Assembly (NCBI GenBank): GCA_015179045.1
Contig: WHUZ01000094.1
Coordinates: forward strand, 158,770 to 222,769
DNA: 64,000 bases
Direction: 5' to 3'
Source of the DNA: Kalaharituber pfeilii
Taxonomy: Eukaryota; Ascomycota; Pezizomycetes; Pezizales; Pezizaceae
The notes below the pieces were generated by a model. It was given only the letters and a program-made list of their open reading frames with translations. It was not told the DNA's origin and searched no databases. The first letter of the stretch is position 1; every line of letters begins with the position of its first letter. Below, piece by piece: positions 1-64,000 of the stretch. The position numbers and the translations under genes are program-made.

Positions 1-713
1 GTTCAATGTTGTGCGGCCGCTAGTATATTGTGAATTGGTGTGCAAGACGCTTAGTTCCTCCACAGTTGCTATTGCTCGCCGCCGTCGTGTTGCTGCAGCC
101 GCATGTATATGCTGCCTATTGCGTGTTTTCTCCTAGGGCTGCGGAGTCCCGTTGTTGCCGTCGCCCAGCCCGCACCAGGCTCTCCTGCGCTAACAAAGGG
201 GAACAAGGGCGGCGGCGCGCTCTGCGGGCGAGGGGGGTTGGGGGGTGGATGGTTTGCAATGGGAAGGCTTGTCTCAAGGCCGGAGTCTGCGGAGGCGAGA
301 TGGATGGCGGGGAGCGGTGTGCGTGTGGAGGCGTGGTGGTGGTGGTGGTGGTGGTGGTGGTGGTGGTCGTGGAGGTGGTGGTGGTGGTGGCGATGGTGGT
401 GGAGTTGGCTGGCTGGCCGGCCGACATCGCAACGCTGCGGAGAGGGCGAGCGGTTCTTGCGGCCGCTCCGCTTCCCTGCGCTCAGATGGAACGCGTCTTG
501 GAGCGCCAAGGCGCGGATTAGATAAGATGGGCCGGCGCCGGCGGGATCGGCGGGATGACTCAGCCGCGGCGCGCGGGGCTGCATATCATATGCGCCGCGG
601 ATATGCAGTATGCGGCCCGCCTGACGTCGCCCGCCCGCCGCCCGCCGCCCGCCGCCCGCCCGCCCGCCAGGCCTCCGCGCTGCCCCGCCCCGCCCGCCCC
701 CATAGTCCGTATT
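1..713. other. GC-rich upstream region of the polymerase gene
   Basis: This stretch precedes the polymerase X start codon and holds no open frame that looks like a real protein. Long overlapping open frames exist on both strands, but they come from GC richness and simple repeats. It contains a GGT/GTG triplet array near 333-402 and a run of GCCC/GCCG repeats near 618-672 just ahead of the gene. A TGACGTC motif near 621-628 could bind a bZIP factor, but this is only a sequence match. The region probably holds the promoter and 5' leader of the gene at 714. Confidence 0.5.
333..402. repeat. GGT/GTG triplet microsatellite
   Basis: About 70 bases are made almost only of GGT units, broken by short CGTGGA and CGA interruptions. 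The open frames through it on both strands (poly-Val/Trp/Gly or poly-His/Thr) are by-products of the triplet repeat. Confidence 0.9.
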
Positions 714-2830
714 ATGGCCTCCGCGCCCCCCGCCCGCAGCGCATCCGCATCCGCATCGCCCCCGCCGGCCCCAGCAGGCCCACCGCCGCCGCCGCCGCCG
801 CCCTTCAGCTTCGCCCACCTGCCCCCGACACACATCCTGCCGACGCGCCTCTCCGACGCGGCCCTCCACGACCTCGAGCAGCAGCTCCTGGCGCGCTCCG
901 CGCCGCTGACATACAGCCTCGCCGAGGCCCGTCTCTTCGTCGCCGACATCAACACCCCGAGGCGATGCGAGCTGGAACTGAAGGGCAAGGGCGTCCACAC
1001 CAGGCAGCTCCCGCCTGGCAAGACGGACGACGCACTCACCGTCGTCAAGCTCAAATGGCTCACAGACTGCGTTGGCCAAGGCAAAGCCCTCCCGCTGGAC
1101 GCCTACACGGTCTACACCGCCTGCAGAGTGCCCCCGCCCCCCCCGCCCGCCGCCCCCCGCGACGCTGCGGCTGCCAGCGCAGGCCAGCCCCCGGCGAAGA
1201 AGCAGAAGCAGAAGCGCGCATCCCCCTCGCCTGTCCGCGCCGACCCCGAAACACAGCGCCTCGCCGTCCTCGCCCGCGCGAAGCGAGACGCCCAAGAGCT
1301 CGGCGCCCACGCAAGCAGCGCCCACCGATACCAAAAGTACCGCCGCTACAGAGCTCCGTCTGCAGGCGCGACTACTACAACTGCCACCCGCGCAGCAGCA
1401 GCTGGCCCTCCTCCCCTCTTCCGTAAAACCACCTCCGACTTTGAGCAGGAGCAGTCTCTTTCCCGAACCCGCCCTACCCCGACTGGGTTGCGAAAGGCGT
1501 ATGTCTTCGCTGTCCCCCCCCCCCCCACCACCCCACCCTACCACTCACCCACTAACGTAGCCACACACAGCTCAGATATGCCTGCGAACGACCTCACCCC
1601 CTCAACCCCCCCAATTTGCACTTCATCTCCCTCCTCCAAACCATCAAACTCTCCCGCATCCTCACCGAAGACCCGATTGGCCTGCGCGCCTACTCCACCT
1701 CCATCGCCTCGATCACCGCATACCCCTACCCTCTCATCTCCTCGTCCGAAGTTCTCTCCCTCCCAGGCTGCGACGGGAAACTCGCCGCCCTATTTCACGA
1801 ATACATCCACTCAACCCCCACCCCTACGCATTTGCCGGACGAAAATCGCTCTTTAGCCGCAGTGAAGGAGCTCGAAGCCTCCGAGGAGTTCCAAGTGCTC
1901 CGCCTGTTTTTCGGCGTCTGGGGCGTCGGCGCCACGACCGCACGAGAATGGTATTTTGCAAAGGGATGGCGGAGTCTAGACGACGTAGTCGAGTATGGAT
2001 GGGGGTCGCTGACACGAGTGCAGCAGATTGGAGTCAAGTACTATGACGAGTTCAATGACGTCAAAATACACAGGTCCGAAGTCGAGGATATAGCGAGAGT
2101 GATTACAGAGACCGCGCGCAAGATCCGCCCGGATATAGAAACCATCGTAGTTGGAGGCTACCGCAGGGGTAAAGAGCTCAGCGGGGACGTGGACCTGATT
2201 GTAACGTACCGCGCGGAAGAGGAGGAGCAGGAGGAGCAGGAGGAGGATACAGACGAACTCCATCCCCCTTCTCCCCCAACAACCACCGATCCATCAACCC
2301 CAAACTCCAAAAAATACCCAACCGGCCTCGCTTTGCTCTCCCACCTCGTCTCACACCTCGAATCCTCCCACCATGTAACACATACCCTCTACCTCGGCCG
2401 CGGCGGCGGCTTCGGGTCGCAGCGCCTCGCGTCCGGCACCACCATCTACAACCCCTCTGCGTCCAAAAACACCTGGCACGACGCCGACCCGCTGTCCAAA
2501 GCCATGCTCGTGTGGCAGTTCCCCGCCCCCAATCAAAACCCGCACCACCGCGTCGATATCATCCTGTCCCCGCCCTCCACCTCCGCCACCGCCATCCTCG
2601 GCTGGACCGGCGCGACCACCTACGAGCGCGACCTGAGAAGGTACGTGGAAAAGTATCATGGGTGGAAGTTTGATTCCGGCGGGGTGTGGGATCGGAGGAC
2701 GGGGGAGCGCGTGAAAGGGTTAGGAGGGTGGAATTGGAGGGGCGGGGAGACCCTCGAAGACGCGGAGAGGAGGCTGATAGAAGGGATGGGGCTGAGGTGG
2801 TGGGAGCCGGAGTGTAGGAATACAGGATGA
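714..2830 (+). CDS. POL4: DNA polymerase X family protein with BRCT domain (Pol4/mu/lambda-like)
   Basis: Two exons, 714-1498 and 1576-2830, encode about 679 residues. The intron 1499-1575 has a GTATGT donor, a CTAAC branch site and a CAG acceptor. Splicing joins two frames into the family-typical AYACERPHPLNPPN, which supports the model. Residues about 29-140 look like a BRCT domain and are followed by a Pro/Ser/Ala-rich linker. The 8-kDa and fingers helix-hairpin-helix motifs follow (SLPGCDGKLAALF; FGVWGVGATTAREW). The palm carries GGYRRGKELSGDVDLIVT, with catalytic D466 and D468, and HRVDIIL with D589. An acidic Glu-rich insert follows the first palm motif. All three metal-binding aspartates are present, so the enzyme should be active. 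The family fills short gaps in base excision repair and non-homologous end joining in the nucleus. ATG 714 is chosen because the frame upstream of it is GC-repeat sequence. Which animal X-family enzyme it resembles most is not resolved. Confidence 0.92.
1499..1575 (+). other. Intron of the polymerase X gene
   Basis: A 77-nt intron with GTATGT donor, CTAAC near 1551 and CAG acceptor. It changes frame between the linker and the catalytic core. It sits inside an overlapping open frame, so a naive reading would end the protein in unrelated sequence. Confidence 0.88.
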
Positions 2831-3234
2831 TTTTTCTTTTCTTCATTTCTGGGTTTTTCCTTTTTGGGATTTTTTTGGGATTTTTATTGGATTTTTGGTT
2901 GTTTTTTGGGGGTGGAGGGATTTGAGGGGAGGGCTGTGTTGAGGGTAATGGTGATGGGTTCTGGATGCTGGGTTGGTAGTACGGTATCTGGCGTGTAACG
3001 TTTTTTTTTTTATATATATTTGTTTTGTTTTTACATGGGGTCTTTTTTCACGGCGTTCCGGTATGTATGCGATACAAATGTTTCCATTCAGATTCCATCT
3101 TTGGAATATTCGCAGCACAAATACAACTCAATCCACACAGAATTAAAAAGAAAAAAGGGGGAAAAAATCTTTGGTATCCCTTCATCTCCATACCCATCCC
3201 CTCCACCTTACCCTTCCCCGTCAAACCTTCCTTC
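2831..3234. other. Convergent intergenic region
   Basis: About 400 bp separate the stop codons of two convergent genes. It is rich in T-runs on the + strand (around 2832-2910 and 3001-3040), as expected for 3' untranslated and transcript-end sequence. No gene is seen. Confidence 0.6.
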
Positions 3235-4686
3235 CTAAAATTCCCCCTTCACCACCAGTTGCTCCACCACTGCCCTCTCCTTCACCGCCCCCTCACTCAG
3301 ACTCCTCCCCCCTCCCTGCTCCACTACCACATCATCCTCAATCCTGACCCCTCCTACGGCCCAATAGCGCCCCAGCACCTCCTCGTCCACCCACCGCCTG
3401 TGCTTTTCCTCCTTCAAATACTCCTCCACAATATCCGGACAGAAATACACCCCCGGCTCGACCGTCACGACCGCGCCGGCGACCAGCTCCCTCCGCACCC
3501 GGACCCACTTCAACATCGGGTCCTTGTCCGCGTAGTCCGGGTTTCCGCCAACGTCGTGCGTGTCGAGGCCTATCCAGTGGCCGAGGCCGTGCGGTAAAAA
3601 GGCGCAGCTCGTTCTATCGGCTAGGATCTGCTCCGGGTCCGAGCCCTTTCTGAAGATCCCGAGCTCGGTGAGCCCCGTGATAAGGATGCGGTGCGCGAGG
3701 ATGTGGACGTCAGTCCACTGGATGCCGGGCTTGGACGCAGCAATGCAGTCTTTCTGCATGCGGAGGACGAGGTCGTAGATCGCCGCTGCCTCTGCCGAGA
3801 AGGCTCCTCCCAGAGGGATGACACGGGTGATGTCCGAGGCGTAGCAGTTAAACTCGGCGCCCGCGTCCACCAGCATGAGTTGCGGTTTCTCCGTCTCTCC
3901 CGGTTTCACCGGCACTTGCACCAAGGACATGTTGTTCTTGACGTAATGCAACGTCGCGGCGTTGCGGCCGCCTGCGAAAATCCCATGGTACGCCTGCGTA
4001 GTGGCTCCATTTGCCATGCATACCGCCTCGAAGATCGCTTGCGCTTCCCGCTCGTTCGTGAGTTTGCTTGCGGCGGACAGGAGAGTGTTGTGCGCCAGTG
4101 CCGAGATCCCGTTTGCGCGCGTCATGAGTCCAATTTCGTAGTCATCCTTAACCACCCTGGCCTCGTCCATTGCCTTCTTCAGGCTCGTGTTATCCACGGC
4201 TGTGGCGGGCGAGAAGGCCCTCGAGACCTGCTTCGTGCCGTACACGTACACCTTCGTCCCCTCCTCTGCCGCCCCTGGCAGGTCCCTGTCCGCCAGAAAC
4301 TCGGTCGTGAACCGCACCTCGTCTACGTCGAACTTATTCTTGGCCTCGTCTTTCCCCATGGGTAGGCCCGACCACATCACGCTCTCCGGATCCATGGGCG
4401 GGATGTAGAGGGTGAGTTTATCGCTGAGGATTTCATAGGTCAGGAAGCAATCGGGGAGCGGGCATCCCGAGAGGTAGTAGAAGGGGCGGCGTTGGCGAAA
4501 TGGGGCTTCGGTGTCGGTGTCCTCAAGGGAAAGGAGGGGCGCGGCTTCGAGGTAGATTGTGCCTTTGGTGGGGAGGAGAGAAGCGACGCGGCGGGCGTGC
4601 GCTTTGGAGGGGTAAGGTGTGGAAAGGAGGGCGTCGAGTTCGGGGTTTGGTGCCAGAGTGGGAATTGTGAGCTTTATGCTGGACAT
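3235..4686 (-). CDS. pepP: Xaa-Pro aminopeptidase / prolidase-like peptidase (M24B), pepP type
   Basis: A single uninterrupted frame of 483 residues starts MSSIKLTIPTL and ends at 3235. The N-terminal half has the aminopeptidase P N domain (FRQRRPFYYLSGCPLPDC). The C-terminal half is the pita-bread peptidase fold. The five metal ligands are visible: D274 and D285 (VDAGAEFNCYASDITR), H370 (PHGLGHWIGLDTHD), E410 (TVEPGVYF) and E450 (VRIEDD). The spacing matches dimetal prolidases. The family removes N-terminal residues linked to proline or splits Xaa-Pro dipeptides, usually in the cytosol, with Mn2+. No signal peptide is seen. Length and motifs fit the fungal pepP group. No intron is needed. 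It is tail to tail with the polymerase gene. Substrate preference (aminopeptidase P or prolidase) cannot be fixed from sequence. Confidence 0.93.
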   Translation of the reverse strand: MSSIKLTIPTLAPNPELDALLSTPYPSKAHARRVASLLPTKGTIYLEAAPLLSLEDTDTEAPFRQRRPFYYLSGCPLPDCFLTYEILSDKLTLYIPPMDPESVMWSGLPMGKDEAKNKFDVDEVRFTTEFLADRDLPGAAEEGTKVYVYGTKQVSRAFSPATAVDNTSLKKAMDEARVVKDDYEIGLMTRANGISALAHNTLLSAASKLTNEREAQAIFEAVCMANGATTQAYHGIFAGGRNAATLHYVKNNMSLVQVPVKPGETEKPQLMLVDAGAEFNCYASDITRVIPLGGAFSAEAAAIYDLVLRMQKDCIAASKPGIQWTDVHILAHRILITGLTELGIFRKGSDPEQILADRTSCAFLPHGLGHWIGLDTHDVGGNPDYADKDPMLKWVRVRRELVAGAVVTVEPGVYFCPDIVEEYLKEEKHRRWVDEEVLGRYWAVGGVRIEDDVVVEQGGGRSLSEGAVKERAVVEQLVVKGEF

Positions 4687-7600
4687 TGCAGGTAGGTATT
4701 TGACCTGTGGAGGACATTAGCAGCCGGCCTAGACGACGTTCAGTTTGTGCGCTGAGACTTACCTCTCAGTTAAGTGACTTAATCTATCGAACTCTTAAAT
4801 TCAGTATAACAGCTCCTTAGAAAGACGAACCTCGTGCTGCACCAATCGCTGAAAGTTCCTCAGAGATGAGATGAGATGAGATGAGACGAGACGAAAGTCC
4901 GAGGTGGGGGTAGACCTTTTCACCCCACTACACAGCAGAGTCCAGTCGTCACGATGCCCTTGCTAACCGCGGATGATGTCACGGGACCGCACCGCACCTT
5001 CCTTATCGATAGCGAGTAGCCCGATAAAGTATGTATGTATGTATGCGGGATGAGTAGTAACGGTTAAGCAGAGACCGACGAAGATACGCCAAGCCCCTGC
5101 TAGTTATCATGATAGAGTGTACCGTAGCAATAGACACTCTTGTCGCGGAATTCAAGGTCCGTAACTATAACCGAGCAATTATGTGAAGATATTATTATGG
5201 ACATCTGCCAGAAAGGGCCTATGCTACCATACTTGTAGCAGGGAAACCACGCCCTAGATAGCGCGGTGTGGGGAAATTCTGGATCAGATGCGACGAGACC
5301 TGGCAACCTGTTGTGACACCTGCAAACACTCGAATCAAACAAAAGAGGGTAGGGCGTTCCACCTAAGAAAATGAATTCGCAGGAGTGTTTGAAAGCATGC
5401 AAACCTCCTGAATCATGCCAGCATATCCCACCAGGAATATGCCTCTTGTGGTGATGTCCTTGCTCGCAATAGGAGGTGTGTCATGTCAGGTGTTGGCTCG
5501 AGGCCCACGGCAGAATGGATATGCGCAGGGCAGGGCACATTCCGCCCCGAAGGCTGCACCCCCCAAAAGCTGCAACAAAGTATGACCCAGCCCCCTGACA
5601 ACCATGCTTCTCCGTACTCTCAAAGAAACATGCGGTTGCAAGTCCAAAGAACAAGAAGGGGATCGGTATTGTGAGAAGGGCACCCCCTGCCTCAGACCGC
5701 AGGTGCTGGAACAATAACTCCTGACCCGCAAAACTATCATAGACCTCCCCAAAAGCCTAGTGCTAGCTACGACAGCAAAGAAACGTAAATTGCGCATGAG
5801 CCCAGACATGCAACTATACGGATATACCTAATAAGGCACCACCAGCTACACGGCCAAATTTATCTGAAAGCAAGCAAACAAATAAGGCACCGACTAAGAA
5901 TTCCAGAATTTGAATGGATTTTCTACTAGATACCAGCAAACACGTTAGAGCCGTTGATTGTGGATGAGCTCGCAGGTAACCACGACTAACAAATATTTAT
6001 CTCTAGTTTCAACATTTGCTTAAAGATACTGAACTAGGTGATAATCTAGTCCGACGGCCCTCCGTGAGGGTGAGCAACCACTGTCCCTGAGCCAGGTCAC
6101 CAAGGCCTGCTTCCTGGTCGAGGTCACCATTGCATGGTCATTCAGCGCCTTGTAGACTATCTTATGTAGTCATAGGGAAGTTGGCGGAACGATAACAATT
6201 ACACACAAGGTATCATGGCACATCATTCCTGGAGTGAGCGAAAATCAACTCACGCCAGAATGGCTTTTTTCTTCGCATGGTATCCGCATTGATTTTGACA
6301 AATAGCTCACGTCAGTGAACCCCGGGAGTGAGTGTCCACGCAGTCTCTTGGAATTACTTATACTGGCTTGGCAGCATCAATATTTGGTGGCAATCCTTCC
6401 GGTATAGATGGAAGGGCCCCGATGCTATCTGTTGCCCTCCTACTTTATGTCAGACAAACTTCTCGATGTCATTTCCGTGAGTTGTTACTTGCGGACACGG
6501 GAGGCTCAGGAGAACCGAATTTCGAGCACGATTCCCCACTGAGAACAGATATGATGTGAGAGAGGTACCCGTGAAGGCCCATATGCGAAGGAGTGATTGG
6601 GAATGGAAACCTGTGTCAAGTTTAAGAGGATCTGTATGAGGATTGGTCAAGGATAGAAGGTGGCTAGTAGGTTGATATTTTGCTTGTGCATTACATTAGA
6701 TGGAAGGTTTGAACTTAGAGGCAGATATACACTATCCATTAACAGACCGGAGGAGTTTTGTCCTTATGTATCCACCTGACCCTCGTACGCAAGCGAAGTG
6801 GGCAGTAAAGTCCACATATTGGATGGCTGGTGTAGAGTGAGGTTCTTTCAACGTCTGAACCAGGCAATCGAAACCAAACACCAAGCCCACTAAGGGTTAC
6901 TCCCTCTCTCACATACAAAAGCACCACTAACCTAATTACTGTACGGTACTTCTTTGGTTCTTCATACTTCACGGAGCACGATATACATTCTTTAGATATC
7001 GTACGTCATACCAAGTGTTAAATATGGCACCGGTTCCTTGTGAGAAAGTTCATCTTATTCTGACAAGGCGCATTTCGCCCAGTGTAGGATAATAGCCTGG
7101 GCACGAAAACACAGTGTAGGTAGGATTGATGAAGTATATCGCAATATCTGCAAGATTGTGTGTTACAATAGATAAGGCCAGTTCAAATTATTTATATTTG
7201 CATGTATGTAACTTTCACATGTGGTTCCCCCAATGCTACTTAACTTACCCTTATGAACATTTCAGTGTACTGTAGGTATGATCATGGGATGCCTTGGAGG
7301 CTATTTACATGTAGAGATTAAATTACGTAAATCCCCCCAAGCCTTGGTGATCGAAATTTGCAGCGAAGAAAATTTCAAGATTTTCCTTCTGTTGATCATG
7401 AGCACGAGTTTATCGAGACTGCGGCAATGTACAGCTTGTTCTCTTTCATCGTCTTCATTAACAAAACTGTCATATAAGTGTTGGCGAGATCGGTATTCAG
7501 GTACGAGTTACCGCTCGCTGCGCCGAAGAGAATAGCAACATGTTAGGAGCCTGCCACTCCAAGTAGATTAAGGTACCAGTGGTCTCGGGAAAGTGATAGT

Positions 7601-10600
7601 CTGGCTTGGGAGATTGATGCCTAAACCTGATCTTATAGGGCAGTGCCCAGTCTCACCAGCCGTTATGCCAAAATATTGTGTACCTGTTATCGCTGCACCA
7701 TATTGAGTTGATCCCGACAAGATACTCGTGAATGACTGCACGTTGCATGCTTGTGCAGATAGCATCTACTGCCCAATACAGAGAAGCGATTAATTGTCCT
7801 AGACTGAAGGCAAATCTTCTCTTGCAGCGTGAAAATAATTCACTGGCAGAGGGGACGCGAATAGTACAGTATCGTAAGCATATCTAGAATATCACACTTG
7901 ACATAAACCTGCTGAAGGAGCCCCAGTAAGTATGTACACCGTTGTGCTTTACGAACCTGCGGTCAGTAGACAATCTGGCATGTGTTCGTTCACCTTCGTG
8001 ATGTTACTGTTGCCACATTGCCGAAAGAGCTGGATTGCAGCTGTCCCGCAGACCAGACAGGTCAGTAGCAATCAGCCAAGGGGCACCGATACTACAGTCG
8101 ATTGTCCTTCAGCCCAGTCAAAATATGCCGATCGAGATATCAAATGTGGCCAGTAATTTCTGTAACCAACTGTCAATTCCGCCACTATAAAAGGTCGTTC
8201 TAGAAAGAGTAAGCTATTACAGCCGAGGGGAGGAGATGAAGCAAAAATAAGCGGAAAGCGAAAAAGAAAACGAATACAACGCTGTCAGGGAGAAAGAATG
8301 AAGCAGAAAAATAAATATGAAGAAAAATCGCATCGTTTCCACTAGTCCATCGTACAATTAAAAACCGAACCAACCGTCGGGTGAGTCCCGTCTGCAAGAG
8401 ATTTCCCAGTCCAGTTGGATACCATAGAAAACGTCAAAACGAGAGCGCCACACCAACAATTGTCAGTACAAGCTGCAGATAACGTAAAACATCCAGGAAA
8501 ACCTACACGCCATATTGGATCATTGGCCTAACGTAAAGAGCTGTTGACATGCAAGCTCTGGTCGCTGTTTTAGGGTGTATTGTCCAACTCTCCAGTGATG
8601 AGCTGACACCGAGCATTTGCGGCCGAAAATTGTTGACCAATGACTTGCCTTGGAATATTTATTTTTCGTACTTATGGGACACTCGGAAAATTTATTGCGA
8701 AGATCCACCTTCAATCCAGGACAAAATCGCTTCTTTGAATTAGCATGGTAGACGGCTGCAGAAGCATGCAACTTGCAACAATTCTCGGAGGTATAGCTAA
8801 CTGTATGAGTGATGATGGCCTGAAGCTCAGTCCGCCATAATAGTAGCCAAGTTCACCAGCCACAACGAATCCCGTTATGGGATTAGAGTCAGCGTAGCTT
8901 GAGAGTCTGGGCACGAGAACATCAGCACAGCATCTTTAAAACGGAAGATGAATTCAAAAGGGAAAAAATGCATAACCTCTCGAAGGTAAAAACGAGTACC
9001 ACTTCGAAGTTAGGCTCAACTTCGAATTGGTGACAGCCTGTCATAGCGATGCCGTTTTGCCTTTTTAAAGCAGTGACGTGTCTTGCGCGGGCTCATGTGA
9101 TGTGCTCAGCGCTCGCTAGGGCGACAAAAATAAACTTAAACTGGGAACGTGTAGAGAACATGGTATAGGTACTCGAGTACGACATCGACGGATCTCTTGA
9201 ACTCTGCCCTTCTCTGCATCACCACAAATCGTGCGATTGAAGCTTGCGCCTTCTTGGTGCTTGGACATGCAGACAAACTCAACAATTGACCAGCTGGGTA
9301 ACAAAGTCATGGCATGAGATGCGATTGGGTATGTATGAATAATGATATACAGACACTCCAAGTGATGAGGTATGGCTGCCCATTATTATCAGCCAGCAAG
9401 AACGGTCATAGGGTCCACACACCACTGGCCAATGTGGGGGGGGGGTTTTGGAGGGAGGCAGGAGCGATACCTATTTTCGTCTGGACTTGCCATGGGGGCG
9501 GACAATCCCGAAGTGTCAAGCGAGGCTCATTGGCTAGGTTGCACTTGAGTGCTCTCGCCCCCTCTGTGGTGGAGGGGCATCGGTTCAAACAGCGCAATTA
9601 AGAGTTGTTGCTTTGGGGTAGTCTCGTAGCCTGGATTGCTTTTGCAGCGTCATACTGCAGCAGGGGCTTGGTCATCTAGTATAGAAGCAAATAGGATGAC
9701 TGGTTGGAAGCCCGTTAGAGCATGGTGTCGCAGCAAGCAATCACTTCATGGACTGGAAATTGCTTAACCCTGTAAGCGCGTACATATGCTAATAATGCAC
9801 GCGCAGCTCGCTTTGAAAGCAGACTGAAAGGGTCTTGCGATGCCTCGATTTTTGAGGGCATCCCATCGAAACTATGTGCACTCTGGGGAATATCTGGCTG
9901 CTAGAGCTTTCTGCGAACGCCTTCTCTTAGAAGAGGTGGCTCGTGATGAGTGCCAAATCTGGATGGGCATAGTTAGCAAATGCAATTGTTCTGCAGCTCT
10001 GCTCCACTTACATTTAATCTATATAATCTCGCTGCTAATCTCTTCTTGTTTAGCCCAGTGTAAGAAAGGCACCATCATGGTCTTATGGGATGGTGAGATG
10101 AACATGGGGGGAAAGACTCAACATGATAGCCTGAGGTGCTCTTTAGGGTCCATTGATAGTGACTGTGAGCCGCCTACTGCTTGTGGAAGAGCGAAACAAC
10201 CTCACAAGCGGTACATGCTATCATATCATATCTGAACTCACTGGACCATATACAGACAAACGACCGCGGCCTTCACAGGCTGCGTTCCGGCTCTGCTATA
10301 TGCGGCATGGCACTGCACATCGCCGGCGATCCTGAGCTAAAACTGCAGGTTAGTTAAATATCATAGGAGGGGTGTCGGTTCAGCACAATGTGGATGGAGC
10401 TGTTGAGCAACCCGTATATACTCCACCAGAGTGTTTAGAGAAGCACGAGTGAGAGGAGCAGCGGATATCCAGTCCTAGTAACAGGCTCCGGCAGTCAGTG
10501 TACAGAGCATGTTTGTAGGCAACACCACGCGCTTGTTACTACTCGGACTCTGGGACGAGACTGCTCATGCCGTTCAGCTCCCCGTCTTGAAGAGTCCTGC

Positions 10601-10824
10601 TAGAGATACTGAATGATATTGCTGTCAGCCTATCTGTCCTCGTCTGTTCTGTGTCTTGTGTGATACCACTTCTGCCAGCGAATACCACGCCATCACGGCG
10701 CATGGCACCACTGGCACATTCACGCTCCGGCTAGCGTTCAGCGTGCAGCATTCCTTGGAGGGCGAGAGTCTACCCTGCATATTCCGCATTGGCACGTTGA
10801 CCCGCGCCAAACCCCATTCACTAA
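4687..10824. other. Long intergenic region without a convincing gene
   Basis: About 6 kb with only short, scattered open frames, none over 131 codons and none with recognisable domains. It includes small simple repeats (GATGA units near 4863-4893; TATG units near 5029-5045) and two copies of a short TGGGCACGA motif (7098 and 8908). The 131-codon frame at 9840-10235 has no recognisable domain and is not called a gene. The part nearest 4700 probably holds the pepP promoter. Confidence 0.5.
4863..4893. repeat. Short GATGA-type pentanucleotide repeat
   Basis: Five to six GATGA/GACGA units in a row lie about 180 bp upstream of the pepP start codon. It is a small microsatellite with no known role. 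Confidence 0.75.
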
Positions 10825-10962
10825 GTCTCTCGCTGCTGTTCCTCCCACTGCAGCCAACTACACTTCCCCCTCCTCCCCCGCCTCTCCCCTAACCGACCCC
10901 GTTCCTCCACGGTCGTTTCTCCTCTCGCCCTATCACCTATCACCATCTCTTCTACCATAGGC
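10825..10962 (+). promoter_or_regulatory. Pyrimidine-rich tract upstream of the large acidic-protein gene
   Basis: Roughly 140 bases on the + strand are strongly C/T-rich, with runs such as CCCCCTCCTCCCCCGCCTC. CT-rich blocks are common in promoters and 5' leaders of well-expressed filamentous-fungal genes. It lies about 0.9 kb ahead of the start codon at 11860, so the link to that gene is an inference. No TATA box or transcription start can be fixed. Confidence 0.25.
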
Positions 10963-11859
10963 TTGTAAGGTAGGTCATCATACCTAACAATTCCTCCAAT
11001 TATTTTGCTCCTTTCCACACACTGGTGCTTGTTTGCTAACTCACTATTCGTCCTTCCTGCAGCTACTTAATCTCACTCGGCTCAAGAAGGGGAGGAAGAG
11101 GCAGGTGGCCCAGGCTGCAGATCTCGTTAAGCAATCAATCATTCCATCTTAGAGTACATACGTTTTCTTAGCAAAAAGAAAAACAAAACAAAACACAAGA
11201 CTCTAAGGCAAGTTCTTCTGTTGGCTGACTGGAAGCCGGAATGGTCATTCATTCATTTGCTCCCACCCCTTTCACCGATTCCTGCATCCGATTCGTTCCC
11301 ATGTTCTACTACATCGAGCTCTTCTCTGGTCATTTTTGGTTTACCTACCCAATAGAAGCCCTTTCTCATTGCACCCCTCTCCCTCCCCCCTCCTTCCCTC
11401 TTCTGCCTGCTCTTCTAAATACCTAGCACTTGTATAAGCAGCTCTCTTCCACTTTCCCAGAAAATTTTTCTCCTTTACTGTACAGACCCTGTTCAGTTTT
11501 GCGGTGGAATCCGAGATGTACAATTTCCTTTTGCTGCAGCAAGATTCTAGTTAAAGGCAGCAATCTCTGAATAATCCAGGAATACACTAGCACAAAGAGG
11601 GTTGTCGCTTCTCTGATTCGCTCGCCAGCAGCAGGTGCTACCAAGTTTTTGCACAGCTTGGATGGGCTTGGGGAGAAATAGAATTTCGTGTTAAGAGGTT
11701 TGACATTTACATAGCTAGCTAACACCTAATATACCGTCGGAGTAGGAAGAACGAGGTGATTTTTACCGCACAACCCACGACGGTGCGGCCACGAACCAAA
11801 GACCTTGTCACAATCGAACTATACCCCACCAAATATCTCCATCACAAGATTTCTCTTCA

Positions 11860-14800
11860 ATGTCATCTACCTTTGATACCGGACCAGTCTCGCAAGCGGT
11901 TGAGATTACGGATGAGGCGGTAGGGCACACTGTTGCTGAGAAGGTTGAAAAGGCTGTAGTAAATGCCGAATCTGCTGTCTCAGACTATGTTCTCGGCACA
12001 GATAAGGAGGATGCGGCATCAGACGGTGTCAATGGAACGACTCAGGTCAATGGGGAACCAAACGATGAACCAGTAGATCAGTATATTGCAGTTCCTGCAG
12101 AGAAAGAGGAGCCAGAACCAGATGTCACATTAACTCCTACCATTGATCCTAAAAAAGAAACTACCCCACCAGCCGAAGAGCAACACCAGATATCCCCTTC
12201 TGCTCCAGAATCCTCACTACAAGCAGAATCTGGAGACATAATAAACACCAAATCAGAAGCATCAGAGTTGACAGCTGACGAGCAGCCTGATGAAGAGGAT
12301 AAGGATGAAGAAATTTATGACACTGCGCCAGTCACTTCTTCTGAGCCTGAGCCGGAAGCACAACCTGCTACTGCTGGAGAAGCCGGTGGTCAGCCACAGG
12401 AGGCGGTACAGGAGCTTGAATCTCAAGAACACACTACAAGAGAGACAGAGAGAACTAATGCTACCTCCAAAACATCCCAGCTACCTGTTGATGGGACTGC
12501 AGTTGAGGCTCAACCTCGGCAACCCTCAATTACAGAAGAACCAACTCCCGTTCCAGAAATAGAATCTAAGCCGTCAGAAGAATCCAAAAGTAACAGTGTA
12601 CCAATCGAATGCTATGTAGAAGCTGAACCTGCGTTAGAGGCTGTGACCGAGGTCGCTGCTCCCGTTGAGAGTGGAACTGATGGTGAGAATCATATTGAGG
12701 AGACAGGTGAGGCACCGGTGCACGCAGTAGGCGCTTCAACAGAGGCAGCAGCTGATATTCATAAAGCGGAGAAATTCCATGAGCTACAAACCGCCGAGGT
12801 GGAAAGCTACGAAGATATACCGAACATTGCCGCAGAAGAAGCCACGGTATCTGAAGAAAGAATTGAAGAGGCTACTATAAATTCCCATGCCGATAATTCT
12901 CAAGAAGACACAGCTGCAGGGACTACTGAGACCAGCCAGGAAGCTCAAGAACGAAAGGAAGGTCCAGAAGCAGAACAGATATCAGAGCAAATTCCTGAGT
13001 CTGTTAATACTATCGAATTTGAGGACAGCAAGCTCGCTGAGGCTTCTACTGAGGCCGCTATTGAGTCAACAGATGAACTTGCTGAGAGCGTTGAGGCCCC
13101 TACAATTAACGATCTCCATGTTAAGGAAACTATGGTAGAGCCAAAAGCTGAAGGCTCAGCGGAGCAAATGACTGGCACTGAAGAAAAGCCTTCGGATGTT
13201 TCTACAGAGGAACAGGATTCGACAAATAAGCCTGAGGAGCCAGTTTCATATCCTGATGATGAGAAATCACCCGAACATAATGGAGTAAACGTGGAAGAAG
13301 AAAGTACACTAGAACCTCCGCAAACTGAAGTGCCTTCAGGAGCCCCTGCAGCTGCGCCTCAAGAGATGGAATCTCGAACAGAAATATCGGCAACTGAAGT
13401 GCTAGTTCCGCCAGAGTCCGCATCAGAAGGAGAAAACTCAACCCAGCCAACCGCGCAAGTATCTGAAGAAATGGTTCTAGAACAGCCTGCACAAGAAGAA
13501 TCTACTATTGATGCTCCTGCTACTGATAATGAGGCACATAGCGAAGAGGCTCCCGCTCCAGTTGAGGACACAGCTGTTCAACCATCTACTGCTGCTACAC
13601 CTGTAGCAGAACCAGCATCTGCAGCGGAAGCACAGAATGCAGGTGAGGAGCAATTAGTGGAAGAGATTGAGGAGGTACCACCACCCGCTGTTGAGGAGAT
13701 AAGTGTAAGTATTCACTTCAGGGGCCAAGGTGCAATTTAAATGACAAAAGTAACAATGTGGTCTTTAAACTAGGCGCCATCTGTTGCCGATGGATCTACT
13801 GCCCCCCAAAGCAATTCTTCTCAGGACACCGGACAAGAAACAATTGTTCCAATAGCTGCTACTGAAACGGAACCTTTGGAAACCAAGGCTGAGGAAGCAG
13901 TTACCAACGAAATTATTGAGGGCGAACCTCCAGTTGGGTCCCTGTCAACAGATCACAAGGAACAATCTACTGAGGAGGATACAGATATCGCTGAACTAGG
14001 CACTCAAGTCACTGCCGAAGAAAAGAAATCTGAGGTTCCGCTTGCCCAAGAAGAAACTCATAGTACAGACGAACCAGGTGCTGAACGAGGGCCTTCGGGG
14101 GAAGCGTTGGCTATTGAAGAGGCTAATCTTAAGGGTTCTGAAGGCCAGGATGTTGCAACCAATGTGCCAGTTGAACAAAGTCTACCAGTTGAGGAAAGTT
14201 CGATAATCGAGGAGGCTGCAGTCCCTGATGAGGTGTTACAAGTAGATGAAGCTCCTACACTTTCTGAGCCTTCCGCAGCAGTTGATACAGAATTGGAAGA
14301 AATTAAAGAGGAGCCGCTAGTGGCTGGCGAGGCTTCAGAGGCAGAGAAAACTCCAGCAAATGAGGATGCAACACTTGAGGCACAAACAATTGAGAATGTG
14401 GATGCAGAAGCGCCCGAAGCAGAGGAGACGTCTCACGTCGATGCAAAGGCACCTGAAAGCGAATTGGCCTCCAATGCTGAAGCTACCGCAGAACAACCGT
14501 CAGTTGTTGAAGGAATTGCTGCAGGTGCACCAGTAATTGAGGAAGTATCATCGACAGATCATACCGATTCGGTCGATCAGCCTGTAGCTGTTGAAGAACC
14601 CAAGACCGAAGAAGCCCCAATTGTTTCCGAATCTCCTGCGGCGGAGATACAGACACCTGCGGTTGAACAAGTTCCAATTTCTGAAGCAGTCTCTACGCAG
14701 GAGGGGCCTGCTGTGGAGCATCCGGCGGTGATTGAGAAGCCAGAAGTCTCGAATGTACCTGAAATTGGGCAAAATGAAGATTTGGAAAGTCAAGAAGCAC

Positions 14801-17800
14801 CATCTGAGGCACATGAGAATGAAATTGCTGAAACTGCAGTAAGTCAGGACACGGTAGTCTCTGACGAACCGGCTCCGCCAATTGAGACCGAGAGAGCCAC
14901 AGCTGTTCCGCCGACTGAAGAGACAGCTGCGGTTTCTGAGGTTCCCAGTTTTTCACAAGAGGAAGCATTCGTTAAAGTCTCTGAGGCGGCTCCATTGAAG
15001 GAGGATACTCAGGAAGTTGCTGCTACAGAAAATACTCCTGTACAGGGGGGAGAATCGAAGGGTGTTGAGACAACAGCTCCACAGGAAGATATCACAACGG
15101 AAACTCTTGTACCAGTCGAGGAATCTGCTCCAGTTGAGGAAACTGCTCCATTTGAGGAACCTGCTTTGGTTGAAGAACCTGCTTCACTTAAAGTACCTGC
15201 CGTCACTGAGATTCCCGCTGCACTTGAGGAAGTTGCTGCACCTGTCCCAGTCGAGCAATTTACGTCAGCCATTGAAGGTTCTTCACCTGCTCCCGTCGAA
15301 GAACCTACTTCAAGCCAAGAACCTGTTCAAGTTGAGGAAGCACTTCCAGCTGACGAGCCAGCCGCAGTGGAAGAACTTGTGCCAGTGGAGGAGCATACCC
15401 CAGTCGAAGAACCTACTTCAGTTGAGCAAGCGATTTCTGATGAGGAACCTACCACAATTTCTGAGCTGTCTCTGGCGGCGGAGTCGGGCCCAGCTGAAGC
15501 CATTTTACCCACTGAGGAAGGTACACCAATTGAGGAAGCTTTGCCAGTTGCGGAAACTAGATTCATTGCAGAGCCAACTCCTATCGACGACGCTCCCACA
15601 TCTGCCGAAGAAACCGCCACAGTTGAGAAAGCCGCTCCAGTTGACGAAGCAGTCACAGTCGAGGAAGCCGCTACAGTTGAGAACTCCGCTCTAGTCGAGC
15701 AAGCCGCTCTAGTCAAGGAGGCCTCTCCAGTTGAAGAAGCCGCTCCAGTCGAGGTATCCACTCCAGTCGAGAAAGCCGCCCCAGTAGAGGAAGCCGCCCT
15801 GGTTGGGGAAACTGTCGCAGTTGAGGCAGCTGCCCTAGTTGAAGAAGCCACAGTCGTGGAAGCTACCCCAGTCGAGGAAGCCGCTCCAGTTGGAGAAGCC
15901 GCTTCTGTCAAGGAGCCTGCCCCAGCCGAGGAAACCGCTCCAGTCGAGGAAGCCGCCCCGTTCGAGGAAACCGCCCCGGTCGAAGCTGCCCCAGTCGAGG
16001 AAGCCCCTCCAGTTGGGGAAACCGTTCCTGTCAAGGAGCCTGCCCCAGCCGAGGAAACCGCTCCAGTCGAGGAAACCGCCCCGGTCGAGGAAGCTGCCCC
16101 AGTTGAGGAAGCCCCTCCAGTTGGGGAAACCGTTTCTGTCAAGGAGCCTGCTCCAACCGAGGAAACCGCTCCAGTCGAGGAAACCGCCCCGGTCGAGGAA
16201 GCTGCCCCAGTCGAGGAAGCCCCTCCAGTTGGGGAAGCCGCTTCTGTCAAGGAGCCTGCCCCAGCCGAGGAAACCGCCCCGGTCGAGGAAGCTGCCCCAG
16301 TCGAGGAAGTTGTTTCAGTAGATGCTTCCGTACCAATAGAGATGGCGGCAGTGGTTCAGGAAGGCGCTTCTGTCGAGGAGACTGCGCCTGCCGAAGAGGC
16401 TGCTCCAGTGGTATCCGCTCCAATGGAAGTCTCTTTTGTTCAGAAATCTGTGTCAGCTGATGATGAGTGTTCTTCAATTGAGATTTCTCCATCCGCACAG
16501 GGCGAAGATGTCGATCAACCAGATGTGGTTGAGCATGCTGCGACAGTTGCAATCCAACCCGAGCCCATCGGAGAATCAGAAGAGACTGTGGACGAGAAAC
16601 CAGATGAAACTAAGGCTGCTGAAGGTATTTTCCCCTTCTGTCGATTGCTTATGCAAACGAATACGTCTAACTCTCTAATCATGACAGAATTTACAGTAGA
16701 GAGTGTTGAAAATGAGCAAGAATTCCAAGCCGAACTTGCCAAGGCACAGGCTTTACTCAGTCACCCATTGTCTGGATTTTCTGCAAATGAAGTTATTCCT
16801 CAATTGCCTGAAGAGGAACAAGTGCAAGGTTCTCAGGGAAGTGACGTCGATAAGGAGACAATTGATGTTGCCCCAGAAGTCCCGACTCTTGTTGTCACCA
16901 AGACAGAAGAGAATCAACCCTCACATGGGGAGAATGTTGGCCATGGTGCAACGACATCTCAAAAAGATGCATTCGAACTTCATAAAGTTGACGCTGAACC
17001 AAATGAAGTTGTTACTTTATCTGAGTCTGAGGTATCGGTTCCAGCTGTGGTGGTGACAAAGACCGAAGAAAATCAGGCAAGCCATGGAGATGACCTCGGC
17101 CCTGACGCCACGACCTCTCAGAAAGTTGCACTTGAGCTTCTTAAAGCTGACGCTGATCCATCAGTTGTGATTACTGTGGTAGAGCCGGAAATTTCTGCAA
17201 TTGATACTCCTGTCGCTCAAAGCACTGATAAAGCCATCAACGACAATGACCTGGGGATTGTTAGCCATGAAGACGTCAATTCTGACGAGCAACAACAGAC
17301 AACTACCCCTCTCCAAGAAGTTATTGAGGCTGCTGCTGAAGCTGTCGATGTTACTTCCACACTTCATGCATCGGAGACAGAGTATCCTCAAAGCGCTACT
17401 CCGATCCCCGTTGCTGCTGAGACTGCAGCGGCAGTCGCAGATACTGCAGCATCTTTGGACCCCACTGATAGGTCGTACACTGTGACGCCCATCTGCGTGG
17501 CCGCGGAAACTGCAGCTGCTGTTGAGGACACCGCAGCAACCCTGGACATTGATGAATCTCGTTCACAAATCACTACCCCGATTCCAGAAGCCTCCGAATC
17601 AGCTGCTGAAGTTGCAGAGGTTGCAAAGGTTTTGGATGTTGCCAAAGAGGAAGAAATGGACACTCAAAAGGAAGATACTCAGCATTCCTTTCGTGACTCC
17701 TCAAGCCCGGCAACCCATTCACAAGAAGCTGCAGTTGAGGTGGCTGATAGTGCTCCAGCTGCTGATACTGAAAACACGCTTGCAGACGCTACCACTTCTT

Positions 17801-19110
17801 CTTCAAGTATTGTGGCTAAGCCTCCAGGTACCGTGGAAGTCGAGGGAGATGTCTCCATTTCAGTTGCCAAAGAACTCGACACTGTCGCTGATGTTACATT
17901 TTCCGCACCAACGGCCACTGATACTAAGGGTGTTGTGGCTGTTGCTGCTACCACTTTTGATACTTCTAAAGCTGAGGCAATTGACGCCCCCATCGAAGCG
18001 GCCCCTGCCCCGCAGATTACGGAAGAGGAGTTGAAGGGTAACAGCGATGTGAAAGGCGAGTTGCTTCTTGTTGGTGCTGGAACTGCTAGTGCAGCACTTA
18101 TAGGTAAGTTATCTAGGAGTTCATTTTCACACAAATTGACTAATGATTGAAGGTGCTGGTGTTTATGCTGCAACACGAGATTTCAAGGAGGACAAAATGG
18201 AGGGAATACCGATGACACGAACAATAACAAACGAATCCGGTCGATCTATCCAAGACAAGCCCCTCTCTTTTGCAGGTGACCACATATTACCACACATGAA
18301 AGAGGTAGGCCCACAAATGGTTGAGCCTGAAGTCTTGAGAGCGGAGATTGCCAGCCCTGGCTCGACATCATTCGTCAAGCCGGCCACAACACCTGTCCAT
18401 GATGAGTTATTGGGCCATGAAGGCCGTAAAGATGTGGATCCTGCATTGAAAGATCAGTTAACGGATAACCCTGCTTTGGCACAGCCACATGATCCAGAAG
18501 CGATCCCTGAACCAGAGCCTTCCCATGTAAGCAAAGGGAAAGAGCCGGCAACTGAAAACCCAGTTCAGGTTGCAGCAGAGATTGATGAAGATGCACTGGA
18601 AGAACTGCTGCAAAACTCCGGGCACCTCAGGGCTCCTGGCATGCAGCGGGAACTATCTGCCGGTGCGCCGTCCAATTTCACCACTAGTTTAATTTCTGTG
18701 AATGCCATTTCAGAGGCATTACGTTACATGAGGGAAAACAGTTCTTCTGCCGTTCTTCAAGCCCCTGCGATTGTGGTTTCAGACGAGTCAGCCTTGGCGG
18801 ATGGAGAGCAGAAGTCGAGAAATATCGTTGAGGTGATTACACCAGAAAATGATGGTATTGTCCCCCCCTCTTCAAGTCTGTGGCAGTCGGCACATTCTGA
18901 CCTAATCGTACAGTCATTACGGAAAGCGAGGTTCGTCGTAGAGATCCTAGTAGCAGACGCGAACAAAGCAGACCATCAACACGCGGTAGCGACATGGTAT
19001 CGGCAAAACACCATAAGAACCTCATGGAAAACTTCTGGCGCCTTGTCTTCGTAGGATGGTTGGGAGGATTCGGAAAATTCTTTGTTGGGCTTTTTGGCAG
19101 GAAGAAGTGA
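11860..19110 (+). CDS. Very large acidic repeat protein with hydrophobic C-terminal segments (unknown function)
   Basis: Five exons are proposed: 11860-13704, 13774-16624, 16688-18103, 18153-18854 and 18914-19110, giving about 2,336 residues. Donors are GTAAGT, GTATTT, GTAAGT and GTATTG, and all acceptors end in AG. Nearly all of the protein is Glu/Ala/Val/Pro/Thr-rich and probably disordered. It contains PVEEA-type repeats, a 53-residue tandem duplication and four units of about 30 residues. A hydrophobic stretch around residues 2020-2043 (ELLLVGAGTASAALIGAGVY) forms only when the 49-nt intron is removed. The last exon gives NFWRLVFVGWLGGFGKFF and a basic RKK end, which looks like a membrane anchor or amphipathic helix. 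I do not recognise a named family. Location in or at a membrane is an inference. Alternative ends are possible (see 19351-19636). Confidence 0.82.
13705..13773 (+). other. Intron 1 of the large acidic-protein gene
   Basis: A 69-nt intron with GTAAGT donor and TAG acceptor. Its length is a multiple of three, but it holds an in-frame TAA at 13738, so failure to splice would end the protein after about 626 residues. Confidence 0.85.
15601..16311 (+). repeat. PVEEA repeat tract inside the acidic protein
   Basis: About 237 codons read mostly as variants of APVEEA/TAPVEE in the coding strand. A higher-order unit ending in SVKEP or PVKEP recurs: its GTCAAGGAGCC marker lies at 15907, 16030, 16138 and 16246. 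The spacings are 123, 108 and 108 nt (41, 36 and 36 residues). This indicates recent tandem expansion inside the gene. The antisense frame is open here only because of the repeat. Confidence 0.92.
16625..16687 (+). other. Intron 2 of the large acidic-protein gene (63 nt, frame-neutral)
   Basis: GTATTT donor, CTAAC branch site near 16668 and a CAG acceptor define a 63-nt intron. It is divisible by three and has no in-frame stop. Retention would add 21 residues that are Phe/Leu/Cys/Met-rich and quite unlike the acidic flanks, which argues that it is normally removed. Confidence 0.75.
16891..17208 (+). repeat. 53-residue tandem duplication inside the acidic protein
   Basis: Two adjacent 159-nt units (16891-17049 and 17050-17208) both begin VVTKTEEN and share the pattern SHG..., ATTSQK, and an acidic end. 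They have diverged at many positions, so this duplication is older than the PVEEA expansion. Confidence 0.85.
17305..17652 (+). repeat. Four ~30-residue repeats inside the acidic protein
   Basis: Units start at TPLQ (17305), TPIP (17398), TPIC (17485) and TPIP (17575). Each continues with an Ala/Glu-rich stretch such as AAETAAAVADTAASLD, which has helix-forming composition. The spacing is 93, 87 and 90 nt. Confidence 0.85.
18104..18152 (+). other. Intron 3 of the large acidic-protein gene (49 nt)
   Basis: GTAAGT donor, TTGACTAATG branch region and AAG acceptor. Removal joins two halves of a hydrophobic segment, giving SAALIGAGVYAATRDF. At 49 nt it is the shortest intron in the window. Confidence 0.82.
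18855..18913 (+). other. Intron 4 of the large acidic-protein gene
   Basis: GTATTG donor, CTGACC/CTAATC branch region and CAG acceptor, 59 nt. Removing it shifts to a frame that continues as VITESEVRRRDPSSRR and ends in a hydrophobic, basic-ended tail at 19110. Without splicing, the frame runs to 19054 with a less structured end. Confidence 0.72.
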
Positions 19111-19350
19111 GATAATTCTTGTTTTCCTTATCCTCGTTTTATTTTTTTTTTCTATTTTTTTTTTTTTTTTTTTTCTGGTTTTATTTTCACTTCTCTCAGG
19201 CAGGTGTACAACCACTTGCCTCCTTTTTTATTTTCTTAACCTTCTTCGGGGACGAAAGAATTGGCTTGGGGAATTTTCGAACGATACTAGGCTTATCTTA
19301 GGTAAATTGGAACTGACGAAGCTGATTGTTTGCTTTTTTGCGGGTTAAAG

Positions 19351-19636
19351 TGGGGAGCCACTTGGGACTGCGTATGCCAATTATGCTGCGAGTTTCAGAG
19401 AGAGCCAGCAAATGCTTAACGCGGAACAGCACAAGGTCTTGAACGGCAAAGGGAAAGAGAAGGTTAGAGGAGGTGCTCGATTTGAAGAAATTGGAGCCAA
19501 AAATGGTGTGAATGGAACCAACGGTGCAACCGATACAAATGGTACAAATGGCACAAATGGCAAAACCGGCATGGCAAAAGAAGGAAGGCGAAGAAGTATA
19601 AGGAAAAAGTGGAACGCCTACAGGAAGAAGGATTAA
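19351..19636 (+). other. Possible extra 3' exon or small gene (NG-rich, basic tail)
   Basis: An open frame from about 19349 reads like protein: GEPLGTAYANYAASFRESQQ, then Asn-Gly-Thr repeats and a basic end (RRRSIRKKWNAYRKKD). The first ATG in frame is at 19412. A GTGAGA donor at 19107, three bases before the proposed stop of the large gene, is phase-compatible with an AG at 19349-19350. A 244-nt intron could therefore add this tail in place of the RKK end. Alternatively it is a separate short gene or chance. The long T-tract between them makes either view uncertain. Confidence 0.3.
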
Positions 19637-21354
19637 AGTGGTGCTCGTACTTGCAGGAGAATGGAGGTATACAACTTACGTTGCTAGGAATGGATGAAAG
19701 GAGATGGAATAGTAGATTGAGTTGGATTAGCTTGGTTTTTCTGGTTTCACTGAGTTTTGCTATAATTTTTATGATAAAATGGTTTGTTTGTCGTTATATC
19801 GCTTGGGATACTGGGTAAGCCCGAAAGAAAATAAGGCTTGGGCTCAACAGGGCAAGAGGAATGGATATTAAGTGCGATCGGGTTTAAATTGGGTGGTGGA
19901 CTGGTGCTTTTTGCTCTTTCAGCACGTATTTAATTGTCTACTTTGGCTTGTTTGTTTTTTGTGTAATTGTCAAATTTACCATCATCGCTTTGTTTTCGAT
20001 TTCTTATGACATTTTCACGCTAGCAATCATGAAGTAATGAACGCCTCATCTCAATGTGGACGCATTTTCACGTGTCTTGCTCTTTGTTGATATTCACACT
20101 CTAAATGGAACAAGGGGTACTCTTATTCCCTCCCCCAAAACTTACCCTACAATTGGCCTTCAATCTTCATCCAAGTTAACACTTTCATTGGCTAGGTAGG
20201 TCTTTCAACTGCATGCATATACACATCATGTAAATGTAGGATTTACTGGCTGAGTAATCCTGCATCTTCAGTTCTACTAGCATAACATACACAATCGCTA
20301 GCACCATATTCACCTCCCCACGTTGTAACACCCAAGCAATGGTTCTTCGCCAATTTGAAGAAATTGAGGATTATGATGTCTTCGTGAGCGTGATCTGATC
20401 CTTTTGAATATATAAATGTGATCATGTGACCGTATTGCCGAGTTCAGCTTCTCACATCGTCGTATGTTGACCTGTTTATTCTCTTCAAATGTTTGTTCGG
20501 GGACTCGTGCCAAACAAGACTAGAATTCTTGCTACATTGCCCGGTCGAAACTGGGCAACAACTTAACCTAGTATATATTTCAGGCATCTTCCTCGAACGT
20601 CAGGGCTTCAACAAATTCGAGAAATTGGGTACGAGAACCGATCGTTCCGTACCAACCGAAATATATTGTTTAGTAAGCCAAAAGGAAGGCAGGGCCAGCT
20701 GACTTTGATAGGAAACCAACTTGCGGAGTTTTGCCATTCATAGTGTGTGAGACTCTGCATATCGCTTGTTGCTATTTTTTTTCTCTTTTTCATTTTGTTT
20801 TTGTTTTTATGTTTTCATGATACCCCCCAATTAAATTGTTTCTTTCATACAAATGAACAGAAGGGCATCGGATAAATAATTCTGGTGGGGCCTTTCTGAG
20901 CAATCGACCGACAAAGGCAGAATGGGGTTTGTTGGAGCTGAGTAAGGTTTCCGCCATAATTTATATATTTTTCACATTTCAGCGTTATCGAAGCCCGACC
21001 GTACCCTGAGGAATATTTGGTGACACGGAACTTGCAACATTAATCGCGCGGGACTACGGATCATTCATCGTCAAATTCTTTGTCATACATCTATCTCGAT
21101 ACGCGTTGGCTGCTTTGGAACGCTGTATTCCCGAATACGCGTACGGGAGCACTCCCGTTCCGTAACGAGGATCCCGGAATAATCAACCAGTATATCAGCA
21201 TATGCCGAGTTGATCGACCCGTTTATGGACAGCAGAAGGAAGCTGTGGTAACTTAGAATACCGAATCGTTGGGGGTAAGAGCAATTTATCTATAGTTATG
21301 CGCCTCCCAGTCAAGTCGTTTATGCTCAGTGCTGTGTTGTGAAATTGTGGGGCC

Positions 21355-22118
21355 TATGGTTGGGGACATCTGTACGCGGAGTAAATTGCACCCCAACTTC
21401 AACGCTCTAAAGCGCAACTAAAATAATTAGATAAAATTAGTTTCGTGTCGTAATATGATAGATCAGACAATGAAGAATAAAGTTACGAAGCGATATCTAT
21501 TTATTTGATTTTTTGTTATAGTGTTTCATAGAGTTAAAGATCAGGAATTTTATATGGAGAGGGGTCATAAATGTCGCCCTTTAGTAATCACCAAATATAG
21601 TATAGTATATAGGAGTCTAACTAAAAATGGAAAGGAGCTAACTGAAAATGGGATAGAATATTGCTAGTACATTTCTTATGCAATACCCCTTTACTACTTG
21701 GTTTTATGTTGTGTGCGACTGATGCAATAGATATATGCAAGTTGACAGCTAGGCTAGGATATGTAGAGTGTGACAGAGTGATCGGGCGGTAGAAGCAGCA
21801 ACAGTAGTGCGAGCAGTAGCAGCAGTGCGAGCAGTAGCAGCAGTGCGAGCAGCAGCAGCAGTGCGAGCAGTAGCAGCAGTAGCAGCAGTAGCAGCAGTAG
21901 CAGCAGTAGCAGCAGTAGCAGCAGTGCGGGCAGTGGGAATTGTAGAGTGGTAGAAGCGGTAGAGCTGTAGGAGAACGATGGAGCGGTGGAGGTGGGAAGA
22001 ATACCTTCAAACTCGCTGCATACTATCGGGCAGAACGTGCATGTACCCATGTAAATGGAGTGCTTAGTCATCGAACCAAATGTCGCCCCTACTCCGCGTA
22101 CAGATGTCCCCAACCATA
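21355..22118. mobile_element. MITE-like DNA transposon with 29-bp perfect terminal inverted repeats
   Basis: The 29 bases at 21355-21383 (starting TATGGTTGGGGACATC) are the exact reverse complement of 22090-22118. The element between them is 764 bp. Both ends finish in TA, which fits a TA target duplication as made by Tc1/mariner-type transposases, but with one copy this cannot be proven. There is no transposase frame inside. The middle is partly a CAG/TAG triplet microsatellite. It is most likely a non-autonomous element. Confidence 0.65.
21797..21935. repeat. AGC/AGT triplet microsatellite
   Basis: About 140 bases of AGCAGT/AGCAGC units with GCG interruptions lie inside the inverted-repeat element. 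The poly-Leu and Cys-Tyr-rich frames on the minus strand are by-products. Confidence 0.92.
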
Positions 22119-24158
22119 CACAAGGCCGCGTATGCGGGTTTCCACTCTTGGATATCGCTAATGTTTTGCACCAAGGGTTCAGCGAGACGATAATTTCCCC
22201 ACTCTCTACTTCACAACCTTGCAAAATTCAGTTGCTAAACCAATTGTGGTCTTGCCCTAGACCCTCTGCTTCAAGGGGAGGGCCACAGGAGATTACGTAT
22301 GTTGTGGGGACTATTCTTCATCAACTACCGGATGCCCAAACCTTTTTTTTGTTCTGATGTCTTCTTAACATGAATTGAGTTTTTTCAACCTGTTAATATT
22401 AGTGTAGCATGCTGCGGAACTTACTGCGGGATATAAGCAATGGATTCAATTGCTGTTGTCAACCAACGCACGAATGTTGACAAGTTCTGACTGTTGTCGT
22501 CGCGCTTGCGAAGCATACGAACGCGTTAATGTATGCATCCCAAATGTCCAGTTGGGTCTGAGGCAGTTGGATCCGAGGCAGGCACACATGGAGTCCGGGC
22601 CCTGACCCTAGTTTTGCCTACGGACAATTGAGTGCGCCCGACTCGGATTCAAAAAGATGCTATACACCCTGGCTCTAGAATGCATTACATACCTTACCTC
22701 GATGCGTCAAAAAGTGATCGTCGTATGCATACGTTCGGCAGTGAGTAGCCTTCATGAAACGACGATGGGAAATGTCAATGAAGAGTGACGATTAGTGAAA
22801 ATGACTCCCCCATGCATAAGATCATGAGAACTTTATAGGTTCTCAGCTAAAGGTATCGTTCAATAAAACATATCCTTGCTCTAACAAATACTCACCGATG
22901 GTTAGGGATTGGCTACTTTTGCATTACGACAATAAACAAGTGAGAAGATTTCATGTGACCTACTACCATTTTTGATACAAAAGATGTCAGCTTTGCTGAA
23001 AGCTAAAAGTCTCAGTGTGCCTTCCGCCTAACCTTACGCTGCCTAGTTACAACTTCCAGAGCAGATTCGAATGATATGGTACGTGTACTCGAGTACAGTG
23101 GATAACATGTTTTACTTGAGGCTCAGCACGGATACGGCGTCCGCCTCCGCAGAATTCCAGATGCAAGTATGAAATGGAAGAAAGTGGCTCAGGGAGAAGA
23201 AATGATAGGAGGAATTTAGGTGTCGGAATATATTGGGAGCTGAGATGTAGGAAAAGAATATAGTGACTTGCTACGACTCGCAGAGGGGCTCAATTAGGCC
23301 AGGGAAATTTGTAGGGGGAATGAAGAACCCGAAAAATATACCATACTGGTAGCCCTGTAGCTGCACCCATATATCGGTACCATGCACGAAACGGAGAGGA
23401 GAAGATTCCAGGCCGCCGAATATATGAACTTTGTCCCAGATCAAGGATCAGATTGTTTTCATGGGATGCTAAGTAGCTACAACTACTGTTTTTCATTTTT
23501 TGTTGCTCTTGATACCTCTCTCTTTTGCCTTCTGTTGCCAATACATCACATACATTCTCTCAAAACCCAGTCTCACCCTACGTTCCGTTTTACTCCTTTG
23601 CCCTTTCTTGCCTTTTCGCATCGAGATAATTTTCCCCTTTTGTTTACCTTTAACGTCCTTGTATCTGGACCTGAAACTCAATTGTCGTCTCACTGCTGCT
23701 AAACCGGACCAAATATTAAGCTCGTCAGGGCAGTTCGAGGAATGGTCTACACACATCTTAGAGAAACTTAATTTTGATAATCAGCAGTGACATACTGCTC
23801 CATTACTCAACATAACTTTCACTTCCTCCTTTGTTGCTTGTTGGCCCTCGAACTATATCCCGATTTGGCCAAAAATACGAAAACGACGAAGGACTACATT
23901 AGGTTTCTCTACGACATTATTGTCCTATCCTTTCTTTAACAACCTTCTTTCGTTCCTGGTTACTCTTTAGCCTTTCCTGAAATTTCTTGCAGCGATTTTT
24001 GCGGTCTCTGTATTTTTGTTCAGGCGTTATTCTGGTTCAAGCGACCAGTGACACGAATCCTTGGTTGACTATAGCAGATACGATACCCGTTGTAGCTTTT
24101 TTTTTTTTTTCTTTTTTTACGTCTGTGTAGCAGAAGTCTCAGAGTGTAATAGAGTGAA

Positions 24159-25833
24159 ATGAATTCTACGACGGATATTATGGATGGGACAGGAGGAGAT
24201 GGCGACCGCTGGAACAGCAGTCCAGCATGGAAGCTACCTGGGTGGGCGGAGCCAGTGGTGAGTGAATACCTCCGCTCATAGAATGACTGGCGCTTCCGTT
24301 TATGGTATGCATGCTTGTAGAGCTCCAGCGGTTGATGCCTTTTTAACAGATGGTGGCCATCATTTTATTCCTTGCATGCTTCCTGACTCGACGTGCGTCT
24401 GTCTCCTTGTTCGCCTCGAAAACCAAACAAACATATCCCATGAACCGCCGCCCTCCACCAAGACGGAACACCCTATCTCCCCTCAGTGTCCAGGAAGGCG
24501 AGCACCTCCTCAGTGACGACGAAGTTGACGCAGGCTACGTCTACTCTTCTAGTAACACCTCCCGGACACCAAGTCCCGCTTTTGGCATTCCCACTACAAT
24601 CACCTCCCCCTTCCCACCCTCGAGCCTCCTACCCATCCGCCGCACCATCTTCGGTCACACAATTCACAACCCGAACACTACCCGCTTCCGGTACAACTGG
24701 CACTCTCGCGTTCTCTACAAGTTTCCTTTCCTCATCGAGATGTTCTACTGGATACTCACGTATGCGATATACCAGATGTCACGCATAGCAGGACAGCAGT
24801 TATTTCAAGAGGGGATCTGGGAGCGTGCACAAGCGAACGGGGAGAAAGTACTGTGGGTGGAACATGGTGACAGTAGTTGGCTTAGCTGGGTGTTCCTGTT
24901 GAAGGAGATTGATGTGCAGAAGTGGTTTATGAGCGGGACGTGGGGGTTGACGGTGCTGAATCGGTGTTATGCGTTGATTCATATTCCGGGGACTGTTGGG
25001 TGAGTTGGCCGCGTCGGTGCCAGAGAAATTGAATGGTTACCCTCAAGAGACTAACTCTGATACAGCTTTATTGCATGGTACTACGCCTCCGCCCCCACGC
25101 ACTCCCTCTTTGCGACAGTTCGCCGCACCATGACCCTTTGCAACTGGCTAGCCTTCCTTATTTTCTCTGCATACCCGTGCATGCCTCCGCGATTATTACC
25201 GGAAGAGTACGGTTTTGTGGATACAGTAAGGAGGGATAATGCCCAAAGCGTTTGGATGAGAGGGAAGTTTGTAAATTCGTTGGCGGCGATGCCAAGTATG
25301 CATTTTGGGTATGCGTTTATTATTGGGTTGGTGCTGGTGATGCATAGTAGTGTTTTGAGGGGATTAGGGAGGGTGAGCGCGGTAAAGAGAGGGGCGGAAA
25401 TAGGACGGGAGGGAGATATGGAGGAGGAAGGAATAAAGGAGATTGAGTCTACGATTGGTGAGGAGGAGGTTGAGTGCGAAGAGTTTGATGGAGGAAGGAG
25501 GGAGGGACTGAGGATCGGGAATGTGCTACTGGCACTGGGAGGAGTAGCGTATCCGACGCTGATATTGACGGCAATTGTGGCGACAGCGAACCATGTTTGT
25601 TTTCCCCCATCTCGCGTCCAGAAAGTATCCTTGAAGTATATCCATTGCTAACGTGGAGTGTGTGAGCGTAGTACTGGCTTGACGCCGTCGTCGGCGCCAT
25701 CCTTGCGGGCCTAGCCTACTGGTGGAACCGCGTGTTTCTAATTTTTTTGCCGTTAGAGGACTGGTTTATGTGGCTATTGCGAGTGGAAAATCCGGTACCG
25801 ACGTGTGGACGAGGGAAAAGGTTACGGAGGTAA
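24159..25833 (+). CDS. PAP2 superfamily integral membrane protein (PAP2_3 / inositolphosphorylceramide-synthase-like)
   Basis: Four exons, 24159-24257, 24350-24999, 25066-25594 and 25672-25833, encode about 479 residues. Introns are 92, 66 and 77 nt, with donors GTGAGT, GTGAGT and GTTTGT; the last two carry CTAAC branch sites. Spliced junctions restore conserved text: HIPGTVGFIAWYYASAPTH and TANHYWLDAVVGAI. Several hydrophobic segments alternate with loops. Catalytic-type motifs are present: PSMH with H329, and NHYWLD with H426 and D430, preceded by YPCMPPRLLPEEYGFVDT. This pattern belongs to the PAP2_3 group, related to Aur1-like lipid phosphotransferases and phosphatases. An acidic Glu-rich loop lies between H329 and H426. 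A role in membrane lipid metabolism is likely; the exact substrate is unknown. It stands alone between long intergenic regions. Confidence 0.88.
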
Positions 25834-28161
25834 TTTGGTGAAGGGAGAACGGGTGGAAGTTAGTGGGGAAGAGGTGGAGCAAATATTGGTAATATAATCA
25901 TAGCTTAATGGGGCACCCGCCCTCCCCTCCCACCTTCTCCGCTTTGTACTCTACAGTATCTTGTAAGAGATAATCCTGATCTCCCGTATGTACGTAATTA
26001 TATGGAAGCAAGGGATATGTGAAATAGATGGGTTGTATTATGGGCAAGATGTATAGTGCGACGAGTTAGAAGTATATGCCATGCTTATGTACGTTTATGT
26101 AGAAAAGAGGTATACACCACCGCTGGAATCAAACCAGTGGACATGCAATAAGTCAACTCAGCAGATTTTGATATCGTAGGATTTGTTTTTGAGATAGATG
26201 GAGTGAAAAGAACTAAATATTGATTTGACATCCAGTTCTTTACTTCATGTCCCCCCTCATTAATTGAACTGTAGTGTATATAGATAGTGTATATACTTAC
26301 AGAACCTTGCCGGAACAGTGGTTGAGGGTAACTATTAACTGGTCAATCGCAACAGCTTTTTGTGCATGTACTTGGTCTAAACGGTAAGAGGAAACATGGC
26401 GTGTGTTTGCTAATCTCAAGAGAAAACATGTACTTGTATTGTAACACATAAGAGAACAATAGTGATATATTTACATTCTATACAAAACAGCGGTTAGTAA
26501 TATATATTAAATGCTCTAAGAAAGGAAAAATGGGACTAACGAAGTACGCGGCACGGACAGGGCTCTAGGATACATGTAAGTACTTATCATGTGCTGAAAA
26601 TTCCTCACCAAAGAAAGGTATAGTGTGGGAATCATGTATCTTCCTTTTTTCTTCTGAAAGAAAAAGGTAACATAAAAACGAATGTGTTAGCTGCGCTACC
26701 AGATTAATCAAGAGAGTCTGGGCACGAGGACAATTGGTCAAGTATTAACTCGGGTCACTTGTAATATAATATGAAATGCTATATATAACGTGGAATTTTA
26801 CAACCCCTTGAAATGAGGCACTACAAGCACAAATATAAAGATAATTCACGGTTTTAATCCCCCTTCTTCACAAGATGGATACGGAAGTCTATATATAGCT
26901 CCATCTTACGAGCTAGTTAGTGGAAACCTTCCGTTCACGGTGCCTGTGATCATGAGCTCAAACTTAGTTTGTCGACAATATATATCTAATGAACATGCTT
27001 TTGCACTTACATATTTACCCATCGCATTGAAACCGGGAGCGTCACGGGCAGTTTGATGTTTGCACACTTCCCCTGCTGCTTCGTTCACCACACGAATTCG
27101 AAGTGTATCCAGATATTTTTGTCCCTCTAGGGACTTTAATTACCATATTGGTGTTAATATGGTTCTCCTTGGTTATGGCATTGCTTTCCGCATATCAAAC
27201 AATAAGTGGGTTATAAGTGACGTAGGTATAGCACTATATATTCTCATCACTTACGCTCGTCTCCAGAACCAGGAAGCGCGGTCTTAGCATCCTGATATGA
27301 TGTACTTGGTAGGTCTCCCTCAATTTCTCCAACTGTCCTCCACCTAGTTGACCACAGGCCAGGCCAAATCGCAAACCAGCCCAGGTAAGTGCACGAGCAG
27401 TCCATAACCATTACACTGCATATGTGCTCTCGACGTCCTAGTTCCCCGCGCGTCAAGCTGCGACTGTCAGTCATGTTCGATGCTTCTTAGGTCTATAGGC
27501 GCGATGTCACCATGAGGGTCACGCTAATATGTGGCTCATAAGTGCATCTCACTGCCCCATTGCATGCATTGCACACCCTCAGTCTCTATAAAAAATGAGG
27601 CACGTGCAGTTGTCACGCCAGACAGTACTCTATAGATGCTACTGTAGATATGCATTGAAGTGGGGGGTAGAGGAAGCGTACGTGAGGCAAAGGTGAAGCG
27701 TCAAAAAGCTACACATGAGACTTGCGGGGTTAGCTTCACAAACTGAACTTGCAAACGCCGCAATGGGTCCAGTCAGCGCATCACGGCAGACAAGTATTTT
27801 GTCAGCAGATTTGTTTCCACAGATTGATCTCCACAGGTTAGTTCCCTGTACTGGTCACAGTCAAGATGCTCTAGGTGGGAATGAGGCGAAGAGAAGTGGG
27901 GTGTAAACAAACGACACATGCCAACTGAGGTGACTGACACACCCATGCAACACCCTCTGATTGGTTGCCCTACATTGACCGCATCAAATGCTCTGGCAAT
28001 AGGATTGATTGGCCTTTGATCAAGAGCTGTGATAAACATCTATAACTATCAATACCAGTATTGAATTATCACCACGTGAACCTCTTCCTGCCCATCTCTA
28101 TCATAAATAATTTGCACAACCGTTTTTACATCCACCGTTGAAAGAGCTGGGAGAAGTATGC

Positions 28162-28192
<31 letters not shown>

Positions 28193-30813
28193 TGTATGTA
28201 TGTATTCAATCGATATCGATATCGAGACCGTTATCAAATGACCATCATGATCATGATTCCTCCTCTTCAGCTCGATCCTGACGACCGTAACGCTAACTCT
28301 TGCATGCATGAATCAGTAACTGCATTGGCCTTCCCTGGTTACTGGTTACAGGATCAAAACATCCAATCTCACTTACCTGATACCCGCAGTCGGTGTGTAT
28401 GCCATCCCCCACTTCCCCATTCCGTTCTACCGGCACAATGCTCATCTTGTATCCCCGATTTAAAATCGAGATTATTCCTGTTATGACACAGCGTCCCCAT
28501 GCTCAGCTGCATACTCCACACTGTAGCTAAGAATTCGCCCACATTGCCTAAAGACCTCCGTTTCGACCCTGTGTTTCCTGCCCCCACGCTTTCTTTTTCT
28601 CTCCCACACTTGAATGTTAGGCTCGTTCATAACCTGACTGGAGACAAGCGGCGACCCTTTCAAGTTACGCAGCAGAAGACGAGATGTCTTCGAGTCGATA
28701 CGAGCCACGTCACAAGCGCGTGCTTTTCGCCTTGACCATGCTTTCATGAGACCCAATCCCGTCATTTGATTCCTCCGCAACATGTAGCTGTGCATGCGCG
28801 CCGGGGAAATAATGCTCTGTTACTCTCCTAGTCCTTGATGCCGTGGGCTTCCCGCTAGACATACGCACATATTATCGCCGTTATGTATACTGTATGTATC
28901 TGTATATGTATATGTATGTACCCCTCTTTTCCCAGCTGCCCTCTTGACAGGCACGTCAAACGGAAGAGCATGCCACAGATTACAAAGCTCACGCAGTACC
29001 AGCGCGGTGATGCGTTTCTTGGTCCTGCCGCGTGGTAATCCCGCTGGTTAGCGAACAATTGAATGTTGGGCAGTTTGAGGGCAGGTCTCAGCAGTTGTAA
29101 CCTAAACGATACCGAGTAAGTAAAGAGTTTCGTAAAACAAAGTAGTGCAAAACTACTCTAATGCCATACTGCAGAGTCGAGATGACAGCAATGCAGTCCT
29201 GAATGAGCGCAACTAGTTTGTTTGCCTGTCCGGCCGCGATGATGCATGATGTGGCCCATCAACACTTAGGCTGGTGTTCGCAATTTTGTTCCATCCAATC
29301 CTCTATGTCTTGTTTCGCTTTCACGTGGTTGCCTCCCTGCTGCACTGAAGCAGCCCCACGATCTTCATCGCCACATTAGCAACACTATTATCATTGTCAA
29401 TTCCTCAGCCTTAGTCCTTCGCAGCCCAAGGTCATGACATAATACATGCATGTCTACCAGAAACGTAAGCATAAGCAAGTGTCATGAAAATTTTTCCAAG
29501 CAGTCAGAGAATAGTGTGGGGTGCATGCATACTCTGTACGAGCCGCGTATGCGGCTCCTCTTTCGCTCGCTTGTAAACATCTTAACAAATCGTTTTTTTC
29601 CTTTTTTAGTCGTGCTTTCTGTCAGCACTCCTACTCTGAGGGCTTGAAACTCCGTTTAAGGAAACTCAGAAGGATTCACCTGATTGGTCATTCTCTCGGT
29701 CATTTATTGGGCTTGGATTGTAAGTGCTCGAGGAAACTTTATCCGATACGGAACAGCTGATGCCAGTGATGAACTTGCCCTCCGCCAGACAAGGATTTAT
29801 CAACCAAATATACTCGACCACCTGATAGACTCAGCCACTTACCTACATAGGTACTCATTGTGAAGGCCTGATTGTAAGCTATTCATTTCTTTGCAACCTT
29901 GAAGATGCAATCAGATGCCTCACATGATACAATATCCACCAATTACATTCCAGTAAGTGTCGTTTATGTATTATTTCAGACAGTGACAATTATGCAACTC
30001 TTTGAGAACTGGACTGCAGCCTCCTGTTCCCCACTCCCGCCACCGTTATCCACTTTTCCTTTGTTATTGAGTTTTGGCAATCCATTTAAGGATGACCTGC
30101 AGTTACCAAGTTGAAGGTGCCGTCATGTGGCTATTTGCTCAAACACGAGATTCTGTTCTATCCACATAATTGGCTTGTGAATCTTGACATGATTTACTGG
30201 GCGGATTATAACTGAGAATTACTATAATTTAATTGGGGAGTATCCAAATACCTGTAAGTAGTAATTCATCATTTTGTTTGAATGATTGATACCGTAATGA
30301 GTTTGTGAGCTGAACTTCATCTGTAGCACCTTAGAATGAAGCTCTATTGCAGCAGTGCAATGTTGAGGTACCTTCTAGGTCTGATGCCATGTCTTGAGAT
30401 GCTAGCTACGCTTACAGCCCGCTTGAAGCACTATCTTACCTGAGATATGGTCGTTTACTGTGGCAGACTAACGGCATGGCCATGATTGTGCATCCAGGCT
30501 GAAGGCCTTGTCATAAGCCGGAAAGGTCTGCGAAAGTGCGCGTGATTCGCAAAATAGTCATTTGGAAAGACAACTCAGCAGATTCCAGAAATGGTATTGC
30601 AGCTGAGATCGGAAGCATGGTAACAGGATCAAGTATTGCTGCACAGTTATCAGGTTTGACAGTCAATACCGGGATACTACCCATTTCCTATTCATACATA
30701 TGGTGAAATGATAGTCTTTCCAAAAACAATTTACTTACTCTACTTAAGTTTCTGTGGCGTTTTCAGACTTAGCCAATGTAGGCATGAGTGTTTCGGTGGT
30801 ACCTTTCGAACTC
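25834..30813. other. Gene-poor intergenic region
   Basis: About 5 kb with only short frames and no recognisable domain. It carries a GTAT microsatellite (28163-28204) and one copy of the GAGAGTCTGGGCACGAG motif at 26713. Confidence 0.5.
28163..28204. repeat. GTAT tetranucleotide microsatellite
   Basis: About ten perfect GTAT units. The Met-Tyr-Val-Cys frame through it is an artefact. Confidence 0.95.
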
Positions 30814-31212
30814 TCAATTGAAATAAATCAGCGATAATATGAGGTGAACCTTGGGTATAACAGGAATCTCGGTCTCGTTTTGATCGGAATCCCCAGTTTC
30901 AACGCTCCCGGCCGGATGGAATGGTTCTGTGAAGAATCTCGATAGATCTCCTAAGTGATTCGTCAAATCGCGATCTTTGGGGTAGGATACCCCAGTTGCC
31001 TTTCTGAACCGCTTGATTACTCTCTTGAATGACGGAGGATCGATCACCCACTTACTAGGAAAGGACTTTCCTGCTCCCCTTGAATCTACAATACAAGTAC
31101 CAGATAAAACCGCAATGCAAGTCTTAATATCTTCCTCACAAAGTAGAGCCTCTTGTCTTGCCTGCAATTGGGCAAAAAAGCATACGCACTTGGCTACCTC
31201 CTGGACCGGCAA
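30814..31212 (-). pseudogene. Unrecognised coding remnant or hypothetical protein
   Basis: An open frame of 132 codons begins MPVQEVAKCVCFF and has a balanced composition (VIDPPSFKRVIKRF, NHLGDLSRFFTEPF), so it reads more like protein than noise. A second short frame at 31412-31525 on the same strand (MGEVDLIELIDGANIII) may be an upstream piece. I found no splice path that joins them. It sits beside a dispersed repeat that carries a micro-retroposon, so a decayed gene is plausible. The family is not recognised. Confidence 0.28.
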
Positions 31213-31839
31213 ATAATCCGCTAATTCTAGAACGTTTCAATCCAGTGTGACAGAATTATTGAGATAATCAATGTCTCAAGAAGTAGAAATTCCGAAAAGA
31301 AGTAACGATCCCGAAGGACGTAGGGATACCGAAAGAAGTAAGAATACCGAAAGGAGTATGGACACTCAATGAAGTCGACTCCAAGAGGTAAGAAACTTTG
31401 GTACCGTAACACTAGAAAAGGATGCTTATGAGCTCAATACAGATTCGCAGTGAAACTGGGAGTCCGAAGATTCCGATGATGATGTTTGCACCGTCAATGA
31501 GCTCGATCAGATCTACCTCGCCCATGGTACGTTGCTGCGTTGAGGCAGCGAATGTGATGGAAATTGGGTACGAGAATAATGAAAATGCATAATTTATTGC
31601 ACTTCAAGAATAATGTTTTTCTGTAAGTAAATCGGCCAATGAGCGTTGGGGCCAAGGCCCTACTGCAAAGGGGCTAATTACGACTCCTTCCTAATTGACT
31701 GGTGGACTTCCTCTTTTAATCATTCAATGACAACCCCTTATGTAACGGTGAAGTATATCTACGATGATGTACTTGAGCGCAAGCACTTTCTCTTGCACCT
31801 TCACCATACGAAAAATCAATAACCACATGCGGTATACAA

Positions 31840-32036
31840 TCAATCAACATCGAAGGATTTTGGCCCAGATATGAAGGTATCAATAAGCCTGACATACCCT
31901 GCCATGGCCACGTGCTACAAGCGGGGTTATGTGATTTAAAAAAAAAAATAAAATAAAATAAAATAAGCCTGACATGCGAGATGCTGAACCCAATTCGTAC
32001 CGGCGCCACCCATAGCAGGGCTCGTAATCAGTTATC
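31840..32036. repeat. Dispersed repeat, copy 1 (occupied by a micro-retroposon)
   Basis: Matches 47110-47227 over about 115 bp once the insertion is removed. The clearest part is GCCTGACATGCGAGATGCTG through GGCGCCACCCAT. Nearly all differences in the well-aligned part are C/T or G/A transitions. What the repeat derives from is not clear. Confidence 0.75.
31882..31975 (+). mobile_element. Micro-retroposon copy D with 14-bp target-site duplication
   Basis: A body starting at 31896 (ACCCTGCCATGGCC) ends in GCGGGGTTATGTGATTT and is followed by an A-rich tail containing AAAAT units. The 14 bases AATAAGCCTGACAT stand on both sides (31882-31895 and 31962-31975). The related repeat near 47.15 kb has this target once with no insert. 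Poly(A), a target duplication and an empty site together indicate retroposition. Confidence 0.85.
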
Positions 32037-32536
32037 TTTTTAAATGTTCGAATCCAGCTTACCAAGCCCAGAAGTTGGTCAAAATGGTGACATTTTGAGC
32101 ACCAATGTCAGGGGTAATTTGGTCCTATTACCCAATGTTGGTACGAAACCGAATGAGGTAACCAGACGAGAGCAACCAGCGTATACATTAGGTAAGAAAA
32201 GTTACGAAAAAGGTAATTGCAAGGGAGGAAATATGAAGGACTAAAATTATGGGATGAATTCCTCTTTACCCACTCTCCTCTCTACCTCTTTCTTTTCTAC
32301 CAATACTCAGTCCGATATAGATCTCTTAAGAAGTAAGGCTTCGAAATGGTGTCAACCAGATTAAGGGCGTCGCGTCTATTAACATTACGATGCCCACATG
32401 TGACAGGTCTATCCATTTATTCACTACTTACCATGTACGTCATCTGGAACTCTAACAGCCTTCAGAAACAGATCGGGTTACATCTAATCTGAGAGTCCAG
32501 CTGCCAGATTTCGACACATGCACGCATTCACACTCA

Positions 32537-33935
32537 TTGTTGAACAATTCCGCCTCAGAAGACCAACAATCCCTGGAGAACTCCATAGACTCCCTTGGTT
32601 CGATGTCTGACGCACAATTCATAGACAAGGTTGCCGATAGTTCGAGCTTCCATGAGGTTTTACTTTCTTTGCCTGAATACCTGCAATATGGCCTTGCTTT
32701 CGAAGGAAGTGCGTGGCCCTTTAGCCTGAGAGCAACATGGCTCGCCCCTGATCCTCTCTCCCCGTTAGTTATACCCTTCCAAATCGCAAATAAGGCAGTT
32801 GTCATCGAACTAGTCGATTTTCCACATTTTCGATCTGCACTATATGCAAAAGACTCGATACTTCCGAAATCGAGCCCTGTGACTTGGCTGTCGGAAGAAG
32901 TGGCAAAACGCTTATCTCGAAGTATGCCTACCGCGATAGCCTTTTTCTTTCTACTAAATTGGACACTCATCGTAGTGTTGCCACCGGAATCTAAATTAGA
33001 TGAGATGGCTATACCGTCAACAGCATATACGTCTAGTTCCAATTTCTGCCATATGGTATCTGTAGATAATGCAGCAGATAACGGCATACAATCTGTAACC
33101 CCCGGTCATCGTATTGAAAGGCGAGGACCAAAATGCACAGGAACCGCTAACGACATTTAACAAATTTGTCTTCACAAGTGCATGCGGAGTGGTTGTTCGT
33201 TGGAGAGGCAGGCCTCTCTTAACAACAACTACCCATGGTTGGAGTGATCCACAGCCAGCCAAAGAAGTCTTCTATATCGAGGTACGTGGATGCTTGTTCT
33301 GGGACTTGGAGTCCAACCCAGGTCTACCTCTCTATCTCCCTGGCTCTGACACCACTGTAGCTTTGATCCTCAATACATATGACTAATAGTAGCATATGGT
33401 TCTAACTCCACCAATATTGTAGAATGTTTTGATATTGAAATTGGGGCTGATTTGGAACCCGGGCTTGGCGACTTCCTGGGAGAATATGTGTCTCTCCTTA
33501 CAACCTCCTCACAAATAGTCTCAGACTATACAGTAGTCATGACCTGCACTTTGTAGGCGTTACAAAATTACACCCCTCATTTAACCATCCCATCCACATA
33601 ATCAGCCCGTACCCATTGAGGGATGAGCTATCAGGAAAATCAAATCCACTTGATTAGGGAAACATCATTGGCCAGGGGATTTTCAAGAAATCCCCTCAGG
33701 GTATTGCGGAGCCAGCTGTTGCCACAATTACTCGCTCTTTTCTATGGCGACACTTTCGGGAAACATGACTGGTCTAAGAGGTTCATCCGGTTCACCTCTG
33801 GAGCTTTGTGGCCTACGGATGGAGGGAGCAACGGGCCAAATGATAGGTTTTCAAAGCTGGCAGTATGGAAACTTCATCTTTCATTTCCGTGAGACTATGA
33901 ACGCAGATTCTGAGTACGTCCAGAATGCCTTATAG
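32537..33935 (+). pseudogene. Decayed gene, possibly a trypsin-fold (serine-protease-like) protein
   Basis: A first frame (32537-33160, 207 codons) reads as protein: HEVLLSLPEYLQYGLAFEG, and WLSEEVAKRLSRSMPT. A shifted frame at 33114-33281 gives FVFTSACGVVVRWRG and TTTTHGWSD, resembling the His-box region of chymotrypsin-like folds. A later frame at 33744-33935 gives GLRGSSGSPLE, resembling the Ser-box. A possible intron (GTACGT at 33282, TTGTAG at 33420) does not restore one clean frame. The best reading is a frameshifted remnant. The protease link rests on two short motifs and is an inference. Confidence 0.4.
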
Positions 33936-36589
33936 CTGGTCGGCCATCCCTTCTACGGATTTTTGTTACTCCCCGAAGAGCTATTACAATCCGATAATTT
34001 TGTGAATGCTGTCTGATACGTATGTTTTTTTTTTTGCTCCGATTTACGCATCGAATTTCCAAACCATGAATTCAGATGCGAATGCTCTCATTGTGTTTTT
34101 CAATAAGCATTGCTACCACATTGAACCCTCATGCATTGATCTTCTTGCACCAAGGATAACCAAAGTTTAATCCCCTATGGTGAGGTTTTGCCTACGGTGC
34201 TATGCTTTCCGATATCTTACATTCTCCCTGAAGCTTGACTACCACATTAGGGGTGCATAGATTTCGACAACTAGAGGTATTATACGACTGTGATGGTAGT
34301 ACGAAATATTAAAGTGCTCAATCCATGGCCATTGGTCAAGCGATTTCGAGGGATAAAGTAAAAAAAATAATGTTTCCTTTGTGTTCCTTTTCGTACGTTT
34401 CCTCCCAAACAACGAATATCGCAGATGTCAGAACGGTTGCACCAAGTGTTACTTGTAAAGGAAACGGGGCATAAAAATAAACGTTTCCATTGAACACAAT
34501 CATCAGAAGACGCTTGCCCAATTACTCCCTTTCGAGGAATAACATGTCAATGATCATTTGAGCATTGACATCAGTTCAGTACTGCCAATTGCCCGAGGAT
34601 AGCTGGGACCATCAAATGTATATCATTTTCTCTCAACAGTAGTTATTGCTCATGCACCATACCATTAGCTTAACAATAATACGTAGATCTAACGGTACTA
34701 GTCTCCATCAATGTTCAACAAAGAGGCGCAAACATGAGTTCCTGAATTGAAAAAGAAATGAACCATGACTTGCGATTGCCTCTCCTTCTCTTATACTTGT
34801 GCATAGGTGCTCGTTAACAACTGTGTTGACGGGGGGCACATTTAAAGTATTGCTCCCTCTTTGAAGGACAATACCCTACTCTCATGCCCGGCTTTACAAC
34901 ACCCCCCAGTGTCCTGCTGTGTAAATCTTGCTGCCCGGAAGCGGCAAGATCATCTGCTAGTATTATTTATGACAGTGTAACTCAAAATATCACAGTCGCT
35001 ACGGTAATTTGCCGATTCCGAGCGCGATTCCAATTTGAACCAAGTAGTTGCCCCACCTCACACACACGCCTCTGACAGCTTTTGAAAGCAATCTATTAAT
35101 GGAAACTTATCCACCTCTGGTGATGTCACGTATACTATGTCACTGACAGTTGCGTATGCATAGATTTGCATTCTGCAATGGTAAGAAACATGTTTGATGC
35201 TGTACCCTAGACAAATGAACAACTCATCATCATGCGCCGAAGGTACCCTACACAGAGGTTTGTCTCATCACTACCATGAGTTCCTTCCTCATGGTCGCTG
35301 TTATTGATCTGCAGATATAAATCGAGAAAGTAGAGTAATAGAATGGCTGCAGGGCCATGCAGCCAGGTAGACTAGAGAAGCATTACAGGAAGTCTAGAAC
35401 AGCGGAGTAGTTGATGGGGGTTATGATGCTCTTCATGCAGGGCGCTAGGACCCTGCATCTCTCTTCTACTTTGTGAATGGACTGCACATACACTAGTACC
35501 TAATGCTGTATGACAGCTGTACAGTAGCATTTGCAACATTCTGAGATCCATGTTGGAAACTGACCAGCTTCCCCGCTCATTCCGTCGGCAATGACGTCGA
35601 CACCAGTGGGTGATTTTGTCGGTTGATATTGCAACGTACAGTATCATGCAGTTGATAGGATCAGCCTGGATATGGATGTGAAATGTGACTATTATCCATT
35701 CGTTCCACTCCTGGTATTAATTGAGATTGTCCTGTAAATTGAATCGCACCGGATTAATCCACAATTACTGTGTCAAAACCATCGCTCCCCTATTGCTCAG
35801 CTAACTCCAGGCGCAACCACTTCTTGGAAAATGCTCTTCACCGAGAAGGCGTCCATCTGTTGACCCTTAATTATTCTTTTCTGCTGTCGAGCCACTCAAA
35901 GTAGCATAGCTGTCCACTTGGACTGAGAGCTGCAGTATATCATATGTTCAGCATCCCACATTGACTCACCTTTGCAGGGAGCCTGAGCATGCAATCTCTA
36001 GGTAACCAGTCATTCCATTCACTGATCAAAATCTACACTGCAATACCTCATATTGCATGATCATATGATGGCTGCCTGTTCTGTCGCCAGATCCTACCGG
36101 ATCTAGCACTTAATATTTATAGACCACCAATATGGATCCGCAAGTCCCGCGTCATGCTGTTACCTAATCGACTTGCCCAGGAATATGCAATAGCCATATG
36201 TGAGAACGGGCCGAGCCGCTTCTGTCTGCACATGTTTGAGTAGACTTTCACTATAGAATGGTCAAAACCTCTAGATATAAGGCTTAATGTGGATTGCCCA
36301 TTACTTAACCTCAGCAACTGTTTATCATATGTTGTTAACATTATACTATCGTACTTATTAGTGTCGCTTTATTGGTCCATAAAAGTTCCGGTTCCGCTCG
36401 GTTCAACCAGCATGAATCCTGAATCTGCACAGGAGAAAATGTACAGTCACTGGACAAAAGCCTTGGTGAAAGGGATCTAAAGACCTCGCAGCGGCAGGGT
36501 TGACATAAACAAGAAATATTGTTCACATCGGTCCAAGTCGGTCCAAGTCGGTTTTTTGGTACAAGTTTTCTACTTAGACTAACACTAAC
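33936..36589. other. Intergenic region with no visible gene
   Basis: Only short frames are present. A TCGGTCCAAG unit is repeated twice near 36525-36550, just before the AT-rich block. No domain, RNA gene or large repeat was seen. Confidence 0.45.
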
Positions 36590-37064
36590 TTGCTTTACCA
36601 AGTTGTTTTTTTTAATAAACTTGAAAATAGAGCTAAGAACCAACTTAGACAAAAATTATTTATATAGTAAAATATTAAATTTTCAACTTGTATTTGTTTT
36701 AACTTATTAGTTCAAATTTTTAAATGTAAAAAAACTTAACTTACACTAAAAAACCAATAAGTTAAACTAACAAGTACTTGTAAGTAATATAAATACTAAT
36801 AAGAATTAATATATCTTAGTAACAAGAAATCTAATTAACTTTTAACTTAAACTAGTAATAGTATTAATAATATAAATATATTATAAATAGTAATAAAATT
36901 GTAGAAGTATTTTAATATTTAATAATTAGAGTCCTTTAATAAGACCTATAGATCTAATACTTAAGAACTATATAAGTTTACTAAACTATTAATATTATTT
37001 TCTTTATTATAATTAGAAAGATAATAGAGTTTTTCTTTATAATAAATATAATTATAGACAGGAA
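36590..37064. repeat. AT-rich block, probably RIP-decayed repeat DNA
   Basis: Roughly 475 bp of extremely A/T-rich sequence (TTAATA, TATAAA and TAATAAT strings) with sharp edges against normal-composition DNA on both sides. Such blocks are typical of transposon remnants mutated C to T by repeat-induced point mutation in Pezizomycotina. No element can be identified from what remains. Confidence 0.6.
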
Positions 37065-37220
37065 TCACGGCCACTCATTGTAGGTACTGCTGGTTACGCC
37101 TCGCGCCGGATTGAACCTGGTCGCATTTAATATAGCTTGGGCCAAAGCTAAAGGACTGAAGCACTAACTAGTCCTACAACCTGAGCTTAACTTGACAAGT
37201 ATAATAGGTCTCCCTCGCCA

Positions 37221-39215
37221 GCGCTGAATTTGATAGACATGACAGGTCCGGCCCAACAGCATGAGATGCCGCAGAATGAGTTGAATTTCATAGATATGGC
37301 AGGTCCGGCCCTACGGCCTCAAGTGAAGAAGAATGAGCTCAATTTCACAGGTATAGCAGGCCCCACCCACTGCCGCGAGATGAGGTAGAGTGAGCTGAAT
37401 TTGATAGGCATGGAGGGCCCGACCCGACGGCTTGAGATAAGGTGATTTGACATGCATGGCTGAGCTAATCTTGATAGGTATAGCAGGTATGGCCCAACGG
37501 TGTGAGATGAGGTCAATTTGACATACATGGCACTCGCCATAGCCTACAAGGCGGCATGCGAGTAATGACATAAAAAAAAAAAAAAAAAAAAGACATACAT
37601 GGCAGGCTCCGGCCCAACGGCGTGAGATGAGTCAGAATGAATTCAATTTGACAGGTATGGCAGATCCGACCCACCAGCATAAGATGAGGTAGAAGGAGCT
37701 GAGGTAGAATGAGCTGAATTTGACAGGTATTGCAGGCCTGACCTGATGGTGTGGAATGAGCAGAACTTGATAGGTATGGCAGGTCCGGCCTGCCAGTGTG
37801 AGATGAGGTGAATTTGACACACATGGCTGGCCCGATCCGATAGCACGGGATGATGCAGAATGAGCTGAATTTGACATGTATAGCTAGCCCAATCCGACGG
37901 CACGAGATGATGCAGGATGAGCTGAATTTGACAGGTAGAGCAGGTCTGAGCTGATGGCGTGAAATGAGGTAGAATGAGCTCAATTTGACAGCTATGGCAG
38001 ATCTGACCCGCTGGTATAAGATGTGGCAGAACGAGCTGCAGTAGAATGAGCTGAATTTGACAGGTTTGGCAGGTTCGATCTGACAGTGCGAGGGGAGGTA
38101 GAATGTGCTTAACTTGACATAGATGGCAGGCCTGATCCAGGGCACGAAATGATGCAGAATGTGCTGAGTTGAATTCGACAGGTATGGCTGGTACGGCCCG
38201 ACAGCGCAAGATGAGGTAGAATGAGCTGAATCTGAGAGGTATAGCAGCTGCCGTCTGACGTCGTGAAATGAGGCAGAATGAGCTGAATTTAACAAGTATG
38301 GCTAGTGCAGCCCGACGTCATGAGATGATGTAGGATGAGCTCAGTTTCACAGGTATGGCAGGTTCGACCTTCGGGCGCGAGATGAGATAGAATGACCTGA
38401 ATTTTACCGGCATAGCAGGTAGGGCCCAATGGCGTGAAATGAGCTGAATTCGACAGGTATGGCCAACACTGGAGGAGTCAGTAGAATGGAGGCAAAGATT
38501 GCGGGTGCTACGAGGCAGCAGGCACACAGAGAGAGGAGAGGTGGAAGGGAGAACGAATGTGCGTTGACCAGGAAAGTTTACATACAGGCAGGTAGGAGAG
38601 GTATATATGGACGGGAGAGAGTGAACAGCAGTAGCAAATACGACTATTGCATGAACTTGAACATGATGAAAATAGAAACAGACATGACGACATGGAAGAG
38701 CGCTATAGAATGCTGTAGCATGATGTAGAGCGCTGTAGAGCTGTGGATGTTGGCGCGGTTCGAGAGCGTTCTGTGGCTCGGGTCGATCACTGCATTGTAG
38801 TTACCAGGAAGTAACCCCTGTTAATTCCTATTGCGGCGTGACATAGCTGGTACGACCGGACGGCGCGAAATGAGGTAGAATGAGCTAAATTCTCGAGGTA
38901 TAGCAGCTGCAGTGCGAGATCGTGAAATGAGGTACAATGAGCTGAATTTGACAGGTATAGCAGGTTCAACCCGATGGCGCGAATGAGATGAAGTTGACAA
39001 GTATGCCTGGTACGGCCCGACAGCGTGAAATGAGCTGAATTTGACCGGTATAGATGGCACGGCCCGATGGTTCAAGATGATGCAGAATGAGCTGAATTTG
39101 ACAGATGTGGTAGGCTCGAGCTGATGCTACAAGATGAGGCAGAATGAGCCGAACCTGACACCTATGGCAGTCCCCACCCGAGGCATGAGATGATGCACAA
39201 TGAGCTGACTATAGC
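37221..39215. repeat. Minisatellite of 57-bp units, about 2 kb
   Basis: Consecutive units begin at 37225, 37282, 37339 and 37396, exactly 57 bp apart. They share GAATTTGACAGGTATGGCAGG, then a CCCGACGG-type part and GAGATGAGGTAGAATGAGCT. Copies vary by substitutions and small indels. The array is broken by unrelated sequence at about 38462-38830 and by a micro-retroposon at 37533-37591. Because 57 is a multiple of three, the minus strand stays open in more than one frame (up to 260 codons); these frames show no protein-like conservation and are not called genes. Confidence 0.9.
37520..37604 (+). mobile_element. Micro-retroposon copy E with 13-bp target-site duplication
   Basis: The exact 13-mer GACATACATGGCA stands at 37520-37532 and 37592-37604. 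Between them is a short body (CTCGCCATAGCCTACAAGG, then CGGCATGCGAG) and about 20 As. The body aligns with copies A and B in start, order and length but is more diverged. The target is a unit of the minisatellite. Confidence 0.75.
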
Positions 39216-42200
39216 TTTTTATTTATTTATATAGCTGTAAAAAAGTAAAAAATAGAATTTAATAAATTCTTAAAGTTAACTTTAAATACCTCTAACAGCT
39301 ATAAGAGACTAGTCTTGCTCCTAAGCGGAGCAACACCCATGCATGAAAGTCCGCTTAGTCAGCGTCTGGTTACGAGACTAATAAGAGACCATAAAAAAGC
39401 TAACTCCTACTTCTTATTTCCTATAGTACTATTCTACTAGTACTTCTTAATAATATAGTTTTGTACTTTACATGTCCATTATGTAAGTGCCTACACCCAA
39501 CATACTACATATCCACCTTCTTCTTAATCACCTTCTTAGTATTTGCCACACTCTTCTCACCATACTCTTCTCGCCACACCCTTCTAGCTTTACCCACCGG
39601 CTTCAATATGCTTCACGCTGGACCTAACATTACAATCTATCTAATATTCCATTGTTACTTAACGCAGCAAATTCTATCTCTGCCGGCCCCCAAGACTTTC
39701 TCTCCAGTTCCATGCATTTATTAAGAATATACTGGATATTGCATAATTACTCATGCTTCAGGAAATGCTTGCACGGCTTATTTTCACTGATCCCATACGC
39801 ATTGCCAGAAGCCTGTCTGACTGGAAATACCCTACGAACCAGAATATATTTGCCCCAGTCTTATGTCAATGTTGTCTGACCTCAGTTCTTGAACCCTCCC
39901 TATTGGCCTCCGAGATTTGCCCGCACGGGCAAAGCTCCAGCAAAATGCAGCGTCCATGGTTTACATCTCCTGTAGAGAGGGATATTCTATTCTTGATCTA
40001 CTATCAAATTCAGGTTGAGTTATATTACAGTACATTAATTTACATATACAAGCACACCTTCAGAATATCTGGAGCGTCGATTCTCTGGTCGCTCGCTTAC
40101 TGTGAGAATGTTTTTTCTCCCCCCTGACATAACGGATAAGAAAACGGAAATAGATTGCATCACATTTTTCTGGAGGTGGCATCCTTGTTTCTCACGTTGA
40201 AAATTGACATTGAACCAAGTCAAGATAAGTCTTCAAATAACGACTGGCTAATGAGCTAAGACATGAGGCATCCTTTGCATTTCCGCATAAATAATACCAA
40301 ACATGTGATGATTTTATATGACTCGAAACATGGAGAGCATCGACGTCGACTATATCGATGCCATTTTTTTTCTTCTCTCGACTGAGGCATCGGCAAGGAC
40401 CGATCAACGCTTAACTCCGATATCACACTGGTTTACCCTCAGAATAGTGCAGAGTCTGATACAGATTGCAGTATGGGTCATACTCATCAGCCCTAATTAG
40501 TCCACCGTATACGCTGCATGCAATAATAAAGGTGAAGTTGAAGCTGCATAGAAGCTGAACGATGCATATGGTACGTGTCACACCGACGAAACCTGCCACC
40601 CTGTGTATCGATGCATTAATCAACACTTCCTCACATTGTACCGTATAGCACAAGACCCTCTTGAGCCCGTAGGGATTACTTCTATCCATTTCTTTCTCTG
40701 CCTCTCTAATCAGCCTGTTATTCGGCTTCAAGTTTCACAACAGGACAATTTCAGCTGATTCCATAAACTGGAATGTACAGCTTACGAAACATCCCAGTAC
40801 CTGCAGAAACAAATACACCGATCGTCACCGATTTACCGATTCCCCGATCCTACAACCTCATTATCAAAACGTATCCAACAGCATTGTTTCACGAATCCCA
40901 CTTCTCACATAAGTCGTGTGGGGCCCAACTAGCAGTATCCAGAAAGAGTTCCATTGAATCTCCTGAATATCAATCGTAAGGAAAAGAAATAAGAATTGGA
41001 ATACTAACCGTTTTCATTCCCATGATGATTGATACGTTTCCGGTTTCCGTTCCCTCATTTATCTGCCGTACCCTCGTATATCGAACACCTTCGATCGTAT
41101 CAGGCACCAAGATGGAGAATAAGGAAGAACGAGGAACCAGGAAATGCAAAAGGCCTCAACACCCGTCCACCGTCATTCAAGCCACTACTCGATGGAGAAG
41201 ATACTGAGACCGCTGTGGATCTCTACACTGTCTTGTGCTCCACCGGCTCATTCCTGAGGCCCCCCTACCCCGCGGCTCAATTGAGCCTGGCAGCCACCTT
41301 CCAGCATTCTCCCGGCGGCAAAGTCCTCGATGCGTACTTAGCTCAATCCAATGGCTTTCCATACCAGCTGAATATGTATCAGGGTCCTGCTCCAATTGTC
41401 TTAGAAAACTACACCCTTGGCCGCTATTCCCGGAGTTTCCCACTTTACTTCCCGCGCCTGATATGAATCCCCACACAAAAGTGCTCATACAGCCTCAGAG
41501 CACCTAGGTAGGAGTTCCTCCCTTTTTCTGTTCTTACCGTGTTAGTCTGGTTTTATGTTAAGCCACTTGAGACTGAGCTCGAGAATGAGAGTGGTACCGA
41601 GACTTAGGTGGAGTGGTGCTCGCGCTGCCCCGGAAAAGCAAGTTTGGGCAGCACTGAAGATGTTATGATATCAGAGTTACTTGTTCTTTAGGTCTTAAAG
41701 CTGATTGATTCTAGGAAGTTAGTACGGTACGGGTAGTATACTGAACTTCCTCGTTCTAAGTGCCAGGCAAATGAGGGTTGAGAGATGCTGGTAAGCTCTC
41801 TCCTGTGTAATTTTTTGGGGGGGGTACTTAGAATTTTAATTCCTTTCAATAATTCTTTTTTTCTCCCCCTAATCTACAATTCTCGTGCTGCGATGCGCTG
41901 AGCCGTGCGTGCGTTGCGCCGTGCGCGCTTGCGTTTGCGTGAGGCCTGCATTGTGGAGTACTTGCTTGTTGTGCTCTATCCGCGCGATATTATATTCGGG
42001 ACGAGGCTAATTGTGTTCTTACTTGCATAGAGATGTACATATAGAGCACGCACAGCAGGTTTACCTATAGCACTCCATGGCTATATCGCGATTATGTATG
42101 TGATCGAGGTGCGGGAGTGGAACTAGGTAGATTTGATTCGACAATTGGGATGGCTAACATGGGAATCCCGCACTATCAAGTGCATATGTCTTCAACCCCC

Positions 42201-44398
42201 CACTTTCTTACCCCGCTATGGCAAATAAATCTACAATGTGCAGCGTGGAGGCAGTGGTCTCGCTCACGGACTGTGGAGTGCGTATATGAAGGCGGCTTGG
42301 TACTGTATGAAGACTGCTAATGTGATGTATATAATATAGTTGCAGATGTACAAAGTCTCGTGCCTCGAAGAACAGACCGCTTTGCCAATTGGAACATCTG
42401 TGTATGTTCTATTTGTGCCATATTGTAACAATATAAAGCAGTGATTCTCGTTTGTACAGCACTTAAGCTCGTGCCCGCTGAAGCTGGAGGTTTGCAGGTA
42501 AAAGCTGTCTATGTTAGGTATAGCTGGCAGTATCACAGCGGGTATGTACAGTACCGCACTACTCCATAGCACGCTCTTAGGTCTTCGGGGCGGGGGTTGT
42601 CCACCCGTAGGTGGACGTGTAAATATATATGGCAATAATCTATATATGGCTGCACTTGCAGTATACTGCTAATTGCTACCTAGCGAAACGAAATTCTCGA
42701 AGTTTGACCAGTAAGACAACAAGATACAATCACGTGCATGTCAGGCAAATCGAGCAATGGCCAATTGACCAATTGGGGCCCTGGATACATAAGCTACTTA
42801 ACTGTCTTACTTTTCCATGTTCTTTAGTTCCGATCCGATCCGCTGCCGCGCCTCGGCCAGCGGGTAAGGCCCAGTGTATAGGTAATTGTAAAGTACGTTC
42901 TCCCCGTGTCCCCCACTCCCTCCCGTGCCTTTTTCTTTTCGACAATTATGCGGATCTGGTTGGTATACTGGGGATCGATATGTAGCGGAGAGTAGAAGGC
43001 CTGTACGCGAGTACATGTAGCTATGTATATGTTGTATCGGGGATGAAGGTGGAGGGGGGATTGGGTCGTTAGATGGCACACATACGTGCGGAGACGTACC
43101 AATAGGTGATAGCTATTGGGTCGATCTATTAATTAAGCCAAATGAGATCATGAATAGATAGTAGAATTTTATACACAGACAAAAAGTTGGCAAAAAGTTG
43201 GTCAAAAGATTCACACTACCAAAGAAGCGTGTCACGTGACATAACCGTACGGCGTTGGAAAAGTTGAGGCTACATGGGGGGGGGGGGGAAGCAAAGTCGT
43301 ATCGAACAAATGATTGAAACTGGAAAGAAAAAAAAGGCCTCTACATTTCAAGCATCGCACAGAGTAGTCTCATTCCAAGCCGCAATGGCACTCTCCGCAA
43401 TCAGAGTTATTCTCGAAAAATCTTTCTTACAGAAGATTCTCTTTTGTTCTGTATATTTTTCCTGTCTACAGAAAAAATTTAAAAAAAATGAAAGAGAAAT
43501 TTACAATCCCCAAATCCCCCCCCAAAAATGCCTTCCCATCCAAAATGCAGGACGCAACCCCTTCGATATCCCCGACCCAAGATCAAACCATCCATATACC
43601 GTAACCTAACCAAAAAAAAAAAAAGACACATATCCTTCATCCACTCAAAAGAAACGGAAAAAAAAAAAAAAGAAAAGAAAAATTCCCCATGAACCCCAGA
43701 CAAAGAAAAAGAAAAAAAAAAAAAGGGCATGTGAATTACAATTCCAATATTTTAAACGACCGAAAATATTAGACAAGAAAAAAAAAAAAAAAAAAAAAGG
43801 AACGCCCAGACGCTTTATATATCCCCGAAGAATTTTTTTTTCCTTCATTGCAAAGTTGCATATTTGTTGGCTGAGGCAGAAAAGAGGTAGTACTAGTGTG
43901 ACTTCGTGGACCTATGACCGCTCACTCCTTTCTCTTGAACCCTGTCCCTTTGCAAAGAGAGATGTTTGTAAAATGGGAAAAAAGCATGTGCCTTTCGAAT
44001 GAAACCCCAACAGAAAAAATGAAAAGGGTACTAAAAAATACAAAAAAAATATAATCCCCGGTGGTAGATGCAAAAAGGAAGCGAAAGAAAAGAGTTATAT
44101 GAGTACAAATGGCGAGAAGAAATAAAATCGTTAAGTGGTATTCCCAAAACAGCCGGAAGAAAAAATGAAATGATAAAGGTGGCAATAATGTTGACAGTAC
44201 AATGATCATGACCGTTAATGAGCAAATCTTTCTAAATGAGTTGCGCCGTGTTGGAATTTCGTGGACAAGAACGCATTGGTGCTTTTTAATTTTCTTTCCC
44301 CGATTAATGCTGCGACTCCAATTATTCGGAACAACTCCGTAGATAGTCAAACAAAAAGGAAAAAAGCAGTAGGAAAAGGCGTTCGCTGTGGGTGTAAC
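39216..44398. other. Gene-poor region with AT-rich patches and A-tracts
   Basis: Just after the minisatellite, about 39216-39300 is AT-rich. A 9-bp inverted pair (CTAAGCGGA at 39321-39329, TCCGCTTAG at 39350-39358) could form a hairpin. The 145-codon frame at 41029-41466 (DTETAVDLYTVLCSTGSFL) has protein-like parts but no recognised family. A GC-rich patch of GTGCG-type repeats lies near 41885-41945. The 3' side holds A-tracts downstream of the cyclin gene. Confidence 0.4.
43601..43800. repeat. A-rich low-complexity tracts
   Basis: Four A-runs of 12-22 bases lie within 200 bp, separated by short AAAGAAA-type spacers. The Phe-rich frames on the minus strand are artefacts. No micro-retroposon body was found next to any of these tracts. 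Confidence 0.85.
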
Positions 44399-45588
44399 TT
44401 ATACACCCGCAAGTACAGCTGCCGGTCGATGGAACTCCTTTGGCATCCGTGGTTGTATCGCGGGTGTTCCAAGCATGACTTGCCTTGCCGCGATGGCTCG
44501 TAGGATCTGTACTTGTCGCTCCATTGTTGCCTTGTCGACGTTGAGTTCAAAGTTGACCAGGAAGCAGAAGCCTGAAGGATTGTTAGTTACTGTCATCACG
44601 GTGAAGAATGTTGGATTGTCAAGGTGACTTACTGACTTCGAGCCTCGACAGCTCATTCTCGCTAAGTCCACCGACTTTGGCAAACCTCTTATGTGAGTGT
44701 GAGAGGTCTTCCAACGACTTGCTGGCAACTCTTAACGCTGCAAGGACTAATCGGTGAACATTGTAACGTGTGATGGGAAGTACTCGGTCGATGACGGCCA
44801 GTCTGTGAAGATATACTGAGGCAGCAATGTACACAGCAGTGGACATCGGGCAGAAGCGATGTATCCTATATTCAAAGGTTAGGTAAACTCTCAGACTTCA
44901 GTTACAAGCGGAATACAAACCTGAAGATGTATTCCTCAATTGGGATCTCTGGCACCGACTTGCTCCAGAATTTCCGTGTAATGGCACCATACTGGATCGC
45001 ATTGTCGACTCCAGCGGCAATGAACTTTCCCTCTTCCTCCTCTTCTAATTTCTGAGCTCGTCGCTTCTTGACCTTGACACCATCCACATCATCAGCCCCT
45101 TCGGAGGGGAAGGCGAATCCTGACGCTAGTGGAGACTGAGCGTCCATGTTTGGAGAGTCGGATGGTGATTGCAGGGTGTTGTCATGCACGGCAGTCAGTT
45201 CTGGGGAGGATGGAACGCTCAGTGGTGGGGTCGGTGGGACGTCGCCTGTGAATGAGACCAGCACCTCTATTGACCTTGCCAGAAGGGTCAAGGCAACTGT
45301 TGGTGCGAGCTTGAAGACATCTCTGTCGTCTGGTGTCAGGATGCTGGAAAGGGGCGGAGTTGAAGGGGCTGAGCTGCCTCTGGATGATGTAGGAGTGTGA
45401 TGCCTCATGGTTGGTTCTGTTGGTGAGTGGCCCTCGGGGCAACTAGAGCTGTCTGGTAGTGTAGGCTGCGAAGCTGAGCTGTGTTTGGGCAGGGTAAGTG
45501 GTGATGGTGATGGTGATGGTCGTGATCCAGAATTGAGGATAGTGGGAGGGCGAGGAGATGAAATATGTAGCTCGGATAGTGAAGTCAT
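44399..45588 (-). CDS. PHO80: Pho80-like cyclin (Pho85-type CDK partner)
   Basis: Three exons read on the minus strand, 45588-44921, 44865-44633 and 44571-44399, encode about 357 residues. Introns are 55 and 61 nt (donors GTTTGT and GTAAGT, each with a CTAAC element before the acceptor). Splicing gives EEYIFRYIHRFCPMSTAV and RLEVSFCFLVNFELNV, both typical of the Pho80/PCL cyclin fold. The N-terminal half is Ser/Pro-rich, with the family-type text GDVPPTPPLS. The cyclin box runs from about residue 200 to 335 and includes YNVHRLVLAALRVASK and FAKVGGLSENELSRLEV. Such cyclins bind Pho85-like kinases and control phosphate-starvation and other nutrient responses. ATG 45588 (MTSLSELHI) is chosen; in-frame upstream codons are Pro-rich and overlap a poly-G tract. 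Other PCL subgroups cannot be excluded. Confidence 0.87.
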
Positions 45589-45813
45589 TGTAGAGGGAGG
45601 AGGGGGGGTCCGATATTTCAACCGTTGGCGGGGGGGATATAAAGATTCAATGTGGGTAGAGCGTGTGTGTGGTGTACTGTGGAGTACCCTAATGGGAGGG
45701 AGGCACATGGGTTCGTTGCCGGCGTGCGAAGGGGCAGAAGCCGCCACGGCCGAAGCTAAAGCAGTGCAGTCTGTGCTGTGGTGGCAGGGGGAGGGCGACT
45801 GGGGGGGGGTGAA

Positions 45814-45835
45814 GGGGGGGGGGGGGGGGGGGGGG
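45814..45835. repeat. 22-base guanine run upstream of the cyclin gene
   Basis: An unbroken run of 22 Gs on the + strand, with further G-runs at 45801-45809 and 45896-45903. It lies about 230 bp upstream of the cyclin start codon. G-quadruplex formation is possible. Homopolymers of this length are also prone to sequencing error. Confidence 0.85.
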
Positions 45836-46220
45836 AGAGGGGGGTCAGGCCCAGGGGGTTGCGAACGTGAACCCTGGGAAGGGCAGGCCGAATTGGGGGG
45901 GGGGTCGAAGGGTCCAATAGCACTAGCTGAAGCTGCGCTGGGCGCAGGGGTGCGGGCACAGGTCTCTCGCGGAAGATGCGAGGGCACGCCCCGACAATGT
46001 GATTGTGGTGGGTTGCGCTCTGGGTAATCCTGCAGGCGCAGGGGGGTGCCTCTCGCTATCCCCCGTTCGCGCTAGGCGTGCGGGCGCTGGTGTGGGTGTG
46101 GAGGAGCGAGCAAGCCGAGCGCTGGAGGAGCAGAGTCCAGGCTGCAGCTAAATGTCGTCTGCAAAGGGTCCTTCCTCCTCCCTAGACTATCATAGCAGGA
46201 GCTGGGCTGCGCTCCCAGCT

Positions 46221-46254
46221 GCGGGCGGCGGGCAGGCGGGCGGGCGGGCGGGCG
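46221..46254. repeat. GGGC tetranucleotide repeat
   Basis: GCGGGCGGCGGGCAGG followed by five GCGG-type units, in the GC-rich region ahead of the cyclin gene. Confidence 0.85.
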
Positions 46255-47109
46255 TATGCTGTTGGCACTCGTGGGCTCTTGACGCCGAGGCGGGCGAATC
46301 GCGCTGGGGCTGCAAGTGTGGGGCTCGCCCGCCAATGTGTGACGGTGGAGGAGGAACCCCCGTACTGGCACGGGCAGATGCGTATTGGGCGCTGGGCGGC
46401 TGCTGGCTTCAGCACGTATGACTTAGGTGCTGCTGCTGCGCTGCTTCTTCCGTCGGGTTGATATTGCGCTGCGTCGCAGTTTTAATGCTGCATTGGATTG
46501 TGTCGCTACGACAGGCTGCGCGCGACGGCGATGATGTCGTCTGGCAGGCTGGGCCAAGGCAGCGCGAGTGGCCGGGCAGTACGCTTAGAGCCGTTGATGT
46601 GCCTGCCTATGTTCAATGTGCTCTACATCCAAGACGGCGACGATCATGATCAAGAAAGGCTCGAAAAGAGCCGAACATTGCCAGAAAACAAGTACTGTGG
46701 CATGCGACCGCTGTCTAAGTCTGGTTGCGAAACTAGTACTGTGGTAGAATCCGATCCAGCGTGGTATGAGATCTTGAGTTTCGTCTCCCGTGCTGTACTG
46801 TACGTGCAGAAAGATGCACTTCAAATTTGAAGAAGCAAAAAATTGGTCGTTAGCTTCCATGCTCTAGCTACGCTCGTACTCGACTTATGCACTTGACGAG
46901 AGTGAAGAGTCATCATCAGAATAAGCAGGGCAGGGGGTGGGTGGAAAACGGTATGGAGGAAATGGTAAAATTCCTGCCTGCCAAACGAAAAAGAAACAAG
47001 GCCGTTGACCGAGGCTTAATACCAGTAACCGCCATATGGCGCTGTCACTGAAGCCAGGAACTTCGATTATTATCATAGGGGTAGCAACCCTAAAGCAATA
47101 TGCTTCCCA

Positions 47110-47227
47110 ATTGATCAAACATCGACAGGATTTGGGCCCTGAAACTGAGGGTATCAATAAGCCTGATATGCGAGATGCTGAGCCCAATCCATACTGGCGC
47201 CACCCATGACAGGCTTGTGATCAGTAA
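47110..47227. repeat. Dispersed repeat, copy 2 (empty target site)
   Basis: Homologous to 31840-32036 without the insert: GGTATCAATAAGCCTGATAT runs straight into GCGAGATGCTGAGCCC. It therefore shows the pre-insertion state of the site used by micro-retroposon copy D. It has one AATAAGCCTGATAT, where the occupied copy has two. Confidence 0.78.
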
Positions 47228-50200
47228 GTACTTCAATACTAGTAGTTACAGCTTTTAAAAGCTGGGACCCTCTATATCTTCGAAAGGCAATAATCTGATA
47301 TATCACAATATGCAACTGCAGATATACTTCACGAGACGAGTCACATTTGGTGCATTTGATTCTATGCGTCTCGACTAAGCTGAGATCGCCTTCCTCTCCC
47401 ACAAATCTACACAGGGATCAGCGGCCAAGCCCGTAACTTCCGTAAACTAGACTGCGTTACAGTTTAACCACATGCGTAGGCAAATCCAAGAGGTCTGGAG
47501 GTGGGGGTGACATGACGGACAATGCAGTAACTTCATTCGCTGCATCTTGGTTCATTTTCCTGATCATTCTCTTGCAGCAAAGCTGCATATCGTAGTCCTG
47601 TGGGGGAGGGGGTTGTCATCTCATGTTCACATCCCAAGAGTTGAACACAAGAATCTCAATTCATGTAGCTGATCGCCCAAGTGTCCTGCAGTCTCACTGA
47701 ATATCCAATCGCCGATGCATAGAATGAAGGAAGGTACAACGCAGAAAAAGAAAGAGTTCAGCAGTACCATAGGAACCTCATGCTTAAGAAAGGAACGTGC
47801 TTTCTGGCTGAATGTCACACCCACGGCCACTCTACTACTTTTAGAGTCTATCTTTCTGGGTTTAGTTTCCCGAATAAATCAATGTGTTTTGCCCTTTTAG
47901 AGGAATCGTGGTTGGCTTTTCCTCACTTACCAGCTCTGGGCAGCATCATCAATTTACTCCTCTTGTTTTCGCCCCTAATCTCCAGGGACAATAATTTCTC
48001 CACAGTTTTTTTTTCCCCATTTACTTTCCCATATGTATGGAACTTATGGAATACCCCATGATCTATCCCCTTACGTCTTATGGTGCTTCAGCCGTAATTG
48101 CCGATAAGTTAAATCAAATATTTGAAATTTTCGCATAATGGTAACATGTTTTTGTACCAACAAGAAGGTAAAAAGTACATAGAGTGGGTACTCGTTTCTG
48201 CAATTGCGATCACAATTCCTGGTTCCTATGCATTACATTGCAGGGCGATGCGCATGTTAGTGCCGCATGTTAGTGCTAGGAGATGACCATCAGCAAATTA
48301 AACCTCATGATTGTATTGTAATACTCAAGCGCGATGAATTCCACCGAGATGGCTTGCTCGCAGACAGTAGCTGTTGTTGCAGGTGTCCTGCAAAGCATTC
48401 GTACATCGAAGCATGTAAGTATCATGCATGATTCAATCTCGCACTGTCACTGAGCTTTGTGGGGAAACGATGCTTGCGCTGCTTCGGAAAGCACCAGCGG
48501 GAGCGCACCAATCTAACTCTTGTAATCTGACTGCCGTTAACTTGCAAGCCAAAAACCTTGTTAGGTCCTCTCGTAAGTATCACATATGGCCCCTCCTGAT
48601 ACTAGACTTTCTCGCTGGTCGCCGGTGTGTATGATGGTCGGTTCCAGCGAAACTTGTTTTTTGACACAAAGTTCCCTGTACATTTAGCTTAAGCATCGGT
48701 CGTACTGCACGAGTAGTCGGCTATATACCACACACAAAGTTCAGGGAAGAAACGTACCCAGAGTCCAGCTGCAGGGTCCTTACCGCATAAGCTTAAGCTT
48801 GATGACACCACAAGGACACGCAGCCGCTTGCTACCACAGTTTGATAGGCCCCAAATCATGGATTGCCTTCCAATTGCTTCGTCTGGTTGCACTATCTCCC
48901 TGTCGGGGCCAGCTGCTCAAGCGTTAAATTAGAAAGAGTTGATGTTAGCGGATCAGGCTACCTCTATGCTTCACATTGTCAAATTCAAGTAAACCGATCA
49001 TACCAAGAGCTTAAAGTGACGGGAGTCGTCGAACGTGAGTCTCAAATGAGGACATTTATCTATGAGTGGCCAAGCTACAAAGGAGTGTATCCAAGATGGA
49101 GGTATGACCCTCGTCAATCTTGAAACGATGGCAACTTGAGGTAAGAAGTGCACTCCTCACCGAAGTTAGACATGCTTTGGATCTAATTGCCTTGACAGCT
49201 GGCGATGAATATGAATATAATTATTCAAAAATTATAAACAATTGTTGACTAGAATTTCGATCGTGAGCTGAACGAACTAACGATCCTGTAGAACGCTGAG
49301 CCGCTAGTATCCATTTACGCTATACGCGATACAAGTCCTGCAGTCTGCTTCTTTTTTTTTCTTTTTCGAGTAGAGGGACCTGTACTTGTCATTCATCACG
49401 CTTTCATGTCTCCTTGTAAGAACGAATCGCCATATCCCTGAAGTGATGCTCTAGAAGGGAGAAGTATGGCAACGCTGGTGATGTGAGTACTTGGCATTTT
49501 ACTGCCCTTCCAAAAGGATGTACCATGGTGAAAAGTGACACGAGATATCGATCGCTAGGGGTATAAAAATTTGTACCATAAGCACTTGCAATGTTGCCTT
49601 AAGAAACTTGGCTTTTTGCTGGAGAGAGAGGAGGGCGAAGGATGTGCAGTATAGAGGAGGCAGGGACGCGAAGCTTTTGCAACTGGTTCGGCTGGTGAGA
49701 GACGATTACCGGGAATGGAAGTGTGTTGTTGCTTACGTAAACTTAGATGTGTAATGAACCGTCACGTGAGTCTAGAAAATGAAGGGTGGATCTACTGTGC
49801 CCAGAAGGGTTACGAAACTACCCAGAAGGTAGCCTCGTCCCCCCCAGGTGACCTCTAAATCAAGGTTTAAGTACCAGACAAGTACATACTTGCAGTCCAC
49901 GTGGTGTGCTTCCGAATTAATAAGGCTGGGTTAGTCCCTTACCAAGGGCAATCTACGAGGCTCGGTTGAATGTAGCTCTGTGACTCTAGTAGACCAAGCA
50001 CAAAACAAACCCCAGATTATTCCCCCGACGCTATACCCCATGAACAAGTTGTTGATTACGATCACTCTACAAGCATCGATCACGGTGGGCTCGGATTGAT
50101 GATTTGGCGCTTGATGGTCCAACTTATTTGGATCACCAGCCAAAAGAACGTGCACACATGCGTTCAATTAAGTCAACAGACTACATAAGTACAGTCAAGG

Positions 50201-53200
50201 AGGCACAATTAAACTATTCTGCAGCTAAGTACTAGTCTGCATCTGCTCATGTGTGCTATTCTACAACTACTTGTACGTAACCTTTAGACATTCCAATGGA
50301 TGGCGACTGTTCATTGGTCGATGTTGGTCTTTCTATGACGTTCAAATACCTCCCTTTGCCTTGAGTTCAGTAAGTGTGGCTTATGGGCAGGCAGCATTCG
50401 GCCCAGCTTTTAGGCTATATCTGGAGCTATGAGGTCCGATTTCATTGTTCTTCTATGGCATGCGATGACATGTTCTGAAGTTCTTCTTCACATGAGTCCA
50501 CGGCTGGCTACGCATGAGTGTTTCACCTACTAAGTACTAGCAATAGCAAAATTTTCAAACAGTTCATTATGCATATACGCTTTGATGCGTGGAGGTCATC
50601 CTAAAGCACTGAAAAATTAGTGGTACAGTATGCACATCGAAGTATCAATCAGCAATATTTTCCTATTCTGGGATCGTGAGCAAGTAACGATGCTTGTGGT
50701 CGTTAACCCCACATATATTACTCGGTCTCGAACCTTGCTACCGTATATTTCTGGCGCTGCTCAGGTTGTCTATCTGCTCTAACTCCCGTCATCAAGACTA
50801 GTACAGCAGCTGGGCACCGCAGTCGATTTCTGGTAAAGCGGACTATTTCAACCGAAATATTTCCTACTTGAGCTTCTATAGCAATTGCCAACAGGGTTAT
50901 ATAGTCATTAGGATTGCATTGTTCTTCACTAGCAACAAGGATTATGGGGCGGGATACTGTATCATGAGCAATGAATCTCAATTCTCAATCATTATGCAAC
51001 AAAAGGAAAGAGGCAGGAAAGACATCTCAGTTTATGAATAGTGCAGTAATTGAAGATGAGCAATGATAACTTCCACAGAAGGAAAGTCCTAGCTGGGAAA
51101 CAGTGCAATGTTCAGCAACATACAGAATATGATCACTCAGACGTTCCTTGCTTTTTCCGCGTACATCAAATATTCTATCCGGCAAGCCAGTCAGAGCTAC
51201 GGTTAGATGAGGATGTTGAGCCGCCCAGAGTTATCCGAAGTCACAGTTCTGTGTCACAAAAAAAGTTGAGGTAGCACCTGTTTCCCGTCATAAACCCACT
51301 AACCACATATCCCCGAAATGTGGAGGAGCTCTGCGCACCACGACTCCTCATCACAACAGTCAACACCATGGAAAAAAAAATTCCTCCCAATTATCAATTA
51401 TCCGTTTCGTATCACATAGAGATCCACATGTGCAAGCGTGCACCTGCCATAGGGAGCATACCACATCATATCGCATTGGGTAGACCAGAGGTAGCTGGTC
51501 TTGCATAACACTTCTCTTCTCCTTTGTTGCTTTTTTTTTTTTTTTTTTTTTTTTTTTGAAACTTAGTTTTTACTTTTCTTTTCTTTTGTTCACTTTAGTT
51601 AGAAATTCTGCTTCAGATACCCCAGTACATTGCGCAAAGGAGCATAGTTTGGCTGAAGATGTTGTAAATTACTGACATGTAGTGGCGTTAACTTGAACCT
51701 AACCGCCCCAAGTTTGGAAGCTCCATATTGCTAGTTTCTCATTATTTGGACCTCGAGTTGCCCCGCATCAACTACAAGGGAATGGAGAGGCGGGAGAGGC
51801 GGGGGAGGAGCTTGCGCAATTGCTGTGCATTGCATGGTACATCCTCCGCACATCAATACCCCCTCCTTCGTTGCGAAGCAAGAATTCATAGTGGAAATTG
51901 AACGGAGAGGTACCTCAATCTAGTATATATGTATGCGGTACATGTGCAGGCGCATAATATAGAATAGAAGGGGATGTGGAGAGGTAATTCTCATGCCAGT
52001 GGGAAATTAAGTTTTACTCGAGGTGGGTCCCCCACGTTACGTAAGGATGATCATTAATTGTTTATGTTGTTTAAACTCTGACATGATCTGAGCAATTATG
52101 AAACACTAAAAATCGGCTCATGGTGATGATGTTTTATGGAAGGATCATCAGAGTTTTGCTTTTGCAGGTGAATGTCACGTGAATTTGTACAGGTGGGAAG
52201 TTTTACAATGCATGATGATTGGTAGGTTAAGATGGGGGACATCAAGAATAGCGGCCATTGCAAGATGAAACCCTGCATGGTACATACGTGCAGTGTTTAG
52301 ACCCCGGCAGTTATAATTACTGCAACGAAGGATACCGGGTATGCAGGAGCTTTGTTTGAACGAATGTATCCATACATTGAATTATCATCCGAAATTACAA
52401 TACTGCCGAACGTACAAGTTAACTGCTCTGCTTCAGGATGCCTTTATTCTACTACCTGCTCAAAGCATGTAGTAGCTTTGATGTGCAGATTCAATGATGT
52501 ACAAGGTCTGTGAAGGATGTACGCATATTCTACATACGTACTGTACTGTCCCTCATCCCATGACTCATGATCATCTCTCATCTCATTCCACACCGCAGCT
52601 CAGCTAAAACTCTAACTGCACTACGTTTCACAGCTTTGAAGCTTGAGCTGCGTTTTCTACAAATATTCGCCGGTGCTCGACCCCGCACACCTTGCATTCC
52701 CATGGAAGCCTTTTTTTTAAGAAGATAAATGATAATCATGGCAATTGGGTTGAAATGCGGATGACATGTGAAATTTCGAATAGGGCCCTGGAGTGAGACT
52801 AAACTCCCAATTGCAACCAGGAGGTAGGGCCTAGGCTTGATAACATCGAAACGAAACTCTAGGCTTGGAATGGTTAACGAGTTGAATGGAAGAGGGATTG
52901 TTAGTACGAGGCCAGGATTGTTCTAGAGATACTGGGGCTAAGGTGCCTTTATGACGTTTTTGACGTTTTGTCGTACTTGTTTAATTTCAGGCTAACATGA
53001 TAGGCCGAGACGAGGCCGATGTAAAGCGCTACAGGGCATCCATGGGGAACGGCTTTGTCCTTTGGGGTCTCCAGCCTTGGTGTTACGCCTCTCCCTATCC
53101 GCCCCATAGCGAAGGTACAGCGATAAAAATACTGAAGCAGGGATATCTTCGGTGGTCATCGTTTTAGATATCGCAAACATTTCAATTGCGACTGGTTGGT

Positions 53201-56200
53201 TGGTCGGAGCTCCACCCACCATCTCATCTCAACCTCATCTATGACATGTACTGTCAATGACCGCTCAATGGGACAGACTGTTCAATGGACAGCGAAACTA
53301 AGTTAGCTAAAGTCTGCTCAGAACTCAAGCAATTGCTGTTGAGGCCAAGGCGTGCATTGATGATTTTCTAAGTAAAATTAGTGTATCCCATTGAACGGTC
53401 ATAGACAGTATGCGGACGCTGCACTTCTTGGATGGGGGGTATGTTTTCTTTGTCCTGATTGGGAATATGGAGCACATGTTTCGAACCCGAACTTGAGACT
53501 CGTCCCCATTGACAAACGTACGGAACGGGGCGGGAATGGTCAGCGGGCTGTGATGTTGATGCAATCCAAAGTGGACTGATGTCCTGATGTCTGTCCTGGC
53601 GTAAGGTTCCTTATGGCCAAGTGTGAAAGTTGATAAATGAGTAAACTGAACGTGATCTCCAAATTTGGTTAGGATTGGGACTTGGCATGGTTGAGGCGCC
53701 GAGAGTTAGACGACAAAGTTAAGCTCAAACTGGTGATGGATAGTCGTGGCTCGCTTCTCGTGTCGCGTGCTCGATCTGGTACCGGTCGAGGAGGGCGATG
53801 GTGGGGGCACTGGTGAATGCGGGGCGTAAAGGGGCCGGCAGACTAGGGTTGTCAGAGATACAGTAAGGCGATTCTTGCCCCATTCTACTAGTGGGGCATC
53901 GTTTGGAGTATCTGCAAACCCGTTTTGGAATGTACCCGAAGAGTAAGATAGCTTGGAAGTTGCGGGCATCCAAAAAGCAACAAAGTTAGGAACGGCCCAG
54001 CCCAGGAAGATCACCCGCCGGGGGCAGCATGTGGGAACGGATGTTGCTTTTGTGCAGATGTGAGATGGGTCAACTATGGGTGCCGAGATCGTGCCGAGGG
54101 CGCTGGATCGGAATAATCCATACAGGCTAAATGGGAGCTCCCCATCGGTTATGGTTATTCGGTGGGCCGGAAGGGCGATGGAAGCGAACGTGCATAACAG
54201 CATATGCATAAGGGAAAGGCAACCAAGCGTGAGTGATCGAGATCTGTGCTGCGGAAAAGGTAAGGCGGAGATGGGAGATGGGGTGTTGGAGATGAGCTGG
54301 GGGTGCAATTCCGCGCGGCATGCATGCATTGCTAATACATAGGATGTAAATATGGTATGTATTCTGCAACAGTTTGATGAACTTTGGGAGCCCATGGTGA
54401 TACTCTCTATCTAGTTGGGTTTGTGATCGATCCTGGGGTGCCAGTATCCCCGGAAATGGTCGCCTGCGCACACAGTGGTGGGCAAGCGGACTGAGCTTTT
54501 CCGGGTAAGCAGAGCCTTGCTGCTTCTTCCCCGACATTAACTGCAGATGCATCAATTGGGCGGCACTCCGGTCCGATGTTCCTGCAGACACGTTTTGTAC
54601 GTACCTTCCGTGGAAGCTTCGCTGAATGTTCTCTATAGACATGGATTGAAGCGCAAGCTCAAATACCATTGGCTTATCGATACGGAGGGCAGTGCATGGG
54701 GGCTGCAAGGGACCAAATTGAAAGCAAACTTCATTCCAGGTCGGGGGCGTCTGTTTACAACAATTGTGCGTGAACCCAGGATTTACTCGCCTCCCGCATG
54801 AATCCAACAGGCATTCCAGAAGCTGTTTTTCCATGCATGCAGGTTAGCATTCCAAGCGTCACCGCTGCCTCCACTCCACCAATTACATTTCTGCCTCCTT
54901 GAGGATTGCTCTGCTGGCCAGCCATCGCGGCGGGCATCAGTTTCAGCAGCGCTATTCTTTTAGTAATTAGAAGCCACAGTACGCTACATGCAACAGATGC
55001 AGATGTTGGACGCCTCTTGCCACTGCATTGCATTTCGAGTTTCCTCTGGAGCTCCCACAGATCTTCCAGGGGTTTATTAGCGGGTTTTAGATCCAAACCC
55101 GGGTTGAAGGGCGCCGCTGAAGGAAGAAAAGCAAATCTCAACTTTCAGCAGGTACAGAACCAAGAGAGGTGGAGGTCGCCATAGCCACGACGCTAACGTC
55201 GCCACAAGGCTACCATCTGAAATAGCGAACACTTCCTCTGCCCTACTGTGTAGGCCTTCGCTAAACGCGCGCTATACCCTTCGGATGGACCTTTCCAAGT
55301 TGGAGGCTGCCGCGGGCAAGAAGACATGGGACGAGACACAAGTGGTGCCGAGACTAGAGACAAGTCATCGTCCAACAAACACGAATTGGTATGTGCACAA
55401 CCCATGTCAGATGTTTCTGCGTACTGTAGGTGACCGTCAGCACAATTGACCGAACACAAGGCGAACGACGCGACACGACACCGACATTCGTGGGGTCACA
55501 ATTTCACAGCTTCAAGTACCGCATGTGACTTTGCCGAGCTCTGCCACGTCGCTGCACGCATGCATGCATATGCATGCAAGGGAGCCACCCATGCATTTCA
55601 ATTTCTCTATTTGCAAACAGAAAATAAATACTGTAAATAATGGTTTAGTGCAAGCTCAACTAAAGGTTGATACCGGTAACTGAATTCCTTTTATTATTAG
55701 TGGTTTTGGGATACCGTGACTATGCATTCTTCCTCCCAGCTTTCCCCTTTTTCCTGATCTTCCCGATCGTCGATCGATGGCGATCGACTGCATTTGTATG
55801 GCCCATTGAGAATCCATCTGGTGTGCCCTTGTTCCTGCTTTCAAGACCAGCTTTGTCCTTATGGGGACCGAGGTCACCTGAGCTTGATGGTACTGATGCT
55901 CGGTGCTGAGTTTGAAGGGCTCACTTTGGTGAGGCGTGGGGCATCAGGTCTTATTCCTCCGTACGTTCGGCGCTAAATGAGATGGAGTATCAGGTCATCG
56001 AGCATGAGACGCCGATGGGAAGGTTGGGCGTCGGACCGAGTGGGTATATCGATGAGATTATCACATGGGGGAGGTAATGGCGTTATAATTGGGGAAAGTG
56101 TCAGGCGGTGAACGTGTAAGGGCTGAATCTCGGCCTACCTCAATTAGGGCTAAGCAGCAAGGAGAGCTGTAAACTTGATGATCGAGGAGGCTGGGTAGCT

Positions 56201-58365
56201 TTAAGGCTGGGCGAAGCAGAGAAGGATAAGTGTTACGGCCTGGAGTGGAGTCGGGTTATGGTTGGACGTTGGTTGTTTCTGTTGATCAGGAGCATATTGG
56301 GCCGTTCATAACCAGCAGTTTTGATTTGCTAATATGGTACAATACGGCTGAGGCTAGATGTGTTTTCCGGGTTTGCACTGTTTTGAATACGCTGCATCTC
56401 GGCTGGAGAGTACCAAACACGTTTGCACGGCTATCCGCGGGAGTGAGGTTCGGGACGGGCCGAGCGGTGGAGATCAGCTTCCGAATCTCATTCTAGGAGG
56501 TTGGGGATGACTATCATAACAGAATCGTCGACTCACAAATTGAGGGAACGATTGGTGTTTGGATCATCCAGTAGCCAGAACACCACAGGCCAATTAGAGC
56601 ACTGGTATAGGACCTGGGGGCTCTCGCTTATGGAACTTGGAAAACTAATTGGCTTGCAAATTTGATGGTAAAATAAACCAGGCTGTTTACGATGCAGCAC
56701 CTTGTGACCTGTGTAATATGCTGCTATTGATTTCTATCTAAGCATGCTGTCGGTTATGGGTTATACGAGTAAGATATACAAGTTACATAGAGTAACACGC
56801 ACACATGTGTATCGAGTTATCCGGTGAGATGGTGTTGAGGATGAGAAAATACCAACTTCTACTCTGGGATCAACTTTTTCTCATTATCCGGTGATGCGCA
56901 GGAAAATACAAGACAGCTCACCCATTTTTCATCCTATATATAGATTACAAAAGTGTAAACTATTTGTATATAGTAGACAACACACCTTACTGTAAAACCC
57001 CTGAGTGAATTGCTTACTTATTAATTCTAAAGCTTACTATACTACATCATACATTGTATGCAATGTGAAACTTCCTTACCTCCAGTACTACTGTACAAAG
57101 AAGTTGCATATATACTTGTAAGTATCATGAAAGAAAAGGAAAGCAAAGAAAATACTCAAGCCCCAGAAAATAAAAGCATATTTATATATTAGGTCGAAAG
57201 GACACCTAATAGTGAAATTAAATATCGTGAGAAAAAGCATACATACTGTAAATCATTAGTTTGCTTCATGCATTATATTAGCCAGACACTGGACATGCTG
57301 ACATAAGCACTTACTAATATGCTGAGATGAAATATCTTTTCTTTTTTTTTTTTTTCTTTTAATTTCATTTTCTCTTATTTTCTTTATTTTCTTTACTTGG
57401 CTTTTTTGCAAACCCCATTCCGGAGTGGTAGGCAGCATTGCACTTTCGTATTACTGTAGCGTCGCACTGGGTTCTGGCACCTCATGGTCCCAAGGCACTA
57501 TGTAGTGATATGAGGGTAAGAGGTGACACTCATGTCGATACGAGTGTCCACTGTCTAATCGCTTCATCTGGTCATTCACATTTCTGTTGTTCTCATCAAT
57601 CGTAAGGATTATTACATGTGCTATGCAGTCTACACGCGCTGCTCGCTCAAATCAAAGCCTGTCGTTATTACTCTATATCTAGACTGATATCTCGCCTCGG
57701 TACTTCTGTCATATAAGACTGACTGCTCCGCTCCCGTCATGGCCCGGCCCGATGATAGAACTTGTTGACGCCTTTATGAGATTCAAGTCAAGGGGCAGTG
57801 GTGCCTGTAGCTGTGGTGAATGGGCAACGCTAGTTATCCATTGATGACTGTCGATAAGGATATTCAATTTCTGGCTAGCTTGTGCATGGCCAGCTATGCA
57901 TACAGGGCTATAAGGGATATAAGAGAATGGAAACTGTATAACACATTTCATTAAAAGAAATTGTAACTCAATACGTCTTCGGAGACAGCGATATTGTATA
58001 GGCTGTACGGTACATTCATCAATATTGATGTAATCTACTAGAGAGAGATGGAGAAAGAGAAGGAATTCAGCATTTCGTGCAAAGTGACTTAGCTGAGGAA
58101 AATTGCTGCAGTACAAGTTTATGAATTCAGAACATAATGTGAAGAAAGTATGCTATTCCACATCCATACCACAATCACAGGCAGGCCTAACTGCACAAAA
58201 CCTTAAATTTCAAACCCTCCATGCTCCCATCTCTGCCCCATGATCTTTCAAAAGCTTTATTGCCCACTCGAGTTCAGCCAGTCTCTCCGGATCCCTTTGA
58301 AGGTGTCTCACCTCACTTACATAAAGTTGTTCAGCCGCATTTAGTACAGTACCATACTCTCTACC

Positions 58366-58452
58366 CCTCACATTCGCCCTGCCATGGCGAACAGCTGCAT
58401 GCGGGGTCACGTGAGGAAAAAAAAAAAAAAAAAAAAAAAATCCCTTACATTC
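58366..58452 (+). mobile_element. Micro-retroposon copy A
   Basis: The body at 58376 begins GCCCTGCCATGGCGAACAGC and ends GCGGGGTCACGTGAGG, followed by about 24 As. CCTCACATTC (58366-58375) and CCTTACATTC (58443-58452) flank it, a 10-bp duplication with one C/T difference. It splits an ankyrin-coding frame: the codons for Asn-Val-Arg occur on both sides. Confidence 0.82.
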
Positions 58453-59406
58453 ACCTCTGCACCCCCCCTTTTTTTTTTTTTAGTAATATTAGTTTTACAA
58501 CTAAGCCCTAGAGAGCATGTGGCAGCTTGTAAGACACTTCCATACTGTCCTGCCGTTATATGTGCATCTGCACCTGCATTCAGAAGCATCATGAAGACCT
58601 CCAAAGATCTCAATGCTGCTGCGTGTAGAGTAGTGCCGTACATTTCTCCCATTATGTTGGCTTCTGCTCCTGCATCTAATAACACTTTGACTATAGATTT
58701 CTTGCCCTTAAAGGCAGTGGCTTGCAAGGCAGTCCCATATTGGCCACTGACAATGTTGACGTCTGCTCCTGTATCTAACAGCATTTTGATTATAGATTCA
58801 TCGCCCCTACGGGCAGCGGCTTGCAAGGCAGTCCCAGAGTGGCCACTGGCAACATTGATATCTGCTCCTGCATCCAACAGCATTTTGAGTACGGATTCAG
58901 CTCCCCTAGCAGCAGCAGCAGCAGCTTGTAAGGCAGTCCCATATTGCCCGCCAACGAGGTGGACATCTGCTCCAGCATCTAGTAGATATTTCACAATAGC
59001 ATCATGTTCTGACAGGGCTCCTCCTTGAAGAGCGAATTCATAGCTTCCTCCCTCCGCATTTACTTTTGCACCATGCTCTATTAGGAGCTTTATAATATTA
59101 GTCTTAGTTTCAGTATTAGCCTCTTTGTCAGGTACCAGTATCTTATCAATAGTCTCTTTGGGGGATGTCACTGCCTGCAGCACAGTATCATAATATCGTT
59201 GCTGCACATTAATGTCAAGTCCTTGGTCTAGTAGAAACCTTAACATAGCCTGTTGACCACAGAAGGCTGCTAGATTTAAAGAGCTGTTGGTATATGGATA
59301 ACCTTCGAGCTCTAATTCGTTACCTGGAACAGTAAGATTTGCTCCTCTGTTAATAAGCATCTGAGCAATCTCTACTGACCCCTGCATTGCACTTGCCGTA
59401 ATTAGT

Positions 59407-59454
59407 CTTACTAGAGGCCCTGCCATGGCGAACAGCCGCATGCGGGGTTACGTG

Positions 59455-59492
<38 letters not shown>

Positions 59493-59503
59493 CCTTACTA
59501 GAG
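59407..59503 (+). mobile_element. Micro-retroposon copy B with 10-bp target-site duplication
   Basis: The exact 10-mer CTTACTAGAG stands at 59407-59416 and 59494-59503. The body starts at 59417, GCCCTGCCATGGCGAACAGC, and differs from copy A by C/T changes (AGCCGC for AGCTGC, GTTAC for GTCAC). The tail is 37 As. It interrupts the ankyrin region of the NLR-like pseudogene. Confidence 0.85.
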
Positions 59504-61163
59504 ACAATATCTACTTGTGCACCGTGTCAACGTTTCACCATTTCAGGTTGTTACCCTCAACTGCCCCACGAAGTGCATAACGCACATCTTGATCAGGTAT
59601 ATTGACATCGCCGACAAGATCCAGTAGACCTCTCACCAACTGAATTGATCCTGTGCTTGCTGCATCAGCAAGGCTCACAGATTTGCAGATCCTTTCTTGA
59701 TTGAGGTTGCTGGAGAAAAGTTGTTAGTAAACAGGAAGCATATCAACAGTGCAGTACCAGATAGCTGAGACAGTATCCTCAAAACCGTCATGAGAGTCAT
59801 TACCAAGGTACCATGCATGCAATATGGATAGTAAGGAGTTGATAGGAAATTCATCAGACAAAATATTCTGCAGTAGCTCTTTCAAAATACTAGTAGAAGA
59901 TATCTTTGCTGAACATAACTTGACATGAAATGGAAATGAAGTAGCAATATAGTGGAACAATTCCCCGGTGAAATTGAGGAAATTGGAAGTACGGCCAAAT
60001 AGGTGCATAGTACGGAAGCCTACCCATATTGTTTCAATGCTGTGCTATTTGTGTATATGCATTTATCCAGTCCCACCCATTGTCCTAGGGCCACTCTCTT
60101 ATAAGAACCCCTGTACTGTGTAATATATCAGTTGCACTATATCCTGCTAAACTGCAATAAGGCCGCAGCAGGAATCAACAACTGCTTGTGGCGAGTACTT
60201 TGTCTTGAGGAAAACAACCTCATCTGGGTTGGTGGCAACTACCTGTGCAAACTCGACGCAGCTTAGATGTCTCCTTGCTATGATCACCCAAGTCAATGCC
60301 CAGCCAGCAAGGGCTTTCATGGCTAATGTCTGCTTGGATATTTTGCCTATAATGTGCCTATATGTTGCATCAAATGTCTGATGGTAGTGATTTTAGAGCA
60401 ATTCTGATGTCAGCTAAGGAAGACTGTTCGAATAATTCATCGATTTGACATTTTGCCCATAGAAACCTGGTTGACCTTAACAATGAACATCTACTTCAGC
60501 ACATTGATGATTCTTTCCCCTCCACTTCTTGTTTTTGTTTGAGCCACTGCTGTTTTTTTTCTAGAATATTGGTTGTTTTCTCTATGAATGTACTATGTTC
60601 ATTGAGATTTGCCATGATTGCTGCAATATTGGCTTCCAGGAGCAGTATCAACTGTTGAACAAGCAAATGTGCCTGAGATTTTACCTACATAAGGTAAGCA
60701 TGGAATGCTTGGGAATATTTGTTTTGAACCGGCGGACATATGCTGTTAAGTGCACCTTTCCCATCCATAAAAAGCCCGCAAATACTTTTGAAAAACTCAA
60801 TCAGGTCACCATATGCAACGCATAAGGCCTATGGACTTCTAATGAGTACAGGTAACTGTAAAGCAGGGTAGTATAGCTTATCTTCTTCACTCCGTCGTAG
60901 TGGGAACATAGCTCCGCGTATTGCAAGAGATAACCTAGATAACGCATCCATTTTTCCATTGCTTCCTCTAATTTATCAAAAAGTCTGTATATCGTATCCC
61001 AGTCTATACAGAAATAATTAGAATCACAGCAGAAAGCAAGAGCAGAGACCAGTTGAGGCATATACTCAGAATGTAAACTCACGTCAATAAAGAAGCGTAA
61101 TCCCCCGACAACGAGGGAGGAAAATTCCGGGCTGCGCTGAGTCATTAATCCCTGGGCATTCAA

Positions 61164-62141
61164 GTAACTATTGGAAACCGCTAAAAAGCCCTTGACTTTT
61201 GATGTATATTTCCGTGTGATAACTGTTCTAGCCTGGCCACGGATATTGTTAATTCACGAAGCGACGAGTCTGTTCGCGGATGGACTGATTCCTGAATAAA
61301 CTAGTCCACTCGTGAACCTGGAACAACGCCCCAGCACAAGTACCATTAGGTACCTCATTTGAGTAACATTTCAGGGTCTTATCTATATAGACAGAGATAT
61401 CCAAAATCCTCTGCCATTCCAGATGTATAAATGTAGAAATTACAGGGGTTGCATTGATGCCAAGTATCTTAGTTTTGGTGGTTGGACTGCCAGAAAGGGT
61501 AGTTAAGATGCTTCTGCAAATGCCAAGTATCCTTTTTTTTGATCACGTAACCCCACATAAAGGCGGCCGCTGGCAAAGTATACATTTTAAGCAAGTCTTG
61601 AAGTAGTTATTTCATTAAGGAATTTTTCTACTATCACTTCTTGTCTGTGTTTTATTCTAATCATCTAGGTACATGTGAGTCACTGCCTCGCTGCAGTGTA
61701 TACCAACCTCTTTCCATTTTTTTCCATAGTCAACATGCTTTCAGTTCCAATTTCTCAATATCTGTATTCACAGTCCCAACCTCACTCACATCTAGCCATA
61801 CCTAAAACCTAAGAACTTTAAGCAAATGCTACTCTATTGAACTAATTAGTTTTCATACACTGTATTGACTCTTAGATTGGCTATGTCTGTGATTGGGAGT
61901 TTGTGATACATGTCAAGGTAAAATTTCTGTCACATTTTTTATCCTTAGGTTTAATTAATTGTATTCCAGAAGTTACATGTCCAGATCATTGTGATAAAGG
62001 AAATTCTGGTAATTATACTAATTAGACAGAGGGAGAGTGATGATCTTGATATATATATTACTACTGTTATCTCATAGATAGTTATGGTAGCTTACTATGA
62101 CCTTAAATCATTAGCGAGTATATAGATACATATCAGTACCT
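61164..62141. other. AT-leaning segment inside the NLR-like remnant
   Basis: About 1 kb with no open frame of note lies between the two N-terminal pieces of the NLR-like remnant. Apart from micro-retroposon C nothing is recognised. It may be inserted or strongly decayed DNA. Confidence 0.4.
61525..61581 (-). mobile_element. Micro-retroposon copy C (diverged, minus strand)
   Basis: Read on the minus strand it starts TGCCAGCGGCCGCC, ends ATGTGGGGTTACGTGATC, and has a tail of only 8 As. AAGTAT flanks it on both sides (61525-61530 and 61576-61581). The 3' part matches copies A and B closely; the middle has diverged. The short tail and short duplication suggest an older insertion. Confidence 0.6.
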
Positions 62142-62450
62142 CTAGGTACATTCATGATCCTGACTAGACTGGATGTTCGCAGCTAGACGGTGTTCCTCAG
62201 GAGCGCCACGTATTTTTTGGAATCTAGTCGGTTTGTGAACCAACAATGTCCGTGGCCAGACTAGAACAATACTGCTCTGGCAATGCTGGTTATCAAGCTC
62301 CGCTATCATATCTAATATGCTGGTTGCTGGCGCGCCCTGAAATGCTTTTCTCTGTGTTCCAGTAAGCATATTCTGGCATCTAGAGAGTTGTTCCTGGAAA
62401 ATTTCGTCACCAGCCAAAGGATTTAAAGGTACGATACTGGGGACAACCAT
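62142..62450 (-). pseudogene. Possible first N-terminal piece of the NLR-like remnant
   Basis: A 102-codon frame reads QEQLSRCQNMLTGTQRKAFQ, then SILDMIAELDNQHCQSSIV and PTRFQKIRGAPEEHRLA. Short helical text of this type usually opens fungal NACHT proteins, just before the part found at 61163. The roughly 1-kb gap between the two makes the link tentative. Confidence 0.35.
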
Positions 62451-64000
62451 GCTACATGAGCTTGTGGGGGCATTGCGTGTTTGCGATATTGTATTGTCGG
62501 CGTTGGAGTACCACCGCCCACCTTTGTAGAAGGCCCATTCTTTGGGTAAAGATGCTGCGAGGTGGAATGAGAATTGGAGGAAACTCCATGTGGCTCAATA
62601 TGGACATCAACGACAGAAGCAGTTGCTCTGAATGGTGTAGTGGTAAGCCATAACCGTTAGTATTCAGTAGCTATGCAAAGCTGAATTTGGGCATGACTTA
62701 CATAGTGGAAAAGGAGGCTGTTGGTTGATGGAACTTGAAGGGAACTCGGGCTCGGCGCTGCTACAGAAGCTGTGAGTGCAGGTGGCAGCTGGTTAAGAGG
62801 GTCTCGGGGGACTTCGATCGCGAGCGAACGTTGCCCAAAAATCCCTTGGCTTTATTCTTGATTTTCCTCGTGATTATAGCCTTGGACGGAGCACTGTTAT
62901 TGAAGAGCGAGGACTGGTTCGGAGTTTATGGCACGATAGTCTATTGCAATGACCGTAAGTAATAGTACCTTCTGTTTATTACGGTTTGATTTTGTTTACT
63001 ATGGCTGCATATATCAAAACTGATGAGTCAATAGCCATTGGTAGAAAGTAACAAATTGATGGATACTGCTCTTCTCCACTGAGGAACAACAGGTGCATAT
63101 GCGATTCAGCAGATCATGACCAAGCAAGCAAAACATATGTACGTCACGTGTCAGACCTCTTAATAGTATGCATCATTGTCGTCTCGTTTTCTCGTGTCCA
63201 CACTATTACTATTATTTGCGCCTTTGCAGCTGTGGCAGATACTATCTCTTTCTTGGCAGCGCACCTTCTCTTTTAGACTGGGTACGAGAGCATTCCCCCA
63301 CCCTAGCAATCAGCTTCGTGAATTTTGCACCCCACTGTTCAAAGTCAATGGCTTTGCCGAGTCCCATAATCAAGCAGAAGCCGTGGGGCAGCTCCATAAG
63401 TTTGAGACTAAGTTCAGTCGACACAATGCCTCGTTTGTAGCAGTGTTCAGTGGAATTTACCCTGAACCTGTGAATATCCGAACTGTTAACAGAGAAAAGA
63501 AACCCGAAAACTCAAAAGAAAGCAGGAAAGGGAAAAGGCCACCGTAAAGAAAGCACTAATCCAGGCTGTCCAACATACCTGTTTCCCACTTCTATTGCCT
63601 ACCGTCAGTCCCAGTCGAAAATGAATCGACTGAAGAACCCCCATATCTCTCTTGCCTTTGGAATTCCGTTGCCCTGGCTGCCTCTGCTGACCATATTATA
63701 TGCCTGGTGGTGAATTACTTGTTTTTTTTTTTTCGAGATGGGCGGCAGCACCTCTGAAATTGACACTCCAGCACGCGTGAACAAGCGCCCCCCGCAAGAC
63801 GCACCGCCGGTTGTCCTGCATATGATTGCTGCTCGGCATACACTACACAAATAAGCTTAAGTAAGTAACCAGAGATTCAAAATTTTCCCATACCTATCAC
63901 TCGCTTACCCTCAACGCCCCACGACTCGGTATCCCTATCTGTTACGACCCCCTTCCCCCACTTTTCTTTTGTTTGTTCAACTGAACATGAATGAATGAAC
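62451..64000. other. Window end without a firm gene
   Basis: Short frames only. The one at 63176-63547 (MSSRFLVSTLLLLFAPLQLW, later FVAVFSGIYPEPVNI) has a hydrophobic start that could be a signal peptide, but it overlaps another frame and shows no known family. One TGGGTACGAGAG motif occurs at 63279. Confidence 0.4.

What the first reader, a model, noticed from the sequence alone, without database searches (positions are those of the whole stretch)
31882..61581. A family of micro-retroposons: ~40-nt body, poly(A) tail, target-site duplications, five copies
Copies A (58376), B (59417), C (61575, minus strand), D (31896) and E (37533) share one layout. They start at CCTGCCATGGC or close variants, carry a GC-rich palindrome in the middle (CCGCATGCGG in B, GCGGCCGC in C), end near GGGGTYACGTGA, and have an A tail of 8-37 nt. 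Each has direct repeats of 6-14 bp at its borders, and the target sequences are unrelated. Seen directly: bodies, tails and duplications. Known: LINE-type reverse transcriptases make such tails and duplications, and ordinary SINEs are usually over 80 nt. Inferred: the common start means these are complete copies of a very short RNA, not random 5' truncations. The palindromes could fold as hairpins for recognition. I know of no described element of this size, but I could not search.
Basis: partly seen in the sequence, partly recalled or inferred. Interest (0 to 1): 0.92.

Follow-up and report, generated by a model that had tools for sequence, protein, structure and literature searches.

The report
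Bare-hairpin micro-retroposons from fungal LINEs
This fungal genome is strewn with insertions of only about 36-39 letters plus an A-tail, each matching the predicted hairpin at the very end of a longer jumping gene (a LINE), and they were likely made when the LINE's copying enzyme used an RNA trimmed down to that hairpin.

Summary
The micro-insertions are real and abundant, but not an isolated element. The host is a 78 Mb Pezizaceae-like fungus. The main body's 3' end plus A-tail occurs at 1966 places (control 0), and a second body type (window copy E) at 1619 (control 0). Both are 3' ends of LINEs with RT and RNase H domains. Window copy D is letter for letter the last 42 nt of such a LINE.

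The 5' end is unusual. Of 100 copies chosen by 3' end only, 60 have a supported target-site duplication; 38 of those start 37-41 nt from the end, mode 39, within a nucleotide of the first base pair of the predicted terminal stem-loop. Four start at 75-77 nt, the foot of another predicted hairpin. In the second family 11 of 23 start at its stem-loop foot and 10 of 23 spread over 70-190 nt, like ordinary truncations.

Covariation supports the hairpin. Micro and long copies of the main type have the same subfamily mix, so likely one RNA pool. Best explanation: hairpin-bounded LINE RNA fragments copied by target-primed reverse transcription. A self-propagating 39-nt unit is not excluded. Copy C's duplication is at chance level; copy A's is weak.

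The parts
58376..58414 (+). Copy A body (39 nt, GGGGTCACGTGA type); A-tail to about 58440; imperfect duplication 58365-58375 / 58442-58452
   Evidence: 10 of 11 letters, 25/400 random as good: weak
59417..59455 (+). Copy B body (39 nt) with predicted 7+4 bp stem-loop; A-tail to about 59491; duplication 59404-59416 / 59491-59503
   Evidence: 12 of 13 letters, 4/400
61541..61570 (-). Copy C: partial, diverged LINE-2-type tail starting inside the hairpin; duplication at chance level
   Evidence: 43/400
31896..31937 (+). Copy D body (42 nt) identical to the last 42 nt of the LINE in L077; A-rich tail; duplication 31882-31895 / 31962-31975
37533..37571 (+). Copy E body (39 nt), second (beta) family, matching the 3' hairpin type of LINE L078; A20 tail 37572-37591; duplication 37520-37532 / 37592-37604

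Best explanation
These are 3'-terminal pieces of LINEs, each one predicted stem-loop plus an A-tail flanked by a target-site duplication, likely inserted by the LINE's own target-primed reverse transcription from RNA that had been cut back to the foot of that stem-loop. Shown: the bodies equal LINE 3' ends, duplications flank them, and the 5' ends pile up at the predicted stem-loop foot in two separate tail families. Inferred: the stem-loop is the site that the LINE enzyme holds; 5'-to-3' decay or cleavage of LINE RNA stalls at the stem-loop or at the enzyme bound to it; and the surviving hairpin-A(n) fragment is then copied into DNA. The 76-nt form likely arises in the same way at a strong hairpin further upstream. 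Micro copies with the tails of several LINEs suggest that the fragments were made many times over.
For: Same 3' end as LINEs: L077 (RT and RNase H) ends in copy D's exact body plus A-tail, and L078 (RT and RNase H) ends in the E-type hairpin. 8 of 9 further 3' ends fetched downstream of RVT_1 matches of neighbouring score (92.9-97.1 bits) carry the alpha hairpin tail. The L158+L077 LINE has frames of 1007 aa with CCHC knuckles and 1248 aa with EN, RT and RNase H domains. TPRT marks: duplication score >=8 in 60 of 100 alpha copies against 5 of 299 mismatched pairs, and in 23 of 40 beta copies against 9 of 236. Duplications run 8-17 nt, mostly 12-14; median tail 23. 5' ends at the foot: of 60 supported alpha copies 38 start at 37-41 nt (20 at 39), 8 at 42-45, 4 at 75-77, 6 below 37, 4 above 77. 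In beta 11 of 23 start at 34-38 (foot = 36), 2 at 43, 10 at 70-190. Hairpin: folds; in beta the outermost pair is C-G in 25 and A-U in 11, the innermost C-G in 27 and U-A in 9, of 37 distinct rows; 21 cells changed on both sides against 6.4 shuffled, 0/500. Several parents: micro copies with tails of type M, LINE-2 (L039), L077 (window D) and both beta outer-pair types. One RNA pool: M copies without and with the upstream sequence have the same subfamily mix (54/18/11/7 against 21/5/4/1, p = 0.77). Established reasoning: an RT stopped by structure should halt before unwinding a hairpin, not just after it.
Against: The micro share differs greatly by tail: 37 of 49 type M copies against 7 of 47 copies of LINE-1/2/3 letter classes (p = 1.4e-9), which the model does not predict. 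In that sample the 6 micro copies of the LINE-1-like letter class all begin with G, whereas 38 of 42 long LINE-1-type copies have A there, so those six are not plain LINE-1 ends. Three copies with A at that place were seen (L199-L201), but the fetched stretch stops in the A-tail, so their duplications were not checked. 6 of 60 start inside the hairpin; beta starts scatter over 34-38. In longer context the fold adds one outer pair, so the foot is at 40 rather than 39 in type M and LINE-1, and for the LINE-2 3' end the lowest-energy fold of 78 nt is not the local hairpin. Covariation was counted on copies chosen by a pattern that leaves only 2 of 9 pairs free on both sides, and the number of pairs with changes on both sides (2) is no more than shuffling gives. 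One of the 4 starts above 77 (L082) lies in the 1.36 kb element and is probably a false duplication. No RNA data: the trimmed RNA is not observed.
Confidence: 0.52

Rival explanations
1. Enzyme drop-off: the LINE reverse transcriptase starts on full-length RNA, copies its recognition hairpin and tends to let go just after it, before settling into processive copying. The spike is an early abortive product, as in the usual account of LINE 5' truncation.
For: Ordinary LINE truncations exist beside the spike (10 of 23 beta copies at 70-190 nt). M copies with and without upstream sequence share one subfamily mix. PMC2104539 (passages seen) says LINE truncations likely result from RT dissociation.
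Against: The second discrete start at 75-77 nt (4 of 60) also sits at a predicted hairpin foot, some 37 nt further on, where release from the recognition site would not be expected. Structure-induced stops should lie on the 3' side of a hairpin. Type M has a predicted hairpin just upstream but the beta 3' end folded has none, yet both families spike.
Confidence: 0.28
2. Self-propagating micro-SINE: type M micro copies are transcribed (for example by read-through), trimmed to hairpin-A(n), and re-inserted, so the 39-nt unit amplifies by itself.
For: Type M is mostly micro: 37 of 49 against 7 of 47 in the other classes tested. Micro copies of the LINE-1-like letter class in the sample begin with G, not the A of most long LINE-1 copies (6 of 6). 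None of the 8 GGGGTAACG copies with the GAACAG core on contigs C1-C119 (one search list) is in the long list, by my comparison of the two lists.
Against: The M subfamilies TA, GA, GC, GT and CTTGG all have long forms, and the mix of the first four matches (p = 0.77). No tRNA and no Rfam match in the window; 39 nt leaves no room for a classical internal Pol III promoter (recalled; promoter boxes were not scanned).
Confidence: 0.17
3. Chance: A-rich stretches with accidental flanking repeats.
For: Copies A and C have duplications near or at chance (25/400 and 43/400).
Against: 1506, 1966 and 1619 pattern matches with zero in the controls; duplications in 60 of 100 against 5 of 299.
Confidence: 0.01

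Closest known systems
5'-truncated LINE copies (general)
   Same: Same 3' end as the LINE, A-tail, target-site duplication
   Different: PMC3747384 (passages) describes truncation at various positions with lengths of 100 to 1,000 bp; here a discrete class of about 36-39 nt starts at one structural point
LINE/SINE pairs with a shared 3' end in fungi: Mg-SINE with MgL/MGR583 and SINE2-1_BG with Tad1-24_BG
   Same: Non-autonomous copies sharing the LINE 3' end (PMC3747384 table passage); 3'UTR stem-loop of LINE and SINE mentioned for Tad1 in fungi (PMC5135761 passage)
   Different: Those are listed with tRNA promoters; MgSINE is 472 bp in about 100 copies (PMC5063351 passage). Here no head was found, only the shared hairpin
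Stringent-type LINE 3' recognition (for example UnaL2, SART1, Chlamydomonas L1-1_CR, R2)
   Same: 3'-terminal stem-loop plus, as in SART1, poly(A) (passages)
   Different: Binding of the stem-loop by the enzyme is not tested here
Tailless retropseudogenes (therian L1)
   Same: Retrocopies with defined rather than random end points tied to RNA structure (PMC5322556 passages)
   Different: Those lack the A-tail and are cut at the 3' side in single-stranded regions; these keep tail and hairpin and are cut at the 5' side
HAL1 (half-L1)
   Same: L036/L037: 1.36 kb, an ORF1-like frame, same 3' tail
   Different: A side branch of the same LINEs, not the micro copies; HAL1 is described in mammals (PMC5322556 passage)

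Membership tests
5'-truncated LINE copy | 3' end identical to a LINE present in the genome | tested here: met
   copy D = last 42 nt of L077; E type = hairpin type at the end of L078; 8 of 9 further LINE ends carry the alpha tail
5'-truncated LINE copy | A-tail and target-site duplication | tested here: met
   60 of 100 (null 5 of 299) and 23 of 40 (null 9 of 236)
5'-truncated LINE copy | variable 5' start points | tested here: not met
   spike at the hairpin foot, 38 of 60 and 11 of 23, beside a broad tail in beta (10 of 23)
SINE | small-RNA-derived head (tRNA, 5S, 7SL) | tested here: not met
   no tRNA and no Rfam family in the window; the body is only the LINE hairpin
SINE | internal Pol III promoter boxes | not tested
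   boxes were not scanned; the 39-nt length argues against them (recalled)
SINE | 3' end shared with a partner LINE | tested here: met
SINE | separate lineage not traceable to LINE copies | tested here: inconclusive
   subfamily mixes match long copies, but type M is mostly micro and one small group has no long form in the part compared
Stringent-type LINE 3' recognition | conserved 3'-terminal stem-loop | tested here: met
   folds; compensatory changes at the 2 of 9 pairs left free, 99.4% of cells paired; LINE-2 fold is an exception
Stringent-type LINE 3' recognition | enzyme requires the stem-loop | not testable with these tools
   needs a binding or retrotransposition assay
Tad1 clade LINE | RT phylogeny within Tad1 | not tested
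   only domains (EN, RT, RNase H, CCHC) and relatives in Kalaharituber pfeilii (83% and 73%) were seen

The most novel reading that the evidence does not exclude
The LINE's bare recognition hairpin is itself the mobile unit: a promoterless 39-nt retroposon that spreads by being trimmed out of any transcript that contains it, held by the LINE enzyme and re-inserted, which would make it the smallest self-propagating retroposon known to me.
Probability: 0.18. Interest if true: 0.86.

Novelty: new variant of a known kind. Interest (0 to 1): 0.62.

Why it matters
What a LINE enzyme holds and what it copies are usually mapped in the test tube. Here natural insertions (46 of the first 100 of 1966 listed alpha places and 13 of the first 40 of 1619 beta places; several hundred genome-wide by extrapolation) mark, nearly to the nucleotide, the edge of the smallest RNA that the LINE machinery inserts: one hairpin plus an A-tail. 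That would make the recognition motif of these LINEs readable from genome sequence, would let template trimming be told from enzyme drop-off as a cause of LINE truncation, and shows how a genome can fill with insertions far shorter than the repeats usually catalogued. Insertions this short may also escape repeat-targeted fungal defences such as RIP (inference; not tested).

Tried and rejected
Tried and dropped. (1) That micro copies of the LINE-1 tail type always begin with G while long LINE-1 has A, which would argue for a separate lineage. The lists suggested it and the 6 such copies of the sample fit it, but 3 of 3 unchecked A copies fetched (L199-L201) lack LINE sequence upstream and begin with A; so 'always' is wrong. 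14 A copies stay unchecked. (2) That micro subfamilies lack long relatives: the CTTGG subfamily has 182 copies by one pattern and 49 long ones by another; the GGGGTAACG group (34 copies) was left open. (3) RVT_1 matches of highest score as the source: 7 of 9 fetched (L070-L076) show no such tail and look like LTR elements by their chromodomain-like ends (recalled), so they were set aside. (4) Literature: searches for shortest or micro SINEs, Pezizomycetes SINEs, fungal LINE/SINE stem-loops, Kalaharituber elements and truncation by RNA decay listed no description of such copies; they cover open-licence papers only, and of the papers cited I saw listings and passages, none in full.

Dropped rows. 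One search used 90 of the 100 listed places. In one search one TT copy of 91 was left out, 4 of 8 long GA copies were left out because they bear GGGGTTAC, the GGGGTA class (4 of 100) was left out of the class test, and the two lists compared cover different contigs (C1-C32 and C1-C119); 'micro' there means without CAGGGR upstream, not checked for a duplication. One search counted 99 loops of the 100 listed. Alignment A1 holds 39 of 40 beta copies (L172 has one extra base) plus window E. The 100 and 40 copies are the first listed places (contigs C1-C5 and C1-C2), not a random draw.
Full report
WHAT WAS CHECKED. The window is G000:C355:158770-222769 of a 78.0 Mb, 360-contig genome. Its Xaa-Pro aminopeptidase is 65% identical to those of Terfezia boudieri and Tirmania nivea, and the LINE's RT/RNase H part is 83% and 73% identical, over about half its length, to Kalaharituber pfeilii proteins, so the host is a Pezizaceae-like fungus; no call names the species. 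No Rfam family and no tRNA was found in the window.

THE FIVE COPIES. Scored against random pairings, the duplications of D, E and B are good (2, 3 and 4 of 400 random as good), A is weak (25 of 400) and C is at chance (43 of 400). A search for exact duplications flanking an A-run finds D, E, B and one 234-nt candidate, and none in the two reversed-sequence controls. E belongs to a different family from A and B, and D carries the tail of another LINE.

GENOME-WIDE. Both ends of the A/B body: 770 + 736 places, control 0. 3' end plus A-tail: 997 + 969, control 0. E type: 818 + 801, control 0. These counts include long LINE ends.

LONGER RELATIVES. Comparing 68 loci showed copies that continue upstream: a 76-nt form, several LINE 3' ends, and a 1.36 kb form (L036/L037, 99.3% alike over 1363 nt) with an ORF1-like frame of 264 and 238 aa and no Pfam match in the one tested. 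Downstream of RT domains, L077 ends in copy D's exact 42-nt body plus A-tail and L078 in the E-type hairpin. Of nine more 3' ends, taken downstream of RVT_1 matches of neighbouring score, eight carry the hairpin tail; L157 shows none within 801 nt. The LINE L158+L077 has stop-to-stop frames of 1007 aa (CCHC) and 1248 aa (endonuclease, RVT_1, RNase H). L156 bears a tail of type M.

START POINTS. I took the first 100 places found by the 3' end alone, which does not select on the 5' end (L039-L068 and L079-L148). Duplication score 8 or more: 60 of 100 against 5 of 299 mismatched pairs. Starts of the 60, in nt before the end of GTGA: 38 at 37-41 (20 at 39), 8 at 42-45, 4 at 75-77, 6 below 37, 4 above 77, of which L082 lies within the 1.36 kb element and is probably false. 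The other 40 have no supported duplication within the 165 nt searched; many show LINE sequence upstream. For the E type, the first 40 places (L159-L198): 23 supported against 9 of 236 in the null; 11 at 34-38, 2 at 43, 10 spread over 70-190. So the beta LINE has an ordinary spread of truncations plus a spike.

STRUCTURE. Predicted folds: the 39-nt alpha bodies of types M and LINE-1 form a 7-bp stem that begins at their first base, with an inner 3-4 bp hairpin; in longer context one more outer pair forms, so the foot is at 39 or 40. The beta body is a 5-bp stem with an inner 4-bp hairpin, first pair at 36 nt. The 76-nt form is three hairpins in a row and starts at the first pair of the first. 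In 37 distinct beta rows 99.4% of cells pair; the outermost pair is C-G in 25 and A-U in 11, the innermost C-G in 27 and U-A in 9; cells changed on both sides are 21 against 6.4 in shuffles (0/500), while the number of pairs so changed (2) is no more than in shuffles; slid versions reach 47.7% paired at most. The pattern fixed most other columns, so they say nothing. Against: for the LINE-2 3' end the best fold is a different one.

WHERE THE MICRO COPIES COME FROM. Micro copies with supported duplications occur with the tails of M, LINE-2 (one copy, L039), L077 (window D) and both beta outer-pair types. Within M, copies without and with the upstream sequence have the same subfamily mix (54/18/11/7 against 21/5/4/1, p = 0.77). 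I read this as one RNA pool giving both lengths. Two things fit less well. M is mostly micro (37 of 49) and the LINE-1/2/3 classes are not (7 of 47; p = 1.4e-9). And the six micro copies of the LINE-1-like class begin with G where 38 of 42 long ones have A; three further copies begin with A, without a checked duplication.

MECHANISM. The copies end at the 5' foot of a hairpin that has itself been copied. An RT stopped by structure should stop on the other side. A template whose 5' end was set by trimming down to the hairpin, or down to the enzyme bound there, predicts this foot, and fits a second discrete class at another strong hairpin, as seen at 75-77 nt. This step is inference; no RNA was seen. 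Enzyme drop-off just after the recognition hairpin is the main rival, and a self-propagating 39-nt unit the boldest. On re-checking the first-letter data I moved a little weight from the first explanation to the rivals.

KNOWN OR NEW. Shared 3' ends of SINEs and LINEs and terminal stem-loops are known, in fungi for Mg-SINE/MgL and SINE2-1_BG/Tad1-24_BG (PMC3747384, PMC5135761 passages). Other fungal SINEs named in PMC5063351 are 472-900 bp where a length is given; of its Aspergillus ones the passages show 140 bp and 259-343 bp. PMC2104539 puts LINE truncation down to RT dissociation. End points tied to RNA structure are reported for tailless retropseudogenes at the other end of the RNA (PMC5322556). 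I found no report of a discrete class that consists of the bare 3' hairpin (searches).

Noticed in passing
L036 (C2:148774 region) and L037 (C2:162348 region): A 1.36 kb non-autonomous element with an ORF1-like frame and the LINE 3' hairpin tail, resembling mammalian HAL1 in layout; no Pfam match for the L036 frame.
   Followed up: partly
window 58407-59447 (-): A reading frame that looks ankyrin-like by eye (no family search was made) is bounded by micro copies A and B, which overlap its two ends; it may be a decayed gene.
   Followed up: no
L087 (C2:206175-206467): Nested insertion: an alpha 3' piece sits in or next to the A-tail of a beta LINE end.
   Followed up: no
L078 2130-2260: A LINE-3-type 3' copy directly follows the A-tail of the beta LINE, suggesting insertion near a LINE A-tail.
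   Followed up: no
L069 4206-5513 (-): A LINE ORF2 frame appears interrupted near its end by an A-tailed micro copy.
   Followed up: no
target sites of 48 alpha copies: T is common just before the duplication (27 of 48 at -2) and A at its first base (34 of 48), though the A-tail blurs the border.
   Followed up: partly
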